A DNA stretch of 64,000 nt from Spirosoma sordidisoli (GTDB taxonomy: Bacteria; Bacteroidota; Bacteroidia; Cytophagales; Spirosomataceae), in contig NZ_SBLB01000003.1 in NCBI RefSeq assembly GCF_004138325.1, positions 434,001-498,000 of the forward strand. The letters run 5' to 3'. The notes beneath the pieces were generated by a model. That model was not told where the DNA came from. It was given only the letters and a program-made list of their open reading frames with translations, and made no database searches. Numbering within the stretch: the first letter of the stretch is position 1; every line of letters starts with the position of its first letter. The position numbers were made by a program, and so were the translations under genes. Below are positions 1 through 64,000 of the stretch, in pieces.

Positions 1-366
1 AGGATACCCCTGTACCTGGACGTACTGATTGTGCTATGCGCCTTCGTGGGTGCGCTGGTTCGGCTGTTCCGGGGCGAGGCTCTGACGTTCGTGGCCAGCG
101 CGAAGGAGCTATTCTCGGGCTTCTGCATCGGCATGGCCCTGACGGCCCCGGCCCTGTGGGGCTTCAAGCTGCCGCTCTGGATGGGGATGCCCATTGCGTT
201 CCTGCTGAGTCTGTTCAGCAGCCTGCTCGTCTCCATCGTGGAGAAGAAGCTGGGCGAATTGCGCGACATGAAATTTTCTGAGATCGTCAAGGTCGTATTC
301 ACCGAACTGATCGGCGAGATCAAGCGACTCTTTCCGGGTAAAACCAACAACACACCGCCGAACTGA
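1..366 (+). CDS. Holin-like membrane protein (5' partial)
   Basis: The reading frame is open to the first base of the window, so the true start probably lies outside; GTG at 31 is the first in-frame start codon. Three hydrophobic stretches are visible (the first begins in the upstream codons, the last is near residues 50-70 counted from GTG), followed by a charged C-terminal tail. A small multi-spanning protein directly ahead of a peptidoglycan amidase is the usual place for a phage holin, which makes the membrane holes that start lysis. The holin role is inferred from size, topology and context; no family motif was recognised. Confidence 0.6.
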   Translation, partial: RIPLYLDVLIVLCAFVGALVRLFRGEALTFVASAKELFSGFCIGMALTAPALWGFKLPLWMGMPIAFLLSLFSSLLVSIVEKKLGELRDMKFSEIVKVVFTELIGEIKRLFPGKTNNTPPN

Positions 367-367
367 C

Positions 368-889
368 ATGGACACCTTACACCTCCTCTCCGTAATTACA
401 GCCATCGGTGCCCTGCTGGGTGCCGTCGGCCTCGCTGTACTGGTCGGCATGATGGGCGACGAGCCCGGCCGCGAGATGCGCTTTCCCTGGACTGTCCGGG
501 CGGGCACGGCCCTGCTGTCGGTGTCGCTGCTGGGGGTGTCGCTGAGTATCTTCCGCGCCCCGCCCCTGCTACCCTGGGCGGAGGCCGCGATGGTCGTGTC
601 GCTACTGTGGCTCAGCGTAACCGGACTAACCCTTTACATGCGCCAGCCGATGACCCTGGAAGAGCGGGTCCGCTTTGTGGTGGGCTCCCTGCTGGTGGGG
701 GCCGTCATCCTGGGGGCTGGCCTGCTGATCGAGTACGTGATCTACGAGATCAGCCAGAACAGTGCGCGGCAGGCCGAATCCCTCTCCAACCAAGAGGAGA
801 TAATGAACAAGATGGACACCACCCGGCGCGACCTGGATTCCATCAAGGCAATGCTGAAAGACTCCACCCATAGACAACCACACCCATGA
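368..889 (+). CDS. Phage membrane protein with C-terminal coiled coil
   Basis: 173 residues with about four hydrophobic segments (around residues 8-27, 46-63, 70-90 and 102-127), then a polar, heptad-like tail (about 130-165). It lies one base after the holin-like gene and overlaps the amidase by 4 nt (ATGA), so it is part of the lysis cassette. It could be a second holin or antiholin, or a spanin-like accessory protein. Function is not recognised from sequence. Confidence 0.6.
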   Translation: MDTLHLLSVITAIGALLGAVGLAVLVGMMGDEPGREMRFPWTVRAGTALLSVSLLGVSLSIFRAPPLLPWAEAAMVVSLLWLSVTGLTLYMRQPMTLEERVRFVVGSLLVGAVILGAGLLIEYVIYEISQNSARQAESLSNQEEIMNKMDTTRRDLDSIKAMLKDSTHRQPHP

Positions 890-1323
890 GACAGATTGAT
901 CATATCGTACTCCACTGCACCGCTGGTCCGCAGAGCCAGACCATCGACGCGATTAAGAACTGGTGGAAGACCGGCCTCGGCTGGAAACAGGTTGGCTACC
1001 ATATACTCATCAAGGCCGACGGCGAAGCCGTGCGGTTGGCCGAAGACGAGGTGGTGACCAACGGCGTAAAGAACCACAACGCCCGATCCATCCACATCTC
1101 CTATATCGGCGGGGTCAACAAGAACGGAGTGGCGGTTGATAACCGGACGCCGGCTCAGATCGCTACGCAGCTCCGGCTGCTTCGGGAGTACAAAGAGAAG
1201 TACCCTGCTGCCCGGATCGTGGGGCACCGCGACTTCCTGGTGCCGGGTAAGCCGGGCTACAAGTCCTGCCCGTCGTTCTCGGTGCGCGACTTTCTGACCA
1301 AACACGCCCCCGAGTTGCTATGA
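886..1323 (+). CDS. N-acetylmuramoyl-L-alanine amidase (T7-lysozyme type endolysin)
   Basis: 145 residues, the size of T7 lysozyme, with its hallmark residues in place: zinc ligands H10 (VLHCTA), H114 (GHRDF) and C128 (KSCPSF), catalytic-site Y38 (GYHI) and K126 two residues before the cysteine ligand. This is an Amidase_2 fold enzyme cutting the bond between N-acetylmuramic acid and L-alanine in host peptidoglycan. No signal peptide is seen, which fits release through the holin encoded just upstream. Its stop codon overlaps the start of the following glycosyltransferase (ATGA), so the two are translationally coupled. In T7 the homologue also inhibits RNA polymerase; nothing here says whether that holds. 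Confidence 0.93.
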   Translation: MRQIDHIVLHCTAGPQSQTIDAIKNWWKTGLGWKQVGYHILIKADGEAVRLAEDEVVTNGVKNHNARSIHISYIGGVNKNGVAVDNRTPAQIATQLRLLREYKEKYPAARIVGHRDFLVPGKPGYKSCPSFSVRDFLTKHAPELL

Positions 1324-2192
1324 ACTTCCCCTGTTACGTGTCGGCCGGTGGCCTCGGCGATTCGGTGTCGGGCCTGTACGCAGCCTGCGGACTCGCCGAT
1401 CAGGGGGGCGAGGGCAACACCGTTGTCTTTCACACCAGACACCCCAGCTGGCTGGCGTCGTTCTCCCATCCCAACCTGGTGCTGGCTCCTCATCTGGATA
1501 ACCAGCCAATGGGTCCGGACATGAACGAGGGCTACGACGCGCAGCTCCACTACGCCCAGTCCAGAAAGCAGCACTACTGCACCAACCTCGGCCGCCAGTA
1601 CGTTATTGAGGGGGTGCGGCCGGCTCGCCCCCGCTACCATACCGAGCTGCCGTTTGTGCTGGAACCGAGCCTGTCGCCCTACGTGGTGCTGTCGCCCTTC
1701 TCGGCGTATTCGTCCAGGGCGTGGCCGCTGATGCACTGGGTCCGGCTGGCGATCCGGCTGGGCGAAGCGGGCTTTCATGTAGTGGTACTCGACAGCAACG
1801 AAGAGAAGATGGCTCCCTTTCAGCATACGGGTGCCAGCTGGTGGTTCGGGATGCACCCGTCCTGGGTGATGGGATGCCTCGAACACGCGGCTGCGGTGGT
1901 GGCCAACGACTCGGGCCTCGCCCACGCGGCCGGGCTGCTGGGCACACCGACCGTCGCGGTGATGGCGCAGCTGAGTCCGCTGCAGGTCTTTTCCCATACC
2001 GACGTGCAGGGGGTGATTCCCTCTGCGTCCTGTTCGCCCTGCGCCTGGCGCGGTGACCGGGGCTGGCGAAAACCGTGCGACGACCTGGGCTGCTCGGCTC
2101 TGCACAGCATCCCGGTGGAGACGGTGCTGCAGCGCACGGTCAGCATCACCAGGCCGGCGGTGTCGGCGCGGCAGGTTGCCCTGCAACAGTAG
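1320..2192 (+). CDS. GT9-type (heptosyltransferase-like) glycosyltransferase of the phage
   Basis: 290 residues. The C-terminal half carries the GT9 (ADP-heptose:LPS heptosyltransferase-like) signature: a VVLSPFSAYSSRAWP segment near 122, then a nucleotide-sugar motif with NDSGLAHAAGLLGTPTVAVM near 197-216, and a Cys-rich SCSPCAWRG stretch near 238. It overlaps the amidase by 4 nt and precedes the terminase genes, so it belongs to the late operon. GT9 enzymes transfer sugars to lipopolysaccharide core or related glycans in the cytoplasm. Inferred roles are alteration of the host surface glycan, modification of a virion protein, or exclusion of superinfecting phage. The acceptor cannot be told from sequence. 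Confidence 0.8.
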   Translation: MNFPCYVSAGGLGDSVSGLYAACGLADQGGEGNTVVFHTRHPSWLASFSHPNLVLAPHLDNQPMGPDMNEGYDAQLHYAQSRKQHYCTNLGRQYVIEGVRPARPRYHTELPFVLEPSLSPYVVLSPFSAYSSRAWPLMHWVRLAIRLGEAGFHVVVLDSNEEKMAPFQHTGASWWFGMHPSWVMGCLEHAAAVVANDSGLAHAAGLLGTPTVAVMAQLSPLQVFSHTDVQGVIPSASCSPCAWRGDRGWRKPCDDLGCSALHSIPVETVLQRTVSITRPAVSARQVALQQ

Positions 2193-2195
2193 GAC

Positions 2196-2226
2196 TTGTC
2201 AACTTTTGTCAACTGTTGTATCTTTC
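2196..2226 (+). promoter_or_regulatory. Bacteroidota-type promoter of the terminase operon
   Basis: TTG at 2196-2198, exactly 20 nt, then TATCTTTC at 2219-2226, close to the Bacteroidota primary sigma consensus TTG-N20-TAnnTTTG. The ATG at 2247 follows 20 nt later. Both units of a GTCAAC repeat fall between the two boxes, so a bound repressor would exclude RNA polymerase. Confidence 0.5.
2198..2213 (+). promoter_or_regulatory. Phage direct-repeat operator, site 1
   Basis: GTCAAC-TTTT-GTCAAC, both units perfect, 10-bp period, on the coding strand of the downstream gene. Six bases after the stop codon of the GT9 gene and inside the promoter at 2196-2226. Confidence 0.75.
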
Positions 2227-2246
2227 GGGAGCCAACCATCACGACC

Positions 2247-2849
2247 ATGACCGACGTGCTCCCCCAGCCAGTACCCAAACCCGCTCTCGCCGACGACGAT
2301 CAGCGCGATGCGCTGACGTTTCTCTCCGAGCGGATCGCCTTTCTCGAACACCGGGAAAGTGAACTCTCCCAGCTACTGGCCTACCTGGCCGAAGAGGCCG
2401 GCAGTACCGTGCTGCTGCGGCTGCAGTTCCACAAAAGGCGGCAGCTGCTGCACGACATCGCCGTGGCGGAGTACCAGCTGGAAAGTGAATGGGTGCTTTA
2501 CTCGGCCAGCCGCGCCTGGCAGAAGGGCCATCCCAGGAAAGATCACGGCGTCAACACCCGCAGTCTGGGTAACGACAACGAGAAGGCAGCGCGGTACGTC
2601 ATCTGGTTTCTGCTGCTGCGCTACGACCAGTACGCCAGCCGGTCGGTGCTGGAAGAGGAGTACGGCATGGGCGGCAGCCAGAACACGGTGGCCCTGCTGA
2701 GCAAGCTGCTCACCAAAGAAGGCCAGAAAAGCCGGATGGCTACCGTGGAGCGCAAGTTCCTCGAAGCCATCGGCTGGATACAGCCCGGCCAGCGGTTCGT
2801 TGCCACCGAGCTACCCGCCCCCGGCGAACCCATCAACCCCTGGAAATAA
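2247..2849 (+). CDS. Probable terminase small subunit
   Basis: 200 residues from ATG 2247, chosen because the promoter lies directly upstream and the frame before it overlaps promoter sequence. It is helical and charged (an RIAFLEHRESELSQLLAYLAEE coiled-coil-like N-terminal part) with a compact C-terminal half that could hold a helix-turn-helix (KAARYVIWFLLLRYDQYASRSVLEEEYGM). Its stop overlaps the start of the large terminase by one base (TAATG). The small-terminase role, DNA recognition for packaging, rests on position only. Confidence 0.55.
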   Translation: MTDVLPQPVPKPALADDDQRDALTFLSERIAFLEHRESELSQLLAYLAEEAGSTVLLRLQFHKRRQLLHDIAVAEYQLESEWVLYSASRAWQKGHPRKDHGVNTRSLGNDNEKAARYVIWFLLLRYDQYASRSVLEEEYGMGGSQNTVALLSKLLTKEGQKSRMATVERKFLEAIGWIQPGQRFVATELPAPGEPINPWK

Positions 2850-4858
2850 TGAAGTCGCGTCGTCTCGAACGGGAAAAACAAAAGGCTGGCCTGCCCAGCA
2901 AATACGACAGGATACGCCCGGTCGAGCGCGACTACCTGACCCATCCTGACAGTGTGCAGGTCAAGTATCGGCCCGTCCTGCAGGCTCCCATTCCCGACCC
3001 GCCCGAGGAAGGTGAGGTAGGCACCGAGCGGGCGATCTGGTGGCAGACGCAGCTCTACCGCTGCAAATACGGATGGACCTACGAAGCCGAGGGCGAGACG
3101 CCGAAGTACTTCACCCCGGCCTACTACTTCTACCTCAACTTCGTCAAGGTTGAGATCAAGGACAAGAAGCGGGGCCGGAAGCGGATGGCACCCTTGTATT
3201 CGGACTCCGACCACCGCATCTTCAACTGGATATACAGCCTCGAAGCCCAGGCGTATTCGATGGCCAGAGACGGCATCGTCACCAAAGGGCGACGCAAACA
3301 CTGGTCCTACATCACCCACTGCGGGGTGTTTCTGCACGACTTCTGCTTCGATACGGCCAGCCACGTAGCGATTGGCTACGACAGCAAGATAAGCCGGGAA
3401 GAAGGGCAGCGCATTTTTCAGGGGGCGTACAACTCGCTGCCCAGCTATTTTAAGCACGACACCCTCTACACGGAAAAAGAGGGCGAGCTGTCGAATGGCG
3501 AAGCGGTCTACGACGCCGACGGTCAGTTGACGGGCTACGTGGAGCGTAACACCATTATCTTTCGGGAGCTGGATAAAAACCCCGGCGGCCTGCGGGGTAG
3601 AAACCTCAAGCGGGTACTCCTGGATGAGATCGGCAAGTACCGCAACGCGATGGCCTGCGTGATCGCTACCGAAGATGCGCTGCGCGAAGGCCTCGACAAG
3701 CACGGCTCCCTGCTGGCGGGTGGCACGTCGGATGCCATCAGTAACGAATCGAAAGATTATAAGACGCTCTGGAAACAGGCCGACGTGCGGGGCTGGGGTC
3801 GGCTGTTTGTCAGCGCGGGCTGGGTAGCCCCCCCCTACTTTGATTATTTTACGGGCGTCTCCGACATCAAGGCGGCCGAAGCCGAGTATCGGGCCGAGCG
3901 GGATGCGCTGCTCAACGTCGGCGACGTGATGGGCTACTATGGCAAAATGCAGGAGAACCCCCTCACGCCCGAGGAGTGCTTCAACCCGCCCGTGCGCAGC
4001 CGCTACCCAGCCCACATCATCCAGGAGCAGGTGTTCTTTCTGCGCCAGTGGCCCACCGAACACTGGATCATCCGGGGTAGGCTGGACTGGGTCAACGACG
4101 TACTGGGTAATCACATCCGGGTGGACTTCACCGAAGACCCCAATGGGTCGTGGCACTTTTACCGCGACGGCTTTCCCCGCCGTGACCTGCCCGGCCTGGA
4201 CATTCTCGGCGTCGATGACGTGTACCTGGACAAAGAGCGGGAAGAGGTGAGCGACGACGACTCGCTGCAGAGTATCGTCATCAAACGGCGCAAGGTGGAT
4301 AAGCAGTTTGAGAACGATCTGTTCGTGGCCTACTACGAAGACCGCCACGACCGGCACGTCTTCGCCCGCGAACTCCACAAAGCCCTCTGGTTCACCAACG
4401 GCAAAGCCATCATCGAAAACAACGACAAGTTTCTGCCCGACTTTCTGCAGCGCAACAACCTGCAGGATCAGGTGATCTGGGTAAACGGCAAGATGGGTAT
4501 CCGCAACGACGAGCGGACGATCCCCCACCAGCAGATGCTGGCCCAGGACTGGTTCGACGCGGGCGGTGCCAGCCGCTGCTACTTCGAGCGCATCCTGGAC
4601 AGCTTCAAAAACTTCCGGTCCACCAACGACGACGTGGCTTCGGCCGCTCACCTGGCCCTGCACGCCGAAGACATCATCAAGGACCACCCCATCCGCACGG
4701 AAGCCGACGCCAAAGGCTTCGGCCTCAAGATCGGCACGGGCTACTCGCCCCTGCTGGCCAGGATGACGGGTCTGCAGGACACCGGCCTGAACGGCGAATC
4801 GGGTTCCCGGCTCGACGGCATACGCCGGATGCGTGAGCAGATGCGCCGGGTGGCGTAG
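2849..4858 (+). CDS. Terminase large subunit (packaging ATPase/nuclease)
   Basis: 669 residues. A degenerate Walker A region (TKGRRKHWS, 145-153) precedes a clear Walker B (RVLLDE, D259-E260). The C-terminal RNase-H-like nuclease domain shows its three acidic positions: D456 in GVDDVY, E523 in IIENN and D594/D595 in STNDDV, with the usual strand pattern FVAYYEDRHDRHVFARELHKAL between the first two. The enzyme pumps phage DNA into the procapsid through the portal and cuts the concatemer. It starts on the TAATG of the preceding gene. Length is typical of large Bacteroidota phage terminases. Confidence 0.88.
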   Translation: MKSRRLEREKQKAGLPSKYDRIRPVERDYLTHPDSVQVKYRPVLQAPIPDPPEEGEVGTERAIWWQTQLYRCKYGWTYEAEGETPKYFTPAYYFYLNFVKVEIKDKKRGRKRMAPLYSDSDHRIFNWIYSLEAQAYSMARDGIVTKGRRKHWSYITHCGVFLHDFCFDTASHVAIGYDSKISREEGQRIFQGAYNSLPSYFKHDTLYTEKEGELSNGEAVYDADGQLTGYVERNTIIFRELDKNPGGLRGRNLKRVLLDEIGKYRNAMACVIATEDALREGLDKHGSLLAGGTSDAISNESKDYKTLWKQADVRGWGRLFVSAGWVAPPYFDYFTGVSDIKAAEAEYRAERDALLNVGDVMGYYGKMQENPLTPEECFNPPVRSRYPAHIIQEQVFFLRQWPTEHWIIRGRLDWVNDVLGNHIRVDFTEDPNGSWHFYRDGFPRRDLPGLDILGVDDVYLDKEREEVSDDDSLQSIVIKRRKVDKQFENDLFVAYYEDRHDRHVFARELHKALWFTNGKAIIENNDKFLPDFLQRNNLQDQVIWVNGKMGIRNDERTIPHQQMLAQDWFDAGGASRCYFERILDSFKNFRSTNDDVASAAHLALHAEDIIKDHPIRTEADAKGFGLKIGTGYSPLLARMTGLQDTGLNGESGSRLDGIRRMREQMRRVA

Positions 4859-4873
4859 TCAACCCTTGTCAAC
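4858..4873 (+). promoter_or_regulatory. Phage direct-repeat operator, site 2
   Basis: GTCAAC-CCTT-GTCAAC, perfect units, 10-bp period, beginning on the last base of the terminase stop codon (TAG). A further single GTCAAC stands at 4894-4899. Confidence 0.75.
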
Positions 4874-4920
4874 GCACATTTGACAGGGGGGCTGTCAACA
4901 TTCGCGGGGCGGGTGCCGAC

Positions 4921-4928
4921 TACTTTTG
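4921..4928 (+). promoter_or_regulatory. Candidate -7 element upstream of the scaffold gene
   Basis: TACTTTTG matches TAnnTTTG exactly. The following bases, GGGAGCCAAC, repeat those after the -7 element at 2219 (CGGGAGCCAAC), suggesting a shared transcript start and leader. No good TTG box is seen at the normal spacing. Confidence 0.4.
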
Positions 4929-4957
4929 GGAGCCAACAATCCCAAAACTGATTCGCC

Positions 4958-6004
4958 ATGACGGCAACTGCATCCACGCTTTCCCAGACGCCCGAGGACT
5001 TCTTCTCCAACGACCTGCCGGCAGAAGCCCCGGCAACCCCCGGTGGACAGGCGGCCCCAGCCAGTCCGGCACCCGCTCCGGCAACACCGCCAGCCGCGCC
5101 GGCTGCACCCGCCACGCCAACGACTACCCTACCGGCTCCGGCAACACCGCCCGCCGATCCGGCCCAGCCTGCCACACCACCGGCCGACGGATGGGGTGAC
5201 GAGTGGGAAGACCCCGCAGCTCCGGCAGCTCCGGCTGCGCCCGCCACGCCAACGACTACCCCACCGGCCCCGGTAGACGCCAACCCCGTACTGAGCCGGC
5301 TGGCCCAGCGGCTGGGTCTGAACGAATTACCCGCCGACCCGGAGGCCTGGGAGCGGGCGGTTGATCAGTACACCGCCAGTCAGGTGCAGGTGATGCCCGA
5401 CGAACTGGGACAACTCAACAGCCACCTCGCCCTGACGGGCAAAGACTTTCTCAGGGCCGAGATCGCGGCCCGCTTCCGTGACCCGGTGGTCAACGGCCCG
5501 GACTTCGTGGAGAATAAACTCCTCGAACTCGAAGACAGCGGACGGCTCGAAGAAGCCGAGCGGTACTACCGCCAGGAGCGGACGCAGCAGCGCGACCAGA
5601 TCGTGACCCAGGCCCGTCAGCAGCAGCAGCAGGCCGAGCAGCAGGCCCGTCAGCAGATTGCCGCCATCGAGCAGCACATCGACGGAGCCAAAAGCCCGGA
5701 CGGGCAGGCGTATCCGCAGCGGGTGCGCGACGAGATCAAGCGGTTCATCTTCTCGGGTGAGCTGGCCCAGACGCTGTACGGAAAAGAAAACGCCGACGCC
5801 CTGCTGGACGTAGCCCTGCGCTACCACCCCAAGCTGCGGGAGCAGTACACCAAACGCTACGAAGCCGCCCTGCTCAAGCGCGGGGAGTCGTCGGCGTACC
5901 GGAGTCTGGAAAACACGACACTGAACGTAGGCTCAGGCTACGGCGCACCCCAGCAGGGTAGCCAGATCGCCAAAAGCGACGAAGACTTTTTCTCGAACAA
6001 CTAA
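4958..6004 (+). CDS. Probable capsid scaffolding protein, Pro/Ala-rich N-terminus
   Basis: 348 residues between terminase and major capsid protein, the usual place of a scaffold. Residues about 20-110 are a low-complexity PAT-rich linker with internal repeats (APAAPATPTTT occurs twice). Residues about 115-300 are charged and helical, with a Gln/Arg coiled coil (RQQQQQAEQQARQQ). The short sequence EDFFSN occurs at residues 13-18 and again at the extreme C-terminus. Scaffold function is inferred from context and composition; an internal virion protein is the alternative. Confidence 0.6.
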   Translation: MTATASTLSQTPEDFFSNDLPAEAPATPGGQAAPASPAPAPATPPAAPAAPATPTTTLPAPATPPADPAQPATPPADGWGDEWEDPAAPAAPAAPATPTTTPPAPVDANPVLSRLAQRLGLNELPADPEAWERAVDQYTASQVQVMPDELGQLNSHLALTGKDFLRAEIAARFRDPVVNGPDFVENKLLELEDSGRLEEAERYYRQERTQQRDQIVTQARQQQQQAEQQARQQIAAIEQHIDGAKSPDGQAYPQRVRDEIKRFIFSGELAQTLYGKENADALLDVALRYHPKLREQYTKRYEAALLKRGESSAYRSLENTTLNVGSGYGAPQQGSQIAKSDEDFFSNN

Positions 6005-6070
6005 ACCAATGTGGCCTCGGGGCTACCGTGTGAGGGCTTTCTATCCACACCACTTTTTATCTAACAGAAT

Positions 6071-7597
6071 ATGGCAAAGATTATCAAGCAACAGTTCGGG
6101 GCCGGCACACTGGACCTGCCCTTCCTGGGACTGGCCCTCGCCCGGCAGCCGCAGATGCTGCAGGAGTTTATCGTCAGCCGGTTTGCTTCCAACAACCTGG
6201 CTCTGACGACGCTCTTCCAGGGTATCTATCCCGAGTCGCAGGGCGAAGAGGTGCTGGGTAGCAACCAGGTGAGCTGGGAGGTCTACAACCTACCCGAAAA
6301 GCCCATCTACATCGACGGCATCGTGGGTACACCGAAGGTTGGCAACGACATTGAGGTAGACCTGACCGAAGGCTGGCTCCGCGCCGGGGCCAAGCTGCGG
6401 CTCGAAGACGGCCGGACCCTGTTACACCTGCAGACCAACGGCTCTCCCCGCGCCAACGGTATCGTCCGCTACCGGGGTCGGATCGTGGGCAACAACACGG
6501 AACACGAAGCTCCGTCGTGGCTTTTCGAGCGCAACCGGGCGGCCAACTACCAGACGGCCAACTACGAGGAGGGCTCCCACATGGGCCACCCGATGTACTA
6601 CGGGACGGGCGACAAGTACAAGCAGGCGATGTCTACTCACCGCCACGACGCCGACCTGACGGGCGACGCCCTCTCGGAAGTAACGATCTTCGAGACGACC
6701 CGCGAGATACCAAACTCGGGTGGACGCACGAAAACCTACCGGGGCTGGCTGCCCGAGTTCCTGCGGAGCCCAACAACCTCGCTGCTCGACTTCCACCAGC
6801 GGCACTGTGAACTGGATCACATTTACGGTCAGAGCAACATCAACTTTGAGACGGGCGAGATTTTCAACATCAACGAAACCAACGGCTCGAAGAAGGTGAT
6901 GATGGGTGATGGGCTTATTGCTCAGCTCGACGGCGCGTACACCAAATGCTACGACCCGAAGGATTCGCTATCGTCTATCCGTAACAAGGTGAAGAATATC
7001 ATCACCTATATGTCGGCCCACTGGAACAACCAGGACTTCCTGGAAATGGTCGTGATGGGTGGCATCGGGGCGGACGCCGTCTTCCAGGACGTGATGGCCG
7101 AGTTACAGGCCAGCTCGGGCGTTCAGGTGTGGCGCACGCCAGACTCAGAAGGCAAAGTCGTTGTCGGCCTTCGCTTTTCGGAGTGGATCATTGGCGGCAT
7201 GGGCAAGATCAAGTTCGTGCGTAACAACAGCATGGGCGACATCACCGCCAAATCGCGCATGATCAACTACAACGGGGTTGCTCTCAACGCCGAGTCGTTC
7301 GATATGTACTTCATGCCGATTGGGATGATGTCGAACGGCAAGACCAACATCCGCTTCTTCTCGAAGGGTAAGACGGTCAACGGCCAGCAGATCAACCGTT
7401 CGCTGGTGTTCAGCCACATCCAGGGCGTGACCGGCTACCTGTCCAACAATCTGTCGAAAGCCTCGGCGGATGGGCTGTCGGAGTATGCTAACCTGGTGGG
7501 CACCTCGCGGGATGCCGAGCAGTTCCATCTGCTCAGCCAGAAGATGCTGATCGTTACCAACCCAACCGAGTTCGCCCGGTTGCTGGTGTACCGATAG
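6071..7597 (+). CDS. Major capsid protein
   Basis: 508 residues with no low complexity, placed after terminase and scaffold. The N-terminal segment (KQQFGAGTLDLPFLGLALARQPQMLQEFIVSRFASNNLALTTLFQGIYPES) and the later MVVMGGIGADAVFQDVMAEL region look like an HK97-fold capsid subunit of the kind seen in Bacteroidota podo- and siphophages. The start at ATG 6071 follows a 66-nt A/T-rich leader with no Shine-Dalgarno. The call is by size, order and general appearance, not by a diagnostic motif. Confidence 0.7.
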   Translation: MAKIIKQQFGAGTLDLPFLGLALARQPQMLQEFIVSRFASNNLALTTLFQGIYPESQGEEVLGSNQVSWEVYNLPEKPIYIDGIVGTPKVGNDIEVDLTEGWLRAGAKLRLEDGRTLLHLQTNGSPRANGIVRYRGRIVGNNTEHEAPSWLFERNRAANYQTANYEEGSHMGHPMYYGTGDKYKQAMSTHRHDADLTGDALSEVTIFETTREIPNSGGRTKTYRGWLPEFLRSPTTSLLDFHQRHCELDHIYGQSNINFETGEIFNINETNGSKKVMMGDGLIAQLDGAYTKCYDPKDSLSSIRNKVKNIITYMSAHWNNQDFLEMVVMGGIGADAVFQDVMAELQASSGVQVWRTPDSEGKVVVGLRFSEWIIGGMGKIKFVRNNSMGDITAKSRMINYNGVALNAESFDMYFMPIGMMSNGKTNIRFFSKGKTVNGQQINRSLVFSHIQGVTGYLSNNLSKASADGLSEYANLVGTSRDAEQFHLLSQKMLIVTNPTEFARLLVYR

Positions 7598-7622
7598 TCA
7601 ACTATAGTCAACGCAAGTTGAC
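7597..7622 (+). promoter_or_regulatory. Phage direct-repeat operator, site 3 (three units)
   Basis: GTCAAC-TATA-GTCAAC-GCAA-GTTGAC: three units at a strict 10-bp period, the third inverted. The array begins on the last base of the capsid stop codon and is followed by a terminator-like hairpin. Confidence 0.75.
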
Positions 7623-7631
7623 GACGCATAG

Positions 7632-7661
7632 CGGGGCCGATGCCGGCCAGTGTCGGCCCCG
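7632..7661 (+). terminator. Terminator-like hairpin after the capsid gene
   Basis: 9-bp GC-rich stem, CGGGGCCGA (7632-7640) with TCGGCCCCG (7653-7661), 12-nt loop, then TATTTAACC. Only a weak T-tract, so partial termination or mRNA protection is possible. Confidence 0.5.
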
Positions 7662-7690
7662 TATTTAACCAACCCAAATCCAGTACGACA

Positions 7691-8680
7691 ATGCACGAAG
7701 TTCAGCTCAGACGAAAGAGTTTAAACCCCCAAATCAAACGGTTCGCCCCGTGCAGCCTGGGGGCGTTCATGGCTCCCGGCGAAGATGGCGTTGACCAGCG
7801 GTGGTACTACACCGACGGACGCCGGACAGCCACGGGCGAATTTGAGGAAGTAGACCTTGAAATCGGCGACGGTGGTGTCATCAAGATCGACATCGACCTG
7901 CCGCACCACGCCCACAACTTAGAGACACTGCAGAAGGCGCAGTCGATGATACCCTCGAAGCTGCCCCCCGGTGTGCAGATTGAGATTATCGACAGCCGGC
8001 TGCTGGCCGAAGATGGCATCAGCCATCACCTGCTCGTCGCTGAGCTATACGGCAAGGTCGAAGGATTGTCCACCGAGATGATGCAGAGCCTGGCCCGTGT
8101 GTTGGGATTTGGCCGGATGGAAGGACGGCTGGATACCGAGGTAAAATACTTCGTGCTGCGTAAGATCAAAGAAGACACCAAGCGGGTCCGCGATCTGCTG
8201 GACGCCGAAGATCAGGAGGTGCAGATCGAGGTCGCCAAAGGTCTTGAGGCCGGATTCATCATCCACCGCGACGGGCAGTACACCTACAACGACCAGTTTC
8301 TGGCGACGACGGAAGAAGCCATGCGGGCCAAACTCATGGGCGATGGTAGTCTGTTCACCGACCTCAAGCTGCGCAACGGCAGACACTTCGCCAGCACCAC
8401 CCCCCTGCGCCGGCAGGCACCACCCGTCGATACGGTTACCACGAGTGTCGGGGATGCCTCGAAGCTGGGCGGTGGGTCAACGGGCGTCAACGTCAACGAC
8501 CTATTCAAGCGGGGTAAAGATAAATCGCACATCTCCTACCAGCGTACCGCCGAGGGAGAGCGCAAGCAGGGCTACTACTTCGGACAGATGTTTCTGGGCA
8601 ACTCGGAAAGCACGGCCGTAGCGATGCTGTCGGAGAACGCACTGGTTGCTGAACTACTCGAAAAAGCCCTGGCAGCATGA
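7691..8680 (+). CDS. Phage structural or assembly protein, unknown
   Basis: 329 residues from ATG 7691; earlier in-frame codons run into the hairpin, so they are not used. Mixed alpha/beta composition with a Gly/Ser/Thr-rich stretch near residues 248-275 (TSVGDASKLGGGSTGVNVND). It lies between capsid and connector genes and overlaps the next gene by 4 nt, so it is probably a virion or head-assembly component. No family recognised. An operator repeat lies inside its coding sequence at 8476-8497. Confidence 0.6.
   Translation: MHEVQLRRKSLNPQIKRFAPCSLGAFMAPGEDGVDQRWYYTDGRRTATGEFEEVDLEIGDGGVIKIDIDLPHHAHNLETLQKAQSMIPSKLPPGVQIEIIDSRLLAEDGISHHLLVAELYGKVEGLSTEMMQSLARVLGFGRMEGRLDTEVKYFVLRKIKEDTKRVRDLLDAEDQEVQIEVAKGLEAGFIIHRDGQYTYNDQFLATTEEAMRAKLMGDGSLFTDLKLRNGRHFASTTPLRRQAPPVDTVTTSVGDASKLGGGSTGVNVNDLFKRGKDKSHISYQRTAEGERKQGYYFGQMFLGNSESTAVAMLSENALVAELLEKALAA
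8476..8497 (+). promoter_or_regulatory. Phage direct-repeat operator, site 4 (intragenic)
   Basis: GTCAAC-GGGC-GTCAAC followed at once by a third GTCAAC (8492-8497), in the coding strand of the 7691-8680 gene. Two perfect units at the 10-bp period, but the coding context (Val-Asn codons) could produce this by chance, so it is less certain than the intergenic sites. Confidence 0.45.
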
Positions 8681-9327
8681 CCTGGATGGAAGCCCATGAT
8701 CGGATCACGTTCTTTCTCTCGCAGGAAGGACGCCCCTGGTACAACCAGGAAGAGATCGACATGGCCTTGCAGCAGGCGCAGCGCGACTGGCTCCGGCAGG
8801 AGCTGTCGGCAGCGGAGAGCAACGGCGAAAGCCGCGAATCATTGGGACTCATCACCCGGATTGTGACGGGTGAGGGCACGGTGATCGACATGAGCGCGGA
8901 TAAGTTCAAGGGGCTCGTCCGGCTCCTGTCGATAGAGTGCCGCTGGAAAGACCCCCAGACGGGTTCGGCGGGTACGTTCGTGGCGGTACGGCCCGTCAGC
9001 CGCGACGCGCTGGCCCGCACGATGCGCAACCCCTTCGGGCGGGCGACCGACGCCCAGCCGCTCTACGTGATGGGGCAGCCCAATGTGCAGCCGGGCAGTG
9101 AGCCGGCCCTGCAGGTCACCCTGCTGAGCGAGTCACCGCCTTCGTCCTGGCGCGTTTCGTTCGTGGTCGAACCCGCCCAGCCGGACGGAGCAAATAAGCC
9201 GGACGATCTGTGGACGGGCGTGGGGCCACTGCAGCAGCAGCAGATCATCCAGCGGGCCGTGCAGTGGCTCATGCACCAACAGGACAACACACCCGCCTGG
9301 CAGCGTCAGGCGCAAACCCAGACTTAA
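8677..9327 (+). CDS. Probable head-tail connector/adaptor protein
   Basis: 216 residues, starting on the ATGA overlap with the upstream gene. The N-terminal region (MTWMEAHDRITFFLSQEGRPWYNQEEIDMALQQAQRDWLRQEL) and the C-terminal helix rich in Gln resemble adaptor proteins that dock on the portal ring. The assignment is from size, helical ends and position; no signature motif was seen. Confidence 0.5.
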   Translation: MTWMEAHDRITFFLSQEGRPWYNQEEIDMALQQAQRDWLRQELSAAESNGESRESLGLITRIVTGEGTVIDMSADKFKGLVRLLSIECRWKDPQTGSAGTFVAVRPVSRDALARTMRNPFGRATDAQPLYVMGQPNVQPGSEPALQVTLLSESPPSSWRVSFVVEPAQPDGANKPDDLWTGVGPLQQQQIIQRAVQWLMHQQDNTPAWQRQAQTQT

Positions 9328-9355
9328 ATAAACCACACCAGTTTTTCTTACCGCT

Positions 9356-10297
9356 ATGGCCAATATCACAGAGTTCGCCCACGGGCCGCAGATACCCGGA
9401 TCGCTCGTCTACGACGGCACAGACCTGCTCATACCAGCCCTTGACCCGGCGGTAAAACCTGACCGAGCCATCATCCTGGGCACGGGAGCAGCCAGCTCCA
9501 TCGCCCTGACGCGGGGTGTGGTCGTGGCTACCGACGAGCTGGGCAACAAGCTGCGCTTTAAGTACAAAGACATCGAAGAGGATAGCGTCGTGGTGACCAC
9601 CTCGGCTACCTCCGTCGCCCGCGTGGTAGACATCCAGGCCGTGGCAATGGCAACGGGTGGGCTGATCTCGCTCTCGCTCTTCCGCCACGAAGGCCGCCAG
9701 GAGTACCCCTACCGGGAAGACTACAGCGTCGATCTGGGCACGACCAACACCACCGCTGCCAACGTAGCGGCCAAGATCATCGCCGAGATCAACCGCGACC
9801 CCAAACGGATCGTCACCGCATCGGAAGGGGCCAGCTCAACGAAGGTGCGGCTCACCTCGCTCAAGCCGGGGCTTGGCTTCACGGTCACCAAAGGCGACGG
9901 CTTCACCGACGAGACGGTCATCACCGAGCAACGCGCCGAGTTCGCTACCGGCCCGACCCTGAAAGACATCATGCCGGCCGGCTCGTACACCACGGCGCAG
10001 GTTGCTACGGGTAAGACCTACAAGGTCATCTCGCTGGTGGCTTACGAACACATTGACCTGGCCAATGCGGGCTTCATCGGCGGACGGGATGGTCTGCAGG
10101 GAGCCAAAGCGTTGCAGCCGTCGTCGATCTGGCTGCTGTTCGATCTGGCGACGACCGAGTCGGGCACGGGATCAGGTACGGGTACGGGAGCCATCCCGCC
10201 CAGCGACTTCGACAAGGCGATCAGCATCCTTACCGGAGCCGAGCCGCAGGCTGCCTACCTGTCGCGTCTGGCTTCATCCACACCGATTAACGCATAA
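9356..10297 (+). CDS. Phage structural protein, unknown
   Basis: 313 residues rich in Thr, Ala, Gly and Val with many predicted beta strands, typical of virion surface or tail-connector proteins. The C-terminal part has a GTGSGTGTG linker (about 273-280). The start has no Shine-Dalgarno but an A/T-rich leader. Two hairpins follow its stop. Function not recognised. Confidence 0.55.
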   Translation: MANITEFAHGPQIPGSLVYDGTDLLIPALDPAVKPDRAIILGTGAASSIALTRGVVVATDELGNKLRFKYKDIEEDSVVVTTSATSVARVVDIQAVAMATGGLISLSLFRHEGRQEYPYREDYSVDLGTTNTTAANVAAKIIAEINRDPKRIVTASEGASSTKVRLTSLKPGLGFTVTKGDGFTDETVITEQRAEFATGPTLKDIMPAGSYTTAQVATGKTYKVISLVAYEHIDLANAGFIGGRDGLQGAKALQPSSIWLLFDLATTESGTGSGTGTGAIPPSDFDKAISILTGAEPQAAYLSRLASSTPINA

Positions 10298-10301
10298 GAG
10301 T

Positions 10302-10333
10302 ACCCTGGGCGTGGGTATCCCTGCGCCCAGGGT
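10302..10333 (+). terminator. Terminator-like hairpin 1 before the portal gene
   Basis: 10-bp stem ACCCTGGGCG (10302-10311) with CGCCCAGGGT (10324-10333), 12-nt loop, followed by TGGTTGG. No T-run; first of two hairpins in tandem. Confidence 0.4.
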
Positions 10334-10342
10334 TGGTTGGCC

Positions 10343-10390
10343 GATGCCGGACGGTAGCAGCGACGCTGCCTGCCGCCGGCATCTTTTTTT
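10343..10390 (+). terminator. Strong Rho-independent terminator before the portal gene
   Basis: Long nested stem: GATGCCGG (10343-10350) with CCGGCATC (10376-10383), continued by CGGTA/TGCCG and GCAG/CTGC, a 5-nt loop and a run of seven T immediately after. It lies only 15 nt before the portal ATG, so portal expression must come from read-through, anti-termination or a later start. Confidence 0.75.
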
Positions 10391-10404
10391 CTCCCCCCTT
10401 CGCC

Positions 10405-12825
10405 ATGCAGCCAAACCCATCGGTTATCACCCCCTACCAGAACCCCTACCAGACCGTCGCGTCGGACAAAGCCAATGACTTCGGTGACTACCCCCTGCTG
10501 GTGGTGCCCGAAGGAAAGCCCGGCTCGGCCGAGTACGAGCGAAAGCTGGACGCCCTCTTCAAGCGGCTCCACGACTGGCTCTCCTCGCGCTGGCTGTATC
10601 GCAACGACACCAACGGCACCGGCCCCTTTGCGCGGAACCCCCTCAAAAACTACAAGCGCGTCAACGGTACGCCCGACGAGGCCGACCACGCCGACATCCT
10701 GGCTCCCTTCGGACAGGCGGGCCTCTCGCAGCTACAGGCCGCCGACTTCTATTCGACCAACCTGGGGGTGCTGGCCGGTATCCTGGCCGAGTCGCCACTG
10801 CGCTACAGCGTGGACATCCTCAACCCCGAAGTCTCCGAGCGGGCACTGGATAAAGTAGCCCAGATGGGAGCCGAAGGCTTTCTGCGGGCCGCTGCCCAGC
10901 AGGCCAGCCAGGCGACCGGCACCGACCTGCAGCCGGGCCTGACCGACCCGTCGATCTTCGTGCCCGATAACGAAGACGAAGTCATGGCCCCCCTGACGGA
11001 GAAGGAAGAGATCGCGTCGGTGACCTACGACATGCTCAAGGCCGCCAGCGAGGAGACGCGGCTCGAACGCATCCTGGCCAACTGCTTCGATGATCTCGGC
11101 GTGGTCAACGCCGAGATGATGGAGATACGCATTGAGAACGGCAAGCTCCGGGTGGACCGGCTGACGGGCAACGAAGTCGCCTGGCTGGGACCGGCCGAGA
11201 TTGAGAAGGCGGACCAGGCCGACGGCTGGGGTATCTTCCGGATGCTGCCGGCGACCCAGTGCGTGGCCCAGTACGGCGGCTACATGGAAGAGGTAGACAC
11301 GCTCAAGGCGTTTAAGAGCTGGCTGGAAAACGGCATGAAGGATCAGCCGGCTGCGGTAGCCGGGCCCAAAGCCCAGACGAGCTGGTCGCTGCGAAACGCC
11401 CTGCCCTACGTGAGCAATGGCGACACGCCGGCCCTGCTCGAAAGCCGTATCTACGTTAAGCTGGTGCGCTTTCTCAAGTTCGCCCTGACCCTGGACGGGT
11501 TGGAGCTCAGCGACGAGCAGGTCAAAAAGTTCAGAAAGCGGCAGCTTGACGAGGCCGAGCGGGTACTCTATACCCGGCTGACCGACGAAGAGGCCGAGGT
11601 GCAGAAGGCGCAGGGGCGGGCGATCCACACCATTCCCATCGTCGAACTGTGGGAGTCGGTGCGGCTGGGCGGTGAGCACCTGATCTACCGACGCCCCGCG
11701 CCGGGGCAGATCAGACGGCAGGGGGAGCGGGCCAATGTGAAGTATCCCATCATCGCCCACTTCCAGCCGGGCCAGAGTCTGGTCACCAAAGGTGTTCCGC
11801 TCTACGAGCTGCACACCAACATTATGACCAAGCTCCGCAAGCTCGTCGCCCTGTCGGGCATGAAGACACTGGTGATCGACGCCAGCGAGGTGCCGGAAGG
11901 GTCAAGCGTGGACCAGATGCTCATCGAAGCCAACGAGATCGGGGTGCTGGTGATCAACAGCCAGCGCACGTCAGGGGCTCCCACGAAGGAAAGCTACAAG
12001 CACATGACCACCGTTGATCTGAGTCTGAACGACAACGTGGTTCACCTGCTCAACCTGGCCGCCACGCTGCGGGATATGTACGACAACATGACTGGGGTGA
12101 CGCCGGCCATGAAAGGACTCTTCGCCAACCGCGAGGCACTGGGCCAGACGCAGATGGCCAAGCTGCAGGGTACGCTGATTTCGCAGCGGCACTTTGCGGC
12201 TCATTCCGAGTTTGTGCGGGAAGGCCTTGAGGTGATGGTCAACCTAGGCAAGTATGTCTGGGCGGGGCAGGGTCGCAAGCGCATCCTGCTGGGCGAGGGG
12301 GGTGTGAAGACCTTGCGGCTGGCCGAGGAGATAAACAGCTACGACTACGGCATCTACCTGTCGGATTCGATGAAGGCCGCCAGGGATAAGGAGTTTTTGA
12401 TGAACGTCGCCCAGCAGGGCATGTCGAGCGGTCAGGTCGGCCTGAGAGAGATCATCTCCATGTACTACGCGGATAACCCCTACAAGGTACTCAGCATCGT
12501 CAGAGACGGGCTATCGGCTTACGAGCGGATGGAAGGGCAGATCAAGCAGATGCAGGCGGAGAACCAGCAGGCGATGGCCGAAGCGGCAAAGGCCAGGGCG
12601 CAGGCTCCGATAGAGGTGGCCAACATCACCGGGCAGTGGAAGCTGGAAGTGGAAAAGCTCAAACAGGAGTTCGAGGCAATGCGTCAGGAAGGCAAGCTGC
12701 AGCACGACGCCGACAAGTTCGACGTGGGCAACCAGGTAGCCGTCAAGCGCGACGCCATGCGCCTGACGGCCCAGGAAGAGATGGCTAATCCGCAGCCGGA
12801 GGTGGTGCCAGTGGACGCCCGCTAA
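10405..12825 (+). CDS. Portal protein
   Basis: 806 residues from ATG 10405. The central part shows a portal-like pattern: a long alpha/beta body, a predicted wing and stem region, and DNMTGVTPAMKGLFANREALGQTQMAKLQGTLISQRHFAAHSEF near residues 570-615, as in podovirus-like portals. The C-terminus (about 700-790) is a long Gln/Glu/Lys helix typical of a portal barrel. The dodecameric portal is the DNA entry channel and the dock for terminase. It is the last rightward gene, and its final 41 nt overlap the convergent gene at 12785. Confidence 0.7.
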   Translation: MQPNPSVITPYQNPYQTVASDKANDFGDYPLLVVPEGKPGSAEYERKLDALFKRLHDWLSSRWLYRNDTNGTGPFARNPLKNYKRVNGTPDEADHADILAPFGQAGLSQLQAADFYSTNLGVLAGILAESPLRYSVDILNPEVSERALDKVAQMGAEGFLRAAAQQASQATGTDLQPGLTDPSIFVPDNEDEVMAPLTEKEEIASVTYDMLKAASEETRLERILANCFDDLGVVNAEMMEIRIENGKLRVDRLTGNEVAWLGPAEIEKADQADGWGIFRMLPATQCVAQYGGYMEEVDTLKAFKSWLENGMKDQPAAVAGPKAQTSWSLRNALPYVSNGDTPALLESRIYVKLVRFLKFALTLDGLELSDEQVKKFRKRQLDEAERVLYTRLTDEEAEVQKAQGRAIHTIPIVELWESVRLGGEHLIYRRPAPGQIRRQGERANVKYPIIAHFQPGQSLVTKGVPLYELHTNIMTKLRKLVALSGMKTLVIDASEVPEGSSVDQMLIEANEIGVLVINSQRTSGAPTKESYKHMTTVDLSLNDNVVHLLNLAATLRDMYDNMTGVTPAMKGLFANREALGQTQMAKLQGTLISQRHFAAHSEFVREGLEVMVNLGKYVWAGQGRKRILLGEGGVKTLRLAEEINSYDYGIYLSDSMKAARDKEFLMNVAQQGMSSGQVGLREIISMYYADNPYKVLSIVRDGLSAYERMEGQIKQMQAENQQAMAEAAKARAQAPIEVANITGQWKLEVEKLKQEFEAMRQEGKLQHDADKFDVGNQVAVKRDAMRLTAQEEMANPQPEVVPVDAR

Positions 12826-13042
12826 ATTCGTAGGTAGGCGAAGGAAATTTATATCGTTCAGCCAATGCCTTTTTCGCGCAATTAGGGAGCGGGTTTTCGT
12901 TTTCGTCTTCTACGTATGCATCGTGAAGATGCAATTCATCCCCCGCCAGCGTGGTTACTATAGTGTGCGAACCGTCTGTTATTTCCTTACCGCAGTAGTC
13001 GCAATAGGTTACCCGGTACGGCACTAGTTCTGTTCGTCTCAT
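12785..13042 (-). CDS. Small phage protein with CxxC motif
   Basis: 85 residues from ATG 13042. A CDYC knuckle (C14, C17) and a later Cys near 55 suggest a partial zinc ribbon. Its 3' end is read from the complement of the portal gene's last 41 nt, giving a Pro/Ala-rich tail. It begins one base after the upstream gene stops. Function unknown. Confidence 0.5.
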   Translation of the reverse strand: MRRTELVPYRVTYCDYCGKEITDGSHTIVTTLAGDELHLHDAYVEDENENPLPNCAKKALAERYKFPSPTYEFSGRPLAPPPAAD

Positions 13043-13043
13043 A

Positions 13044-13364
13044 TCATCCGTTTCTCGCCCGGTCGGCGTTGGTTTGTTCGTCTTTAGAAGGAACGCCGGG
13101 GAACGATGAAGTCTCAAGGTCAATGAACGGGGTGCCCGCATAGATGGCCGGCTTCTCCGGAAGTGGCCCACTAATCTCTTCATCCCACCCTTCGGCTTCC
13201 TGATAGCCTTCTTCGTCCAGATACCAGTCTGCCTTTGTTACTGACACAACGGTATTTCCGCCCGACTCTCCCTTCTCCCAGTGGATGGGGCTGTCAAGTA
13301 TGTTGTCGTCGGTGATGGTATTCAGCAGGTCGCGCACTTCGCGCCAGTTGGTTAGTTTAGTCAT
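13044..13364 (-). CDS. Hypothetical phage protein, acidic
   Basis: 106 residues, acidic, starting after the A/C-rich leader TAAACCAACCAACCA that recurs before many genes of this operon. It overlaps the HNH gene by 8 nt. No family recognised. Confidence 0.6.
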   Translation of the reverse strand: MTKLTNWREVRDLLNTITDDNILDSPIHWEKGESGGNTVVSVTKADWYLDEEGYQEAEGWDEEISGPLPEKPAIYAGTPFIDLETSSFPGVPSKDEQTNADRARNG

Positions 13365-13773
13365 TGGTTGGTTGGTTTACTGTGATTGTTTCAAAATAAA
13401 AGACGATAGGCTTTGGTGTTTCTTCGACAAGGCCGTACCGCTTTGCCATCCTGTAGTTTGAGCTATAGCTGTTAACCCGCTTGATCTGATCTTGGATTTC
13501 AGATCGAAAGAACTCAATAGGGTTGGTACTCTTCCAGTTGTTGCAGACCCTACAGGCGGGCATCAGGTTGTCAATGTGGTTAACATCGTCCGTAGTCAGG
13601 TGTAGTAAGTAGTCTGGCACCTGCCACTTGTTGACGATATGGGTCAGGAAGTTTCGCTGGGAGATAATGTGATCCACCTGAAACCCGTTTTCCTTAATGG
13701 ACTCTCCGCAGTACCCACACCGTCCGCCACACTTTTGATACACCTTCTGTCGCAGGGCTTTACCGATTGCCAT
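13357..13773 (-). CDS. HNH endonuclease
   Basis: 138 residues from ATG 13773. Zinc-binding C15, C19 and C22 (CGGRCGYC) and CRVC (C74, C77) frame the beta-beta-alpha metal core: DH at 34-35 in VDHI and NLMPACRVCNNWKS. Phage HNH enzymes nick or cut DNA and often help packaging or act as homing nucleases; which applies here cannot be told, though it is not next to the terminase. The start overlaps the upstream membrane protein gene by 14 nt. Confidence 0.85.
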   Translation of the reverse strand: MAIGKALRQKVYQKCGGRCGYCGESIKENGFQVDHIISQRNFLTHIVNKWQVPDYLLHLTTDDVNHIDNLMPACRVCNNWKSTNPIEFFRSEIQDQIKRVNSYSSNYRMAKRYGLVEETPKPIVFYFETITVNQPTND

Positions 13774-14023
13774 AGTCTTTGTAGTGGTTCTTGTTTCTAG
13801 CCCGGTGCCGGTGTCTGATGCGCAGTCTGGCATAGCGAACCAGTGTGTGATACAGGCCGGCGTATGAGATGATACGGGTGACTGGCCCGTCAAGTGACCA
13901 CAGCAGAAGCCGGGCTATGGCCGACAGGCCCGCGTAGAGTATAGCCAGACAGACAACCCCGGCTATGGTGCATAGAACGATGAAGAGCATGAAGCCTTCG
14001 AGTCCGTTAAATTCAAGGTGCAT
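13760..14023 (-). CDS. Small phage membrane protein
   Basis: 87 residues with one long or two short hydrophobic helices (residues about 11-42) and a very basic C-terminal tail (RYARLRIRHRHRARNKNHYKD). The leader has the TTTTAACCACCCA motif ahead of the ATG. Function unknown. Confidence 0.55.
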   Translation of the reverse strand: MHLEFNGLEGFMLFIVLCTIAGVVCLAILYAGLSAIARLLLWSLDGPVTRIISYAGLYHTLVRYARLRIRHRHRARNKNHYKDYGNR

Positions 14024-14040
14024 GGGATGGGTGGTTAAAA

Positions 14041-14074
14041 CGACGGGCCGGCAAAAAAGATGACCGGCCCGTCG
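14041..14074 (-). terminator. Terminator after the phage lipoprotein gene
   Basis: Perfect 11-bp GC-rich stem CGACGGGCCGG (14041-14051) with CCGGCCCGTCG (14064-14074), 12-nt loop, followed on the minus strand by TTTTAACC. Confidence 0.7.
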
Positions 14075-14077
14075 CAG

Positions 14078-14093
14078 GTTGATTACAGTTGAC
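14078..14093 (-). promoter_or_regulatory. Phage direct-repeat operator, site 5
   Basis: Minus strand GTCAAC-TGTA-ATCAAC, 10-bp period, between the stop codon of the lipoprotein gene and its terminator. Confidence 0.65.
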
Positions 14094-14095
14094 GA

Positions 14096-14791
14096 TTAAT
14101 ACCAACCGCCCGGCGGTGTGCCTGGTTCAAAGTAGGCAACCATGATGCTGTTCGTTGGCCCGTTTTCGTGTACCCAGTACATTGTCGGCTGATTGTTGGG
14201 GCCATAAAAAATATAGACCGTAATACCGTACAACCCACAGGCCGGATCATGGTTGTTGTTGGTCCGGTAGGTGAGGTTCGGAGAGCCGGGGATGGTGTTA
14301 TAGATATGGCTGATGGGGCTTTGCTGACTGGGCAGTACCATGCGCCGAAGTCCGGAGTCGCCACACACCGGGTCAATATAGCTCCCCGGCTCAGAGCACA
14401 ACGTCATGTGCGAAATGTAGTACCGGCCGTCTACGGGCGGCTGGATGCTCAAATAGACAAAGTCGAACATGCAGCTTAACGGAAACATCGACTTATACTG
14501 GGCCTTGTTTTTGGCGTATCCGGGGGTGTAGATATATTCCTCGGTAGCATACCAATCAACAAACCGCCAGCTGCCAACGATTTCGGCAGGGAGTTCCTGG
14601 GCGGGACGGGCCGACTTGTTGGTAGTTGTCTTGGCACTAAGGTCAACCTTCACGGCGCGACCATCGGCGACGGCCTGCAACAGTTCCGACTTAGTTTTAG
14701 GTCGCTTGTAATCGGGCTTAGACTTGGGTTCGTTGGCTTTTTCGCAGGAGAAAGCAAACAGGAGAGCGAGAATAAGAATGAGTTGTTTCAC
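14096..14791 (-). CDS. Phage-encoded lipoprotein
   Basis: 231 residues from GTG 14791, which places a lipoprotein signal at the N-terminus: KQLILILALLFAFSC with a lipobox Cys near residue 16. The mature part is soluble, with several Cys (MFPLSCMF, LCSEPG, PVCGDS, DPACGLYG) and many Tyr/Pro, and should sit on the periplasmic side or in the outer membrane. It has its own upstream operator, a promoter region and a terminator, so it forms a single-gene unit (a moron). Such proteins commonly change the lysogen surface or block superinfection; that role is inferred. No family recognised. Confidence 0.7.
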   Translation of the reverse strand: MKQLILILALLFAFSCEKANEPKSKPDYKRPKTKSELLQAVADGRAVKVDLSAKTTTNKSARPAQELPAEIVGSWRFVDWYATEEYIYTPGYAKNKAQYKSMFPLSCMFDFVYLSIQPPVDGRYYISHMTLCSEPGSYIDPVCGDSGLRRMVLPSQQSPISHIYNTIPGSPNLTYRTNNNHDPACGLYGITVYIFYGPNNQPTMYWVHENGPTNSIMVAYFEPGTPPGGWY

Positions 14792-14832
14792 GATTTGGTT
14801 GTTTGATTGTTTGGTTTGATTTGAAATAGACA

Positions 14833-14848
14833 CTTGACAAAAGTTGAT
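14833..14848 (-). promoter_or_regulatory. Phage direct-repeat operator, site 6
   Basis: Minus strand ATCAAC-TTTT-GTCAAG, 10-bp period, 42 nt upstream of the lipoprotein GTG start. Confidence 0.65.
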
Positions 14849-14884
14849 ACGTGCGGATGGGGTGGTCCTCGCTGGTATGGCATG

Positions 14885-14913
14885 TTGGCGATTGATTAAA
14901 CTGGTTACTTTCT
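14885..14913 (+). promoter_or_regulatory. Possible promoter of the rightward moron gene
   Basis: TTG at 14885 and TACTTTCT at 14906-14913, 18 nt apart, resembling the Bacteroidota -33/-7 boxes; the ATG is at 14937. The fit is imperfect. Confidence 0.35.
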
Positions 14914-14936
14914 TTGCGGCCGAAACCCTTCCGGCC

Positions 14937-15131
14937 ATGAATCTGTCCCTGCCCTACCGCATCATCCTGTCGGCGGCCACGCTGCTGATCCTCTTCCCGA
15001 TCACCCATGCTATCGCCTACAACCTGAGCCCGACCACGGCATACAATTTCCTCTACACCTGGCATGTGTGGGTGACAGGCACGGCATTGGCAACGGGGCT
15101 GCTGCTGCTAATCTGGCGGGGGTATCGTTAA
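14937..15131 (+). CDS. Small membrane protein, the only rightward gene in the early block
   Basis: 64 residues with two hydrophobic helices (residues about 6-26 and 40-59). It is divergent from the lipoprotein gene and convergent with the gene at 15128; the two stop codons share the palindrome TTAA (15128-15131). Its isolated direction suggests a separately expressed lysogen gene. Function unknown. Confidence 0.55.
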   Translation: MNLSLPYRIILSAATLLILFPITHAIAYNLSPTTAYNFLYTWHVWVTGTALATGLLLLIWRGYR

Positions 15132-15316
15132 GCGGGTCGGCCGGTTGACGGATGAATGTAGGTCGAAGCGTTAACCTGCCGGTCGGCTACGTGGCTGTCG
15201 ATGGCGTGTTGAATACAGCGGATGATGTAGTCTCTGGGCTGACCGCCGAACGTCTCGGGGGATTTGAAGCCGGTCATCTGCCGGTAGGCATGGACGGCGC
15301 GTTGCTTGCTGGTCAT
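15128..15316 (-). CDS. Hypothetical phage protein
   Basis: 62 residues, soluble (MTSKQRAVHAYRQMTGFKSPE start). It overlaps the DUF1064 gene by 4 nt (ATGA), so it is translationally coupled. No family recognised. Confidence 0.6.
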   Translation of the reverse strand: MTSKQRAVHAYRQMTGFKSPETFGGQPRDYIIRCIQHAIDSHVADRQVNASTYIHPSTGRPA

Positions 15317-15765
15317 TTCTTTTTGCGTGTCTTTTTAGTGGGCTGCATGGGTTGCATGGTTTTGCTGTCGATCAGGACGATAGTGACACCGTACTGCGCT
15401 TTGGCGTGACGGGCTTTCCACTGGAACAGAAGGTTCTTGGCACCCACTGGCGTCTTGACATCGTGCCATTCCTGATGTCCATCGTGAAAGTACACCAGGT
15501 AGTCTAGCTCGTAGTAGCCTACGAGCCCCCCACCTTCGGCGATCAAGGGCATAACGACGTGCGTATCATAGCTGGCGATCTCACCGGCCAGAACCTGCAT
15601 GTCCAGTTTACCCTTGTAGCGGTGCTCGGATATACTGTCGTAGGTGTGCCCCTCGCGTTTGATGTGCGTATTGCCGTACTTGGTTTTCTTACCTGCGCCA
15701 GTGGTTTGCTGGCGCAGGTAATCCTGATACTGCTGGGGTGTGTAGGTTTCTCTATCCTCGCTCAT
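15313..15765 (-). CDS. DUF1064 family protein (nuclease-fold)
   Basis: 150 residues. Pattern KTKYGNTHIKREGHTYDSISEHRYKGKLDMQ (about 27-57), YYELDYLVYFHDG (about 93-105) and EWHDVKTP (about 107-114) match DUF1064, a PD-(D/E)XK-like phage family. Candidate acidic and Lys residues are E47, D98, D111 and K113. It probably processes branched or broken DNA during phage recombination or replication; that is inferred from the fold. It overlaps the upstream membrane gene by 14 nt. Confidence 0.8.
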   Translation of the reverse strand: MSEDRETYTPQQYQDYLRQQTTGAGKKTKYGNTHIKREGHTYDSISEHRYKGKLDMQVLAGEIASYDTHVVMPLIAEGGGLVGYYELDYLVYFHDGHQEWHDVKTPVGAKNLLFQWKARHAKAQYGVTIVLIDSKTMQPMQPTKKTRKKK

Positions 15766-15973
15766 GGTTACGTGGCCTGATGATCAGGGTGACGAAGTCG
15801 GAGAGTACCAGCGCGGGCCAGAACAGGGCCGACGCAGTCTGACGAGGCAACTTACAGTCGTCGTAAGCCATCCAGAACAGGGCGGCCATCAGGGCGTAGG
15901 CGACACCCAGCAGGAAGAAGAGTACGAACAGCCCCGCCGATGAGGAGCAGAAGAGATAAACAAACCCGGTCAT
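15752..15973 (-). CDS. Small phage membrane protein
   Basis: 73 residues with two hydrophobic segments (about 5-35 and 46-64). An operator repeat sits 9 nt before its ATG. Function unknown. Confidence 0.5.
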   Translation of the reverse strand: MTGFVYLFCSSSAGLFVLFFLLGVAYALMAALFWMAYDDCKLPRQTASALFWPALVLSDFVTLIIRPRNHERG

Positions 15974-15982
15974 GGTGTGTGC

Positions 15983-15998
15983 GTTGATTTAAGTTGAC
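15983..15998 (-). promoter_or_regulatory. Phage direct-repeat operator, site 7
   Basis: Minus strand GTCAAC-TTAA-ATCAAC, 10-bp period, covering the 3' end and stop of the gene at 15989 and ending 9 nt before the ATG at 15973. Confidence 0.65.
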
Positions 15999-16321
15999 TG
16001 CTGTTCAGCGATAAAGGCTTTGAGTATGGAAGTAACTCTTTCGAGCGTTGCGCCAAGATAAAAGGCAGCCAGTACCTGTTCGGCGGTTGAGGTTGGCTTC
16101 CACGTATCTATGGCGGTCAACACCCGTTCTGATAAAGTATCCATATACCAGTGATTCTCCTCGTCAACGTCGTCCGCCACGGGGTTGTTGAGAAAGTCAT
16201 TGGACTCAATCTCTATCAATTCGCCAAGCACTTTCTTTCGCGTTGCATCTACATCGAAGGTGTTGGCATTGTCACCGGACGAGATGATGTACGGGCGAAG
16301 ACTATACGTTTTCAGGGCCAT
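15989..16321 (-). CDS. Hypothetical phage protein
   Basis: 110 residues, acidic, helical. Start and upstream stop share TAATG. No family recognised. Confidence 0.6.
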   Translation of the reverse strand: MALKTYSLRPYIISSGDNANTFDVDATRKKVLGELIEIESNDFLNNPVADDVDEENHWYMDTLSERVLTAIDTWKPTSTAEQVLAAFYLGATLERVTSILKAFIAEQQST

Positions 16322-16524
16322 TAGAGCAGGGTGTTTAAAACGTTGGCGAGGTTGTAGCCGTACTTGTCAAACAGCGCGGAGATGGACGCTTCGATGTCGC
16401 GGTCGCAGATGGAGCCGGTGAGCCGGCAGGAGATGCGCGGATTAACCATACGCGGCTGCTGGAAATTAACGGGGCGGACCTGGGCTTCGCCCTTGATGGG
16501 GAGTTCTAACTGATTCGCTGGCAT
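16321..16524 (-). CDS. Hypothetical phage protein
   Basis: 67 residues; the leader carries TTTAACCAATCAACACA before ATG. It contains two Cys (ISCRLTGSICDRDIE). No family recognised. Confidence 0.55.
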   Translation of the reverse strand: MPANQLELPIKGEAQVRPVNFQQPRMVNPRISCRLTGSICDRDIEASISALFDKYGYNLANVLNTLL

Positions 16525-16563
16525 TGTGTTGATTGGTTAAATGGTAACTGGTTCGATTGATTG

Positions 16564-16944
16564 CTACTCTTTATCCGATGAGCCAGATGGCTGCTCAAGC
16601 GTCATGGTGAACGTTCTGTATTTGGATACATACCCATCGGGCATATCGTCGTGTATCTCGGTGAGTTGTCGAATCACTTTAGCCAACGACTCTTTCGTCT
16701 CAAAGCGAATGTGAATCATATCTCGTTGATCCATCATGTCATTAAGCTGCGGAGTTGTTACATCCAGCAGTCCGGCTTCGTTGACCTGCTTCATCTCTTC
16801 CTCAGTGGCCTGCATGAGGTTGATGCTGTCATAGAACCCCTGCGACTTTGATCCGGATCGTCCGATGAGAATGTCGTTCGACCCGAAGCTGGCGATCTGA
16901 CAGATGGTTCGATGCTCGGGATTGATGTTGGTTATAATCGGCAT
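16564..16944 (-). CDS. Hypothetical phage protein
   Basis: 126 residues, soluble and charged, with an AACCAACCAACACA leader before ATG 16944 and an operator repeat 19 nt upstream. No family recognised. Confidence 0.6.
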   Translation of the reverse strand: MPIITNINPEHRTICQIASFGSNDILIGRSGSKSQGFYDSINLMQATEEEMKQVNEAGLLDVTTPQLNDMMDQRDMIHIRFETKESLAKVIRQLTEIHDDMPDGYVSKYRTFTMTLEQPSGSSDKE

Positions 16945-16963
16945 TGTGTTGGTTGGTTATCTG

Positions 16964-16979
16964 GTTTACAAAGGTTGAC
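16964..16979 (-). promoter_or_regulatory. Phage direct-repeat operator, site 8
   Basis: Minus strand GTCAAC-CTTT-GTAAAC, 10-bp period, in the 56-nt gap between genes at 17001 and 16944. Confidence 0.6.
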
Positions 16980-17000
16980 TCAGTATCAAATATACTCGTT

Positions 17001-17291
17001 TCAAAAGGGCAAATCGTCACCGTTTGCTTTGTTTTTTCGCCAGCTAAAGTAGCGGCCCATCACGTAGAAGTCGGCAATCACCGACTGCCATGACGATCGG
17101 TTAAGATACCAATGCATATGGAGTATCTGCCATCTGGTTTCTTCGGGAAGCCCCTGATCGTTCGGTACAGTGTTGTCTATCTGTAGTAGCACAACTTGTA
17201 GGTGATACCGGGAAAAGGAAATAATCAGCGGGTTTATTTGCAGGAATCCCACAACGATTTCAAGGAGGTTAATTTGCTTGTGCATGGTCAT
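17001..17291 (-). CDS. Hypothetical phage protein
   Basis: 96 residues. ATG 17291 is preferred because it makes a 4-nt ATGA overlap with the sliding-clamp gene; ATG 17285 is the alternative. Rich in Ile, Trp and His. No family recognised. Confidence 0.5.
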   Translation of the reverse strand: MTMHKQINLLEIVVGFLQINPLIISFSRYHLQVVLLQIDNTVPNDQGLPEETRWQILHMHWYLNRSSWQSVIADFYVMGRYFSWRKNKANGDDLPF

Positions 17292-18460
17292 CGTCCGGTT
17301 AATACGATAGGCATGATCATCGCCATCGTCTTGGTTTTTGGTTTGGAAAAGGTGATGAACACAGCGCGGCCGGGCGCATCGCTCTGGGTCTGTAGCTGCA
17401 CCTCGCCCTCGAAGGCGGACAGAGCAGCCAGCAGACGACTGGCCCGGAACCCTTTGGGCCGGCTGTTGAGCGGCCCCTCGTAGGTGACGGGCATGATCTC
17501 TTCGGCGTGGTAGTCGGAGTAGTGATAGGTCATGTCCTTCTGGTTCTCCCAGGCGACGATGTGGTCGCCGTCGTGGTGATCCGCCGGCAGCGTCTTGATC
17601 CGCAGCAGCATATTTTCCAGCAGGTCTTTACTGCCGACCATCGTGATGTCGTTCTCCTGGTTGGCGTAGAAATAATCCCATATCTGCGTTGGGTTGTAGG
17701 GAGAATGTTCCATCTGACGAACGGAGATCGTCTCGCCACCGGCCTCGAAGTGAATCCACTTACCCACCTGAATAACGACTTCCATCTCCCACTTGAGCAG
17801 GGGCATCAAGGCGGGCAGGGCGTAGCCCGGTATCAGGAACGTGCCAGGCACTTCGATGCTGTCCACGTATTCGTAGTAGCAAATCTCCGTGTTGACCGCA
17901 TCCACGCGGCAGCCGCCACTCTCGGGGTCGGGCGAGAGCCAGACACCGGAGAACTCGGGCCGCAGGGCATCGTTGATGGTGTAGGCTTTGGCGCGTTTGA
18001 TGGCTTCGCCCAGCGCATAGGTCATGTCCGCCGGCACGGTGAAGGTCAGCGACTCCCGATCCACCGTATTGGGATTGGTGAAGTCACGGGCGGGATAGGC
18101 CGGCAGGGTTACGGTGCCGTGGAGACTGGTTAGTTTGGCCGAGGTGCCGTCGTAGTCGATGGTGATGGGCTGGCTGGTCATCGACGCCAGCACACGCACC
18201 AGCGGGTGGTATTCGATGCAGCAGGCGAAGGCGTCCTGAGAGTCTGTCTCGTCAATGGGTAGCTGCACGACCCGGCGCATGATGTCGCTGGCCCCGACGA
18301 TCTGGATGTAGGTGTCGGCAAAGCCATCCACCTGGATGAGCACGGATGCGTGGACGGGGATGGCCGGGTTGTCTTTGATGATCTTGGAGAATGGCACCAG
18401 CGCGGAGCGCAGCTTCTCGGAGTTGATGGTCAGGCACTGTGTCTGGATTGCGATCGGCAT
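17288..18460 (-). CDS. DNA polymerase III beta-like sliding clamp (phage)
   Basis: 390 residues, the length of a three-domain bacterial DnaN clamp. N-terminal INSEKLRSALVPFSKIIKDNPAIPVHASVLIQVDG, a central domain around LTFTVPADMTYALGEAIKRAKAYTINDALRPEFSGVWL (about 135-172) and a C-terminal MAMIMPIVLTGR strand match the family pattern. The ring tethers DNA polymerase to the template. The phage shows no polymerase in this window, so it may load the host enzyme or bind other phage factors. It is followed downstream by small unknown genes and preceded by a MazG-like gene. Confidence 0.8.
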   Translation of the reverse strand: MPIAIQTQCLTINSEKLRSALVPFSKIIKDNPAIPVHASVLIQVDGFADTYIQIVGASDIMRRVVQLPIDETDSQDAFACCIEYHPLVRVLASMTSQPITIDYDGTSAKLTSLHGTVTLPAYPARDFTNPNTVDRESLTFTVPADMTYALGEAIKRAKAYTINDALRPEFSGVWLSPDPESGGCRVDAVNTEICYYEYVDSIEVPGTFLIPGYALPALMPLLKWEMEVVIQVGKWIHFEAGGETISVRQMEHSPYNPTQIWDYFYANQENDITMVGSKDLLENMLLRIKTLPADHHDGDHIVAWENQKDMTYHYSDYHAEEIMPVTYEGPLNSRPKGFRASRLLAALSAFEGEVQLQTQSDAPGRAVFITFSKPKTKTMAMIMPIVLTGR

Positions 18461-18463
18461 GGG

Positions 18464-18928
18464 CTAGTTGCTTTCGGGGTTGGACAGTATCTCGGGGCCG
18501 ATGGTCGCCCGCTTGGCCATCACCTTCTCGTAGGAGAGTTTGGCCAGATCGTTCAGGGTCATGCCCATGCAGGACGCGATGGCGTTGAGGTAGTAGAACA
18601 CATCGGCCAGCTCAAGTTTAAAATCCTCTTCGTTGGCTATCTCAACGACCAGTCCGTTGCTATACGCACGATCCTTTCTAACCTGTTTCTTGAGGGCGTC
18701 AACTTCGGCGGCATAGAATCTGAGCATGTGCTTCTTTTGGTATATCTCCCGTTCGAGCATGGATAGCCCCTCTACCTCGCTGATCAATTCATTTCTGGCT
18801 GATACGTCCGCTTCGGCGGCCACCTCGCCGACCTCGCCCAGTAAACCCAGGAAGGCGACGGGTTCGTTGTTGCCCGGCTTATAGCCGATCTGCTGCTGTA
18901 ACTCGGTGAGTTGTTTGATGTAATCCAT
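18464..18928 (-). CDS. MazG-like nucleotide pyrophosphohydrolase
   Basis: 154 residues. All-alpha NTP pyrophosphatase signature: FLGLLGEVGEVAAEAD (about 26-41), with metal-binding Glu pairs, and KLELADVFYYLNAIASCMGM (about 104-123), with the ExxD motif. A helical insert (about 45-95) separates them. Phage MazG-like enzymes hydrolyse nucleotides to clean the pool or to blunt the stringent response; substrate not determinable. Leader AAACCAACCAACCCC precedes ATG. Confidence 0.75.
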   Translation of the reverse strand: MDYIKQLTELQQQIGYKPGNNEPVAFLGLLGEVGEVAAEADVSARNELISEVEGLSMLEREIYQKKHMLRFYAAEVDALKKQVRKDRAYSNGLVVEIANEEDFKLELADVFYYLNAIASCMGMTLNDLAKLSYEKVMAKRATIGPEILSNPESN

Positions 18929-18942
18929 AGGGGTTGGTTGGT

Positions 18943-20466
18943 TTAAAATGGGGTATCGTTTTCAGGGGCTAACTGACGGGCTATATCGGGGAAAGACAAT
19001 GCGCCATTCGCCGGGTACTGCTGCACCCACTTAGGCCGGTGGGCGGCCGGGTTTAGTTCGCGCTCTTCGGGCTTGACGGGGATCAGGGGTGGCTCGTCGG
19101 CGAACTGACCAGTCCTTACATCGCACCATAGTTTGGCTACGCCAGGCTCACCATTTCGGTATTTGAGAAAGTCCATCTCGAACTCGTAGTCGAAGATGGG
19201 TGGCACGAACATGGCCCCTTTCTTGACATCTTCGGTTGCCCGGCGCAGTTTGTAGTAGTCGTCCCGGTATAGCCCAACGATGATGGTAGCATCCTCTTCA
19301 ATCTTGCCCGACTCCCGAAGGTCTTCAAGCTGTGGTCGTTTGTTGTCGCGGCTTTCAATACCTCTGGATAGCTGCGACCCCCAGAGCCACGGAGACTTCA
19401 TCTTGAGGTTAGCGTCTTTAATTTTTCCGCTGACAGAAGAGACAACCTCGTAGGCTTTGCTGCCCTTCACCTTTCGGTCGCCGGCTTTTTGCAGGTAGTC
19501 GAGTACCGTAAGGCCGCACCCAAACTGCTGCTGCATATCGTAAGCCGAGTAGATGATGTCGTTGATGTCCGTGCTGCCACTCTCATCGAAGTAGATGGGC
19601 AGCGTCCGCAGGTAGTCACCGGCTTCTCGTATCGCTTTCCAGTCTTCGGCGGAGAACGAATGATCTTTGTGTCGCCCTTTGATGAGCGCACCGTATGGAA
19701 TCCCGCAGATAGACGAGATGAGCCGGTTGGTACACTGCTCGGCGGAAATTTCCAGCGAGAAGAAACTTGTCGGTGTCCCTGCAATGGCGGCTTCTTTGGC
19801 CAGGTTGAGCAGCACCAGTGTCTTGCCTGCGCCGGGCCGACCGGCAAACCCCACCGAGTCGCTACTCTGCCACCCCCCTGTAATCCGGTTGAGCTTATCC
19901 GATCCGGAGCTTACGCCGGACAATCCGGTAGGGCTATTGGCAGCGGCTTCGATGTGAGCCAGGGTGCTGTCGATCACTTTGCTCATCCCCCTGACGTGGC
20001 GGGATGCTGTGCCGCTGGTTACCGCCGTGGTCAGGTCTTTGGCCTTCTGGATGATAGCATCAAATGACTCGTTGTTGTAGGCGTCCCGGATTAGCTCGGC
20101 CGCCTGGGAGATGGCGATGCGCTTGACGTATAGCTCACGCAGATGGATGGCCGTTTCCATGTGGGCCAGACCAATTGCCCGGTTGGCCAGCTGGTCGAGG
20201 GGTGGCAGCCGGTGCAGCAGCGCGTCAGTGCCGGATGATCTCAGATGCTGGATGATGGTGATGGGCCGTATGGTCTTGCCCTCATCAGCGATAGCCAGCA
20301 GGATGCGGTAGAGATGCTGATGGTCTTCCTTGTAGAAGACGGCTCCCTCATCCAGTATGGCCCGTACATCGAAGAGCCGGGCCGGCTTATCCAGCAGACT
20401 ACCCAGCAGGGATAGTTCGCTGTCGCTATCCTGGGGTGGAATTTTGTCGATCAGGTAGTTGGTCAT
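18943..20466 (-). CDS. dnaB: Replicative DNA helicase, DnaB type
   Basis: 507 residues. An N-terminal DnaB helical domain (SELSLLGSLLDKPARLFDVRAIL, about 16-38) precedes a RecA-like core with Walker A GRPGAGKT (209-216), FFSLEISAEQ, Walker B LTVLDYLQ and the late QLSRGIESRDNKRPQLEDLRESGKIEEDATIIVGLYRDDYY block. It unwinds DNA 5' to 3' at the phage fork. The gene lies directly after the initiator and a small protein that may load it. The C-terminal tail is extended and Pro/Glu-rich. Confidence 0.93.
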   Translation of the reverse strand: MTNYLIDKIPPQDSDSELSLLGSLLDKPARLFDVRAILDEGAVFYKEDHQHLYRILLAIADEGKTIRPITIIQHLRSSGTDALLHRLPPLDQLANRAIGLAHMETAIHLRELYVKRIAISQAAELIRDAYNNESFDAIIQKAKDLTTAVTSGTASRHVRGMSKVIDSTLAHIEAAANSPTGLSGVSSGSDKLNRITGGWQSSDSVGFAGRPGAGKTLVLLNLAKEAAIAGTPTSFFSLEISAEQCTNRLISSICGIPYGALIKGRHKDHSFSAEDWKAIREAGDYLRTLPIYFDESGSTDINDIIYSAYDMQQQFGCGLTVLDYLQKAGDRKVKGSKAYEVVSSVSGKIKDANLKMKSPWLWGSQLSRGIESRDNKRPQLEDLRESGKIEEDATIIVGLYRDDYYKLRRATEDVKKGAMFVPPIFDYEFEMDFLKYRNGEPGVAKLWCDVRTGQFADEPPLIPVKPEERELNPAAHRPKWVQQYPANGALSFPDIARQLAPENDTPF

Positions 20467-20469
20467 AGG

Positions 20470-20757
20470 TTAGTAGCTACTGTAGTGGAGCAGCAGCAGT
20501 TGCTCCTGCATATCTTCGTCGGTGATGGTAGCGCGGACGGTAGCGTAGTCAAAGTGCATGTCCGGTGTTGGCTTGAGTAGCCCGTAGGGTTGGTACGCCC
20601 AGGGCGGTGGCGGGAAGTTATAGAGGCCCGCTTCTTCCCGTCGGTTGCATACTTCCTGCCACTGCTGCAGATCGGAGTAGGTTACCCGTCTGGTGTGGAG
20701 CATCATCAGGTGCGTCTCGGAGAGATCGGGGGTTGGCTGGGGCTCACTTGTATTCAT
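20470..20757 (-). CDS. Small protein between initiator and DnaB
   Basis: 95 residues from ATG 20757, which overlaps the initiator stop by 14 nt. Pro- and Tyr-rich with a helical middle (VTYSDLQQWQEVCNRREEAGLY). Its place between initiator and helicase is where lambda P-type helicase loaders lie, but it is much shorter and has no ATPase motif; function is a guess. Confidence 0.5.
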   Translation of the reverse strand: MNTSEPQPTPDLSETHLMMLHTRRVTYSDLQQWQEVCNRREEAGLYNFPPPPWAYQPYGLLKPTPDMHFDYATVRATITDEDMQEQLLLLHYSSY

Positions 20758-21760
20758 AGCTGCCAAAGTCGATGCGGTGCGAATAGCTGGGCTGGCTGGC
20801 TTTTACCAGCTCAACCTGCTTGTCGGTCGCGTAGAGGTTGAAGAATCGAAAGACCTGTGATCGGTCTTTGAAGGTGTTGTTGATCGCGCGTTCGTTGACG
20901 AAGCAGTCCACAAAGTCGGTGAATGGGGCTTTAAACTTTTTGAAAAACAGGTCGGCTTTCTCGCCCCGAAACAGGATTGCCAGTAGTTTGTAAAGCTGCT
21001 CTCTGGTACAGGGGAGTCCGCTGATCCGGCACCACTCCCCTTCGGCTACCGCAAACGGATCGGTTGCTATGGCTTCCCGGTGCTGACTAACAAACGCCGG
21101 CACGTCGCCGGGTTGATAGTGAGATTGACTTGGGTTGACAAGAGCAGCAGCAGCAGCAGCAGACGGACTAACCTGCGGGTATGTCTCCATCTTATTATCT
21201 ACCTCTTGTACTACTACTCTTTTTTTTCTTTTTATACTTTTTATATTCCTTATATATGCGGGTAAACAATTTGTTAAGGGTTCCATAACATTTAGATTAC
21301 CCCCCTTAACATTTAGATTAGGGTTTACCCTTAACATTTTGTTATTACCCCCCTTAACAAATTGTTTAGGGGGGGGTAATCTATTTGTTAAGGGTAGTCC
21401 ACTTCCCGTCATGGTAGAAACGGCATTTGCCGGCGAGGCTGCGACAGACATCTGCAGGGGTTCGGGTTGCTGATCGTCCGCATAAAACAGAACTGCTATG
21501 GACGGCTCCACCTCAATGTGGCGGGCGTTATCGGGCTGGTTAATACTGATCAGGCCGTACTCTTTGAGGTCGTTAATGATTCGACTAATGGAGCTACTGT
21601 GTACGACGCCGGTTTGCTGGGCCAGCATCGCATTTGTGTCACAACATACCCCGCCATTACCAGCGGCCCGGTACGCAATCTGCGAGAGGACAACGCGCTC
21701 AGTCATACTCAGTGCATCGTTGGTTAAAATCTCCTGTGGAATGAATAAGCCCTTGTTCAT
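20744..21760 (-). CDS. Phage replication initiator with N-terminal winged helix
   Basis: 338 residues. Residues about 15-85 form a winged helix-turn-helix (LSMTERVVLSQIAYRAAGNGGVCCDTNAMLAQQTGVVHSSSISRIINDLKEYGLI), like lambda O and related initiators. Residues about 115-200 are low-complexity and are encoded by the iteron array at 21264-21394 and an A/T-rich stretch. A short Ala run follows. The C-terminal domain (about 230-338) is helical and probably contacts the helicase or loader. Inferred role: binds the origin inside its own gene and recruits DnaB, encoded just downstream. Confidence 0.75.
   Translation of the reverse strand: MNKGLFIPQEILTNDALSMTERVVLSQIAYRAAGNGGVCCDTNAMLAQQTGVVHSSSISRIINDLKEYGLISINQPDNARHIEVEPSIAVLFYADDQQPEPLQMSVAASPANAVSTMTGSGLPLTNRLPPPKQFVKGGNNKMLRVNPNLNVKGGNLNVMEPLTNCLPAYIRNIKSIKRKKRVVVQEVDNKMETYPQVSPSAAAAAALVNPSQSHYQPGDVPAFVSQHREAIATDPFAVAEGEWCRISGLPCTREQLYKLLAILFRGEKADLFFKKFKAPFTDFVDCFVNERAINNTFKDRSQVFRFFNLYATDKQVELVKASQPSYSHRIDFGSYEYK
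21124..21139 (-). promoter_or_regulatory. Phage direct-repeat operator, site 9 (intragenic, near origin)
   Basis: Minus strand GTCAAC-CCAA-GTCAAT, 10-bp period, inside the initiator gene next to the A/T-rich part of the putative origin. Confidence 0.5.
21181..21394. other. Putative phage replication origin (iterons plus A/T-rich tract)
   Basis: Six copies of a CCCTTAACAnnTnnnTTA-like element in 130 bp. Direct orientation: 21286-21299 (degenerate), 21303-21320, 21328-21347, 21351-21368. Reverse: 21264-21280 and 21377-21394. They adjoin an 80-bp pyrimidine/A-T-rich tract (about 21181-21260) that would melt easily. All lies inside the initiator gene, the layout of lambda ori within gene O. Confidence 0.7.
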
Positions 21761-21772
21761 GGCGTTAACTAA

Positions 21773-22063
21773 TTAAAGGATGGTGATGCGCAGCTTGTTG
21801 TGAGGCAGCTTGCTGTAGGCGATGTGAGACGCTTTCGTCAGGTAGTCCAGGGTAAGGGTCATCTCGTCGGCAGATCGCAAGCCAGCGACAACTCGTAGCT
21901 CCATGCTGTCCACATCAAAGGTGGAGCCCACCTCGCGGATGACGAAGTACAACAGGGCCGAGTACGTCGCCATGTGCAGCGAGGTGGCATCCGGTCTTCC
22001 AGCGTTGGCAATGACGAACCGGCTCAGCTTATCCGGAAGGTTGACTTTAGTTGACGTAGCCAT
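21773..22063 (-). CDS. Hypothetical phage protein
   Basis: 96 residues, overlapping the upstream gene by 40 nt. The operator repeat at 22040-22055 lies in its first codons. It looks like a small folded alpha/beta protein (DATSLHMATYSALLYFVIREVG). No family recognised. Confidence 0.55.
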   Translation of the reverse strand: MATSTKVNLPDKLSRFVIANAGRPDATSLHMATYSALLYFVIREVGSTFDVDSMELRVVAGLRSADEMTLTLDYLTKASHIAYSKLPHNKLRITIL

Positions 22064-22458
22064 CGTTGTAGTGGGGCTTCGGTGGGTGAATCGGGTTGTC
22101 TGGGGATGGGGGGCGGTGGTGGCGATACGATCAGGGGTGGCGGGGCAGACACATCGGTAACGCCTACCGACCCGTACTTCTCTTTGATCCTGTCCATCTC
22201 CCCGAGGAACTCTTCGACCAGTTTGGACTGGTACTTGTTGACCAGATACTGGATGTCTTCGGTGTCCAGTCTAAAGAGTTCATAAGGGCCATGACTGTAG
22301 ATCATATCGCCCGACCTAAAGCACAGATGAAATGAAGAGCAGACCTTTTTGTGAATGTCGAAAGAATGGAAACGTTCTTCGGCTGATAGCTTCTCTTCTT
22401 CTCTTATGATCGCTTCATTCTCTTTGAGAATCTGGAAGAACCTTTGGTAGTCATTCAT
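22024..22458 (-). CDS. Hypothetical phage protein with Pro-rich tail
   Basis: 144 residues: a charged helical N-terminal part (RFFQILKENEAIIREEEKLSAEERF) and a proline run near 107-120 (PPPLIVSPPPPPIPRQP). It overlaps the next gene by 40 nt, unusually long for this operon. Leader TTTTTAATCAGCCAAC precedes ATG. Function unknown. Confidence 0.55.
   Translation of the reverse strand: MNDYQRFFQILKENEAIIREEEKLSAEERFHSFDIHKKVCSSFHLCFRSGDMIYSHGPYELFRLDTEDIQYLVNKYQSKLVEEFLGEMDRIKEKYGSVGVTDVSAPPPLIVSPPPPPIPRQPDSPTEAPLQRWLRQLKSTFRIS
22040..22055 (-). promoter_or_regulatory. Phage direct-repeat operator, site 10
   Basis: Minus strand GTCAAC-TAAA-GTCAAC, perfect units, 10-bp period, within the first codons of the gene starting at 22063. 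Confidence 0.65.
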
Positions 22459-22470
22459 GGAGTTGGCTGA

Positions 22471-22803
22471 TTAAAAAGGTGTCTCTTCTCCCTCTTCGGG
22501 TATGTATGTCTCGACGGCATCTCTTCCGTCCGGCATCTTGACACTGACATACGTGCGAATCTTTTCCTGATACGCATCGCCGATCACTTCGGAAGCCACC
22601 TCGAATAAGTCCATGACATCAAGGGCGTGGCTGGCCGCGTTCGGCATGATTTCTTGTTGCTTACTTTTCTGATAGTACCGATCCAGTTGACCGTCAACAT
22701 ACTCTTCCAGTATTTTCAACTCAACCAGCGAGAGTTCCTTTAACTGGCTCGGGTCAATAAAAAGTTGCAGGGGATTTTTTGATTTCTCAGCGGTAGCCAT
22801 CAT
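22471..22803 (-). CDS. Hypothetical phage protein
   Basis: 110 residues; ATG 22803 overlaps the stop of the Rha-type gene. Acidic and helical, ending in EEGEETPF, reminiscent of acidic C-terminal tails that dock on partners, but no family recognised. Confidence 0.6.
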   Translation of the reverse strand: MMATAEKSKNPLQLFIDPSQLKELSLVELKILEEYVDGQLDRYYQKSKQQEIMPNAASHALDVMDLFEVASEVIGDAYQEKIRTYVSVKMPDGRDAVETYIPEEGEETPF

Positions 22804-23561
22804 CGTGCTTGTTTAAGTTGTGGTACTGGCTTTGGAGCCTCGGTGATGCCCAGCTCCTGCATCTTCTGAAACAGTGGCAGAGCGTGGGTCTTACAGATGA
22901 TTGAGGCCTCGTCAATGCCGATCCGGCCAGTCTTACAGAAGTCGTCGGCGAGAGCCATTGAGGAGGCCACAGCTGGCTTGAATGTACGGATGACTTCTTT
23001 GGCCGAGGTGCGGTGCTTGGACGGTACGCCTTTTGTTTTGGCCCAGTGGAGTATTTCGTGCGGGGTCTTGCCGGTGTGGTGGAAACAGTTGGCCCGGTTG
23101 TAGGCGATAGCCTGATCCTTTCCACCCTGCGAGAAGTTGTAGCTGTTCACTTCTTTGCTGTTGGCGATCTGCTTGGGTCGCTGGGTAAAGACCAACAGCT
23201 GCTTTACCTCTGGGCTTTCTGATACCTGGCTTCGCTCCTCTTCGAGTTGTTGCCAACGCTGGATGATCTTGTGCCGGGCCACTACGTCGTAACCCGACAG
23301 AAGGGTTATTGTCGTGTTCTTGTCCAGCCAATACAAGGGTAGTTGCTTTCCCTGTTCGCTAACATAAAACCCTGATTCACAATGAAAGCTCAAAGTTGAG
23401 CCGTCCGCTGCTGCTGCCTTTAGCTGACGCAGCATGGTTCTAATGTCTCGGATAACGTTCTTGTGAATCTTTCCGGTTAGCTCGGCTATTTCCAAGCTGT
23501 TCATTGTGCGAACCGGGCCAGTAGATGACTGGCCTGCTGGTTGTGGTGCTGTGGACTTCAT
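22800..23561 (-). CDS. Rha-family phage regulatory protein
   Basis: 253 residues from ATG 23561. Residues about 19-110 carry the Phage_pRha pattern: MNSLEIAELTGKIHKNVIRDIRTMLRQL, then a FYVSEQGKQLPLYWLDKNTTITLLSGYDVVARHKIIQRWQQLEEE block. A second helical domain (about 140-250) is of KilA-C/antirepressor appearance. Rha-type proteins act as regulators or antirepressors in the lysis-lysogeny switch. The gene has a long structured leader with the three-way-junction hairpin 15 nt before the ATG and two operator repeats further up, so it is likely heavily regulated. Confidence 0.82.
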   Translation of the reverse strand: MKSTAPQPAGQSSTGPVRTMNSLEIAELTGKIHKNVIRDIRTMLRQLKAAAADGSTLSFHCESGFYVSEQGKQLPLYWLDKNTTITLLSGYDVVARHKIIQRWQQLEEERSQVSESPEVKQLLVFTQRPKQIANSKEVNSYNFSQGGKDQAIAYNRANCFHHTGKTPHEILHWAKTKGVPSKHRTSAKEVIRTFKPAVASSMALADDFCKTGRIGIDEASIICKTHALPLFQKMQELGITEAPKPVPQLKQAR

Positions 23562-23576
23562 CGTGTTGATAAATAA

Positions 23577-23663
23577 AAGAGGTAACCCCTCCAATGGTAT
23601 GTTGCGTTGGCGACGCAAGACGGGACAGCGACCGTCTACATACCATTGGAGGGGTTACCTCTT
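23577..23663 (-). ncRNA. Perfect three-way-junction hairpin in the rha leader
   Basis: Outer stem of 26 perfect base pairs (23577-23602 with 23638-23663). Its interior is filled exactly by two hairpins with no unpaired junction bases: 23603-23617 (5-bp stem TGCGT/ACGCA, 5-nt loop) and 23618-23637 (6-bp stem AGACGG/CCGTCT, 8-nt loop). On the minus (transcribed) strand the outer stem runs into CTCTTTTATTT, so it can also act as a terminator or attenuator. It could be a leader RNA switch, a small stable RNA, a DNA cruciform or the palindromic remains of a small mobile element. Confidence 0.7.
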
Positions 23664-23719
23664 AATGTCCTGCTGTCTATGTACCATCGAGTGCCAGTCG
23701 ATGCGGGGGCAACTGTTAC

Positions 23720-23735
23720 GTTGATAAAAGTTGAC
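23720..23735 (-). promoter_or_regulatory. Phage direct-repeat operator, site 11
   Basis: Minus strand GTCAAC-TTTT-ATCAAC, 10-bp period, about 57 nt upstream of the three-way-junction element. Confidence 0.65.
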
Positions 23736-23748
23736 GAGGACGTTAAGT

Positions 23749-23775
23749 AAGCCCACCATCAGGGACAGTGGGCTT
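23749..23775. terminator. Hairpin between two operator sites
   Basis: Stem AAGCCCAC (23749-23756) with GTGGGCTT (23768-23775), 11-nt loop. It could terminate transcripts in the 260-nt stretch between the genes at 23882 and 23561. Confidence 0.45.
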
Positions 23776-23862
23776 TACCATAGAATACATTCCTCTTGAG
23801 CGTCAACTTGTAATAACCCTTACCCACTCAACAAACCGGCCCGAAAAGATAGTTCCAAACTA

Positions 23863-23878
23863 GTTGACAAAAGTTTAC
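23863..23878 (-). promoter_or_regulatory. Phage direct-repeat operator, site 12, with possible leftward promoter
   Basis: Minus strand GTAAAC-TTTT-GTCAAC, 10-bp period, just after the stop of the gene at 23882. Eleven bases on, TATCTTTTC (complement of 23843-23851) resembles the -7 box at 2219; spacing to a TTTG box is short (16 nt). Confidence 0.6.
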
Positions 23879-23881
23879 TAT

Positions 23882-24433
23882 TTAATACGGCTTACCCTCA
23901 ACCCTTGCTTCGGCTTTAAGCTGGGCGAACCACTTCTCGTCAGGGAATATGGCGTGCTGGTGCGGGAAGAAGAACAGCTCCACCCCTACTTGCTCGCGCT
24001 CAGAATGAACCGAAATCTGGTGGAGAACCCCCATGTCCGTGAGGCTGTGTAGTTCCTGATACACATCGCCATGAAACATCCCCACCACGCCAGCTACCTC
24101 CTCGCAGGTTACCATTTGTAAGCCGCCAAATGTAGCATCCCTATTCCCTGTGAGTATGCTTTTGAATACGATCTTGGCTACACCAAAGACAACGACGGCG
24201 AGGTTCTTTGAGGTTTCTCGGGCCAGGGCGTGTGGATACTGGGCCATGCCCTGTTCGGTAAGCATGATTCGCTTTACATCCTCGGGATTGACCGACTCAA
24301 ACAGGTAAACAAAGCCGAGTTTGCACACATCCTCCGGGGATACTGATGGCGTGGATGGTGATTGCTTTGGGGATGGCTCATCCGAATACGCTTTTACTGA
24401 GCCTGTGTTGACTGTCATCATATTCTGGTACAT
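23882..24433 (-). CDS. Hypothetical phage protein, possible winged-helix regulator
   Basis: 183 residues. Central part (GGLQMVTCEEVAGVVGMFHGDVYQELHSLTDMGVLHQISVHSEREQVGVELFFF) has the rhythm of a winged helix, so DNA binding is possible. N-terminal 30 residues are Ser/Pro-rich. Leader TTTTAACCAACCAATA precedes ATG 24433. No family recognised. Confidence 0.55.
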   Translation of the reverse strand: MYQNMMTVNTGSVKAYSDEPSPKQSPSTPSVSPEDVCKLGFVYLFESVNPEDVKRIMLTEQGMAQYPHALARETSKNLAVVVFGVAKIVFKSILTGNRDATFGGLQMVTCEEVAGVVGMFHGDVYQELHSLTDMGVLHQISVHSEREQVGVELFFFPHQHAIFPDEKWFAQLKAEARVEGKPY

Positions 24434-24445
24434 ATTATTGGTTGG

Positions 24446-24664
24446 TTAAAATTTACGCTCTTTGATTGCTATGTAAACGGATACCGTAATGACCAGGTCT
24501 ATAAAGACGAAGATCAGAAAAAAGAATCGCGTGACCCTGTGCCATGTGGATACATCTGGGTTCCACTGGATAAAGGAAAAGAACAGGTACGGTATCGGGA
24601 TAGACACCAGCAGGGCGGCCAGGACAATGCCGATCCGCCGTATAGTTTTCATTGTGCTATTCAT
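24446..24664 (-). CDS. Small phage membrane protein
   Basis: 72 residues (ATG 24664; ATG 24652 is a possible alternative) with two transmembrane segments (about 11-30 and 43-65) and a basic C-terminus. Leader TAACCAACCAAGCCA. Function unknown. Confidence 0.55.
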   Translation of the reverse strand: MNSTMKTIRRIGIVLAALLVSIPIPYLFFSFIQWNPDVSTWHRVTRFFFLIFVFIDLVITVSVYIAIKERKF

Positions 24665-24962
24665 TGGCTTGGTTGGTTAGTAGTTCGATTCGTTTATTGA
24701 TCGTCTCCAAATTCTTGATCACCTCATCCCGCACCATCTGCCAGGCTACCACCTCTTCCGTCTGCGCTTCCAGCAGATCAATCAGGTGCAGGTAGTGCGG
24801 CTTCTTGGTGATGGGCTTACCGTCGTCACCGTCGGGGAACAGGACCGTGTAGTAGTCACGGCCCAATACCCGTCGGTCGAGTATCCAGTGCGTTACGTCG
24901 GTCGCCCCCGGAATGTAGAGGCTGGTGCCTGGGGCGAGTTCGCTGAGTTCATCGGCGGTCAT
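24657..24962 (-). CDS. Hypothetical phage protein
   Basis: 101 residues: a beta-rich N-terminal half (GTSLYIPGATDVTHWILDRRVLGRDYYTVLFP) and a helical C-terminal half. Leader TTTAAACCAGCACACCC. No family recognised. Confidence 0.6.
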   Translation of the reverse strand: MTADELSELAPGTSLYIPGATDVTHWILDRRVLGRDYYTVLFPDGDDGKPITKKPHYLHLIDLLEAQTEEVVAWQMVRDEVIKNLETINKRIELLTNQANE

Positions 24963-24980
24963 GGGTGTGCTGGTTTAAAC

Positions 24981-25274
24981 TTATCCTCTGTCTACTGGAT
25001 ACATCTCATGCTCTTTGGCAATTCTGTCTACATCCGGATGGACACAGATGGTAAAGAGTTCGCCGTCCACCGAATGAGTTTGCCGCTGGTACATATCCCC
25101 TGGCAGTATCCTGCCCTTATTATGGCGCAGAAACTTTACCAGTAGTCGCCGGTCGGCGAACGAAACAAACTCAAACGCCTCTGGTGGGCATAAAGAAACC
25201 CACTCGCAGGCGTTGCAAGGGTATTCCTTACGCGCCTTCTGGGTGCTGGTGTACGCTAATCGTGCTGTCGTCAT
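24981..25274 (-). CDS. Hypothetical phage protein with Cys cluster
   Basis: 97 residues from ATG 25274, two bases after the upstream stop. Cys in the pattern PCNACEWVSLCPPE suggest a metal-binding knuckle. No family recognised. Confidence 0.55.
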   Translation of the reverse strand: MTTARLAYTSTQKARKEYPCNACEWVSLCPPEAFEFVSFADRRLLVKFLRHNKGRILPGDMYQRQTHSVDGELFTICVHPDVDRIAKEHEMYPVDRG

Positions 25275-25276
25275 GG

Positions 25277-25660
25277 CTATGTCTGGATTATGTTGGCTTT
25301 GATACCCACCCACTCCCAGCCGAATCGGGCCAGCACGTAGATGGTAGATACCCCCGACTGACGGGTGGGGCGTATGAATACGCGGTGGTCTTTTGGATTA
25401 TGCTGCGCGAACAGGTTGTTGACTCGGAAGAACTGACGGCTTCTCCATTTGTCGTTGTTGGAGTTCCATAGCATTTGCATCAGCAGCTCCTGCCCTGCCG
25501 TAATCAGGCTACCATCATCATCGCGCTCGGCTTTCCAAAGGGCGGTGTGCAGTATGTTGGTGCGAACCAGACTCACCGGCTCGTCACCCTCGCTAGACCA
25601 AGTCAACACTGGACCCAGCAGGATCACCCGAAGTTGGGATTCAAATAGATTCGCGTTCAT
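25277..25660 (-). CDS. Hypothetical phage protein
   Basis: 127 residues, rich in aromatic residues and Arg, overlapping the upstream gene by 20 nt. No family recognised. Confidence 0.55.
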   Translation of the reverse strand: MNANLFESQLRVILLGPVLTWSSEGDEPVSLVRTNILHTALWKAERDDDGSLITAGQELLMQMLWNSNNDKWRSRQFFRVNNLFAQHNPKDHRVFIRPTRQSGVSTIYVLARFGWEWVGIKANIIQT

Positions 25661-26555
25661 AGATAGTTTGACAGGTGCTTATTGTTCTGTCCCGGACGAA
25701 GCTGTCGCGCAGGTAGCTGGGCAGGTCGCTGACGATACGCTCGTAGTTCTCATGCCCTACAGCGGCCAGCACGTAGGCTTCGTGAACCCGGTTGATCTTC
25801 TCCACGATGGAAACCAGGTCGGCATGAAAGGCTTTGATGTCCAGCCCCTCGTTATGGACCCATTCTTCCAGGCTGCGCTCCGTCGATGAGATGCGCAGGC
25901 GGGCCAGCACGTCGAAGAAGGTGGTGTGGTTCAGCCCCTTGCTCACCTGCTTCTTCTCTGCATCGGGCATGGTGTTGAGATTGAACAATGTACCTGACAG
26001 CTGGTTGCGCAGCGCAATCTTTGGGTTACTCTGGATGTCGCTGACCCGCCGTTTAAACTGCACCCCTCTGCACTGGCGGTAGAGTTCGACCACTTCGTCC
26101 TGCTTTTCGGCCCGCTGCAGCCGGCTGGTCCGGAAGCTGTGGGCCGGGTAGTTGGATGGAAAGCCACCCACATACACACCCAGCGAGACGGGGTAGTAGC
26201 TGCGCTGAACGAACGAGGCTATACGTTTTGCGATCAACCCCTCACTGCTGACGTAGTAGCCCCGCACCATCAAGAGGGCTCGGGACGTAAACAGCACAGC
26301 GTAGTAGGCCTGGGGGAACGTCCAGTGCAGGGACGATTTCAGGTACTGATCGTCGTTGACAACGGGCGTGATGCGCAGGGCGTACTCGGCTGACCAGCCA
26401 TTGAGCAGCAGCTTACCCAAGTCTCTGAGTTGCTGGGGTCCGAAGGGGTCGGGATACGAAAAGGTGCGGGGTTCCCACGGGTGGGCCTGCCGGTTGTCTA
26501 CCTGATTCAGATAGTGCGCCCAGTCGGCGAAGAGATTCAATTTGACGGTGCTCAT
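25641..26555 (-). CDS. Large unknown early phage protein
   Basis: 304 residues, one of the larger unassigned proteins here. Residues about 35-115 are helical with a small Cys-free core (LLNGWSAEYALRITPVVNDDQYLKSSLHWTFPQAYYAVLFTSRALLMVRG) that loosely recalls HEPN-like bundles; residues about 160-260 are charged helices. It starts on the ATGA overlap with the upstream gene and lies two genes from the Rad52-type protein. Function not recognised. Confidence 0.6.
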   Translation of the reverse strand: MSTVKLNLFADWAHYLNQVDNRQAHPWEPRTFSYPDPFGPQQLRDLGKLLLNGWSAEYALRITPVVNDDQYLKSSLHWTFPQAYYAVLFTSRALLMVRGYYVSSEGLIAKRIASFVQRSYYPVSLGVYVGGFPSNYPAHSFRTSRLQRAEKQDEVVELYRQCRGVQFKRRVSDIQSNPKIALRNQLSGTLFNLNTMPDAEKKQVSKGLNHTTFFDVLARLRISSTERSLEEWVHNEGLDIKAFHADLVSIVEKINRVHEAYVLAAVGHENYERIVSDLPSYLRDSFVRDRTISTCQTIYERESI

Positions 26556-26878
26556 GGGGTGACGCTGTCTAAGATGCTGTTGATGGTACGCAGGGATTCT
26601 AATGGCAACTGATTGGTCCGGCCCCGTTGAGTGGCTTTGTTTGCAATGGCCGAGGTCAATGTGTTTCTCTCTGCCTCATCGTAGTAGGCCTGCTCCGTGG
26701 TGTAGATGCGGTACGTGGCCGAGTACTTGGTGACCTGATACAGTGTGTCGATGTAAAACTTGACCAGCCGACTGCCGATGGTCAGCGTGATATACTTGGG
26801 GCCGACGTTGTCAATGGGGATGGCCTTGAGTCCGTCCTTGACAATGCCCGATACAAATACGATGTCTCCCTTTTTCAT
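26552..26878 (-). CDS. Hypothetical phage protein, beta-barrel-like N-terminus
   Basis: 108 residues. The first 50 (KGDIVFVSGIVKDGLKAIPIDNVGPKYITLTIGSRLVKFYIDTLYQV) look like a small SH3/KOW-like barrel; the rest is helical. Overlaps both neighbours by ATGA. No family recognised. Confidence 0.55.
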   Translation of the reverse strand: MKKGDIVFVSGIVKDGLKAIPIDNVGPKYITLTIGSRLVKFYIDTLYQVTKYSATYRIYTTEQAYYDEAERNTLTSAIANKATQRGRTNQLPLESLRTINSILDSVTP

Positions 26879-27375
26879 TTTGGTTGTTGTTTGGCGTGTT
26901 CTTCTTTGAGTACGACTACTTCGCGCACGGTGCCGCCGGCATTGATCTTATCAACCATCTTGTCCAGCAGCGGCATGGCCCAGTTTGGAATGTATTTGTC
27001 TTTGGTTTCTATGAATACTTTCGGAAAGTCATAGAGGCCACGACCCAGCCCGAACTGCACGGCGCATCGCTTCATGGCATCGCTGATACCACCCTTGATG
27101 GGCTCGATCCCGGTGCGGCTGGCACCATCCGTCTTGCGGACGATCTCGCCACCATCCAGCACGACGCTGATGGTACACAGGAAGCCCCCGTCTACCTCTT
27201 TGATTTCATTGTGCCAGCGTTCCCATCCGAACTGATCATCGAAGCGTTGCATCACACATCGGTTCGTGATGTAAGGGACGACGATAATCTTCTGGGCATC
27301 TTTGGTCTGGCTCTGCACCCGCCATTCAATTTCTGTTGACGTGATCGGTGCTGACAATACATTTAGTTCTTTCAT
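26875..27375 (-). CDS. Rad52/22-type single-strand annealing protein
   Basis: 166 residues. The family pattern is clear: IEWRVQSQTKDAQKIIVVPYITNRCVMQRFDDQFGWERWHNEIKEVDGGFLCTISVVL, then KGGISDAMKRCAVQFGLGRGLYDFPKVFIE (about 93-122), matching the SDAxKRAAVxFGxGRxLY signature of Rad52/Sak-like proteins. It anneals complementary single strands during phage recombination. No partner exonuclease is recognised nearby, though DUF1064 and HNH genes are in the same operon. Confidence 0.85.
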   Translation of the reverse strand: MKELNVLSAPITSTEIEWRVQSQTKDAQKIIVVPYITNRCVMQRFDDQFGWERWHNEIKEVDGGFLCTISVVLDGGEIVRKTDGASRTGIEPIKGGISDAMKRCAVQFGLGRGLYDFPKVFIETKDKYIPNWAMPLLDKMVDKINAGGTVREVVVLKEEHAKQQPK

Positions 27376-28019
27376 TACTGGATTGGCTTTCGGTTTAACG
27401 TTAGGGTTGTTGATACGAACTCTTTCATCTGGCAGATCGCGTAGTCTGTGTTGACAGAACCTTTCTTCTCTATCCAGGATACAGCCTTGTCGTACTCCCG
27501 GAACACCTGATTGATAACCCGGTTGACGGGCAGCACCATGACGAAGTAGGCTTCCAGCGCAGGCTTTTCGGCTGGCTCCTCTATAGGCGTATCCGGCTGG
27601 GCTTGTGGCGACTCAGCAACGGGCTCGACAGGCGGTGTCTCGGCAGCATCTGCCGGCAGGGTCAGATTCTTTTTAATTACATGACGCTCATTAATAGCCA
27701 GCAGGTGATTGTTGACTACCAACCGGAGAACCTGCGGGGTCAGCCGGTCAAGCTCTCTGGTTCGCATGTACAGGAATGTGCCGCCCTTTATCTTTCGCCG
27801 GATGATCCACTTGCGTTCGGCCATCACCCGAAGGGTTGACTTCGAGACGCCATAGATTTCGTGAACCACATCTATCGGCAGGGATACCCACTCACCTTTG
27901 GCGAGCTGTGATTTAATGTCGGCCAGGAAACTCGAATAGTTTGCCAGCGACCGTTCGTTTCTGTGCTGTCTATCTTGGGTATGCAGGGTTTCGGTCGGGG
28001 CTATGGTTTGTGCTTCCAT
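27375..28019 (-). CDS. Hypothetical phage protein with helix-turn-helix region
   Basis: 214 residues. Residues about 45-95 (VSLPIDVVHEIYGVSKSTLRVMAERKWIIRRKIKGGTFLYMRTRELDRL) resemble an excisionase/MerR-like winged helix. A Pro/Glu-rich linker (about 125-158) leads to a small C-terminal domain. Start overlaps the previous frame by TAATG. DNA binding is likely but the target is unknown. Confidence 0.6.
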   Translation of the reverse strand: MEAQTIAPTETLHTQDRQHRNERSLANYSSFLADIKSQLAKGEWVSLPIDVVHEIYGVSKSTLRVMAERKWIIRRKIKGGTFLYMRTRELDRLTPQVLRLVVNNHLLAINERHVIKKNLTLPADAAETPPVEPVAESPQAQPDTPIEEPAEKPALEAYFVMVLPVNRVINQVFREYDKAVSWIEKKGSVNTDYAICQMKEFVSTTLTLNRKPIQ

Positions 28020-28021
28020 GA

Positions 28022-28558
28022 TCAGGGGGTTTGTGGTTGAGAAACTTGCTCGTTGATAGCGGCCAGCAACGCGAAGACGGCGGCCATCTCTGGGTTGCGG
28101 AAGGCGTGGTTGAGGTAATCGCGGGGGTTGTCGTAGTGGTAGTGGTTGGCTTTGATGTGGGCTTTACACCCAGCCTCAGTGAAGAAGGCGTTCTGATACT
28201 TGTGCTTGATTGAATACGAATCCCGCAGACAACCCACCTTTTCCAGCCACTCTTCACTGTCGGATTCGTACACCGACCATCCAGTTCTCAAGTCTTTATA
28301 CCAGTCGGGCCGCTTGACGCCATTCTCTTTGGCCAGCTTAGCCACTGTCTTATGGTCGAAAGGGCCAACTTCCGTATGATCATCAAGGCTTACGATCACC
28401 TGATGGTCGCCGTTCAGGTTGGGCACCCAAACCTTTTCGTCGGTCTGTATCTGGAACAGATAGGGCGTGGCTGTGCCCCTGTTGCTCTGCGTGGCGACCG
28501 CCTGGGCGATCTCTTTGAGCGTGTCGAACAACTCATCACTTACCTGTATCGTTTTCAT
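28022..28558 (-). CDS. Hypothetical phage protein
   Basis: 178 residues from ATG 28558; an operator repeat ends 4 nt before it. N-terminal KTIQVSDELFDTLKEIAQAVATQSNRGTATPYLFQIQTDEKVWVP looks like a compact alpha/beta unit; later Cys/His residues (VGCLRDSYSIKHKYQNAFFTEAGCKAHIKANHYHY) could bind metal. No family recognised. Confidence 0.6.
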   Translation of the reverse strand: MKTIQVSDELFDTLKEIAQAVATQSNRGTATPYLFQIQTDEKVWVPNLNGDHQVIVSLDDHTEVGPFDHKTVAKLAKENGVKRPDWYKDLRTGWSVYESDSEEWLEKVGCLRDSYSIKHKYQNAFFTEAGCKAHIKANHYHYDNPRDYLNHAFRNPEMAAVFALLAAINEQVSQPQTP

Positions 28559-28562
28559 AGTA

Positions 28563-28578
28563 GTTGATATAGGTTGAC
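28563..28578 (-). promoter_or_regulatory. Phage direct-repeat operator, site 13
   Basis: Minus strand GTCAAC-CTAT-ATCAAC, 10-bp period, touching the stop codon of the gene ending at 28578 and 4 nt before the next ATG. Confidence 0.65.
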
Positions 28579-29192
28579 TACATCTCAATAAGATCGCCGA
28601 TACTTCTGGGCTCCCCGTACTGCTGGGTCAGCCGCTGCAGGTACGCCACGTAGTAGTCGGCGTCGATCTGCTCGTCGTCCAGCCACCGGCTACCCAGACT
28701 AAGCAGCCGCTGCATCTGCAGACTACAGCGCAGCAGGTCACCGTGCAGGGGCGCATCATCCTGATCCAGCCAGTTGGATACCGCTGCCGTGTAGTTATGT
28801 TGGGCCACCTGAATCATGGCGCACAGCCGGCGGGTGCGCTCCATCCAGACTCGGTACGCTTTCTGCTGACAATCAATGAAGTGGATCGTGAAGCCCAACT
28901 GATCGCAGGTGTTGACCTTGCCGGCGTCACCCATCAGCAGCAGACAGCAGATGCCATCGGGATGGGTCAGGTGGATCAGGGCGTTCATGCAGTCGATAGC
29001 CGTCATGGACGCATCCATGTAGCGGGGCGTGTCGGCGAAGTCTACGATAGCCGTCAGGAGTGGGTCGTCGGCCATATGCAGATCACCGTAGAGGGTTTCG
29101 GTCTGCTGCCACAGGGCTGTGGCCAGGGCGTAGGCAGGGGCAGGCCAGGCAGACGGGCTTCCGTAAGAGAGGGTTGCCAAAAGTTGACGCAT
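28578..29192 (-). CDS. Hypothetical phage protein
   Basis: 204 residues, largely helical, Cys- and Met-containing. Its first codons hold an operator repeat (29173-29188). Leader CTTTAAACATTCC precedes ATG. No family recognised. Confidence 0.6.
   Translation of the reverse strand: MRQLLATLSYGSPSAWPAPAYALATALWQQTETLYGDLHMADDPLLTAIVDFADTPRYMDASMTAIDCMNALIHLTHPDGICCLLLMGDAGKVNTCDQLGFTIHFIDCQQKAYRVWMERTRRLCAMIQVAQHNYTAAVSNWLDQDDAPLHGDLLRCSLQMQRLLSLGSRWLDDEQIDADYYVAYLQRLTQQYGEPRSIGDLIEM
29173..29188 (-). promoter_or_regulatory. Phage direct-repeat operator, site 14
   Basis: Minus strand GTCAAC-TTTT-GGCAAC, 10-bp period, in codons 2-7 of the gene starting at 29192. Confidence 0.6.
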
Positions 29193-29204
29193 GGAAAGGA
29201 ATGT

Positions 29205-30260
29205 TTAAAGGGTTAATACTCTAGGTTTAATTGCGTGATCAATCGGGCCCAGGGTTTTCAGTATCCGGGCGTCGGCCATGTCTACATAGGCCTGCTTGAG
29301 ATCGAAGCCAATGTAATTTCGCTTGGTCAGCCGGGCGGCAATCGCCGTGCTGCCGCTTCCCATAAAGGGGTCTACCACTACACCGCCCGCAGGACATCCC
29401 GCCATAATACAGGGCTTGATCAATTCTACCGGGAAGACAGCGAAGTGAGCATCAGCAAATCCTTTCGTGGATACAGACCACACCGAACGCCTGTTGCGTT
29501 TTTCATAGGCAACATCAGATATTTTAAGCAGACCCGATTTTGTTCTGTGTTCTTCCGTATCTAATTGCTCATGGACAGAGACATACTTGTGACTCTTATT
29601 GCCAGAGGCTCGGGGCTTGACACTGGCCCGGCCCAGTTGATGGATGCCTGTTTTACCCGTGTGAAACACAGAGCCGTTCGCCCCTACCACCGCCGGCTCT
29701 TTGATAGCTTCATGGTCGAAGTAATACTTAGCTGACTTTGACAGCAGGAAGATGTACTCATGGGCTTTCGTGCAACGGTCGGTCACCGACTCAGGCATCG
29801 GGTTCTTTTTGTGCCACACAATATCCTGTCTGACCCACCACCCGTCATCCTGCAGGGCTATCGCCAGCCGGTGTGGAATCATCATCAGGTCTTTTGGTTT
29901 GAGTCCGGTGTATCGTTTATTGCGTCCGATGGGAGAGTCATGTAGAGCTTTGGCATGTTTCCCTCCTGTGTGTCCACCCCACTTGCCATCGTTGGCATAG
30001 GAGTCGCCGATGTTTATCCAGCACGTCCCTGTCTTCTTGAGTACGCGCCGGGCTTCCCGGAATACATCAACCATCCGGGCGATATACTGGGCCGGCGACT
30101 CTTCAAGGCCGATCTCCATGTGCTTATCGGGGTCGTCATCATCCAAGTACGAGCGCAGTCCGAAGTAGGGTGGCGAGGTGACGATGCAGTCAACGCTATT
30201 GTCTGGCAGCATAGCGAACCCAGCCTTTGCATCTACTTTATGAATAATATTTATCTGCAT
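29205..30260 (-). CDS. Beta-class DNA methyltransferase (N4-C or N6-A)
   Basis: 351 residues. Catalytic motif IV TSPPY (28-32) comes first and the AdoMet-binding motif I DPFMGSGST (297-305) near the C-terminus, the order of beta-class amino-methyltransferases. TSPPY occurs in N4-cytosine and in some N6-adenine enzymes, so the base is open. No restriction endonuclease gene is beside it, so it probably protects phage DNA or regulates, and is not half of a restriction system. Start overlaps the upstream stop by TAATG. Confidence 0.92.
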   Translation of the reverse strand: MQINIIHKVDAKAGFAMLPDNSVDCIVTSPPYFGLRSYLDDDDPDKHMEIGLEESPAQYIARMVDVFREARRVLKKTGTCWINIGDSYANDGKWGGHTGGKHAKALHDSPIGRNKRYTGLKPKDLMMIPHRLAIALQDDGWWVRQDIVWHKKNPMPESVTDRCTKAHEYIFLLSKSAKYYFDHEAIKEPAVVGANGSVFHTGKTGIHQLGRASVKPRASGNKSHKYVSVHEQLDTEEHRTKSGLLKISDVAYEKRNRRSVWSVSTKGFADAHFAVFPVELIKPCIMAGCPAGGVVVDPFMGSGSTAIAARLTKRNYIGFDLKQAYVDMADARILKTLGPIDHAIKPRVLTL

Positions 30261-30658
30261 TACTGAAAGTGCATGAGATAGCGTTCGGTGTCCAGGATGT
30301 CGCGGTCGTTGGTGTCCTTCTCCTCGGCCCCTATGTGGGCGTGGATGATCAGGTGAGCAACCCGCCGGGCGGCTTCGTCAACGGTCAGGTTAGTGGGCAG
30401 GCAGATGGGGGCTTCCTGGTCTACCTCAATCTCGCCGTACTCAATATCCCCGTCGTCGTCTACGCCGGTCGGGTAGCCATACGTGGTGCCGTGGATACGG
30501 TAGCGGACAAACAACCCGAAGGGTGATCGGGTGAAGTCAAGGCGAGTCACCTGCAGGTTAGTGAGGTTAACTTGTCTGGCCTTTGCTTCGATCTGATCCA
30601 GCAGACCAGCATCGAAGAGGGCGGTATCAACCGCATCCTCAAAAAAAGTAGATACCAT
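30260..30658 (-). CDS. Hypothetical phage protein
   Basis: 132 residues with an acidic middle (VDDDGDIEYGEIEVDQE) and a His-containing helix near the end (VAHLIIHAHIGAEE). No family recognised. Coupled to the methyltransferase by TAATG. Confidence 0.55.
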   Translation of the reverse strand: MVSTFFEDAVDTALFDAGLLDQIEAKARQVNLTNLQVTRLDFTRSPFGLFVRYRIHGTTYGYPTGVDDDGDIEYGEIEVDQEAPICLPTNLTVDEAARRVAHLIIHAHIGAEEKDTNDRDILDTERYLMHFQ

Positions 30659-30871
30659 TTAATTAATTTTTTGATTGAGAGAATCTATAAGTTTATCGGC
30701 CAGTCTCACGGCGTCCGCAGTAAATGCCTCGAACTCTATGTGTGCGTGTTCCGGGTTGGCTAGTAGCCCCTGCAGGGCTGCGGCTGCGAAGTACTCTCGC
30801 TTGGTCAGGCCGCCATAGGTTTGTGTGTTGACACGGACAGGTGTAACGAGATCGTTTCTTGTAGTCTTCAT
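30659..30871 (-). CDS. Small hypothetical phage protein
   Basis: 70 residues from ATG 30871. Mainly helical (LTKREYFAAAALQGLLANPEHAHIEFEAFTADAVRLADKLIDSL), a pattern often seen in small phage genes of unknown use. An operator repeat ends 7 nt before the ATG. Confidence 0.6.
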   Translation of the reverse strand: MKTTRNDLVTPVRVNTQTYGGLTKREYFAAAALQGLLANPEHAHIEFEAFTADAVRLADKLIDSLNQKIN

Positions 30872-30878
30872 TGTGCGG

Positions 30879-30894
30879 GTTGATTTAAGTTGAC
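30879..30894 (-). promoter_or_regulatory. Phage direct-repeat operator, site 15
   Basis: Minus strand GTCAAC-TTAA-ATCAAC, 10-bp period, filling the gap between the stop at 30897 and the ATG at 30871. Confidence 0.65.
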
Positions 30895-30896
30895 GA

Positions 30897-31181
30897 TTAC
30901 TTTTTATTGATGCGGGATTTGCTGGCGACATAATCCAGGGCGTCGCCCCATTTGATACGCACGATCTTGGCCCCCTCTTCGTAGCGGGGCAGGGGCCACC
31001 GCCGGACCACCGGCTCGGACAGACTCATCCGTCTGGCGAGTTCATCCAGGGTGATCCAACGCTCCCGGCTCTGGGCTTCGATCAGCTTCTGGTTGTACTC
31101 GGCAATGATGCGGTCAACCGACGCCCCCAGCATCGCTTCCGCCTGCTGGGGGCTTAATACGATCAGGCTATTGCTGTTCAT
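30897..31181 (-). CDS. Small DNA-binding protein (excisionase-like HTH)
   Basis: 94 residues from ATG 31181 (14-nt overlap with the upstream gene). C-terminal part RWITLDELARRMSLSEPVVRRWPLPRYEEGAKIVRIKWGDALDYVASKS is a MerR/excisionase-type winged helix. It may be a regulator or excisionase; no integrase is in the window to support the latter. Confidence 0.65.
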   Translation of the reverse strand: MNSNSLIVLSPQQAEAMLGASVDRIIAEYNQKLIEAQSRERWITLDELARRMSLSEPVVRRWPLPRYEEGAKIVRIKWGDALDYVASKSRINKK

Positions 31182-31458
31182 GGCACACGGGTAGGATGCC
31201 CTGGCTGGCAGCCAGCTGACCAATGACAGCGAATATCTCAATGTGGACCTGGCTGATGAGGTCAGCGACGTGGTCCATCTCCCGCAGCAGCTCGGCGTGG
31301 TAGGCGGGATCGTGAAGGTTCTTCTCGGCGGTGCATAGCAGCTCCCGCTGGTAGGCCTGCAGGGCCAGTAAGACCAGCTCAGTCTGGCTGCTGGTGGCCG
31401 GGCCACGGACAATGGAAAGCGATAGGTTGATGGATGGAAACGGGTTTGTGGCGTTCAT
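31168..31458 (-). CDS. Hypothetical early phage protein
   Basis: 96 residues, helical (LVLLALQAYQRELLCTAEKNLHDPAYHAELLREMDHVADLISQ). Second gene of the leftward block after the Cro-like gene; an operator repeat lies 17 nt before its ATG. No family recognised. Confidence 0.6.
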   Translation of the reverse strand: MNATNPFPSINLSLSIVRGPATSSQTELVLLALQAYQRELLCTAEKNLHDPAYHAELLREMDHVADLISQVHIEIFAVIGQLAASQGILPVCHEQQ

Positions 31459-31469
31459 AGAGTACAGGA

Positions 31470-31742
31470 TTATAGGTTGACAGAAGTTGACTGCGGACTT
31501 ATTTTTTTTAGCCGTGAGAGTCTAAGCGAAACCTCGTTGGCTTCTACTGTCTCTAATAGGAGAAGACCGTCATATATTTTTTTAACGGTGTCGTCTTTCG
31601 CCGGCTCACCATTTAAGGTGCGATGGATGGTTTTTCTGGTGACTTTTCCCAGCCGGGACACGCCAGTAATACCCCGTCTGGTCTTGCCCAGACGCACCTT
31701 GAGCCGGTCAATCTCCTCGGCGGGTAGGGGGATGCCTTTCAT
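31470..31742 (-). CDS. Cro-like small regulator
   Basis: 90 residues with a helix-turn-helix (TGVSRLGKVTRKTIHRTLNGEPAKDDTVKKIYDGLLLLE, about 26-64). First gene of the leftward early block, divergent from the repressor across a 107-nt control region. By position it is the Cro counterpart; an operator repeat is encoded in its last codons (31476-31491). Confidence 0.7.
   Translation of the reverse strand: MKGIPLPAEEIDRLKVRLGKTRRGITGVSRLGKVTRKTIHRTLNGEPAKDDTVKKIYDGLLLLETVEANEVSLRLSRLKKISPQSTSVNL
31476..31491 (-). promoter_or_regulatory. Phage direct-repeat operator, site 16
   Basis: Minus strand GTCAAC-TTCT-GTCAAC, perfect units, 10-bp period; ends 17 nt before the ATG at 31458 and overlaps the 3' end of the Cro-like gene. 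Confidence 0.7.
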
Positions 31743-31790
31743 ATATTCTGGATTGGTGTTTACTTTGCCGCTTACTCAAACGGATACTCA

Positions 31791-31814
31791 AATGTAACAT
31801 TTAATTATTACATT
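31791..31814. promoter_or_regulatory. Inverted-repeat operator in the switch region
   Basis: AATGTAA (31791-31797) and TTACATT (31808-31814), a perfect 7-bp dyad with a 10-nt spacer, in the A/T-rich gap between the divergent cro-like and repressor genes. Distinct from the GTCAAC repeat; a likely site for Cro-like or repressor dimers. Confidence 0.55.
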
Positions 31815-31816
31815 GT

Positions 31817-31832
31817 GTCAACTGCTGTCAAC
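31817..31832 (+). promoter_or_regulatory. Phage direct-repeat operator, site 17
   Basis: GTCAAC-TGCT-GTCAAC, perfect units, 10-bp period, 17 nt before the repressor ATG and on its coding strand; suggests autoregulation. Confidence 0.7.
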
Positions 31833-31849
31833 CAGAATAGAAAAAAATA

Positions 31850-32413
31850 ATGAACGAAGACCTCTCTCCTCCTCACGACAAGACCACCAGCGAACCGGCT
31901 GATAATACAAGTCAAGCCACTGGCTCGGAAACGGTCAGGCGATACCGTAAACCAGCCTCGCCCGACGACCGGCTGCGGGGCACCCTGCTGCAGAACCTGC
32001 GGCTCAAGCGCAAGCTGGACTTCGCCGGCTTTGCCGACCTGACGGGTCTGTCGGTGGATGTCATTCGTCAGAGTGAGCGGGGGGCGCACAGCCTCACCGC
32101 CCAGGAGATACAGGCCATATGCGTGGCGACCGAAACGCCGGTCGTCTATTTCTTTCCGGCTACCCAGCCCGCGTCCATGCGGGTGCTGCCCTCGGGGGAG
32201 CCGGGTATGAGCCTGGGAGCGTGGCTCAAAGAGAAGCGGCTGCTCAAGGGTTACAGCCAGACCGACGCGGCTAACCGGATCGGCATCACCAAGCAGGCGA
32301 TCTCCAAGATTGAGCGCGACGACAACCAGATCAGCCCCTCGCACATTGAGAAGTACGCCGAGACAGTTGGCGTCACCGTGCAGGAGATCGTCGAACGGAT
32401 GAGTCTGGACTAG
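31850..32413 (+). CDS. Repressor with two tandem XRE helix-turn-helix domains
   Basis: 187 residues. After a disordered N-terminal 35, HTH one spans about 43-100 (LRGTLLQNLRLKRKLDFAGFADLTGLSVDVIRQSERG) and HTH two about 124-185 (LGAWLKEKRLLKGYSQTDAANRIGITKQAISKIERDDNQISPSHIEKYAETVGV). There is no peptidase (LexA-like) or oligomerisation domain. Divergent from the cro-like gene, so it is the best candidate for the lysogeny repressor. Two DNA-binding heads in one chain would suit the tandem 10-bp-spaced GTCAAC sites; that pairing is inferred. Confidence 0.8.
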   Translation: MNEDLSPPHDKTTSEPADNTSQATGSETVRRYRKPASPDDRLRGTLLQNLRLKRKLDFAGFADLTGLSVDVIRQSERGAHSLTAQEIQAICVATETPVVYFFPATQPASMRVLPSGEPGMSLGAWLKEKRLLKGYSQTDAANRIGITKQAISKIERDDNQISPSHIEKYAETVGVTVQEIVERMSLD

Positions 32414-32457
32414 CCCAGAGCCGGGCTGATTATAACCAGCTTATACCTGAAAAAACG

Positions 32458-32492
32458 AATACCCGCTAACGTGCTGATTGTTAGCGGGTATT
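32458..32492 (-). terminator. Terminator after tRNA-Ser(GGA)
   Basis: 13-bp stem (32458-32470 with 32480-32492; core ACCCGCTAAC/GTTAGCGGGT), 9-nt loop, followed on the minus strand by a CGTTTTTT tract. Ends the leftward tRNA transcript and may also stop the repressor transcript. Confidence 0.75.
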
Positions 32493-32504
32493 TCTGCACA
32501 TAGG

Positions 32505-32591
32505 CAGAGAGGAAGAGATTCGAACTCTCGATACGGTTACCCGCATACACACTTTCCAGGCGTGCTCCTTCAACCACTCGGACACCTCTCT
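32505..32591 (-). tRNA. tRNA-Ser (GGA)
   Basis: 87 nt with the long variable arm of class II tRNAs. Acceptor AGAGAGG/CCTCTCT, discriminator G, anticodon GGA, T loop GTTCGAATC. CCA is not encoded. Its 3' end faces the phage, the usual orientation for integration into a tRNA gene. Confidence 0.95.
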
Positions 32592-32598
32592 AAATACA

Positions 32599-32624
32599 AA
32601 ATCAGCAAGCGGGCCTGCTGATTT
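32599..32624 (-). terminator. Hairpin between the two tRNA-Ser genes
   Basis: 9-bp stem AAATCAGCA (32599-32607) with TGCTGATTT (32616-32624), 8-nt loop; likely a terminator or processing hairpin of the upstream tRNA transcript. Confidence 0.4.
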
Positions 32625-32637
32625 CTGTGGTCTTTGG

Positions 32638-32724
32638 CAGAGAGCGAGGGATTCGAACCCCCGGTACCCTTGCGAGTACTTCTGATTTCGAATCAGACCC
32701 GTTCGACCACTCCGGCAGCTCTCT
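32638..32724 (-). tRNA. tRNA-Ser (CGA)
   Basis: 87 nt, class II. Acceptor AGAGAGC/GCTCTCT, discriminator G, anticodon loop TTCGAAA giving anticodon CGA, long variable arm, T loop GTTCGAATC. CCA not encoded. Tandem with tRNA-Ser(GGA). Confidence 0.95.
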
Positions 32725-32788
32725 ATTCGTTTGGGAGTGCAAAGATGCATGTTAGCGCGTAATGACGCAAGATCTGACCCTAAAAAAA

Positions 32789-33838
32789 TCAATGATCGTC
32801 GCTCATTTCTCCGCTGATGGGTTGCGCCAGTAACGTCCGAAGGCGGCTTATGGCTTCGGCATCCGAACCGTGTTCACGACCCAGCAGTACCATCAATTTA
32901 GTGATCGCAGCCTCGGTCGTTATGTCGGCTCCGCTAACCACGCCGATCTGCTGCAGCTGCTGGCTGGTCTGGTAACGACCCTGGGTTACCCTACCCCCTT
33001 CGCACTGCGACACGTTGAATACCAGCACACCCCGCTCTACGGCCGCTTTGAGTGTGTCCAGAAACCAGATGTCGGTTGGGGCATTCCCCGCCCCGAATGT
33101 TTCGAGCACGATGCCCCGCAAACCGGGTATGTTCACGATGGATTCGACAACGGGTTGGGTGATGCCCGGAAAGAGTTTTAGAATGGTTACGTTCGGATCG
33201 AGCACCGTCCGGATTTTCAGCGACTCATGGGCCTGATACGACCGGATATAGGGTCGATTGTAATCAATACTGACACCGGCAGTGGCCAGATGGGGATAGT
33301 TTTCCGATACAAAGGCGTTGAACTGCACACTTTCCCGCTTGGTAGATCGGTTGCCGCGGAGCAGAAACGAGTTAAAATACACGCAGACTTCCGGCACCAG
33401 CGGCTCACCATCTTCCTGGGCCGATGCAATCTCGAGCGCCGTCAGAAAGTTTTCCCGGGCGTCGGAACGGGCCACCCCAATGGGTAGCTGAGCCCCGGTC
33501 AGGATTACCGGTTTGTTCAGACCGACCAGCATGAAACTGAGCGCCGAAGCCGTATAGGACATCGTATCGGTACCGTGTAGTACCACAAAACTGTCGTAGT
33601 CCTTATAGTTTGTCTCGATCAGCTGCGCCAGTTCAACCCAGACTGCCGGCGTCATGTTCGACGAGTCAATGATCTGATGCAGCGTCACGATCGTGATGTC
33701 AAAATCGAGCCGGTTCAGTTCGGGTACGCGATCGAGCACCTGCTCAAAATCGAAGGGGATGAGCTGGCTGGCTTTCCGATCGTATACCATGCCAAACGTA
33801 CCACCCGTATAAATTACCAATACCGACCGGTTCGGCAT
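32789..33838 (-). CDS. ansA: Type I L-asparaginase
   Basis: 349 residues from ATG 33838; ATG 33889 and 33955 are in frame but the family fold begins at SVLVIYTGGTFGM just after 33838. First catalytic Thr in TGGTFG (residues 11-16), second catalytic Thr in VVLHGTDTMSYTASAL. Also GAQLPIG and the C-terminal domain GIVLETFGAGNAP. It hydrolyses asparagine to aspartate and ammonia; no signal peptide from this start, so cytoplasmic. First recognisable host gene beyond the tRNAs. Confidence 0.9.
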   Translation of the reverse strand: MPNRSVLVIYTGGTFGMVYDRKASQLIPFDFEQVLDRVPELNRLDFDITIVTLHQIIDSSNMTPAVWVELAQLIETNYKDYDSFVVLHGTDTMSYTASALSFMLVGLNKPVILTGAQLPIGVARSDARENFLTALEIASAQEDGEPLVPEVCVYFNSFLLRGNRSTKRESVQFNAFVSENYPHLATAGVSIDYNRPYIRSYQAHESLKIRTVLDPNVTILKLFPGITQPVVESIVNIPGLRGIVLETFGAGNAPTDIWFLDTLKAAVERGVLVFNVSQCEGGRVTQGRYQTSQQLQQIGVVSGADITTEAAITKLMVLLGREHGSDAEAISRLRTLLAQPISGEMSDDH

Positions 33839-34381
33839 ATCGGCGCTCCGATCTACACTCGGAGATAGACGTACAGTTTTATAAGTCATCGCCAAAGATG
33901 CGAAGAAGCGTTCATATAGCGCAATCGAACCGACATACAGGCTGGCAAGGTTCATCCGTCACCTGCTTAATGTTGAGCGGGCAACAGGCAGCCTGCCCGA
34001 GGTTTGGATACAGATTGAAGTTAGCAAAAATCAAAATACTCCTGAAATAGGCTTGCTAGTTGTTGCCTTTCTTCCGGGTAAACTATGGGCCTGGGTTAGG
34101 ATTCGACCATGCCGGCGACGTCCGGGAGGTGACTGTCGGCTTTGTGCGAAACCTACCCCAGCACCTGATCATTTTTCAAACTCAGAAAAACTACCATACC
34201 GCTTCAGTCTGACTCGTTTCGTATGCGACTGGATGCCGTTTTTGCCGATGTATTTGCCAGGTACCTGGGCAGCAGCTGGTCACCAGCAGCGGATTACTGG
34301 TGACGTTTCCTAAAGCAGACGTTGGCAGCACAAGCCCTAACTGGCTTGGCGGCCAACGACCGGTAGCTCTCCTGTCTGCTC
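33839..34381. other. Intergenic region
   Basis: No convincing gene. A short rightward frame at 34053-34313 looks spurious. An imperfect hairpin (GTTGGC 34321-34326 with GCCAAC 34352-34357, inner CAAGCC/GGCTTG) lies after the tatD stop and may be a weak terminator. The asparaginase promoter should lie near 33,900-34,050 but no good boxes were seen. Confidence 0.4.
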
Positions 34382-35197
34382 TCAGTTTGGCAGAAGGTTG
34401 GCGTAAAGAGCGGGGAGCAGCGCCTGGGCATTGACGGTGGTATGGCGGGCAACATCATCGATGCTGATCTGCATCAGATCGGCAACGCGCTGCGCAATGA
34501 GCCGGATGTAGGCGGGTTCGTTGCGTTTTCCGCGGTATGGTACGGGCGCCAGGTAAGGACTGTCGGTTTCAAGAACGATATGTTCCAGGCCGATATGGGG
34601 CAGAACCTTATCCAGGCCTCCGTTTTTAAACGTAGCCACCCCGCCGATACCGAGCTTGAAACCCATCTCAGTAGCGCGCCGGGCTTCGTCGAGGGTACCG
34701 ACAAAGCAATGGAAAATACCCGTCAGACCGGGCAGCGCCAGCCGTTCGATCAGGTCAGCTGCTTCGGCAAAGGCGTTGCGATCGTGACCGGACCGGGTAT
34801 GCATCGACACCGGCAACTGCTGATCGGCGGCCCAGCGCAGCTGTGTTTCGAAAGCCATAAACTGCTGGTCGACGTATGTCATGTCCCAGTAAAAATCAAG
34901 CCCTATCTCCCCCACGGCCATGAATGCGTGCTGGTTGAGTAAGGCGGCAACCGAAGCCAGCTCGTCATCGACGGTGTCGTTGACGTAGGCCGGATGCAGG
35001 CCCATCATCGGCAGGCATCGGTCGGGGTATTGTTCGGCCAGGGCCATCAGTCCCGCCACGGTTTCCCGGGCGCAGTTGGGCATCCATATCTGGCTTACCT
35101 GCTGTGAGGTAGCCTGAGTCAGCATCTCGTCAACGCCACCGGCTTCCGGGTTAAACTGCGGGTCGTAAATGTGGGCGTGGGTATCAATAAGCGTCAT
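34382..35197 (-). CDS. tatD: TatD family metal-dependent hydrolase
   Basis: 271 residues from ATG 35197, giving the canonical start MTLIDTHAHIYDPQF. Metal-binding residues: HAH near 7-9, GEIGLDFYWD (Glu) near 97-106, SMHTRSGHD, FHCFVGT and LETDSPYLAP. TatD enzymes are TIM-barrel 3'-5' exonucleases acting on DNA/RNA. Its start overlaps the preceding GT2 gene by 14 nt. Confidence 0.92.
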   Translation of the reverse strand: MTLIDTHAHIYDPQFNPEAGGVDEMLTQATSQQVSQIWMPNCARETVAGLMALAEQYPDRCLPMMGLHPAYVNDTVDDELASVAALLNQHAFMAVGEIGLDFYWDMTYVDQQFMAFETQLRWAADQQLPVSMHTRSGHDRNAFAEAADLIERLALPGLTGIFHCFVGTLDEARRATEMGFKLGIGGVATFKNGGLDKVLPHIGLEHIVLETDSPYLAPVPYRGKRNEPAYIRLIAQRVADLMQISIDDVARHTTVNAQALLPALYANLLPN

Positions 35198-36224
35198 AAA
35201 ATCGGTTCTTCCAGTTGATGCGCGTCGGCAGCCAGTAAAAAACGACCGACAACGGCCCAATCAGGAGTTGGTATACGTCAAACAGCAACGCATAGGGCCA
35301 TAAGTGGGTTCGGCGCAGGCGGCTCAATCCAAACGAAAGCACCGCTGTCTGCACGAAAAGCCGGGTTATGTACAGCCCCACCGCCACGCCGGGCGACAGC
35401 CAGAACAGCAAACCAAGCAGCGGCAGCGTCAGGTATTGTGCATACAGTAAGGCCACCATCCAGCCAGGCAGCGCTGACGCCCCCCGCATCCACCGTTTTC
35501 GCTGGTGCAGAAAATCCCGGAATGTGTCGACCGGTTTTGTCGTGGCCAGCACTCGTTCGTCCAGCAGATTGCGGAAGTTGAACCCTTTTTTCACAATGGC
35601 CTGAAACAGGGCGAAATCTTCGGCCACCGAAAACGGCAGGCCTTCATACCCCCCAACAGCCTCGTAGGCCTCCCGACTCACAGCCATATTATTGCCCATG
35701 GCCGTAACGGGCAGGCCAGCGTAGCTCAGCCAGTGGGTCAGGGTCAGGTTATATAGCCAGTCAATGGTTTGCAGCTTATGAAACAGACGGGGGCCATCGG
35801 GGAGCGTCACTCCTGTTACGATGCCTACCGACCTGGTAAAGGCAAGGCTCATGCCCTCGAGCCAGCCGGGGGGCACCTGCGTATCGGCGTCCGTAAAAAA
35901 CAGCCGGTCGGCCGTCGAGTGTCGGGCCAGCTGAGCCAGCACATTGGCCTTTCCGCGCAGGCCGGCAACGGATGCCTCGATGTTGATCAGTTCAAGGGTT
36001 GACTGGCGGGCGGCAAAGGCCTGAACCAGCGCAGCCGTCTGGTCTGACGACTGATCGTTTCCGACCAGTACAGTAACGGTTCCGGCTGGATACTGAAGCT
36101 GGGAAATAGCCTGTAAACAAGCGGGAATGACGGCTTCCTCGTCGCGGGCTGCAATGAGAATAGCTAGCTTGGGTCTGGCAGAAGCTGCCGGGTAGGGTAC
36201 AGGATCAGGGTCAGTAGCCAGCAT
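35184..36224 (-). CDS. Processive GT2 glycosyltransferase, membrane-bound
   Basis: 346 residues from ATG 36224 (14-nt overlap with the deacetylase gene). GT-A domain: LAILIAARDEEAVIPACL, DxD in FFTDADTQ, acceptor-site ED in FSVAEDFALF and the QRKRWMRG motif of processive or chitin/hyaluronan-synthase-like enzymes. Two to three C-terminal membrane segments follow. It transfers sugars at the cytoplasmic face of the inner membrane. The adjacent deacetylase suggests an N-acetylated glycan that is later deacetylated. Confidence 0.85.
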   Translation of the reverse strand: MLATDPDPVPYPAASARPKLAILIAARDEEAVIPACLQAISQLQYPAGTVTVLVGNDQSSDQTAALVQAFAARQSTLELINIEASVAGLRGKANVLAQLARHSTADRLFFTDADTQVPPGWLEGMSLAFTRSVGIVTGVTLPDGPRLFHKLQTIDWLYNLTLTHWLSYAGLPVTAMGNNMAVSREAYEAVGGYEGLPFSVAEDFALFQAIVKKGFNFRNLLDERVLATTKPVDTFRDFLHQRKRWMRGASALPGWMVALLYAQYLTLPLLGLLFWLSPGVAVGLYITRLFVQTAVLSFGLSRLRRTHLWPYALLFDVYQLLIGPLSVVFYWLPTRINWKNRFYDAY

Positions 36225-36858
36225 AAACGGGTTGCGGAACAGCCCGGAAACTGAAGCCCCGATCGGCAAAATGGGCCAACATCCGGGGCAGCACGTAGCG
36301 CATCGTTGGCCAGGCTTTCAGGCTGTCATGAAAAACGACAATGGAGCCCGGTTCGGTATACTGAATGGTTTTGCGCAGACATACGTCGGCTGGCTGGCTC
36401 TGGTCAAAATCACCGGTCAGCACATCCCACATGATCACGGAATAGTTCTCCATGACCTGGGCAACCTGCGTCTTCTTGATGCGGCCATAGGGTGGCCGAA
36501 ACAGGTCAGTTTCGACACCGAGCTGCTCCTGGCATTTTTGAATATTTTCCAGATAGACCGCATCGTCTGTCTTCCAGCCGTTGAGGTGGTTGTAGGTATG
36601 ATTCCCGACCATGTGGCCGCCCTCCAGCACCTGATACAAAATGTCGCGGTGCTTTCTGACGTTATCCCCGATGCAGAAAAACGTGGCCTGGGCGGCATAC
36701 TTGTCGAGCTGCTCGAGTACGAATTCCGTCACATCGGGAATGGGTCCGTCATCAAACGTAAGGTAGATGGTTGGCTCGGCCGGTTCGTCGATTTTCCACC
36801 AGAATTCGGGGTAAATCGTTCGAAGTAAAAAGTTTGACTTGTGCAGGAAGAAAGACAA
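36211..36858 (-). CDS. Polysaccharide deacetylase (NodB-like, CE4)
   Basis: 215 residues. CE4 motifs: TFDDGP (33-38), HTYNH (about 82-86) supplying the metal His pair, and RPPYGR (about 110-115). It removes N- or O-acetyl groups from a polysaccharide. There is no clear signal peptide, only a hydrophobic N-terminus (FLLRTIYPEFWW), so export is uncertain. Sits between two GT2 genes. Confidence 0.9.
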   Translation of the reverse strand: MSFFLHKSNFLLRTIYPEFWWKIDEPAEPTIYLTFDDGPIPDVTEFVLEQLDKYAAQATFFCIGDNVRKHRDILYQVLEGGHMVGNHTYNHLNGWKTDDAVYLENIQKCQEQLGVETDLFRPPYGRIKKTQVAQVMENYSVIMWDVLTGDFDQSQPADVCLRKTIQYTEPGSIVVFHDSLKAWPTMRYVLPRMLAHFADRGFSFRAVPQPVYAGY

Positions 36859-36955
36859 AATAGTGTTCGGTTTGTGGTGAACAGTACCCGGTTTGAGGGA
36901 CTAGCCCCGTTATTACCTATTCGTCAGTCCACCGTAAACCGGATACCGCAAACTG

Positions 36956-38074
36956 CTAGTTCAGATCTCTGCCTTTCCATCGATAGCCTTTTCCCTGCGC
37001 AGCCAGCCCGAAAAAAACTACGTAGAATGGGTACACCAGTTGTGTCAGCGGGATGTACAGTACTGACCTCCTTTTTTGCAAAAAAACAAGAACCTCCCGT
37101 AAAAACAAAAACTCGGTTACGACCTTCAGCCCTACAACGAGTAAAGTCGTATTTGCGTTTAAAAAATTGAGTAACCAGCCGACAACGGCTACGACCGGGG
37201 TTACATTCCAGATAAACACACAGACGGCCAGCAGCGTCGGAATCAGGCTGTTGTAGGCCTGCCACTTACTGGCCCAGCGTTTGCGCTGGTTATAAAACGC
37301 CCGCCACGATCGGTGGGGGTTAGTCTGCACAATGGCGGCCTGGCTTTTCAGAAACCGCACCCCCTTCGCATACCGGGCAGCAATCTTGTGCATCAGAAAC
37401 TCGTCATCTCCGGAAGCCAGATGATCGACACCCGCAAACCCGCCCACCTCGTAGAAGACCTGTTTCTCGTAACAGAGGTTAGCCCCATTGCACATGGTAG
37501 GCTGCCCCAGGGCCAGGGTGCAGGCGCCCGACCCGATCAAACTCGAAAACTCAACTGTTTGAAGAGAGTCAAAAAGGCGCGTATCCGTTGTAAAGGTGAC
37601 TGGACCGAATAGCATTTTTGCCCGCGTCTGTTCGTAAAAAGCGGCATAGGCAGCCAGCCAGTCGGGCCCTACCCGACAATCGCCATCGGTAGTCATGATC
37701 AGCTCGCCGGTGGCCTGTTCGATACTCTGACGAATGGCCCGCTTCTTGGGCGATGCCGACCCGTTATCAATCAGGGACAACAGACGGAGCGGATAGGTAG
37801 CCGCCGATGCATACGCCTGTACCCGATCGCGCGTACCATCGACAGACGCATCGTCGGCTACGATGACCTCAAAGCTCCGGTAGGTTTGCCGATCCAGATC
37901 ATCGAGCAGACGCCCGATGTTCTCCTCCTCGTTCCGGACCGGAATAATGACGGTGATGCGGGGGCCTGTAATGGGCAAAGCCGCTGGCGCGAGCAGGGGA
38001 ATCCGTAGCCAGGTCAGCCAGAGCAGCAGGGCAAAACAGGCATAGGTGGCACTGGCAGCGAGTAAAACAAGCAC
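36956..38074 (-). CDS. GT2 glycosyltransferase, membrane-bound
   Basis: 372 residues. N-terminal membrane helix (3-27), GT-A domain with ITVIIPVRNEEENIGRLLDDL, DxD in MTTDGDC, ED-like GDDEFLMHK and a QRKRWASKW motif, then C-terminal membrane helices (about 278-365). Same architecture as the other GT2 in this cluster, so probably a partner in the same glycan pathway. The 97-nt gap before the deacetylase gene holds no recognised feature. Confidence 0.85.
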   Translation of the reverse strand: MLVLLAASATYACFALLLWLTWLRIPLLAPAALPITGPRITVIIPVRNEEENIGRLLDDLDRQTYRSFEVIVADDASVDGTRDRVQAYASAATYPLRLLSLIDNGSASPKKRAIRQSIEQATGELIMTTDGDCRVGPDWLAAYAAFYEQTRAKMLFGPVTFTTDTRLFDSLQTVEFSSLIGSGACTLALGQPTMCNGANLCYEKQVFYEVGGFAGVDHLASGDDEFLMHKIAARYAKGVRFLKSQAAIVQTNPHRSWRAFYNQRKRWASKWQAYNSLIPTLLAVCVFIWNVTPVVAVVGWLLNFLNANTTLLVVGLKVVTEFLFLREVLVFLQKRRSVLYIPLTQLVYPFYVVFFGLAAQGKGYRWKGRDLN

Positions 38075-38087
38075 AGATGGGATATGT

Positions 38088-39098
38088 TTAGGAGACAGAC
38101 CATTTTAGTTTCCAGACCCAGATCAGACCGACCAGCACGGGCACAAGCAGATTAGCCACCCACAGGGTGAGCGTTGCTGTAACCAGTACCGGCGCTGCAG
38201 CCTCGAACGGCGCAAACGTCCAGAGCGACGCAGCCTCCCGAACGCCCAGATCACTGAGCAGGTTAAAAGCCGGGGTAATGGTTTTGACCAGGTAAACGAC
38301 CCCGATGCCTGACGTCGCTATGGGGGCCGGTAACGTGAGTCCCACCAGCCGTAGCGCCAGAAAAAACTGCACCGAAAAAACCAGATAGCGCAGCGCAGCC
38401 ACACCCAGCGCCAGGCCGATTTCCTGGTCAGTATACTGTCCGGCTACGGCCCAGTACCGGGCCCACCGGCGTAGCGCAGCCCGGCGCGCCAGCCACCCGA
38501 GCAGCCGGGACCGAACCAGCCCGAATACCACGCCCAGCCCCACCAGACCCAGCAGCACGACCAGCAGAGCCTGCCCGGCGGCATTGGCCCGGTTGGGAAC
38601 CAGCTGAATATGATGTGCCCAGGCAAACGCGCCAAAGATAAGCGCAACATAGAACTGCATACCGCCCGACACCAGCGCAGCACCGACCGCTTCGCCCCGT
38701 TGTACGGTCTGTAATGACAACACCCGCCCGGCCGTATCGCCCAGCTGCATCGGCAACGCAAAGCCGAGCGTAACCCCCGCCAGCACGCCCCGGTAGGCAG
38801 CCCAGAAACTGGCTGGCTCAACCCGCCGGAGCAGAATCTGCCACTTCAGCGCTTCCAGTCCCCAGTTGACCGGAATGAGCAGCAGCAGACCGGCCGCCCA
38901 CCAGCCCGGTTCCTCAACCGATTGCCAGGAGGTGCGGATCAGACTCCAGTCGAACGGTTGTCGCTTCAAAACATGGACTATGTAGGCTAAAAGACCAGCC
39001 AGGATGGCGATTTTTAGCCCCAGTACGATTTTTTTAGATGGTTTAAGCGACAAAACGTATAAGAAGACGTTACTTTGTGAAACGCACAACGCCGACAC
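38088..39098 (-). CDS. LPG-synthase-type integral membrane protein (UPF0104)
   Basis: 336 residues, eight or so hydrophobic segments. Pattern LGFALPMQLGDTAGRVLSL and the preceding NWGLEALKWQILLRR match the lysylphosphatidylglycerol synthase transmembrane-region family (UPF0104). Members flip or handle lipids or polyprenyl-linked glycans. Start is uncertain: GTG 39098 gives the longest frame, and the family-like sequence begins around LKPSKKIVLGLK. Confidence 0.75.
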   Translation of the reverse strand: MSALCVSQSNVFLYVLSLKPSKKIVLGLKIAILAGLLAYIVHVLKRQPFDWSLIRTSWQSVEEPGWWAAGLLLLIPVNWGLEALKWQILLRRVEPASFWAAYRGVLAGVTLGFALPMQLGDTAGRVLSLQTVQRGEAVGAALVSGGMQFYVALIFGAFAWAHHIQLVPNRANAAGQALLVVLLGLVGLGVVFGLVRSRLLGWLARRAALRRWARYWAVAGQYTDQEIGLALGVAALRYLVFSVQFFLALRLVGLTLPAPIATSGIGVVYLVKTITPAFNLLSDLGVREAASLWTFAPFEAAAPVLVTATLTLWVANLLVPVLVGLIWVWKLKWSVS

Positions 39099-39103
39099 CT
39101 GTT

Positions 39104-39694
39104 ATGATCATCACCGCAAAAAATGCCACTGTACTGCCCGAGAAGATCATTCTAGGCATTGATCCCGGTACCCAGGTGGCCGGTTACGGCATCATTTCGG
39201 TGCAGGGGGGCGTCATGCGGATGATTCAGTATGGCGTTGTTCAGTTGAGCAAATATAGTACCTACCAGCTGAAGCTTCAGAAACTATACGAAACCATCAT
39301 TCGGCTTATTGAAGAACACAAGCCCGACGAGATGGCCATTGAGGATCCCTTTTTTGGCAAGAACGTACAGGCCATGTTGAAGCTGGGCCGGGCGCAGGGG
39401 GTCGTTATGGCGGCTGCTCTGTCGCGCAATATTCCGATTGTCGAGTACGCTCCCCGGCGCATCAAACAGTCGGTAACAGGAAACGGGAATGCCAGCAAAG
39501 ACCAGGTATCCCATATGGTCGGCCACCTGCTCAAGGAAGAGTTGAACCCCCAGTTCTTCGACGCTACCGACGCGCTGGCCATTGCCGTCTGCCATCATTT
39601 TCACGAGAACGCCTTACCCGTAGCGCCGGGCAAGAAAAACAAAAAAGGGGCCTGGGGCGCCTTCGTCAGCGAGAACTCGGAGCGCATTATGTAG
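39104..39694 (+). CDS. ruvC: Holliday junction resolvase RuvC
   Basis: 196 residues from ATG 39104 (the GTG at 39077 is in frame but precedes the conserved fold by too much). Catalytic acids: D in ILGIDPGTQVAGYG, E in AIEDPFFGKN, and the late DATDALAIAVCHH block with two Asp. It cuts four-way junctions made by RuvAB. Divergent from the UPF0104 gene. Confidence 0.95.
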   Translation: MIITAKNATVLPEKIILGIDPGTQVAGYGIISVQGGVMRMIQYGVVQLSKYSTYQLKLQKLYETIIRLIEEHKPDEMAIEDPFFGKNVQAMLKLGRAQGVVMAAALSRNIPIVEYAPRRIKQSVTGNGNASKDQVSHMVGHLLKEELNPQFFDATDALAIAVCHHFHENALPVAPGKKNKKGAWGAFVSENSERIM

Positions 39695-39701
39695 CAACTG
39701 T

Positions 39702-40127
39702 ATGGCTACGTTTCAACGGACTATATCATTACCCGCCTTTCCGCGCGGCTTCCACCTGATTACCCGCATCATTGAACGCGAGTTTGCCGCCGAACTCGGG
39801 CAGCTGAACCAGGGTATGCTGCAGGTCTTCATCCAGCATACCTCGGCCAGCCTGACCGTCAACGAAAACGCTGACCCCACCGTCAGGCAGGATTTCGAAA
39901 GTTTTTTCAACCGGACTGTCCCCGAAAATGCGCCTTACTTCCGGCACAACTACGAAGGCGCTGACGACATGCCCGCTCACCTGAAAGCCGCGCTGCTGGG
40001 CCATTCGGTCCTGATTCCGATCACGAACGGGCGGTTAAATCTGGGCACCTGGCAGGGTATATACCTGGGTGAGCACCGTGATTATGGTGGTTCCCGTTCC
40101 CTGGTTCTGACTGCCTGGGGCGGGTAG
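39702..40127 (+). CDS. YjbQ family protein (UPF0047)
   Basis: 141 residues. Pattern LNQGMLQVFIQHTSASLTVNENADPTVRQDFESFF and GTWQGIYLGEHRDYGGSRSLVLTAWG is the complete UPF0047/YjbQ signature. Members have a weak thiamine-phosphate synthase activity; the physiological role is unsettled. Seven bases after ruvC, so likely co-transcribed. Confidence 0.92.
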   Translation: MATFQRTISLPAFPRGFHLITRIIEREFAAELGQLNQGMLQVFIQHTSASLTVNENADPTVRQDFESFFNRTVPENAPYFRHNYEGADDMPAHLKAALLGHSVLIPITNGRLNLGTWQGIYLGEHRDYGGSRSLVLTAWGG

Positions 40128-40136
40128 CGGTGCCTT

Positions 40137-41045
40137 TTAGTACAATTCGTAGGTGTAAGTCAGCGTTTCGGTTATGGCACTGCTAACGGTTGACACCCGG
40201 CTGATGGGCTGGTATGATGGGTTGTAGGTGTACGTGTAGGTTGTTTGTATGTCCCCAACGAATGATGAACTTGTTACGTTTTCCTGTTTGCGGGTCGGGT
40301 TATTCTGACTCAGGTTCAACTGATTATCGACTCCTCCGTATAAGGTATAGTAGGGTCCAAACGATCCCGAAACAGGCGAAGGTCCAAACAGGCCTGGTGC
40401 AGGAATAATAAACACCCCGTAGAATGGATTGATTTTGTCGTCGTAGGCGTAGTTTGTGCTGGAAGACCGGGAAGCAACCGGGATAGAAGGCCCTCCTAAC
40501 CGAATTACATTATAATTTTCCGTGGTCTGCGTCAGGTTGAAGCCGGTAAAGGTGAATCCACCCCCGCCGTTGAAACTCAGGCCTCCCACCGATATACCTT
40601 TGGAATAACCGCTTGGTTGGCCGTTTGGCAGATAGCTCAGTCCCAGGCTGAACGTGGATGGCTGGTGCACGAGTCCGGATACCTGCCCGGCTCCGTTGTA
40701 GTTCAGAGTATAGGTCTCAGACCCGCTTCCCCGCCTGACAGTGGTCCGCTGAACCTGGGTAAGCTGGTTCTGGGCATTATACTGATAAACCGTATTTTCG
40801 ACCGGTGCCGCACTGCTATCGGGCAAAAAATAGCCGACAATCAGTACCAGCCGTCCCTGCCCATCGTACTGAAACGCACTAACCGAAGTTGGGTTATTGG
40901 GCGATTCCCGTGTAATGGTTTTAACCCGCAACCGCCCAGGTGCCGAACCGGGCAGTGTAGACGGATTAACATGATCATTGCAGGCGGCCAGCCAGCCTAC
41001 CAGGAGTGGCAGGACTAAATAGCTGAGTAGTTCATGTGTTTTCAT
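40137..41045 (-). CDS. Lipoprotein with YD-like repeats, copy A
   Basis: 302 residues with a lipoprotein signal (LSYLVLPLLVGWLAACND, lipobox Cys near 22). Repeated Y-x-YDxxGRL/Y-x-YNAQNQL/LNYNGAGQ elements, as in RHS/YD-repeat proteins, make a beta-rich surface protein. It shares DDKINPFYGVFIIPAP and many other blocks with the next gene, so the two are tandem paralogues. No toxin or cleavage module is present, so it is not a full RHS protein. Confidence 0.75.
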   Translation of the reverse strand: MKTHELLSYLVLPLLVGWLAACNDHVNPSTLPGSAPGRLRVKTITRESPNNPTSVSAFQYDGQGRLVLIVGYFLPDSSAAPVENTVYQYNAQNQLTQVQRTTVRRGSGSETYTLNYNGAGQVSGLVHQPSTFSLGLSYLPNGQPSGYSKGISVGGLSFNGGGGFTFTGFNLTQTTENYNVIRLGGPSIPVASRSSSTNYAYDDKINPFYGVFIIPAPGLFGPSPVSGSFGPYYTLYGGVDNQLNLSQNNPTRKQENVTSSSFVGDIQTTYTYTYNPSYQPISRVSTVSSAITETLTYTYELY

Positions 41046-41219
41046 GGTTGGTTTAGAAGAGTAAAGAAAGTTATAGGAAGCAGAAAGGTAACCGGTATTA
41101 AATAGTCACTTATTACCGCTCGCTAGCTATACGTCAGGGCAGATCTCGCATACCTCTTTAGGTATTTTTAGCTCATCATGCCCCATAAGTACTAACCACC
41201 GGTACCTGGACGAATCAAT

Positions 41220-42104
41220 CTAGTAGGTTTCATAGTCGAATCGCAGCGTTTCCAGCACCTGCCCATTGTTCGGATTCACAACCCGACGTAATATGGGCAG
41301 ATTATTGGCATTGTACTGATACTCGTAGTTCAGGGTTCCGCTAAAGGTCGAAGTTTCGCTGACGACGTTGTTCTGGTTTAAATTGAGCAGATTATCGAGC
41401 CCGCCAAAATACGTGTTGATCGTGGGCTTTATTACGGGGTCGGCAAACCCTTCCGGGTAGGGAGCCGGAATGATAAAGACACCATAAAACGGATTGATCT
41501 TATCGTCGTATCGGTACGATCTGGTTGAGCGTGTGGTTGTAGTGAAGAAGCGGCTGCTGTTTACTTCTGTCACGTTATTTCCAGTGTAAGTAAACGAGTC
41601 GGCCCCCGTTAGCCGAAAACTCCGGAATGTATACTCCCGCTGGCTGCTGATCAATTGACCAACCGCATTGTAATTAAGCGTCAGCGTAAACCCATTCAGG
41701 TAAGCCAGTTGTTCGGCCTGGCCCAGCCCATTGTAAGTATAGGTGTATTGCTCTACGGGATTGGGCTTACCCGTATCGGTCCGCCTGACTACCTCATGCC
41801 GCAACTGGACTAGCCGGTTCTGACTGTCATATTGATACCTGCTGTACTCGACATCCGAGACGGTACTGTCGGGCGACTGGTAGGTCTTAATGGCACTCAG
41901 CCGCCCCTGGGGGTCGTAACTGAACGCGCTGACTTTAGCCAGCCCATCGGGAAGATCCAGCGTCAGTGTTTTGACCCGTAACCGAACAGCGGCCGACCCA
42001 GGCGATACGCCTGAATCGCGATGGTCGGTGCAGCCCAGCCAGCCCAGCAGCAGCAAAAAGCCCAGATAGCGTTTAATAGGCCTGGAAATCATGGTAGTGT
42101 TCAT
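41220..42104 (-). CDS. Lipoprotein with YD-like repeats, copy B
   Basis: 294 residues: signal LGFLLLLGWLGCTD (lipobox Cys near 25), then SAFSYDPQGRLSAI, YQYDSQNRLVQL and YTYNGLGQAEQL repeats, and the block DDKINPFYGVFIIPAP shared with copy A. ATG 42104 is followed by the usual signal. Probably a cell-envelope protein of unknown function, tandemly duplicated; 174 nt separate the two with no feature seen. Confidence 0.75.
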   Translation of the reverse strand: MNTTMISRPIKRYLGFLLLLGWLGCTDHRDSGVSPGSAAVRLRVKTLTLDLPDGLAKVSAFSYDPQGRLSAIKTYQSPDSTVSDVEYSRYQYDSQNRLVQLRHEVVRRTDTGKPNPVEQYTYTYNGLGQAEQLAYLNGFTLTLNYNAVGQLISSQREYTFRSFRLTGADSFTYTGNNVTEVNSSRFFTTTTRSTRSYRYDDKINPFYGVFIIPAPYPEGFADPVIKPTINTYFGGLDNLLNLNQNNVVSETSTFSGTLNYEYQYNANNLPILRRVVNPNNGQVLETLRFDYETY

Positions 42105-42292
42105 ACTTGTAGGACGGTTCTAAACAGGTAATGGGACCCGTGAGAAGCTACCCTATCGTTCCCAGGAACGCTTCATGTAGCTCTCTTTGATCTGATTACC
42201 AGCCGAATGTACTTACTTGCTGAAACGGTATGCCATGATAAAAATCAGTTTATTTACCTGATTTACTGACCGGTATACTTACCTGTTGGTAG

Positions 42293-44335
42293 TTATTGTA
42301 CCTGATGCAGCAGCCCCCATACCGCATCGATCGATGTAACGGGTAACTGACAGGCGCGGTTGTAACAGACATAAACGGTGGTCTGGTCATCTACCGGCCC
42401 ACGCTGGTGCAGAAGAGGCAGCTCGCTTCGGCCGGTGGTACCGCAGAGGACTTTGTTTGGATAGAAAGCCGCGTCCAGCTCGGCCCGAAATCGGTCAGCA
42501 TCGGGGCCGACAATGGCCACTTCGGCGGTCGGTTTGGTGCGGAGGGCGAACAGCGCGGCCCAGTTGGTCAGGTAATCGGCGTTCTGCTGTACCAACGGCT
42601 GAACACGTCCCAGCATGCGATCCGACCGGTCGGCGTAAGCGGGGCGATCCAGCAACAGACTGAGCGTGTACAGGTTTTCGGCCATCATCGAGTTCGACGA
42701 CGGAATCACGTTATCGAACAGCTCTTTACGGCGGGCAATAAGCTCTTCGCCATTTTTGTCGGTGAAATAGAGAAGATCATCAGCGCCATCGGTCTGATTG
42801 CCGTCTACAAAGTTGGTCAGCACATACTGGGTCAGCTGATCGGCCTCCTGCAGCCAGCTTTCGGTAAACGTGGCCTGATAGAGAGCCAGGAGCCCGTCGA
42901 TCACGGCCGCGTAATCGTCCAGAAAACCAGCCTGTCGGGCGCGGCCGTTCTTGTACGTGTGCCAGAGCCGACCATTGCGGGCGTCGCGCATGTTTCTGAG
43001 CAGGAAAAAGGCCAGCCGAAGCGCCAGCGTCAGAAACTCAGGTTCGCCAAATACGCGATAGGCAGTTGCCATCCCTTTCAGCATCAGCCCGTTCCAGGAA
43101 CACAGGATTTTATCGTCCAGACCGGGACGGACGCGCTCGTCGCGCAGCCGCATCAGTCGGATGTGGGCCGCATCCAGCCGCACATTCAGATCGGCCATCG
43201 ACCAGCCCATACGTTCGGCAAAGGCATCGTCGGTTTCGGTGCGGTGCAGAATCGAGCGGCCGTGCTCCCAGTTTCCGTCGTCTGTGCTGGTGTACAGATC
43301 GGCAAACCAGCTGTAATCGGTCCCCAGCGTTTCGCGCAGCTCGGCCGGGGTAAATGTGTAGAATTTCCCCTCTACCCCTTCGCTGTCGGCATCGAGCGCT
43401 GAGTAGAAGCCGCCCTCTGGACTAAGCAGTTCGCGCTGGGCGAAGGCGATGGTCTGGTAAACGATATGTTTGTAGAGTGGCTTTTTGGTCAGGCTGTAGG
43501 CTTCGGCATACAACGTCAGTAACTGCCCGTTGTCATACAGCATTTTCTCGAAGTGGGGCGCAAACCATTCGCCATCCGTCGAGTAGCGGGCAAAACCGCC
43601 CCCCAGCTGATCGTATATGCCGCCCAGCGCCATTCGATCGAGGGTGAGGGTAGTCTGGCGCAAGGCTCCTTCGTTGCCCGAAACGGCGTAGTAACGCAGC
43701 AGAAACCGCCATATGCTGGGCATCGGAAACTTGGGTGCCCGGCGCATACCCCCTTTTTCATCGTCGGCTTTAACGGCCACTTTCCGGTAAAATCCGTCGA
43801 GGGTTTCGGGCGCAAAGAGGGGGTCAGCCTCTTTCAACCCATACCGTTCAGCGTCGGACAGATTGAGTTCGGTGGCAAAGCCCTCGGCCGATCTGGCCAG
43901 ATCGTCGCGGTGTTCGGCGAAGGCGTCGCTGATGTTCCCCAGCAGGTTGACCCAGTTCTGGGGAGGCAGGTAGGTTACCCCGTAAAACGGTTTGGCGTCG
44001 GGCATCAGGAACACGTTCAGGGGCCACCCACCCTGTACACCCATTGCCTGGACGGCGTCCATATAAATAGCGTCGACATCAGGGCGTTCTTCTCGATCGA
44101 CCTTGATGCAGATAAAGTTCTCGTTCATGACCCGGGCCACAACCTCTTTCTCGAACGATTCGCGCTCCATGACATGGCACCAGTGGCAGGCCGAATAGCC
44201 GATGCTGACAATAATGGGTTTGTCTTCGTCGCGCGCCCGATTGAGGGCCTCTTCACCCCACGGATACCAGTCGACCGGGTTGTTGGCGTGCTGCAGCAGG
44301 TAAGGACTGGTTTCGTACTGAAGTTGATTCGGCAT
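42293..44335 (-). CDS. DUF255 thioredoxin-like protein (YyaL/SPATA20 family)
   Basis: 680 residues. N-terminal thioredoxin-like domain with [10 protein letters not shown] (C50-x2-C53) and the family start [29 protein letters not shown]. The rest is an (alpha/alpha) six-hairpin barrel, as in N-acylglucosamine epimerases ([41 protein letters not shown]). Widespread and conserved, with redox or sugar-modifying function unproven. Full length for the family. Confidence 0.9.
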
Positions 44336-44369
44336 AGCGTTGGGCGAAGCGGTCGGTCACTTCCGCCGG

Positions 44370-46016
44370 TTATCGGGTGATGATCACCTTTCGGGTTTGA
44401 CTACCCGATTCATTGGTAATCCGTAAAACATACAGACCCGCGGGCAGGGCCGCTACATTCATCGTTTCGCGGGCGGTCCGCACTGGCTGCCGGCTTACTA
44501 TCCGGCCAGCGGTGGTCTGTAGTACCAACTCCGTAGCGGCAGCGGGTGTTTGACTCAGCAGAACGGTTAGTTCCGTGGCGGTCGGGTTCGGGAACACCTC
44601 GACCGCAGGCGCAACCGGCTCGCCGGCCGTGACCACCCCCATATCGAAGCGGCACAGATAGACGTCGCGGCCCGTCAGTTCGATGGTGCGCTGCCAGGTG
44701 TTTTTATAGCGTACGGTCAGGCTGGTTTTGGCTCCGTCGGTAGCATAGGGATTCTGGGCTGCAATCAGTATGGTGTTGTTTTTCACTACCCCGCGCCAAA
44801 CTGGTTGCTGCCGGTCCATCAGGTCGCGGGCGGGGGTCTCGATGACCAGTTCATAATTCCCCTGAAACTGGTCAGCAAAGCGCGACAACCGGTAGAGGCC
44901 ATGGGTAAAATGCTCGTAGGCCGCGTAGGTATCGGTTCTGGTACGCTCGAGCGATGGATTTTCCCAAAGCCACAACCCGGCCGCACCGGAGAAAAACGGA
45001 AAGATGGCGGTTGCTTCGGCCATAAAGGGCTGAATAAACTGCATCGGGCTGTTCGACGTATCGTGGTAGCGCAGCCAGACCCAGGGCACTACCGGCTTGT
45101 TGCTCCAGGCGCGGTTGACCTCTACATGGAAGAGCAGATAAGCCAGGTAATCCGGAGCCAGCGCGTTGGGATAATCGTAAAAATAATACGCCGATGGCGA
45201 GAGCGTAGTAAGCTGCTCATAAAAGGGTCCACCGACCCGCTGTTCGGTCGAATCTTTGACCAGGAAGTTGACCCGGCTCAGGTTGGTTGTCCAGTCAGAC
45301 CAGCTGAAAGTCGGCACATTCAGGTAGGTATTCAGGATGGGCGTATCGGCATAGCTGCTAACCTGAATGGCCGACAGGTCGGCGTTCTGGCGCAGATACC
45401 GTGCGGCTTCGGCGTACAGATTCCGGATGGCCAGCCTGTAGGCCGCTACAAAGGCAGCATCGGACAGATTGCGGTACTGCGCGGGTACCCGACTGTCTTG
45501 CTTAAGCCGAAGAATCCGGGTATCGGTTTCAGCAATACGCTCCACATCCAGCGTCAGCCGGTCGGCCAGAATGACGTACTTACCGGCCGCATTGCGCTGC
45601 CCACCCGACACATCCAGCAGCCACTGATTCCACTTGGCCCGGTAGGCCGTCAGGTCATTTGCCCAGGGGCTGTCGATCTCGCTCCAGGGCTGATTGGCCA
45701 GACTGGCTACGCCGTAATAGACGATGGCCCGCTGCCGGGGCTGAACCACCGTACCAAATTCACTGTCGGCAATCTGATCGATATGACTGAAGCCGTGTTG
45801 AAGCGGGCTGCCTTTGGTGTCGCCAAAGCGTGGGCCGCCATAAATAACGGGAAACGGCAGGGAGAAGGCCGGAAACTTGTCCCACTCAATCCGATTGGGC
45901 TGGCTAACGGGCGTGAACGTCAGCCGGTCAGCACACTGCTGCTGGGCTCGTGCCGGACTACTGGTACCCGCCCAGAACAGAGCATACAGTAAGAAAAAGC
46001 CAATTCGGACGCGCAT
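44370..46016 (-). CDS. Secreted protein with type IX C-terminal sorting domain
   Basis: 548 residues from ATG 46016. Signal peptide (RIGFFLLYALFWAGTSSPARA), a large central domain of unknown family with TIM-barrel-like composition, and a C-terminal T9SS type A sorting domain: VEVFPNPTATELTVLLSQ to GLYVLRITNESGSQTRKVIITR. It should be exported by the Sec route and then the type IX system to the cell surface. The central part could be a glycoside hydrolase-like barrel, but no catalytic motif is certain. Confidence 0.8.
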   Translation of the reverse strand: MRVRIGFFLLYALFWAGTSSPARAQQQCADRLTFTPVSQPNRIEWDKFPAFSLPFPVIYGGPRFGDTKGSPLQHGFSHIDQIADSEFGTVVQPRQRAIVYYGVASLANQPWSEIDSPWANDLTAYRAKWNQWLLDVSGGQRNAAGKYVILADRLTLDVERIAETDTRILRLKQDSRVPAQYRNLSDAAFVAAYRLAIRNLYAEAARYLRQNADLSAIQVSSYADTPILNTYLNVPTFSWSDWTTNLSRVNFLVKDSTEQRVGGPFYEQLTTLSPSAYYFYDYPNALAPDYLAYLLFHVEVNRAWSNKPVVPWVWLRYHDTSNSPMQFIQPFMAEATAIFPFFSGAAGLWLWENPSLERTRTDTYAAYEHFTHGLYRLSRFADQFQGNYELVIETPARDLMDRQQPVWRGVVKNNTILIAAQNPYATDGAKTSLTVRYKNTWQRTIELTGRDVYLCRFDMGVVTAGEPVAPAVEVFPNPTATELTVLLSQTPAAATELVLQTTAGRIVSRQPVRTARETMNVAALPAGLYVLRITNESGSQTRKVIITR

Positions 46017-46128
46017 TGCTTGAGTTTTGAGCAAAACTACTGAATTTTAACCCCAGGCCAGCCCCGTTTACTCGTTCTATAGGAAGAAGAGGTTTATTTC
46101 ATTTCGCTGCCCTATTCATTTTATCAGC

Positions 46129-46599
46129 ATGAAAACGTTCAAAGTTTCTCCCCTACTACTTCGGTTCATCGTTCTAATCAGCCTGCTGAGCGCAGGAATG
46201 ACCGCTTGCCAGGATGACGAAGGGACCACCCCTTCCGGTGCGCAGGCCGACCTGCTGGTTGCCAATAACTGGCGTACCAACCGTGTGACAACGGTAGACG
46301 GCCAGAATATTACCGTTGGCCGACTGAATCTGGCCACCCAGGTACTCTTTAATTTGAACATGCAGTTCCGGTCGAACGGTACCGTGCGCGCCCTGGACCC
46401 CAACCAATCCAATACGGTCGTGAACGGAGGAACCTGGACGCTGGCCCCCGACGGTAAGTCTATCGATGTTGTTGTAACGGGCTTTACCGGCAATTTCCCA
46501 ATTGTCGAGCTGAATCGAACTAAATTAATTCTTCGCCAGAAAGCGCCTGTCGACGGTAAAGACGCCGATATTAATCTTGAATTTATACCAACTTTATAA
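46129..46599 (+). CDS. Small lipocalin-like lipoprotein
   Basis: 156 residues. Signal LRFIVLISLLSAGMTACQDDEG (lipobox Cys about 25), then a beta-rich domain starting LLVANNWRTNRVTTVDGQNI and GGTWTLAPDGKSIDVV, the pattern of Bacteroidota lipocalin-like lipoproteins. Outer-membrane or periplasmic location expected; ligand unknown. Confidence 0.75.
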   Translation: MKTFKVSPLLLRFIVLISLLSAGMTACQDDEGTTPSGAQADLLVANNWRTNRVTTVDGQNITVGRLNLATQVLFNLNMQFRSNGTVRALDPNQSNTVVNGGTWTLAPDGKSIDVVVTGFTGNFPIVELNRTKLILRQKAPVDGKDADINLEFIPTL

Positions 46600-47199
46600 G
46601 GTATAATATATCCTATATTTTAAAATATATTTTTGTAAAACAGCCGCATTTTTAATTATCCAGCTGGCACCCTATCTACCCTCAATTAACACCCAAAAAA
46701 TAAGGCGTCGAACTCAATATAGTTCGACGCCTTATTTTTTATTTATCCCTCTCTGCCTCAATCCACCTTACTCTTTAGATTATATATCACTTGTATTCTT
46801 TTCAATAATTCTTCCAAAGCAAGCAAATCCATCGACCTACCATTATGCAATAACTTTCTGGCGTACACCCAATTATATCTCTAGATAAGCCTTTTGCTAT
46901 TTTTTTTCCAGCGAGAAACGATCTATCTATAAAGTTACCCTGTCTAAAAATAACGTCTCACCAATTGAGCAAAACACGCTGCAGCGATGAGAAACATAAC
47001 AAACTATTTTAATCGACTGGTATAACATTTGCAAGGCCTGTATTTCTGTAGCCGCCAACTTTATCAATCCGCCGAATAACGCATCACGCAAGTCGTTCAT
47101 TACCACCTTATCCAGCCAGAACAAATCCGTTTCTACTGGCTAAAAAGTTAACGAAGCTATGTATGGTGTATTACTGCCTACTTACTTATCATTCACAGA
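46600..47199. other. A/T-rich intergenic region before the exopolysaccharide operon
   Basis: About 600 nt with no credible gene. It holds a strong bidirectional terminator (46695-46740), an A/T-rich stretch around 46605-46640 and the presumed control region of the operon starting at 47200. TATAACATTTG near 47030 is a partial -7-like box; no promoter is convincing. Confidence 0.5.
46695..46740. terminator. Bidirectional Rho-independent terminator
   Basis: Perfect 20-bp stem (46695-46714 with 46721-46740), 6-nt loop CAATAT, with six A on the left and six T on the right as part of the stem, so it can work in both directions. Confidence 0.9.
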
Positions 47200-48030
47200 A
47201 TGTTTTACCCTTTTAGTCAGACCAATCAAATAGATAGCTTTATTCGGCTGAGTATGGTTTCGGCTTGCCTTATCAGTCTGGTCTGGTTGTGTAGCAGCTG
47301 TGTGTCTCCCAAACAAATCGTTTATTTCCAGGATGACTCGGGCGCAAAGAGTGCTATCCAGGCGGCAGAAACCTACGTTCCCCGGCTGGGGCCCGGCGAT
47401 GTGCTCGCTATACAGGTGAGTAGCCTGAATCAGGAGGCCAGTAGCTTCTTCAACCCCTACTCGCTCATGCAGACAAACAATGGGCGTACTCAGCCAGGCA
47501 CCCCAGCCGGTCTGCCCGAGATGGCGGGTTACCTGGTGTCTCCTGCCGGCACTATCGAGTTACCGCTCGTCGGTACAGTGCCGGTAGCGGGGCTGACGGT
47601 TGCGGAGTGCAGCGCGCTGATCCGGCAGAAGCTTACCGCCTATCTCAAGGAGCCGACTGTCAACGTCAGAAATCAAAATTTCCGCATTTCGGTACTCGGC
47701 GAGGTGGCTCGTCCCTCGCTGTTTACGATTCCAAACGACCAGATAACCATTATCGAAGCGCTGAGCCTGGCCGGCGACGCTACGATCTATGGACGTCGGG
47801 ATAATGTGCTGGTAATTCGGGATGAAAACGGCCGCAAAACCTTCACGCGCATCAATCTGACCCAGCGCCACCTGTTCCGATCCCCCTATTATTATCTGCA
47901 TCCCAATGATATCGTCTACGTTGAGCCTGGCAAGGCCCGCGTTGCCAATGCCGATCGCTTCTACCTACTGGTACCTGCGGTATTGAGCGCCCTGTCCTTC
48001 ATCGCCATCATATTCACCGGTCGCTATTAA
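47200..48030 (+). CDS. Polysaccharide export protein (Wza-like)
   Basis: 276 residues with a lipoprotein signal (LISLVWLCSSC, Cys near 34; ATG 47254 is an alternative start). The Poly_export motif YVPRLGPGDVLAIQV is followed by SPAGTIELPLVGTVPVAGLTVAECSALIRQKL, then a SLBB domain (FRISVLGEVARPSLFTIPNDQITIIEALSLAGD). A C-terminal hydrophobic helix (about 251-272) suits the outer-membrane helix of Wza. First gene of the exopolysaccharide operon. Confidence 0.9.
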   Translation: MFYPFSQTNQIDSFIRLSMVSACLISLVWLCSSCVSPKQIVYFQDDSGAKSAIQAAETYVPRLGPGDVLAIQVSSLNQEASSFFNPYSLMQTNNGRTQPGTPAGLPEMAGYLVSPAGTIELPLVGTVPVAGLTVAECSALIRQKLTAYLKEPTVNVRNQNFRISVLGEVARPSLFTIPNDQITIIEALSLAGDATIYGRRDNVLVIRDENGRKTFTRINLTQRHLFRSPYYYLHPNDIVYVEPGKARVANADRFYLLVPAVLSALSFIAIIFTGRY

Positions 48031-48040
48031 CCCACCAGTT

Positions 48041-50389
48041 ATGTCGAAAACTGCTCCGTATTCATACGTTCCGTATCAGGTTATGGATACCGATAATGCC
48101 CTCCGTGCGCACCTGATGCGGTACCTGCGGCACTGGTACTGGTTCGCGCTTGCAGTGAGCCTCATGCTCCTGGTGGCCTTTATCTACCTGCGGTTCAAGC
48201 AACCGGTTTACCGGAGTCAGGCCAGCCTGCTCATTAAAGATGAAAAAAAAGGGCTCGACTCTGACAACATCCTTAAAGAGCTGGAGATTTTCGCTCCCAA
48301 AAAAGTAGTCGAAAACGAAATCGAAATTCTGAAGTCCTACACCCTGATGGACAAAGTAGTTCAGCAGCTCAACCTGGAAATCAGTTATTTTAAGGATACG
48401 CCCTACGGCCAGCGCGAAATATACCAGTGGACACCCGTCCGGCTGATTGTTGAACAACCCACAGCCGAATTATACCGCGACGAACCGTTCAGGATTACGT
48501 TTCTGAACGCAACGAGCATTCAGCTCGACGACCACACCTATCCCCTGAATACCAGTGTACAGACGCCTTACGGTCGACTTCGTTTTTTTTGTCCCCAGCC
48601 GGTTTCGGCTCGTACCGAACCCATTTCGGTGCAGGTAAACCCCCGCTCCCGGGTAGTTACCGATCTGCTGCGACTCCTGAAGGCCGAACCGACCAGCAAA
48701 GCATCGACGGTTATTATGCTGACCATCGAAACGGGGGTTCCTCAGAAAGGAGAGGCTCTGCTGAACCGCCTGATCGATGTGTATACGGAAGCATCCATTC
48801 TGGATAAGAACCGGGTCGCGTCCAATACACTTAATTTCATTGATGACCGGCTGCAACTGGTTTCCGGCGAACTACAAACGGTTGAGAAAGGGGTTGAACA
48901 ATACAAATCGTCGCAGGGCATTACCGATCTGGGCACGCAGGCCAAAGGATTTCTCGAAACGGCCCAGCAGAACGACGCCAACCTAAGCCAGGTTACTATT
49001 CAGCTCGAAGCCCTGCGCGACATCGAAACTTACATCAACAGCCAGCCCGAATACCGCAGCGGTACCCCCGCCACGCTGGGCCTTACCGACCCTACCCTGC
49101 TGGCCCTGATTGAGTCGTTCACCAAGCTGGAAACCCAGCGCGAACACCTCGCCCGCACCACCTCGGAGCGGAACCCCCTGATGCAGACCGTCAACAGCCA
49201 GCTCCGATCCCTCAAAACCAGCATTTCGGAAAACGTCAGCACCATGCGGAATATGCTGAGTAGCGCTCAGCAACAGTTTCAGGCCAACAACCGGAAACTG
49301 GAAGGCACCATCCGCACGATTCCGGCCAAAGAACGGACGTTGATGAACATTACCCGTCAGCAGGCTATCAAGAACGAGTTGTATACCTACCTGCTGCGCA
49401 AGCGTGAAGAAACCGCGGTATCCTACGCGTCGGTCATTTCTGACTCGCGTATTGTTGACGTTGCCCGCACGGATACGAAACCGGTAAAACCCAATCAGCA
49501 GCTGATCTATCTGCTTTTCGGTTTGGCGGGCTTGCTGCTGCCCGTACTGGCCTTCTCGGTATATGATGCCATCAACAACCGCGTCATCCGCCGGTCAGAT
49601 GTTGAGGAGGGGACGCAGGTTCCGATTCTTGGGGAGATTGTCCGGAAGAAACAGGTAGAAGCGCTGGTAGTGGGCGCCCGCAGCAAAACGGTCATTGCTG
49701 AACAGATCAGAACCCTGCGCACCAACCTGAATTACCTGCGAAACAGTCGGGGTGGCAGTCAGGTACTGCTGTTCACCTCTAGTATTTCGGGTGAAGGCAA
49801 GTCGTTCATCTCGCTCAACCTGGGGGCCAGTCTGGCACTGATGGGCCTGCGTACGGTCATTCTGGAGATGGACCTACGGAAACCGCGCCTGCACCAATCA
49901 CTTAACTACCCCAACGGACTGGGTCTAAGCGACTACCTAACCGGCGAAACAACCCTGGAACAAATCGTTAATCCGCTGCCCAACAACGAAAATTATTGGA
50001 TCATCACCAGCGGCACCCTGCCTCCGAACCCCTCGGAACTGCTGGCAGGCCCCCGGCTCGAAAAGCTGATTCATGATTTGCGCCAGCATTTCGACTATAT
50101 CCTTATCGATGCGCCCCCTATCGGCCTGGTTACCGACGCGCAGCTCATCGCCCCTTTTGCCGACGCTACCCTCTACATCGTCCGGCATGATGTAACCCCC
50201 AAAAACTGCCTCAAGATGGTGGAGTCGCTGTACCGCGAAAAACGATTTAACAAACTCAACATCGTACTCAATGCGGTCAGGAATGATGCCGCCAATTACT
50301 ACAGCTACGGTGGCTACAACAGCGACCGGTACCAGTACGAAGCGGTGAAGAAAAAGACATTCTTAAGTCGGTTTAAACTCAATGCCTAA
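48041..50389 (+). CDS. Polysaccharide co-polymerase with tyrosine kinase domain (Wzc-like)
   Basis: 782 residues. N-terminal Wzz domain with membrane helix (about 31-52), long coiled-coil periplasmic part (about 230-440), second membrane helix (about 487-507), then a BY-kinase: Walker A SSISGEGKS (about 580-590), Walker A' LEMDLRKPRL, Walker B ILIDAPPIG. The C-terminus holds a tyrosine cluster (NYYSYGGYNSDRYQYEAV), the usual autophosphorylation tail. It sets chain length and controls export with the Wza-like protein. Confidence 0.93.
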   Translation: MSKTAPYSYVPYQVMDTDNALRAHLMRYLRHWYWFALAVSLMLLVAFIYLRFKQPVYRSQASLLIKDEKKGLDSDNILKELEIFAPKKVVENEIEILKSYTLMDKVVQQLNLEISYFKDTPYGQREIYQWTPVRLIVEQPTAELYRDEPFRITFLNATSIQLDDHTYPLNTSVQTPYGRLRFFCPQPVSARTEPISVQVNPRSRVVTDLLRLLKAEPTSKASTVIMLTIETGVPQKGEALLNRLIDVYTEASILDKNRVASNTLNFIDDRLQLVSGELQTVEKGVEQYKSSQGITDLGTQAKGFLETAQQNDANLSQVTIQLEALRDIETYINSQPEYRSGTPATLGLTDPTLLALIESFTKLETQREHLARTTSERNPLMQTVNSQLRSLKTSISENVSTMRNMLSSAQQQFQANNRKLEGTIRTIPAKERTLMNITRQQAIKNELYTYLLRKREETAVSYASVISDSRIVDVARTDTKPVKPNQQLIYLLFGLAGLLLPVLAFSVYDAINNRVIRRSDVEEGTQVPILGEIVRKKQVEALVVGARSKTVIAEQIRTLRTNLNYLRNSRGGSQVLLFTSSISGEGKSFISLNLGASLALMGLRTVILEMDLRKPRLHQSLNYPNGLGLSDYLTGETTLEQIVNPLPNNENYWIITSGTLPPNPSELLAGPRLEKLIHDLRQHFDYILIDAPPIGLVTDAQLIAPFADATLYIVRHDVTPKNCLKMVESLYREKRFNKLNIVLNAVRNDAANYYSYGGYNSDRYQYEAVKKKTFLSRFKLNA

Positions 50390-50400
50390 CCTCGATCTTC

Positions 50401-51069
50401 ATGGTTACTGATACGATAAAAACCTACTCCCGAAAGCGCCATGCCGTTGCTGACGCCGATACCCGCTCGTCTGGCTATTGGGGAAAACGGGTATTCGACC
50501 TCACGATCAGCTTGTTCATAATCGTCTTTGTGCTGAGCTGGCTCATGCCCATCATTGGCCTTGCCGTTATCCTCTCCTCACCGGGTCCGGCTCTGTTTGT
50601 GCAAATCCGGTCGGGTCGAAATGGGCGTCAGTTTCACTGCTATAAATTCCGAACTATGTTCATTGCCCCCCGGCATAACCATCCGTTCCGGCAGGCCTCT
50701 CCCGACGATCCGCGGGTTACGCCTTTGGGCCGATTGCTCCGCCGAACCAATCTGGACGAGATCCCCCAGTTTCTGAACGTATTGCTGGGCAATATGAGTT
50801 TGGTAGGTCCCCGCCCCCACCCGATTGAACTGGATGCCCAGTACTGGTATAAGCTACCCGGATACGCTCGCCGGTATGACCTAAAACCGGGTATTACCGG
50901 GCTGGCCCAGGTTCGTGGCTATCGGGGGGCGGTAATGAACCCGCTCATGATGAAGCATCGGGTTCGTTACGACCGCTTCTACATCCAGAAAGCCTCTCCA
51001 CTGCTCGATGTGTCTATTTGTCTACAGACGCTGGCGGCCATGTTTACGGGTAATACCGATGCGTTCTGA
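50401..51069 (+). CDS. Initiating undecaprenyl-phosphate sugar transferase
   Basis: 222 residues: a membrane helix (about 34-60), then a bacterial sugar transferase domain: GPALFVQIRSGRNGRQFHCYKFRTM, RLLRRTNLDEIPQFLNVLLGNMSLVGPRP and KPGITGLAQVRGY. It is the short, PglC-like form without extra N-terminal helices. It attaches the first sugar phosphate to undecaprenyl phosphate. Confidence 0.93.
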   Translation: MVTDTIKTYSRKRHAVADADTRSSGYWGKRVFDLTISLFIIVFVLSWLMPIIGLAVILSSPGPALFVQIRSGRNGRQFHCYKFRTMFIAPRHNHPFRQASPDDPRVTPLGRLLRRTNLDEIPQFLNVLLGNMSLVGPRPHPIELDAQYWYKLPGYARRYDLKPGITGLAQVRGYRGAVMNPLMMKHRVRYDRFYIQKASPLLDVSICLQTLAAMFTGNTDAF

Positions 51070-52445
51070 TGTCGATGAAGCGCTTTTTCATCCAGCGTAT
51101 AAACCGCATCGATACCCGTAGTCTGCTGGTGTATCGAAACATTATTGAATCCATTTTTCTAAAGGGAGCCAGTGTTCTGATCGGCTTCGTTACGGTCACT
51201 TTGACGGTTCAGTACATTCCCGTCAATGATTTTGGTATCTGGATGACCATCACCTTTCTGACCAGCTGGTTTAGCCTGGTCGATGTCAGTTTCGGCAATG
51301 GCCTGCGCAACAACCTCGTGCTCTTTTTCAATCATGGCGATGATACCAGCGCCCGGGAGCACATCAGCACCCTTTACTTTCTTTCAGCCCTTTGCGCACT
51401 GGGTTTATGCCTGCTGTTTGGTTTGGCGCCCGGGCTAGTAGACTGGACCACACTGCTGCACATCACCAGCGATCAGCCCGCCCGCATCAACGCTATTATT
51501 ACGTACACGTTGATCGGCTTCAGCCTTCAGTTAGTTCTGAAGCCGATCAATTCCATTCTCCTGGCCGACCAGCGAACCGCCACCGTAGCCCGCATCATGC
51601 TGCTGATCAATGCGCTAATCGTCGTGCTGATCTATCTGGTTTCTGTCATGTCGACGCCCTCTCTGCTACTCATCGCTCACATTTCCAACACCGTACCACT
51701 GCTCGTATTCGCTTTGGCGTCGGTCTATTTTTTCCGTACCCAGTATGCCCGGGTCCGCCCCGCTTTTCGCCATATCCGGTTCGAACTAACCGGTAAGCTG
51801 CTAAATGTCAGCGGCCAGTTTTTCTTTCTGCAGCTAATTAGTGTGCTCGTATTCACGTCGGGAGGGTTGTTTATCTCCTTTTTTCTGGGTTCCGGCCACG
51901 TGGCCCCGTTCAGCATTGCCAACAAGTACTTCAGCCTGCTGACTTTTTTGTACGGTATTGTGATCACCCCCTACTGGTCGGCTTTTACCGATGCCTGCGT
52001 TAAACAGGACATAGACTGGATTCAGGAGACCATGCGCCGTCTTAACCGGCTCAGTCTGGCTATGGCTGCGCTCGCGCTGCTGATGTTCGTGGTTGCCCAG
52101 CCCGTGTTTGCGTTCTGGATTGGCCCCAAAATTCCGATTCCGGTAGGTCTGTGCGGGTGGCTAACCGCCTACGTGATCAGTTTTATTTTTCTGAGCAACT
52201 ACAACTACTTCGTCAACGGAGCCGGGCAACTTGGCCCGCTGGTGCGGGCGTCGCTGATTGGGGCCGTCCTGTATGTACCCCTCAACTACCTGCTGTTTCG
52301 GTATGCTCAGGCCGGACCCGCCAGTGTGGTAATTGCCGGTACAATCTGGAACTGCTTTCTGCTGATCGTCTGCGTTGGTCAGTACCGGCGTTTTATTCAT
52401 AACCGAGCCCAGCCCTCTGTTTATGCGGATCTTCTCAGTCATTAG
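51069..52445 (+). CDS. Wzx-type polysaccharide flippase
   Basis: 458 residues, about twelve hydrophobic segments; N-terminal IESIFLKGASVLIGFVTVTLTVQYIPVNDFGIWMTITFLTSW matches MATE/Wzx-like flippases. Overlaps the sugar transferase by one base (TGATG). It moves lipid-linked repeat units across the inner membrane. Confidence 0.88.
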   Translation: MSMKRFFIQRINRIDTRSLLVYRNIIESIFLKGASVLIGFVTVTLTVQYIPVNDFGIWMTITFLTSWFSLVDVSFGNGLRNNLVLFFNHGDDTSAREHISTLYFLSALCALGLCLLFGLAPGLVDWTTLLHITSDQPARINAIITYTLIGFSLQLVLKPINSILLADQRTATVARIMLLINALIVVLIYLVSVMSTPSLLLIAHISNTVPLLVFALASVYFFRTQYARVRPAFRHIRFELTGKLLNVSGQFFFLQLISVLVFTSGGLFISFFLGSGHVAPFSIANKYFSLLTFLYGIVITPYWSAFTDACVKQDIDWIQETMRRLNRLSLAMAALALLMFVVAQPVFAFWIGPKIPIPVGLCGWLTAYVISFIFLSNYNYFVNGAGQLGPLVRASLIGAVLYVPLNYLLFRYAQAGPASVVIAGTIWNCFLLIVCVGQYRRFIHNRAQPSVYADLLSH

Positions 52446-53067
52446 ACTCGGCTACCGGGCTGTCCGGTTTGTTCGTCGGCGGGTCAGGCGCTGGGGCGGT
52501 CAGCAACTGACCCGATTGCGGTTCTATATCAACGGGGCCACGATAGGGCCCGGCCTGAAAAGCTACGGCATTCCGATCGTTGACATCAACGAGGGTTGCC
52601 GCCTGACCATTGGGCATTCGCTGATGCTGAACAACGGCATGAACCATAACCGCATCGGCCGCCAGCAACCCTGCTTGTTCATTGCTGATCTGGGCGGTAC
52701 AATCCGCATTGGCGACCGCGTTGGCATGAGCGGAACAGCGCTGGTGTGCCACCGGTCTATCGTCATTGGCAACGATGTCAGCATCGGGGGCAATACCGTG
52801 ATTTATGATACTGATTTTCATAGCCTCGACGCCCGACAGCGGGGTACCAGCGCCGATAACGCCCTGGCCAGTACCGCTCCGGTACATATAGGAAACCAGG
52901 TTTTTATTGGTGCGCACGTCACCATTCTGAAAGGCGTCTGCATCGGTGATCACGCCATTATCGGCGCCGGCGCGGTGGTGACCCGGAACGTTCCGCCCTA
53001 TGAGCTATGGGCGGGCAACCCGGCCCGGCACATCCGTTCACTACAGGTACCATTGATCTATGAATAA
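52423..53067 (+). CDS. Left-handed beta-helix acyltransferase
   Basis: 214 residues from ATG 52423, overlapping the flippase by 23 nt. Hexapeptide repeats: IGDRVGMSGTALVCHRSIVIGNDVSIGGNTVIYDTDFHS, then IGAHVTILKGVCIGDHAIIGAGAVVTRNVPPYELWAGNPARHIR, the WcaF/LacA-like end. It probably O-acetylates a sugar of the polysaccharide. Confidence 0.88.
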   Translation: MRIFSVIRLGYRAVRFVRRRVRRWGGQQLTRLRFYINGATIGPGLKSYGIPIVDINEGCRLTIGHSLMLNNGMNHNRIGRQQPCLFIADLGGTIRIGDRVGMSGTALVCHRSIVIGNDVSIGGNTVIYDTDFHSLDARQRGTSADNALASTAPVHIGNQVFIGAHVTILKGVCIGDHAIIGAGAVVTRNVPPYELWAGNPARHIRSLQVPLIYE

Positions 53068-54463
53068 GCTGCTGCTGATGGTCCTCTGCTTCCTGATGGC
53101 CCAGCTGACTCCCGTTGTGTATCAACTCGGATTTGGCTACCGGGAGGCTTTCATATACCCATCTCTGCTCAGCCATACGCTCCTGGTTGTGCCCATCTTC
53201 GTTGTCTTTCATCTTAAGAATCGATTTACGAAAGGGTTCCTGCTCATATGGATAGGCTGGCTGTTTGTTGGCGAGGTAAAAATCCTGACCTACTACGCGG
53301 TCAATCCCTACTACATCGCCATGGACGAAGGCTGTATTATTTACAACCTGTTCCTCAGTTGCCTGAGCCTGGGTATGCTTGTCCATGACCAGCTGACCCC
53401 TGTCAAACAGGTACCGGCTTCGGCTCAACAAACCGGCCGCCCCCTCTTTAACGACCTGACATGGCTGGAGTACCCACTCCTGTTTTTCCCTCTGCTCTGG
53501 TTCGCTGATTTCATTAACCACGTAGGGTATATCCCGATCCTTTCCGGAAGCGACTTTACGGATAAAATGTACGAGATCGACTACGGGTATGTTTACAACT
53601 ACGGCTTTTTCAACTGCGTGTCGGCGGTTCTGCTGTACGATCGCTTCCAGCGCGCTGACCACAAAGCCGCCCGGTTTGCCTGGCTGGTTGCCGTAGTTGG
53701 GGCGGTACTTATCATGACGATCGACAGTAAACGGCTGTTTCTGCTCGTTTCGCTGCTGTCTATTTTCGCCTACGACAGAGTGCTGGCGGGTCGGGTTGCA
53801 ATCAATCTCAAGTCGGTAATCATGCTGGCCAGCGCCGTGCTGCTGTACGCCGTGCTGCAAAGCCTCCGCCTGGGCAATATGTCCATGTCGATTACCGGTA
53901 CCGAGGGCTTCCCGCTGGGTGTCGAGTTTCGGGAATATATCCGTGCCGTTAACGAGTTTAGACCGGGAGAGATACCCGGCTATGATTTGACAGCCAGCAC
54001 CCTGGGCTCACTGATCAACTCCTCGGTGCTGAAACTGGCGGGCTTCGACAAATCAGCGCTGGTGGCTAAGGATAGTGCCTTTTCGTTTATGAAGTTATTC
54101 GACGCCAGTAACACCCTCGGCATCCGGACAGGCCTGACATCGGAGTTATACTTTGCGTACGGATTTTATGGCCTGCTGGTTATTACCGGTTTCGGCTATG
54201 CCGTCAGTGCGCTGGCGTATTCGCTCTTAACGGTCAGCCGGAAATCAACCCTTGTTCTGCAAATTGTCAGTTTCTCCTTACTGGTGCTGACGGTGTTTGG
54301 ACAAAGTTCCGTAACAGCGGGTTGCCTGTGTGTTTTGCTTTACCTGTACGGCCTCATCCGGCTCGTTAGCCCGCGACTACCCCGGTTTGCGTTGCCCGTT
54401 TCCCCGGCCGAGCCGTCTCCTGCTTACTACAGCCGTGATCTACATTATCATTCCCGTACATAA
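53060..54463 (+). CDS. Wzy-type polysaccharide polymerase
   Basis: 467 residues with ten or more hydrophobic segments and a large central loop (about 285-345) without strong motifs, the usual look of O-antigen/EPS polymerases. Overlaps the acyltransferase by 8 nt and the next GT2 gene by 29 nt. Assigned by topology and position between flippase and glycosyltransferases. Confidence 0.8.
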   Translation: MNKLLLMVLCFLMAQLTPVVYQLGFGYREAFIYPSLLSHTLLVVPIFVVFHLKNRFTKGFLLIWIGWLFVGEVKILTYYAVNPYYIAMDEGCIIYNLFLSCLSLGMLVHDQLTPVKQVPASAQQTGRPLFNDLTWLEYPLLFFPLLWFADFINHVGYIPILSGSDFTDKMYEIDYGYVYNYGFFNCVSAVLLYDRFQRADHKAARFAWLVAVVGAVLIMTIDSKRLFLLVSLLSIFAYDRVLAGRVAINLKSVIMLASAVLLYAVLQSLRLGNMSMSITGTEGFPLGVEFREYIRAVNEFRPGEIPGYDLTASTLGSLINSSVLKLAGFDKSALVAKDSAFSFMKLFDASNTLGIRTGLTSELYFAYGFYGLLVITGFGYAVSALAYSLLTVSRKSTLVLQIVSFSLLVLTVFGQSSVTAGCLCVLLYLYGLIRLVSPRLPRFALPVSPAEPSPAYYSRDLHYHSRT

Positions 54464-55313
54464 CCGGAAGGCCTACACCCAGCAGTGTCTGGCGAGTCTG
54501 TACCGGCAGACGTACGCCTACTTTACCGTGGTGGTCGTTGACGATGGATCTACTGATGGCACGTCAGCCATGATCCAGGCCGAGTTTCCGGAGGTGGTTG
54601 TACTTTCGGGGACCGGCTCGCTCTGGTGGGCGGGCGCTACGAATCTGGGTATCCAGTACGCCCTCGACCGGATGCCTGCCGATGCCGACGCCTTTGTGTT
54701 AACCCTCAACGACGATACGCAGGTGCCTCCCGACTACCTGACCAGCCTGGTACATGCCTGGCAGAACCATAAGCCCTGTGTGGTAGGCTCCATATCCGTG
54801 AATATCCATCAACCCGATCAGCTCCTCTACGCTGGAACCCGGCTGAACTGGTTCACAGCCCGGTTCACTGATCTGGCGCGAACCACGTACCGGAACCAGC
54901 TTAGCCAGCTGAAAGCCACGAACCAGCACGCCATTGACTCCGACAGCTTGCCGGGTCGGGGTATGCTGATCCATCGGTCGGTCATCTCGACGGTCGGGCT
55001 TTTCGATGCGCACCATTTTCCGCAGTACCTCGCTGATCTTGATTTTTCGATTCGGGCACGCCGGGCTGGCTTTCCGCTGTGGGTATCGGTCAACAGCCTG
55101 GTATATGAACATACCGAAACGACCGGCCTGTCGATGGACAGGGCAAGGTCATGGCGCTCGTTCTGGGATAGCCTGTTTTCGGTGCGGTCGCCGGTACAGC
55201 TACGCATACGGTATCACTTTGCCCGACTCCATGCCCCCAACGTCCCCCTGTTTCTGATGGCAGACTTAGGCCGGATTCTGGGCGGCTACCTGGTCCGGCG
55301 GCTCCGGCGGTAG
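54435..55313 (+). CDS. GT2 glycosyltransferase
   Basis: 292 residues from GTG 54435 (start chosen because VIYIIIPVHNRKAYTQQCLASLYRQ is the true GT-A N-terminus). VVDDGSTDGT and the NDDTQVPPDYL block act as DxD; the C-terminal part (SRGMLIHRSVISTVGLFDAHHFPQYLADLDFSIRARRAGF) is of the rhamnosyltransferase-like type. It converges on the next gene, overlapping it by 48 nt. Confidence 0.9.
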   Translation: MIYIIIPVHNRKAYTQQCLASLYRQTYAYFTVVVVDDGSTDGTSAMIQAEFPEVVVLSGTGSLWWAGATNLGIQYALDRMPADADAFVLTLNDDTQVPPDYLTSLVHAWQNHKPCVVGSISVNIHQPDQLLYAGTRLNWFTARFTDLARTTYRNQLSQLKATNQHAIDSDSLPGRGMLIHRSVISTVGLFDAHHFPQYLADLDFSIRARRAGFPLWVSVNSLVYEHTETTGLSMDRARSWRSFWDSLFSVRSPVQLRIRYHFARLHAPNVPLFLMADLGRILGGYLVRRLRR

Positions 55314-56507
55314 CCACTCCGCAGACGTTCTGCCTCCTGCCGACTGAATGGTATCGGTATATAATCGGATTATGGCCTCGCGGGCTGCCTCTTTCGAGTA
55401 ACGGGCGTACTCGAGACGACTATGCCGGGCTAGCTTCCGGCGCAGCTCCGGTTGGGTATCTAGCTGACCGACAGCCCGAATCAGGTCGTCGCTATCTCCT
55501 GTTTTGAACAGAAGCCCGGTCTGGCCGTCCGTTACGATCTGATTCAGGTTCTCCTGGTCAGAACAGATAATGGGGGTACCGGCCGCAAACGCTTCCAGCA
55601 AGACCGTAGGCAATCCTTCATACCAGACAGATGGTACGATCAGCGCCCGGCAGGTCTTCAGCGCGTCGATGACCGCCGTGCGCGACTGCCACCCCCGGTA
55701 GTCGATCGTCGGATGAGTGGCAGCCGCCCGGATCACCTCCGTTGCCAACGGCCCATCGCCCAGAATACGCAGCGGGAAGGGTCGCGACTGTGCCGCGTCG
55801 AGCAACACAGCAACACCCTTCTCGGCCGACAGGCGGCCTATGTACAAAAAGAAAGCCTGTCGTTGCTCAACATCAGCCGCGCCTACATCGGCTACGAAAT
55901 TGGGCTTTACCACGACCTGATCGGGTCGCAGTTTCAGCGATGACTGAAGTATTTTCTGACGGGCAAACTCCGTCAGCACGACAAATCGATTGACACTTCG
56001 CCAGACCCCTGTCAGCTTGTGTAACAGGGTTGTCAGCGATAGTTGGGCCGACTGCAGGTACGATTGGCGGAAGCAGGCGTGACGAATACCCGTCAGCGCA
56101 ACGGTCCGGGTCAGGCAGGTTTCGCAGGGGATGCGGCCTTCCCGCATCAGCAGTCCGCTCACGCACACCAGCCGGTAGTTATGCAACGTCATCACCACCG
56201 GCACCGTACGCTGGCGGGCCACCCGAATCACCGACGCCGAAGCCGTATAAAACAGGTTATGGATATGAACCAGATCGGGCCTGAACTGAGAGATCACCTG
56301 ATCGAGCCGTTTGCCCGATTGCGTATTATACAGCGCCTTTGCTCCAGAGCGCAGGGTACGAACCAGGGTACCGTCAAAGCTTTCGTTGGTAAAGGTGAGC
56401 GTTTCTACCGTGACGCCCACTTCGCGGAGCAAAGCAGTTTCCTGTTCAAAAACAGCGTCTTCTCCGCCCGGCTGCTGGTAGTAATTATGGATGAGCAATA
56501 TCCGCAT
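55266..56507 (-). CDS. GT4 glycosyltransferase
   Basis: 413 residues. GT-B fold: N-terminal LLIHNYYQQPGGEDAVFEQETALL, LVHIHNLFYTASASVI, then the C-terminal FLYIGRLSAEKGVAVLLDAA, ILGDGPLATEV, VPSVWYEGLPTVLLEAFAAGTPIICSD with the retaining EX7E motif. Cytoplasmic; adds a sugar to the lipid-linked repeat. Its C-terminal 48 nt overlap the convergent GT2 gene. Confidence 0.92.
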   Translation of the reverse strand: MRILLIHNYYQQPGGEDAVFEQETALLREVGVTVETLTFTNESFDGTLVRTLRSGAKALYNTQSGKRLDQVISQFRPDLVHIHNLFYTASASVIRVARQRTVPVVMTLHNYRLVCVSGLLMREGRIPCETCLTRTVALTGIRHACFRQSYLQSAQLSLTTLLHKLTGVWRSVNRFVVLTEFARQKILQSSLKLRPDQVVVKPNFVADVGAADVEQRQAFFLYIGRLSAEKGVAVLLDAAQSRPFPLRILGDGPLATEVIRAAATHPTIDYRGWQSRTAVIDALKTCRALIVPSVWYEGLPTVLLEAFAAGTPIICSDQENLNQIVTDGQTGLLFKTGDSDDLIRAVGQLDTQPELRRKLARHSRLEYARYSKEAAREAIIRLYTDTIQSAGGRTSAEWLPPEPPDQVAAQNPA

Positions 56508-56518
56508 GGATCTCGGTA

Positions 56519-57493
56519 CTAGCTGGTAACCCGGCGATTTCGACGAATAGGGTTTATAGTCAGCCAGGTCCGGATTTTATTCAGGATACGCACCGGTATA
56601 CTAAATTTCCGTTGAAACTGACGGGTATAGAACCAATTAGGTACGGCCCGGTCGGGTAACCGGAAGTAGCGCTGCTGCCCCGCATCGAGCGGGGTTTTAT
56701 ACCGGTCAAAAATGACTTCGGTGGTTGAGTCGATGGAGTCGACGCCGATGTTCAGGGTCTTCGAAACGGTCGGGTATACGGTCAGCCCCTTTTCCTTGAA
56801 TTCGCTGTAACACAGCCGTATATCCCAGGCGTCGATGGCTTTGGTATACGCCCGGCGCAGCATCCGGACCCGGTCAGTCCCGCCCGCGTTGAACGCCTGC
56901 CTGGCCCGCCGGTCGGCCATGAACGCATCGAAGTCGGTCAGTTCCCAGTCGACCCGGTGCCAGCGGTCGGCCCAGATTCCCCAGCCCCAGGCGCAGGTTC
57001 TGCCAAAGAAATAAACATCGTCGGTATAGTCGGCGGGTTGCCGAAATGGAAAGGTGTAGCCGCCTACCGAGAAAACCGAAGGCGTGTCGGCGTACTGGGT
57101 CAGACATTGATTCATGTAGTCCAGAAAATTAGGACTGGTCACGATATCATCTTCCAGCACGATCGCTGAGGGGTACTTGCGGAGTACTTCCGTAACGCCG
57201 GCAATGATGGAGTTGGCACAGCCTTTATTGTGATCACTGTACACCCGATGAATGGTTCGAAAGCCGCTCAGGCCATCCAGCAGAGCGCGTACCGCCATTA
57301 CTTTGGCCGCTTCGTCGGTCCGTCGGGGACCATCCAGTCGGGGACCATCCAGTCGGGGACCATCCAGTCTGGGACCATCCACGAAGACGTATAGATCACT
57401 CGCGGGGGCCAGGTGGTTGGCCTGCAAAGCCGTCAGCGTTCGCTGAAGCTCGTGAGCACGCTTGTAGGCGAATAAGATTATCGGGGCAGGCAT
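56519..57493 (-). CDS. GT-A glycosyltransferase with in-frame 15-bp repeats
   Basis: 324 residues. GT-A start MPAPIILFAYKRAHELQRTLTAL, VYSDHNKGCANSIIAGV and LEDDIVTSPNFLDYMNQCL (DxD) fit sugar nucleotide transferases of the GNT-I-like/sialyltransferase-neighbour type. Residues about 39-58 contain DGPRL repeated four times, from a 15-bp tandem DNA repeat, so copy-number change would keep the frame. Separated from the GT4 gene by 11 nt. Confidence 0.85.
   Translation of the reverse strand: MPAPIILFAYKRAHELQRTLTALQANHLAPASDLYVFVDGPRLDGPRLDGPRLDGPRRTDEAAKVMAVRALLDGLSGFRTIHRVYSDHNKGCANSIIAGVTEVLRKYPSAIVLEDDIVTSPNFLDYMNQCLTQYADTPSVFSVGGYTFPFRQPADYTDDVYFFGRTCAWGWGIWADRWHRVDWELTDFDAFMADRRARQAFNAGGTDRVRMLRRAYTKAIDAWDIRLCYSEFKEKGLTVYPTVSKTLNIGVDSIDSTTEVIFDRYKTPLDAGQQRYFRLPDRAVPNWFYTRQFQRKFSIPVRILNKIRTWLTINPIRRNRRVTS
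57319..57379 (-). repeat. 15-bp tandem repeat, four copies, in a glycosyltransferase gene
   Basis: Unit GGGACCATCCAGTCG repeated about four times, the last copies slightly diverged, coding for DGPRL on the minus strand. Confidence 0.85.
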
Positions 57494-57542
57494 ACGTAAT
57501 TGATCACTGGGGAATACAGGGCAACCAGCACAGACTGGTCGG

Positions 57543-58367
57543 CTAGAGGTAGCTGTCTGTCAATTCAGCCGGATCAGCCGGGAGGGGCCGTTGCTGCCGG
57601 TACCACTGTTGGGCCAGGTAGTAAAGAAACAGGGTGTTGGTAACGGCGTAGCGGGCAAACAACCGGCGCGGCTCCTGCATGAATCGATATAACCATTCGA
57701 GGGCTGATCGCTGCATCCAGCGGGGTGCCCGTTTCTGCGAACCAACCGTTACCGGGAGCGCTCCACCAATCCCAAGCAGGACAGCCGGTATACGGTCCGA
57801 CAGGGCCGCCATCCAGGCCTCCTGCCGGGGGCATCCCAACGCCACGAAAACGAGCTGGGCCCCTGACAAACTGATCTGAGTCGTTACCTGCGCTTCTTCG
57901 GCCGGGCTGAGCGGCCGGAAAGGCGGTGAATACATACCGACAATTCGTAGCGTAGGGTGATGATGGAGACAGTAGCGGTTGCACATGGCCAGCACCTCGC
58001 CGGTGGATCCGTAGATATACACGGCCAGTTGATGCCGGTCGGCCTCCCGAAATAAGGTAGGTAGTACGTCGAGGCCCGTGATCCGCTCCTGCCGGATTCC
58101 ATACAGCCAGCGAAGCGCCCAGGTCAGCGGTACCCCATCGGCCAGCGTCCAGGTCGACCGGTTAACCGCCTGCCTGAACGTTGGATTACGGGCGGCTTCC
58201 ACGATCATGTGGGCATTTGCGAAACAGGCGTATCCTGACTCCCGATGCCGGGCCGCGTCGATCACCTGGTCGATAAACTGGTCGTATCCACAGGCCGTAA
58301 TAGTCAGGCCAACGACCTTATGTCGGGGGCTGGGCGCTGGCATTACCTGGGTAAGGTTAGCTTTCAT
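57543..58367 (-). CDS. WecG/TagA/CpsF family glycosyltransferase (GT26)
   Basis: 274 residues from ATG 58367. Pattern GYACFANAHMIVEAARNPTFRQAVNRSTWTLADGVPLTWALRWL, VYIYGSTGEVLAMCNRYC, LVFVALGCPRQEAWMAA and LLGIGGALPVTVGSQKRAPRWMQRSALEWLYRFMQEPRRLFARY is the complete family signature (Asp in LADGVP is the likely catalytic base). It adds ManNAc-type or similar sugars to the lipid-linked precursor. Confidence 0.93.
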   Translation of the reverse strand: MKANLTQVMPAPSPRHKVVGLTITACGYDQFIDQVIDAARHRESGYACFANAHMIVEAARNPTFRQAVNRSTWTLADGVPLTWALRWLYGIRQERITGLDVLPTLFREADRHQLAVYIYGSTGEVLAMCNRYCLHHHPTLRIVGMYSPPFRPLSPAEEAQVTTQISLSGAQLVFVALGCPRQEAWMAALSDRIPAVLLGIGGALPVTVGSQKRAPRWMQRSALEWLYRFMQEPRRLFARYAVTNTLFLYYLAQQWYRQQRPLPADPAELTDSYL

Positions 58368-58557
58368 GATCGGTACCTGGTTTACACCTGTACTAACCAG
58401 ACGTAAAACCAGACCGGATGTAACAACGCCTGTCCCTGAGACGCGGATCATCGGGCCTGCGGATTGGCCTGACTGACCGGGAAAGTCGTTTGGTACCGGT
58501 TTAGCTGTACATTTACAGACTGTATGGTCAGTGCTGCGTATCCACCAGCTTCAGGTA

Positions 58558-59367
58558 ATGAATTCTCTACATAGCTTGCTACGCCAGTTCAGGTCCCTGT
58601 TTCCGGGCTGGCAGGGCGATGTCCCTGCAGAAACGACCTGTTTCTGGCAAACCGACATTCATTCGCACCTGGTACCGGGTGTCGACGATGGCGTATCGAC
58701 GCCGGAGCAGGCGCTCGACTGTTTACAGCAGCTGGCAGCCGGCGGGATCCGCCATGTAATCACAACGCCCCATGTCAGCCAGGACTGGTTCCCCAACACC
58801 CGGGACACCCTGCTGACGGGTCTGACTTCTCTGCGCCAGCTGGTTGCCGATCATCAGCTCCCGCTTACCATCGATATGGCTGCCGAATATCTGGTCGATG
58901 ATCTTTTCCTCGACCTGCTTCATGCCGATCAGCTGCTCAGCTTCGGTCCGGAGCGGTATGTACTCTTCGAAACCGGCTGGGCCTCGGCGCCCCATTTTTT
59001 GAACGAGATTCTGTTTCACCTGCTGGCTCAGGGCTATCAGCCGGTGCTGGCCCACCCGGAACGGTATACCTACTACCACGACCAGCTGAAAACGCTGGAT
59101 GAACTCCGGTCGAAAGGGTGCCTGTTCCAGCTCAACTGGGGCTCGCTGACCGGGCGATATGGCAGACGGGTAAAGACGCAGGCGCAGCGAATGCTCCGGC
59201 AAAAATGGGTTGACTTCATCGGCTCCGACGCCCATCGTCCATCCGATCTGGCTATACTGCCTACCCTCATTGCGTCGGCCGACTATGAGCAGCTTCGACA
59301 ACAGCCGCTGCGCAACCAGAGCCTGCTGGGGCTGTCCAGCATCCCACCCACTGAATCACTCTGCTGA
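58558..59367 (+). CDS. PHP-type tyrosine phosphatase (CpsB/YwqE-like)
   Basis: 269 residues from ATG 58558. PHP metal motifs: TDIHSHLVPGVDDGV, ITTPHVSQ, LAHPERY and FIGSDAHRPSD. The family dephosphorylates the Tyr tail of Wzc-like kinases; here it lies at the far end of the exopolysaccharide locus from the kinase. Divergent from the WecG-like gene. Confidence 0.92.
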   Translation: MNSLHSLLRQFRSLFPGWQGDVPAETTCFWQTDIHSHLVPGVDDGVSTPEQALDCLQQLAAGGIRHVITTPHVSQDWFPNTRDTLLTGLTSLRQLVADHQLPLTIDMAAEYLVDDLFLDLLHADQLLSFGPERYVLFETGWASAPHFLNEILFHLLAQGYQPVLAHPERYTYYHDQLKTLDELRSKGCLFQLNWGSLTGRYGRRVKTQAQRMLRQKWVDFIGSDAHRPSDLAILPTLIASADYEQLRQQPLRNQSLLGLSSIPPTESLC

Positions 59368-59379
59368 CTACCTCACCCT

Positions 59380-60708
59380 ATGCAAAAGAACGATCCTCGA
59401 ACCCTCACTGCCTGGACATTCTACGACTGGGCCAACTCTGTTCACTCGCTCGTCATCGTATCGAGTATTTTCCCGGTTTATTTTTCGGCAACGGCACTCA
59501 ACGAAGCCGGTGGCCCGGTCATCGATTTTCTGGGCATGTCGATCAAAAACTCGGTGCTGTTTTCCTATACGGTATCGGCCGCATTTCTGCTCACCGCCCT
59601 GCTATCGCCGGTCTGCACGGCGATAGCCGACTATAGCGGCCGGAAGAAAGCGTTCATGAAAGGTTTCTGTTACACGGGTGCCATTAGCTGTAGTCTACTG
59701 TATTTTTTCACCCAGGACACCACCACCTTTGCCGTTATCTGCTTCTGGCTGAGCCTGATTGGCTGGAGTGGCAGTATTGTCTTCTACAATTCCTACCTCC
59801 CCGATATTGCCACTGAAGACCGCTATGACCGGGTCAGCGCCCGGGGCTTCTCGATGGGGTACATCGGCAGTGTGTTACTGATGATACTCAACCTGGTCGT
59901 TATCCTGAAGCGCGACTGGTTCGGCAATATTTCCGAAGGCATGGCGTCCCGCCTGGCTTTCCTGACCGTTGGCCTGTGGTGGATCGGGTTCGCGCAAATT
60001 CCCTTCAGCCGCCTGCCCGACGGTGTCCGGAAAGAAGCTGTGGCCAATCCGTCGGCGGGCGGCAGCTACCTGCTCAATGGATTTAAAGAGTTGAGAAAGG
60101 TATTTTCTGAACTACAGATGCTGCCGATGGTGAAACGGTTTCTGCTGGCTTTCTTCGTGTACAACATGGGGGTACAGACGGTGATGTATGTAGCCACCAT
60201 CTTCGGCAGCGACGAGCTAAAAATGGAAGGACAGAGCCTGATTATCCTGATTCTGCTACTCCAGCTGGTTGCCATTCCGGGGGCTTACGGGTTCTCGCGA
60301 CTGTCGGAGCGGATTGGGAATACGTATGCGCTGATGGTAGCGGTTGTGATCTGGATCGGTATCTGCGCAGCCGCCTATTCGGTGCAGACCGAAATGCAGT
60401 TTTTCGCGCTGGCGTCGGTAGTAGGCCTGGTGATGGGCGGGGTGCAGTCGCTCTCGCGGTCTACCTACTCCAAACTAATTCCGGCCACGACCGATACGGC
60501 TTCCTATTTCAGCTTCTACGACGTTACCGAAAAGTCATCGATCGTACTGGGCACGCTGTTATACGGCCTGATCGAACAACTAACGGGCAGCATGCGAAAT
60601 TCTGTGCTGGCCCTATTGGTGCTGTTTGTCATCGGGTTAGTGCTGCTGTGGCGGATTCCGTCGCAAAAAATCTACCGGAGCTCATTAGAAAAAGCAGAAC
60701 TTTTGTAA
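59380..60708 (+). CDS. UMF1-type MFS transporter
   Basis: 442 residues with about twelve membrane segments. The UMF1 (Atg22-like) start RTLTAWTFYDWANSVHSLVIVSSIFPVYF and SPVCTAIADYSGRKKAFM identify the family; SGSIVFYNSYLPDIA and MGGVQSLSRSTYSKLIP are further marks. Substrate unknown. 12 nt after the phosphatase, so possibly co-transcribed. Confidence 0.9.
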   Translation: MQKNDPRTLTAWTFYDWANSVHSLVIVSSIFPVYFSATALNEAGGPVIDFLGMSIKNSVLFSYTVSAAFLLTALLSPVCTAIADYSGRKKAFMKGFCYTGAISCSLLYFFTQDTTTFAVICFWLSLIGWSGSIVFYNSYLPDIATEDRYDRVSARGFSMGYIGSVLLMILNLVVILKRDWFGNISEGMASRLAFLTVGLWWIGFAQIPFSRLPDGVRKEAVANPSAGGSYLLNGFKELRKVFSELQMLPMVKRFLLAFFVYNMGVQTVMYVATIFGSDELKMEGQSLIILILLLQLVAIPGAYGFSRLSERIGNTYALMVAVVIWIGICAAAYSVQTEMQFFALASVVGLVMGGVQSLSRSTYSKLIPATTDTASYFSFYDVTEKSSIVLGTLLYGLIEQLTGSMRNSVLALLVLFVIGLVLLWRIPSQKIYRSSLEKAELL

Positions 60709-60713
60709 ATTTG
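60706..60713 (+). promoter_or_regulatory. -7 promoter element of tRNA-Val
   Basis: TAAATTTG matches TAnnTTTG exactly, 8 nt before the tRNA. It overlaps the stop region of the transporter gene; no clear -33 box. Confidence 0.5.
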
Positions 60714-60721
60714 CTCCACGA

Positions 60722-60799
60722 AGGAGGTTAGCTCAGTTGGTTCAGAGCGCTGCTTTGACAGAGCAGAGGTCAGCGGTTCGAGCCCGCTACTTCCTACCA
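60722..60799 (+). tRNA. tRNA-Val (GAC)
   Basis: 78 nt including encoded CCA. Acceptor AGGAGGT/ACTTCCT (one G-T pair), D arm AGCTCAGTTGGTTCAGAGC, anticodon loop TTGACAG with GAC, T loop GTTCGAGCC. Confidence 0.95.
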
Positions 60800-60802
60800 G
60801 AG

Positions 60803-60834
60803 AACTCGAGAGCAATCCGCTTTCGAGTTTTTTT
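60803..60834 (+). terminator. Terminator of tRNA-Val
   Basis: 10-bp stem AACTCGAGAG (60803-60812) with CTTTCGAGTT (60820-60829), 7-nt loop, then a run of T to 60834. Confidence 0.85.
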
Positions 60835-60880
60835 GTACTCCATTGGCGACTCCAGTAGCCAACTGCGGGCCCACGATACG

Positions 60881-60918
60881 AACCAGGCCCGTGTACAGAA
60901 TTGTACGCGGGCCTGGTT
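60881..60918. terminator. Hairpin downstream of the catalase gene
   Basis: 17-bp stem (60881-60897 with 60902-60918; core AACCAGGCCCG/CGGGCCTGGTT, one wobble pair), 4-nt loop. No T-run on the catalase (minus) side, so termination there is less sure. Confidence 0.55.
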
Positions 60919-60937
60919 TGTAAGTTCTTCTAATCAT

Positions 60938-62551
60938 CTAATAAGGCTGGGCCGACTGCGATTCTTCGGCGGCCTGACGAACGCCTTCGGCCTGCGTCTC
61001 CGTTGGGGTGGCATGGCCATTGTTGGGTTCACGAAGTCCTTCGGCGACCCGACGGCCGTAGTCCTCATCACATTTCGTGAACAGCTCGATCATCTTGTCC
61101 TGTACGATCTTATGCGCCGGCTTGAGCGCTCCAACCAGGTTATTGATCAGGTCATCGCGCTCCCAGTCCTCGAACAGGCGATACCGTTCACCCGCCTGTT
61201 TGAAGTCGTTGGTGCGTTCAATCTTCTGCCGCACCAGGTTTCCCGCTACATAGGGCGTATGATCCGGGCCAACCGTCGCTGATTCTTTTAAGCCACCCAG
61301 CGACGAAGGCTCGTAGTTGACGTGCGGGTTCTGGCCCGGGGCCGTATCAACATGGTAGGCCATCTGTCCGTCGCGCTGGTTGGTCGCCACCCGTTTCTTC
61401 GGCGCATTGATGGGTAGTTGCAGGTAGTTGGCGCCCACCCGGTACCGCTGGGTATCGGAATACGACAGCGTCCGGCCCTGCAACATCTTGTCGTCCGAGA
61501 AGTCGAGTCCGTCGACCAGCACCCCGGTTCCGAAGGCCGACTGCTCGACCTCGGCAAAGTAATTCTCCGGGTTTCGATCCAGCACCATACGCCCCACCGG
61601 CAGGAAAGGGAACTGGTCGGTTGGCCAGAGCTTGGTATCGTCCAGCGGGTCGAAGTCGAGTTCGGGATGCTCGTCGTCGCTCATGATCTGCACGCAGAAC
61701 TCCCATTCCGGAAATTCACCCCGCTCGATCGCATCGTACAGGTCCTGGGTCGAGTGGTTGAAGTTCTTACCCTGAATCTGTTCAGCCTGCTCCTGCGTCA
61801 GGTTTCTGATGCCCTGTTTTGGCTCCCAGTGGTATTTAACCAGTACGGCTTCACCCGCTTCATTGACCCACTTGTAGGTGTTCACCCCCGACCCCTGCAT
61901 TTGCCGGTAGTTGGCCGGGATACCCCAGGGCGAAAACAGGAACGTGATCATGTGCATCGCTTCCGGCGTGTTGCTGATGAAGTCGAAGATACGCTCGCCG
62001 TCCTGCCGATTCGTTACAGGATCGGGCTTAAAAGCATGGACCAGATCCGGGAACTTCATAGCATCCCGGATGAAAAACACCTTCAGGTTATTACCCACCA
62101 AATCCCAGTTTCCGTCTTCGGTGTAGAATTTGGTAGCAAAACCGCGGGGGTCGCGCAGCGTTTCGGGAGAATGACCACCGTGGATCACCGACGAAAAACG
62201 TACGAATACAGGCGTTTTCTTTCCTTTCTGCTGAAACAGTTTGGCCCGGGTATAGGTCGAAACGGGCTCATCGCCAACGGTTCCGTAGGCTTCGAAATAC
62301 CCATGGGCGCCCGCTCCCCGGGCGTGAACAACCCGCTCCGGAATACGCTCCCGGTCAAAATGGGTAATCTTTTCCAGAAACTGGTAGTTCTCGAGCGTAG
62401 TTGGTCCACGGCTGCCGACCGTACGGGTATTCTGATTATCGCGGATGGGATGCCCCTGCCGGGTTGTCAGGGTTTGATCATCGGTGCTGCCGTTCTGCGC
62501 TGACTGACCATTCGTTGGATGACCGTTGCCGCTTTGATGTTGTGCTTCCAT
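60938..62551 (-). CDS. Heme catalase
   Basis: 537 residues. Active-site signature [23 protein letters not shown] with catalytic H76, distal Asn in [20 protein letters not shown], and the heme-ligand Tyr motif [17 protein letters not shown] near 361-377. Small-subunit monofunctional catalase without the C-terminal flavodoxin-like domain. The extra N-terminal 35 residues are Gln/Asn/Gly-rich and disordered. It breaks down hydrogen peroxide in the cytoplasm. Confidence 0.96.
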
Positions 62552-62715
62552 GGGTTCAAAGGCTATACTTTACTCTCTATTAAAACACCAGACTATAAAG
62601 GGTGTTTGACCTAGTTGCGAATTTTATAGCTATTGTCCTGATAGAGAGCCCAAAACCCGGCAAGATTTTCGTGCCGGAGGGGTATACAGCGGTGCTATGC
62701 TGACCGGACACCAGC

Positions 62716-62750
62716 AAAACGCCCCGACTTTCCGCAAGTCGGGGCGTTTT
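62716..62750. terminator. Bidirectional terminator after the SulP gene
   Basis: Perfect 15-bp stem AAAACGCCCCGACTT (62716-62730) with AAGTCGGGGCGTTTT (62736-62750), 5-nt loop, T-runs on either side. Confidence 0.88.
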
Positions 62751-62774
62751 GTTCAGCACGTGTAGTGGAATGAT

Positions 62775-64000
62775 TCAGTGATTAACCAGTACCTCCTCGC
62801 GCGGCCGGCGCCGGGTGCTCAGGTTCACATCGCGTAGCTCGTACTGAATGCCCTGCGCGGCAGCAACATCCTGAAAGTCATACAGCATGTTATAAATGTC
62901 GTGATCGATGAACGCGGCCTTTTGTCCGTCGACAACAACCTGGTCGCCCGTTCGCAGGCTCCCAAGCGCTTCTTTCAGCTGGGGCTTGCTCAAGAAAAAC
63001 AAGTCTTTTTCGACCAGGATGAGCACCTGATTTCCCTCGCGCACCAGCCGGAAGGTAGACTGAAAATTGGTATAGAGTACGTAGATAATGCCTACAACGG
63101 TTCCGAGTGCAATGCCCTTCAGCAGATCGGTAAAGACAATACCCAGCACCGTCACGATAAAGGGGATGAACTGGCTCCAGCCATCTTTATAACTCTTCCT
63201 GAAGATAGTGGGTTTGGCCAGCTTGTAGCCAACCATAATGAGCACGGCGGCCAGGCACGACAACGGCACCAGGTTCAGCAGCGGGCCACCCAGAAAGACC
63301 GCTACCAGCAGCAGCACCCCGTGCAGCACGGCCGATATCCGGGTGCGGGCCCCTCCATACACGTTAGCGGACGACCGTACGACCACCGAGGTAATGGGCA
63401 ACCCGCCGATCAGCCCCGACACCATATTGCCGACACCCTGGGCAATCAGCTCCTGATTCGTTGACGACACCCGTTTCTGGGCATCGAGCCGGTCCGACGC
63501 TTCGAGGTTCAGCAGGGTTTCCAGACTCGCAACCAGGGCGATGGTAGCCGCGATAGCATACACGCTCGGGTTGCTCAGCGCGCTCAGGTCGGGAAAATCG
63601 AAGATCGAGAAAAAGTTTTTTCCCGGAGCGATAGTCGGGATCTGGACCATGTGCTGATGGGCCGTGTCGCCCAGGTACCAGGACGGTACACTAATCCGAA
63701 AAAACTCGTTCAGCATCACGCCCATAATAACCACCACCAGCGCCGACGGAAAGTTTTTGAAGAACGTTCGGGTACTGCGCCCGGCGATCCGCTCCCAGCC
63801 GATCAGGAACAGCAGCGATGACAGACTGATGACAACCGCGCCCGGACTGGCCGTTTCTATAGCCCGGTATATTTCTGACAGGGTATTTTCCCCATCGGCC
63901 AGTTGCTGAAACTCGAACTCGCCCTCGTAATCATTGTCACGGCCGAGGGCGTGTGGAATCTGTTTCAGAATGATAACGATACCGATGGCCACCAGCATTC
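62775..64000 (-). CDS. SulP-family anion transporter with STAS domain (5' partial)
   Basis: At least 407 residues visible; the frame stays open to the window edge and about 100 N-terminal residues (the first membrane helices) are missing. Sulfate_transp domain: LVASLETLLNLEASDRLDAQKRVSSTNQELIAQGVGNMVSGLIGGLPITSVVVRSSANVYGGARTRISAVLHG is the family core. The C-terminal STAS domain (about 315-395) follows. Likely substrates are sulfate, bicarbonate or another anion; not decidable here. Confidence 0.93.
   Translation of the reverse strand, partial: MLVAIGIVIILKQIPHALGRDNDYEGEFEFQQLADGENTLSEIYRAIETASPGAVVISLSSLLFLIGWERIAGRSTRTFFKNFPSALVVVIMGVMLNEFFRISVPSWYLGDTAHQHMVQIPTIAPGKNFFSIFDFPDLSALSNPSVYAIAATIALVASLETLLNLEASDRLDAQKRVSSTNQELIAQGVGNMVSGLIGGLPITSVVVRSSANVYGGARTRISAVLHGVLLLVAVFLGGPLLNLVPLSCLAAVLIMVGYKLAKPTIFRKSYKDGWSQFIPFIVTVLGIVFTDLLKGIALGTVVGIIYVLYTNFQSTFRLVREGNQVLILVEKDLFFLSKPQLKEALGSLRTGDQVVVDGQKAAFIDHDIYNMLYDFQDVAAAQGIQYELRDVNLSTRRRPREEVLVNH

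Follow-up and report, generated by a model that had tools for sequence, protein, structure and literature searches.

What does a short direct repeat do that recurs at the gene junctions of one phage, and which protein would read it? The question is raised by a 64-kb stretch of the Spirosoma sordidisoli genome (64,000 nucleotides, hereafter the window), in which the first-pass annotation had listed 17 copies of GTCAAC-N4-GTCAAC and likened them to the stoperators of phage L5. A scan of both strands of the window, allowing at most one mismatch per unit, returned 20 matches: the 17 listed sites, all at their coordinates and strands, plus three on the plus strand, at 30536, 43823 and 59487, in which neither unit is intact. 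The host half of the window, which had seemed free of such pairs by eye, indeed contains no match with at most one mismatch in all. The phage part belongs to a prophage of 80,463 bp with an integrase, which starts 48 kb left of the window. A matrix scan of the whole prophage, with a matrix trained on its own matches, detected 32 sites against 0.07 expected under a non-coding Markov null, 15 of them left of the window. The prophage-wide consensus is GTCAAC-YWWW-RTCAAC, in about 32 copies, and one site (C21:422155) has three units.

Chance can be excluded because the period control, the shuffles and the density in the rest of the genome all argue against it. With at most one mismatch, the prophage holds 24 pairs of units at period 10 and only 0-6 at each of 34 other periods between 6 and 40, in agreement with the strict 10-bp period claimed at the outset. 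GTCAACNNNNRTCAAC occurs in 12 exact copies in the window, compared with a shuffle mean of 0.01, and 0 of 100 shuffles reached 12. Of the 45 genome-wide matches carrying no more than one mismatch, the prophage (80,463 bp) accounts for 24 and the remaining ~7.29 Mb for 21, which corresponds to ~0.30 and ~0.003 per kb, respectively, a ~100-fold lower density in the rest of the genome, in line with the initial reading; the reversed control pattern gave 32 matches in the whole genome. One of the 17 sites, at 8476, is doubtful: it falls within a coding sequence, its spacer is GC-rich, and at 14.6 it scores lowest among the 32. The weak site at 21124 is outside genes by a second gene call.

Table 1 Repeat sites, genes and other features in the window (site scores in bits).
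Feature	Position	Strand	Score	Remarks
Site GTCAACTTTTGTCAAC	2198..2213	+	27.6	5 nt past stop, precedes TerS-position gene
Terminase large subunit	2849..4858	+
Site	4858..4873	+	22.6	on final base of terminase stop codon; G194 motif at same junction
Major head protein	6071..7597	+
Site	7597..7612	+	25.8	on final base of head-protein stop codon; G194 motif at same junction
Doubtful site	8476..8491	+	14.6	intragenic, GC-rich spacer
Portal protein	10333..12825	+
Site	14078..14093	-	24.1	2 nt past stop
Site, each unit off by one base	14833..14848	-	21.1	at called start
Site	15983..15998	-	26.9	spans gene end, next start 9 nt on
Junction site	16964..16979	-	22.8
Weak site	21124..21139	-	19.0	intragenic by one gene call
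Site	22040..22055	-	26.0	in last codons of called gene
Rha / anti-repressor type protein	22800..23618	-
Junction site, long gap	23720..23735	-	27.4
Site	23863..23878	-	23.4	3 nt past stop
Site	28563..28578	-	26.1	stop/start gap, 4 nt before start
Site	29173..29188	-	23.4	in first codons of called gene (true start may be further on)
Site	30879..30894	-	26.9	stop/start gap, 7 nt before start
First early gene, 90 aa, in Cro place	31470..31742	-		HTH-like by eye only
Site	31476..31491	-	24.6	over first early gene's end, 17 nt before next start
Predicted sigma-A type promoter of early genes	31789..31821	-		TTG-N22-TACATTTG
Site	31817..31832	+	22.1	17 nt before repressor start, over -33 element of divergent early promoter
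Putative repressor, 187 aa	31850..32413	+		two predicted HTH domains (about 44-101, 122-180)
15-bp repeat, probable right att core	32504..32518	.		3' end of tRNA-Ser(GGA); other copy at C21:385815, left of window

Most sites (25 of 32) are mainly non-coding, which holds for 8.7% of positions (P 6e-21). All 25 sites located in or between same-strand genes are in sense orientation and none is opposite; seven have mixed neighbours. The initial statement that every site lies on the transcribed strand was therefore correct, and the orientation non-random, for these 25 same-strand cases, but it does not hold for three sites in divergent regions, of which one (31817) is in the window, that oppose the promoter they overlap. 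These three overlap three of the five promoters of the form TTG-N17-23-TANNTTTG predicted in the prophage, covering part of the -33 to -7 region. Of host type, the overlapped promoters are predicted to serve the early genes divergent from the repressor gene, the start of the late operon, and an operon containing a gene with a weak RepL match (Pfam 0.0033, under the cut-off). The sense strand reads GTCAAC at junctions and GTTGAC at overlapped promoters. Across three prophages, 8 of 16 TAHHTTTG elements lie over the phage's own motif (P 0.001); for this prophage by itself, 3/7 compared with a 20% background is not a strong overlap.

Two related prophages, one in genome G194 and a second one in the same genome as the prophage studied here, carry different oriented junction motifs. 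When flanks of orthologous genes were compared with G194, 10 had a motif in both phages, 5 in this one only, 1 in G194 only and 24 in neither (P 3e-5, with two junctions counted from both sides and rows that are not all independent). The corresponding counts for the second prophage (3, 8, 4 and 31; P 0.21) showed no shared junctions beyond chance. A hand-made list of 21 late junctions (5 shared, P 0.0055) had used one site dropped by the later matrix and was replaced by the mechanical count. The motif of the second prophage often ends at ATG. Crude blind-search scores close to its value of 24 were also obtained elsewhere: terminator-like words in G110 and a G214 word with antisense copies both reached 23, and a DAC15 word 22. 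We relied for the second prophage's motif on a 17-base matrix, which finds 28 unique sites against a null mean of 1.2 and a null maximum of 5. Four further relatives yielded no convincing motif; the tested relatives do not include G214, cut by a contig end, and G171, in small pieces. On whether related phages carry the repeat at the same junctions, the result is mixed: GTCAAC repeats gave at most one one-mismatch match in each of eight regions of relatives, but at many of these junctions G194 carries an oriented repeat of another sequence. The presence of different motifs in two prophages of one genome points to phage-specific factors and not to host signals.

The reading that we favour, with a probability of about 0.7, is that a phage-specific repressor binds at the repeats, which would make up an operator and stoperator regulon; the putative tandem-HTH protein encoded at 31850-32413 is the most likely candidate. 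Its gene lies where a repressor gene is usually found, transcribed divergently from the early genes and with a site in its leader. Against this reading, the N-terminal HTH of the protein scores just below Pfam cut-offs, and its two HTHs are unlike in the predicted recognition region although the two repeat units are nearly identical. The two HTHs in one chain may read the two units. A bound site at the three host-type promoters would block initiation (the operator role), and we infer that repressor sitting in the short gaps within co-transcribed gene sets would halt any polymerase that had leaked through (the stoperator role). From the strict orientation it seems that polymerase has to approach the protein from a particular side. 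Autoregulation might be provided by the site that precedes the repressor start by 17 nt, and lytic growth would need loss or capture of the repressor, perhaps by the Rha/anti-repressor type protein. The 90-aa early protein matched no Pfam family.

Another phage protein might bind the sites, for example a 137-aa XRE protein encoded at C21:421416-421829, which has a clear HTH (Pfam 5.4e-10) and adjoins the three-unit site; the regulon reading would be unchanged. We consider this unlikely, since it is the protein at 31850-32413 that combines the usual repressor place, the leader site and two HTHs for two units.

A control at the RNA level, in which a phage RNA-binding protein would bind the repeat in mRNA leaders and block or tune translation, would also account for the sense orientation of every same-strand site, for the 12 of 31 sites found 3-19 nt before a called start and for the frequent ATG at the end of the second prophage's motif. 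It appears quite improbable, however, in view of the three sites that overlap promoters on the other strand, of the site at C21:394781, whose nearest called gene downstream on its own strand is 642 nt away, and of several sites well ahead of the following start, among them 23863 (358 nt) and 23720 (215 nt). The single helical turn between units also favours DNA as the target.

The repeat could instead be a promoter for a phage-encoded RNA polymerase or sigma factor, an idea consistent with its sense orientation, its position before genes and the different motif of each phage. The kinship of the phage also speaks for it: crAss-like phages carry a virion polymerase, and the muzzle protein of this prophage (Pfam crAss_MUZ, 2.7e-209) relates it to them. 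A muzzle protein is common to crAss001, DAC15 and DAC17, and the genes that follow it here resemble gp45-gp47 of crAss-like phages in order and size, so that a crAss-type structural module (muzzle and neighbours) is present, although a CrAss_Ring_2 match is weak (0.019); in crAss001, annotated polymerase genes come after a similar gene order. Nevertheless, two large DAC17 proteins encoded at that position (the second compared in part, 1,557 aa) matched no called protein of the three prophages at E<=1. One of the DAC17 proteins contains DFDID, which we take to be the polymerase motif, and the conserved DxDxD is absent from the largest protein here. Moreover, sites 0-9 nt before a start would leave almost leaderless mRNAs. 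Phage-specific promoters are very unlikely, on a sigma factor search that covered part of the small proteins. As no match to the DAC17 proteins, one of them partial, was found, we call the phage crAss-related and do not assign it to Crassvirales; it further differs from crAss-like phages by its integrase, repressor and anti-repressor type genes, and the blind search gave only weak words in crAss001 and DAC15 (14 and 22). Finally, an origin in host signals or chance, whether through ribosome-binding context, host promoters, terminators or a genomic repeat, is extremely improbable. Bacteroidota are described in PMC6847099 as being without Shine-Dalgarno sequences and favouring A-rich leaders, a preference that might influence AT-rich words at junctions, for instance the motif of the second prophage. 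However, the two prophages of this genome differ in motif, the density drops ~100-fold outside the prophage, and a blind search of 30 kb of adjoining chromosome found no word with at least four copies.

The repressor reading finds its closest parallel in cluster A mycobacteriophages (L5, TipsytheTRex, D29), for which the relevant parts of PMC9283540 and PMC6550527 describe 20 to 30 asymmetric sites genome-wide, mostly lying in short gaps between genes and sharing one orientation relative to transcription, with some at promoters, bound by a repressor of about 183 aa that has two DNA-binding domains and acts as a monomer, with motifs that differ between related phages. The prophage is similar in its number of dispersed asymmetric sites (32 in 80.5 kb), in their location and orientation (25/32 mainly non-coding; 25 sense, 0 opposite, 7 mixed) and in having some at promoters, here predicted and with the site opposed. 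Two HTHs in the putative repressor chain, the first below cut-off, are predicted and would add a further likeness. The same blind search recovers the stoperator motif of D29, with a score of 61 versus 62 here. L5-type systems are further characterised by a repressor-dependent block of elongation that disappears when the site is turned round. By contrast, the cluster A consensus is a 13-bp GGTGGMTGTCAAG, whereas the present site is a 6-mer direct repeat with a 10-bp period; the sense strand at junctions reads CTTGACA in D29 and GTCAAC here; sites at overlapped promoters run counter to those at junctions; the phages belong to another group; and the putative repressor, with two XRE-type HTHs predicted, has no detected similarity to a solved L5-type repressor (27 PDB sequences listed at E<=1, none named as L5-type repressor). 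The proposal that the system works like that of L5 is supported as an analogy, in junction sites, promoter operators and two predicted DNA-binding domains, and not as descent from L5. Phage P1 C1 offers a second comparison, with 22 asymmetric operators dispersed over the genome according to the part of PMC8546580 that deals with them, one controlling RepL; here, a weakly RepL-like gene follows an overlapped promoter. The P1 operator given there is a 17-bp non-repeated sequence that differs on sight from the present site, and that part of the paper claims no strict orientation with transcription, which is strict here.

More tentatively, and at somewhat less than even odds, integrating crAss-related phages may keep lysogeny by genome-wide oriented roadblocks of independent origin from those of mycobacteriophages, with a separate direct-repeat address for each phage (periods 10, 11 and 13) that would let two prophages coexist without cross-silencing, and with one two-HTH chain reading both units here. 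Stoperators are known in detail from actinobacteriophages, and the titles of the stoperator literature searched named no Bacteroidota phage. If correct, the same logic would operate in a second system unrelated to the first, making many oriented roadblocks a recurrent silencing solution, and relatives of crAss-like phages would have a mechanism of lysogeny; several crAss-like families have been taken, according to PMC11054128, to be lytic and incapable of lysogeny. The reason for the orientation rule could then be tested with a polymerase recognising other promoters, and specificity can be tested directly in this genome, whose two prophages differ in motif.

Both the repeat and its putative repressor have a narrow distribution. 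Among 390 genomes of the order, GTCAACYWWWRTCAAC was matched in 24, and more than twice only in the genome studied here; among 83 viral-contig stretches with exact GTCAACYTTTGTCAAC, six had two matrix sites and none had more, one of the six being this prophage. IMG/VR queried with the terminase, portal and RepL-like proteins returned only this prophage, and the G194 terminase found nothing there; the muzzle alignment found this prophage and one more record sharing its genome number, which is presumably the second prophage. A phage collection searched with the repressor, the terminase and window positions 1-24000 gave no match. The repressor matched nine loci in viral contigs, one being the prophage itself and the others aligning mainly with the second HTH, and gave three partial matches in genome contigs; a phylum sample of 395 added no further relative. 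As for the related prophages, and also counting against the repressor reading, the candidate regulator of the second one shows only one weak HTH (Pfam 0.014), and no candidate HTH regulator was found in G194, whose contig ends inside or near the prophage. An apparent dispersed GTCATT-N4-GTCATT motif in G110 turned out to be one local tandem array plus two scattered single matches. Within the family, one other genome of 222 (G193) encodes a repressor relative (32%), around which no phage genes are evident in the gene calls. G193 also shows a strong repeat signal, equal on both strands.

All 17 GTCAAC-N4-GTCAAC direct repeats that the first-pass annotation had listed in the window are present, and GTCAACNNNNRTCAAC occurs there 12 times without mismatch, where shuffles average 0.01. 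The strict 10-bp period claimed for them is indeed the sole favoured one in the prophage, with 24 pairs (at most one mismatch) against 0–6 at each of 34 other periods. At the same tolerance, the S. sordidisoli genome holds 45 matches, 24 in the prophage and 21 in the remaining ~7.29 Mb; the reversed pattern, used as a control, has 32 matches in this genome. A refined matrix (at least 14 bits) retrieved 32 sites, of which 17 lie in the window and 15 left of it; the three weak sites at window 8476, C21:429933 and window 21124 (C21 being the window's contig) fall within genes in at least one of two gene calls. A local GTCATT tandem array in 10-bp steps, on both strands head to head, occurs in another genome (L183, G110:C2:4116344-4116453) and does not belong to this motif pattern.

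The window covers no more than the right-hand portion of the prophage, the remainder of which we found in the 59 kb to its left. Subtracting 434000 from a C21 position gives the window position. From the integrase to the end of the putative repressor gene (C21:466413) it measures 80,463 bp, which is the length of an IMG/VR record containing the repressor. A 15-bp repeat at C21:385815 and C21:466504 probably forms the att core; its second copy lies at the 3' end of tRNA-Ser(GGA). A 1,227-aa protein (C21:404637-408320) was identified as a crAss muzzle protein (2.7e-209), and its neighbours resemble the gene order gp45-gp47 of the crAss-like phage crAss001. In a phage collection this protein had 33 distant partial matches, nearly all in Bacteroides phages. 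A virion polymerase was looked for in the prophage and not found.

Features of the prophage and of its relative in the same genome
Feature	Location	Remarks
Integrase	C21:385951-387207	left end of prophage
Predicted promoter before weakly RepL-like gene	C21:394788-394818	overlapped by opposed site
Predicted promoter, late operon head	C21:398688-398718	overlapped by opposed site
Three-unit site, 10-bp steps	C21:422155-422180 (L011 8155-8180)	divergent gap, mid late block, adjoins 137-aa XRE protein
Predicted promoter, early genes	window 31789-31821	overlapped by opposed site
Second crAss-related prophage	G000:C1 ~86-182 kb (loci L056-L061, L168)	outside window; own oriented junction motif

With genes called by a simple codon-usage script, whose starts are approximate, 25 of the 32 sites are non-coding over at least half their length, against 8.7% of all positions (P 6e-21). 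The proposal that every site lies on the transcribed strand stands for those in or between same-strand genes, all sense (25/25), but not for the three overlapping promoters, which oppose the promoter; at 7 of 32 sites the neighbouring genes are on different strands. An earlier matrix gave 31 sites, 23 of them non-coding, with 26 sense, 0 opposite and 5 mixed. In 6/31 cases the site starts on the final base of a stop codon. Terminator-like hairpins, seen by eye, apparently follow sites 14078 and 7597 (window 14094-14150 and 7613-7660).

Excerpts of PMC6847099 describe Bacteroidota promoters with TTTG at -33 and TANNTTTG at -7, the latter refined in Flavobacterium to TAHHTTTG, with a less evident -33 element. 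The pattern TTG-N17-23-TANNTTTG occurs five times in the prophage, and three of these overlap a site. Overlaps between TAHHTTTG before genes and the phage's own motif number 3/7 here, 1/1 in a related prophage of another genome (G194) and 4/8 in the second prophage (one involving a weak site), that is, 8/16 when pooled (P 0.001 versus matched positions), 6 of the 8 being opposed. The G194 operon with the RepL-like ortholog (36% identical to ours) has its first promoter (32865-32894, +) overlapped by G194's own motif, also opposed.

Among 222 genomes of the family, the terminase search detected five other genomes plus the second prophage of S. sordidisoli, and the muzzle profile seven other genomes. 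A search blind to GTCAAC, looking for words over-represented in sense orientation at gene junctions, recovered the GTCAAC pair in this prophage and different motifs in two relatives: CTAATCAATTTTATTAATCA in G194 (30 sites, 29 mainly non-coding; 23 same-strand, 1 opposite, 6 mixed) and AAAACCTTATTAAAACC in the second prophage (34 rows, 31 non-coding; 28 same-strand, 2 opposite, 4 mixed; 28 sites after merging one-base shifts). Best-word scores were 62, 58 and 24 for this prophage, G194 and the second prophage, 61 for the stoperator phage D29 (positive control), and 14 and 22 for the crAss-like phages crAss001 and DAC15; four further genomes (G188, G087, G110 and G213) yielded no convincing motif. 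Orthologs in G194 show identities of 38% (terminase), 44% (head protein), 39% (muzzle) and 38% (portal). Site presence at ortholog flanks was shared: both 10, ours only 5, G194 only 1, neither 24 (one-sided Fisher P 3e-5, two junctions being counted from both sides, so that not all rows are independent), or 10, 2, 1 and 10 with gaps of at least 12 bp in both (P 5e-4). Among the common junctions are those that precede the late operon and the gene in TerS position and those that follow the terminase and head protein genes. Agreement with the second prophage was not above chance (3, 8, 4, 31; P 0.21). Parts of some genes are nearly identical between the two S. sordidisoli prophages (84.6% over 579 aa, 88.6% over 132 aa), which suggests genetic exchange between them.

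Since these two prophages share host polymerase and ribosomes yet differ in their junction motifs, the motif reader is probably phage-encoded. Promoter overlap together with junction placement would fit a repressor acting on both initiation and elongation. The likeness to L5 silencing drawn in the first-pass annotation holds for this logic, as presented in parts of PMC9283540 and PMC6550527, but not for the site sequence, which is not of L5 type; excerpts of PMC8546580 indicate that P1 C1 shares the logic in part. The main rival of this mechanism is control at the RNA level, less probable but conceivable at sites just before start codons; 12/31 sites lie 3-19 nt upstream of a called start. Titles in the literature on stoperators, on crAss-like lysogeny, repressors and promoters, and on direct-repeat phage repressors revealed no such system in a Bacteroidota phage.

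The 187-aa putative repressor matches HTH_3 at 126-180 (1.5e-19, in two stretches); the N-terminal part, taken by itself, gives matches to HTH_31 at 44-97 (1.2e-5) and HTH_3 at 47-101 (0.013), both below curated cut-offs, and a distant relative in genome G193 keeps both HTH regions. This double-HTH relative (G193:C1:264548-265084, L013; ~31% identity) is surrounded by gene calls without evident phage genes. Repressor and anti-repressor genes are described for epsilon crAss-like phages in portions of PMC11054128. The first early gene product (90 aa) had no family match, and the early block includes a Rha/anti-repressor type protein. The same block encodes a DNA methyltransferase (window 29205-30260) and, at window 28022-28588, a protein that weakly matches SRA.
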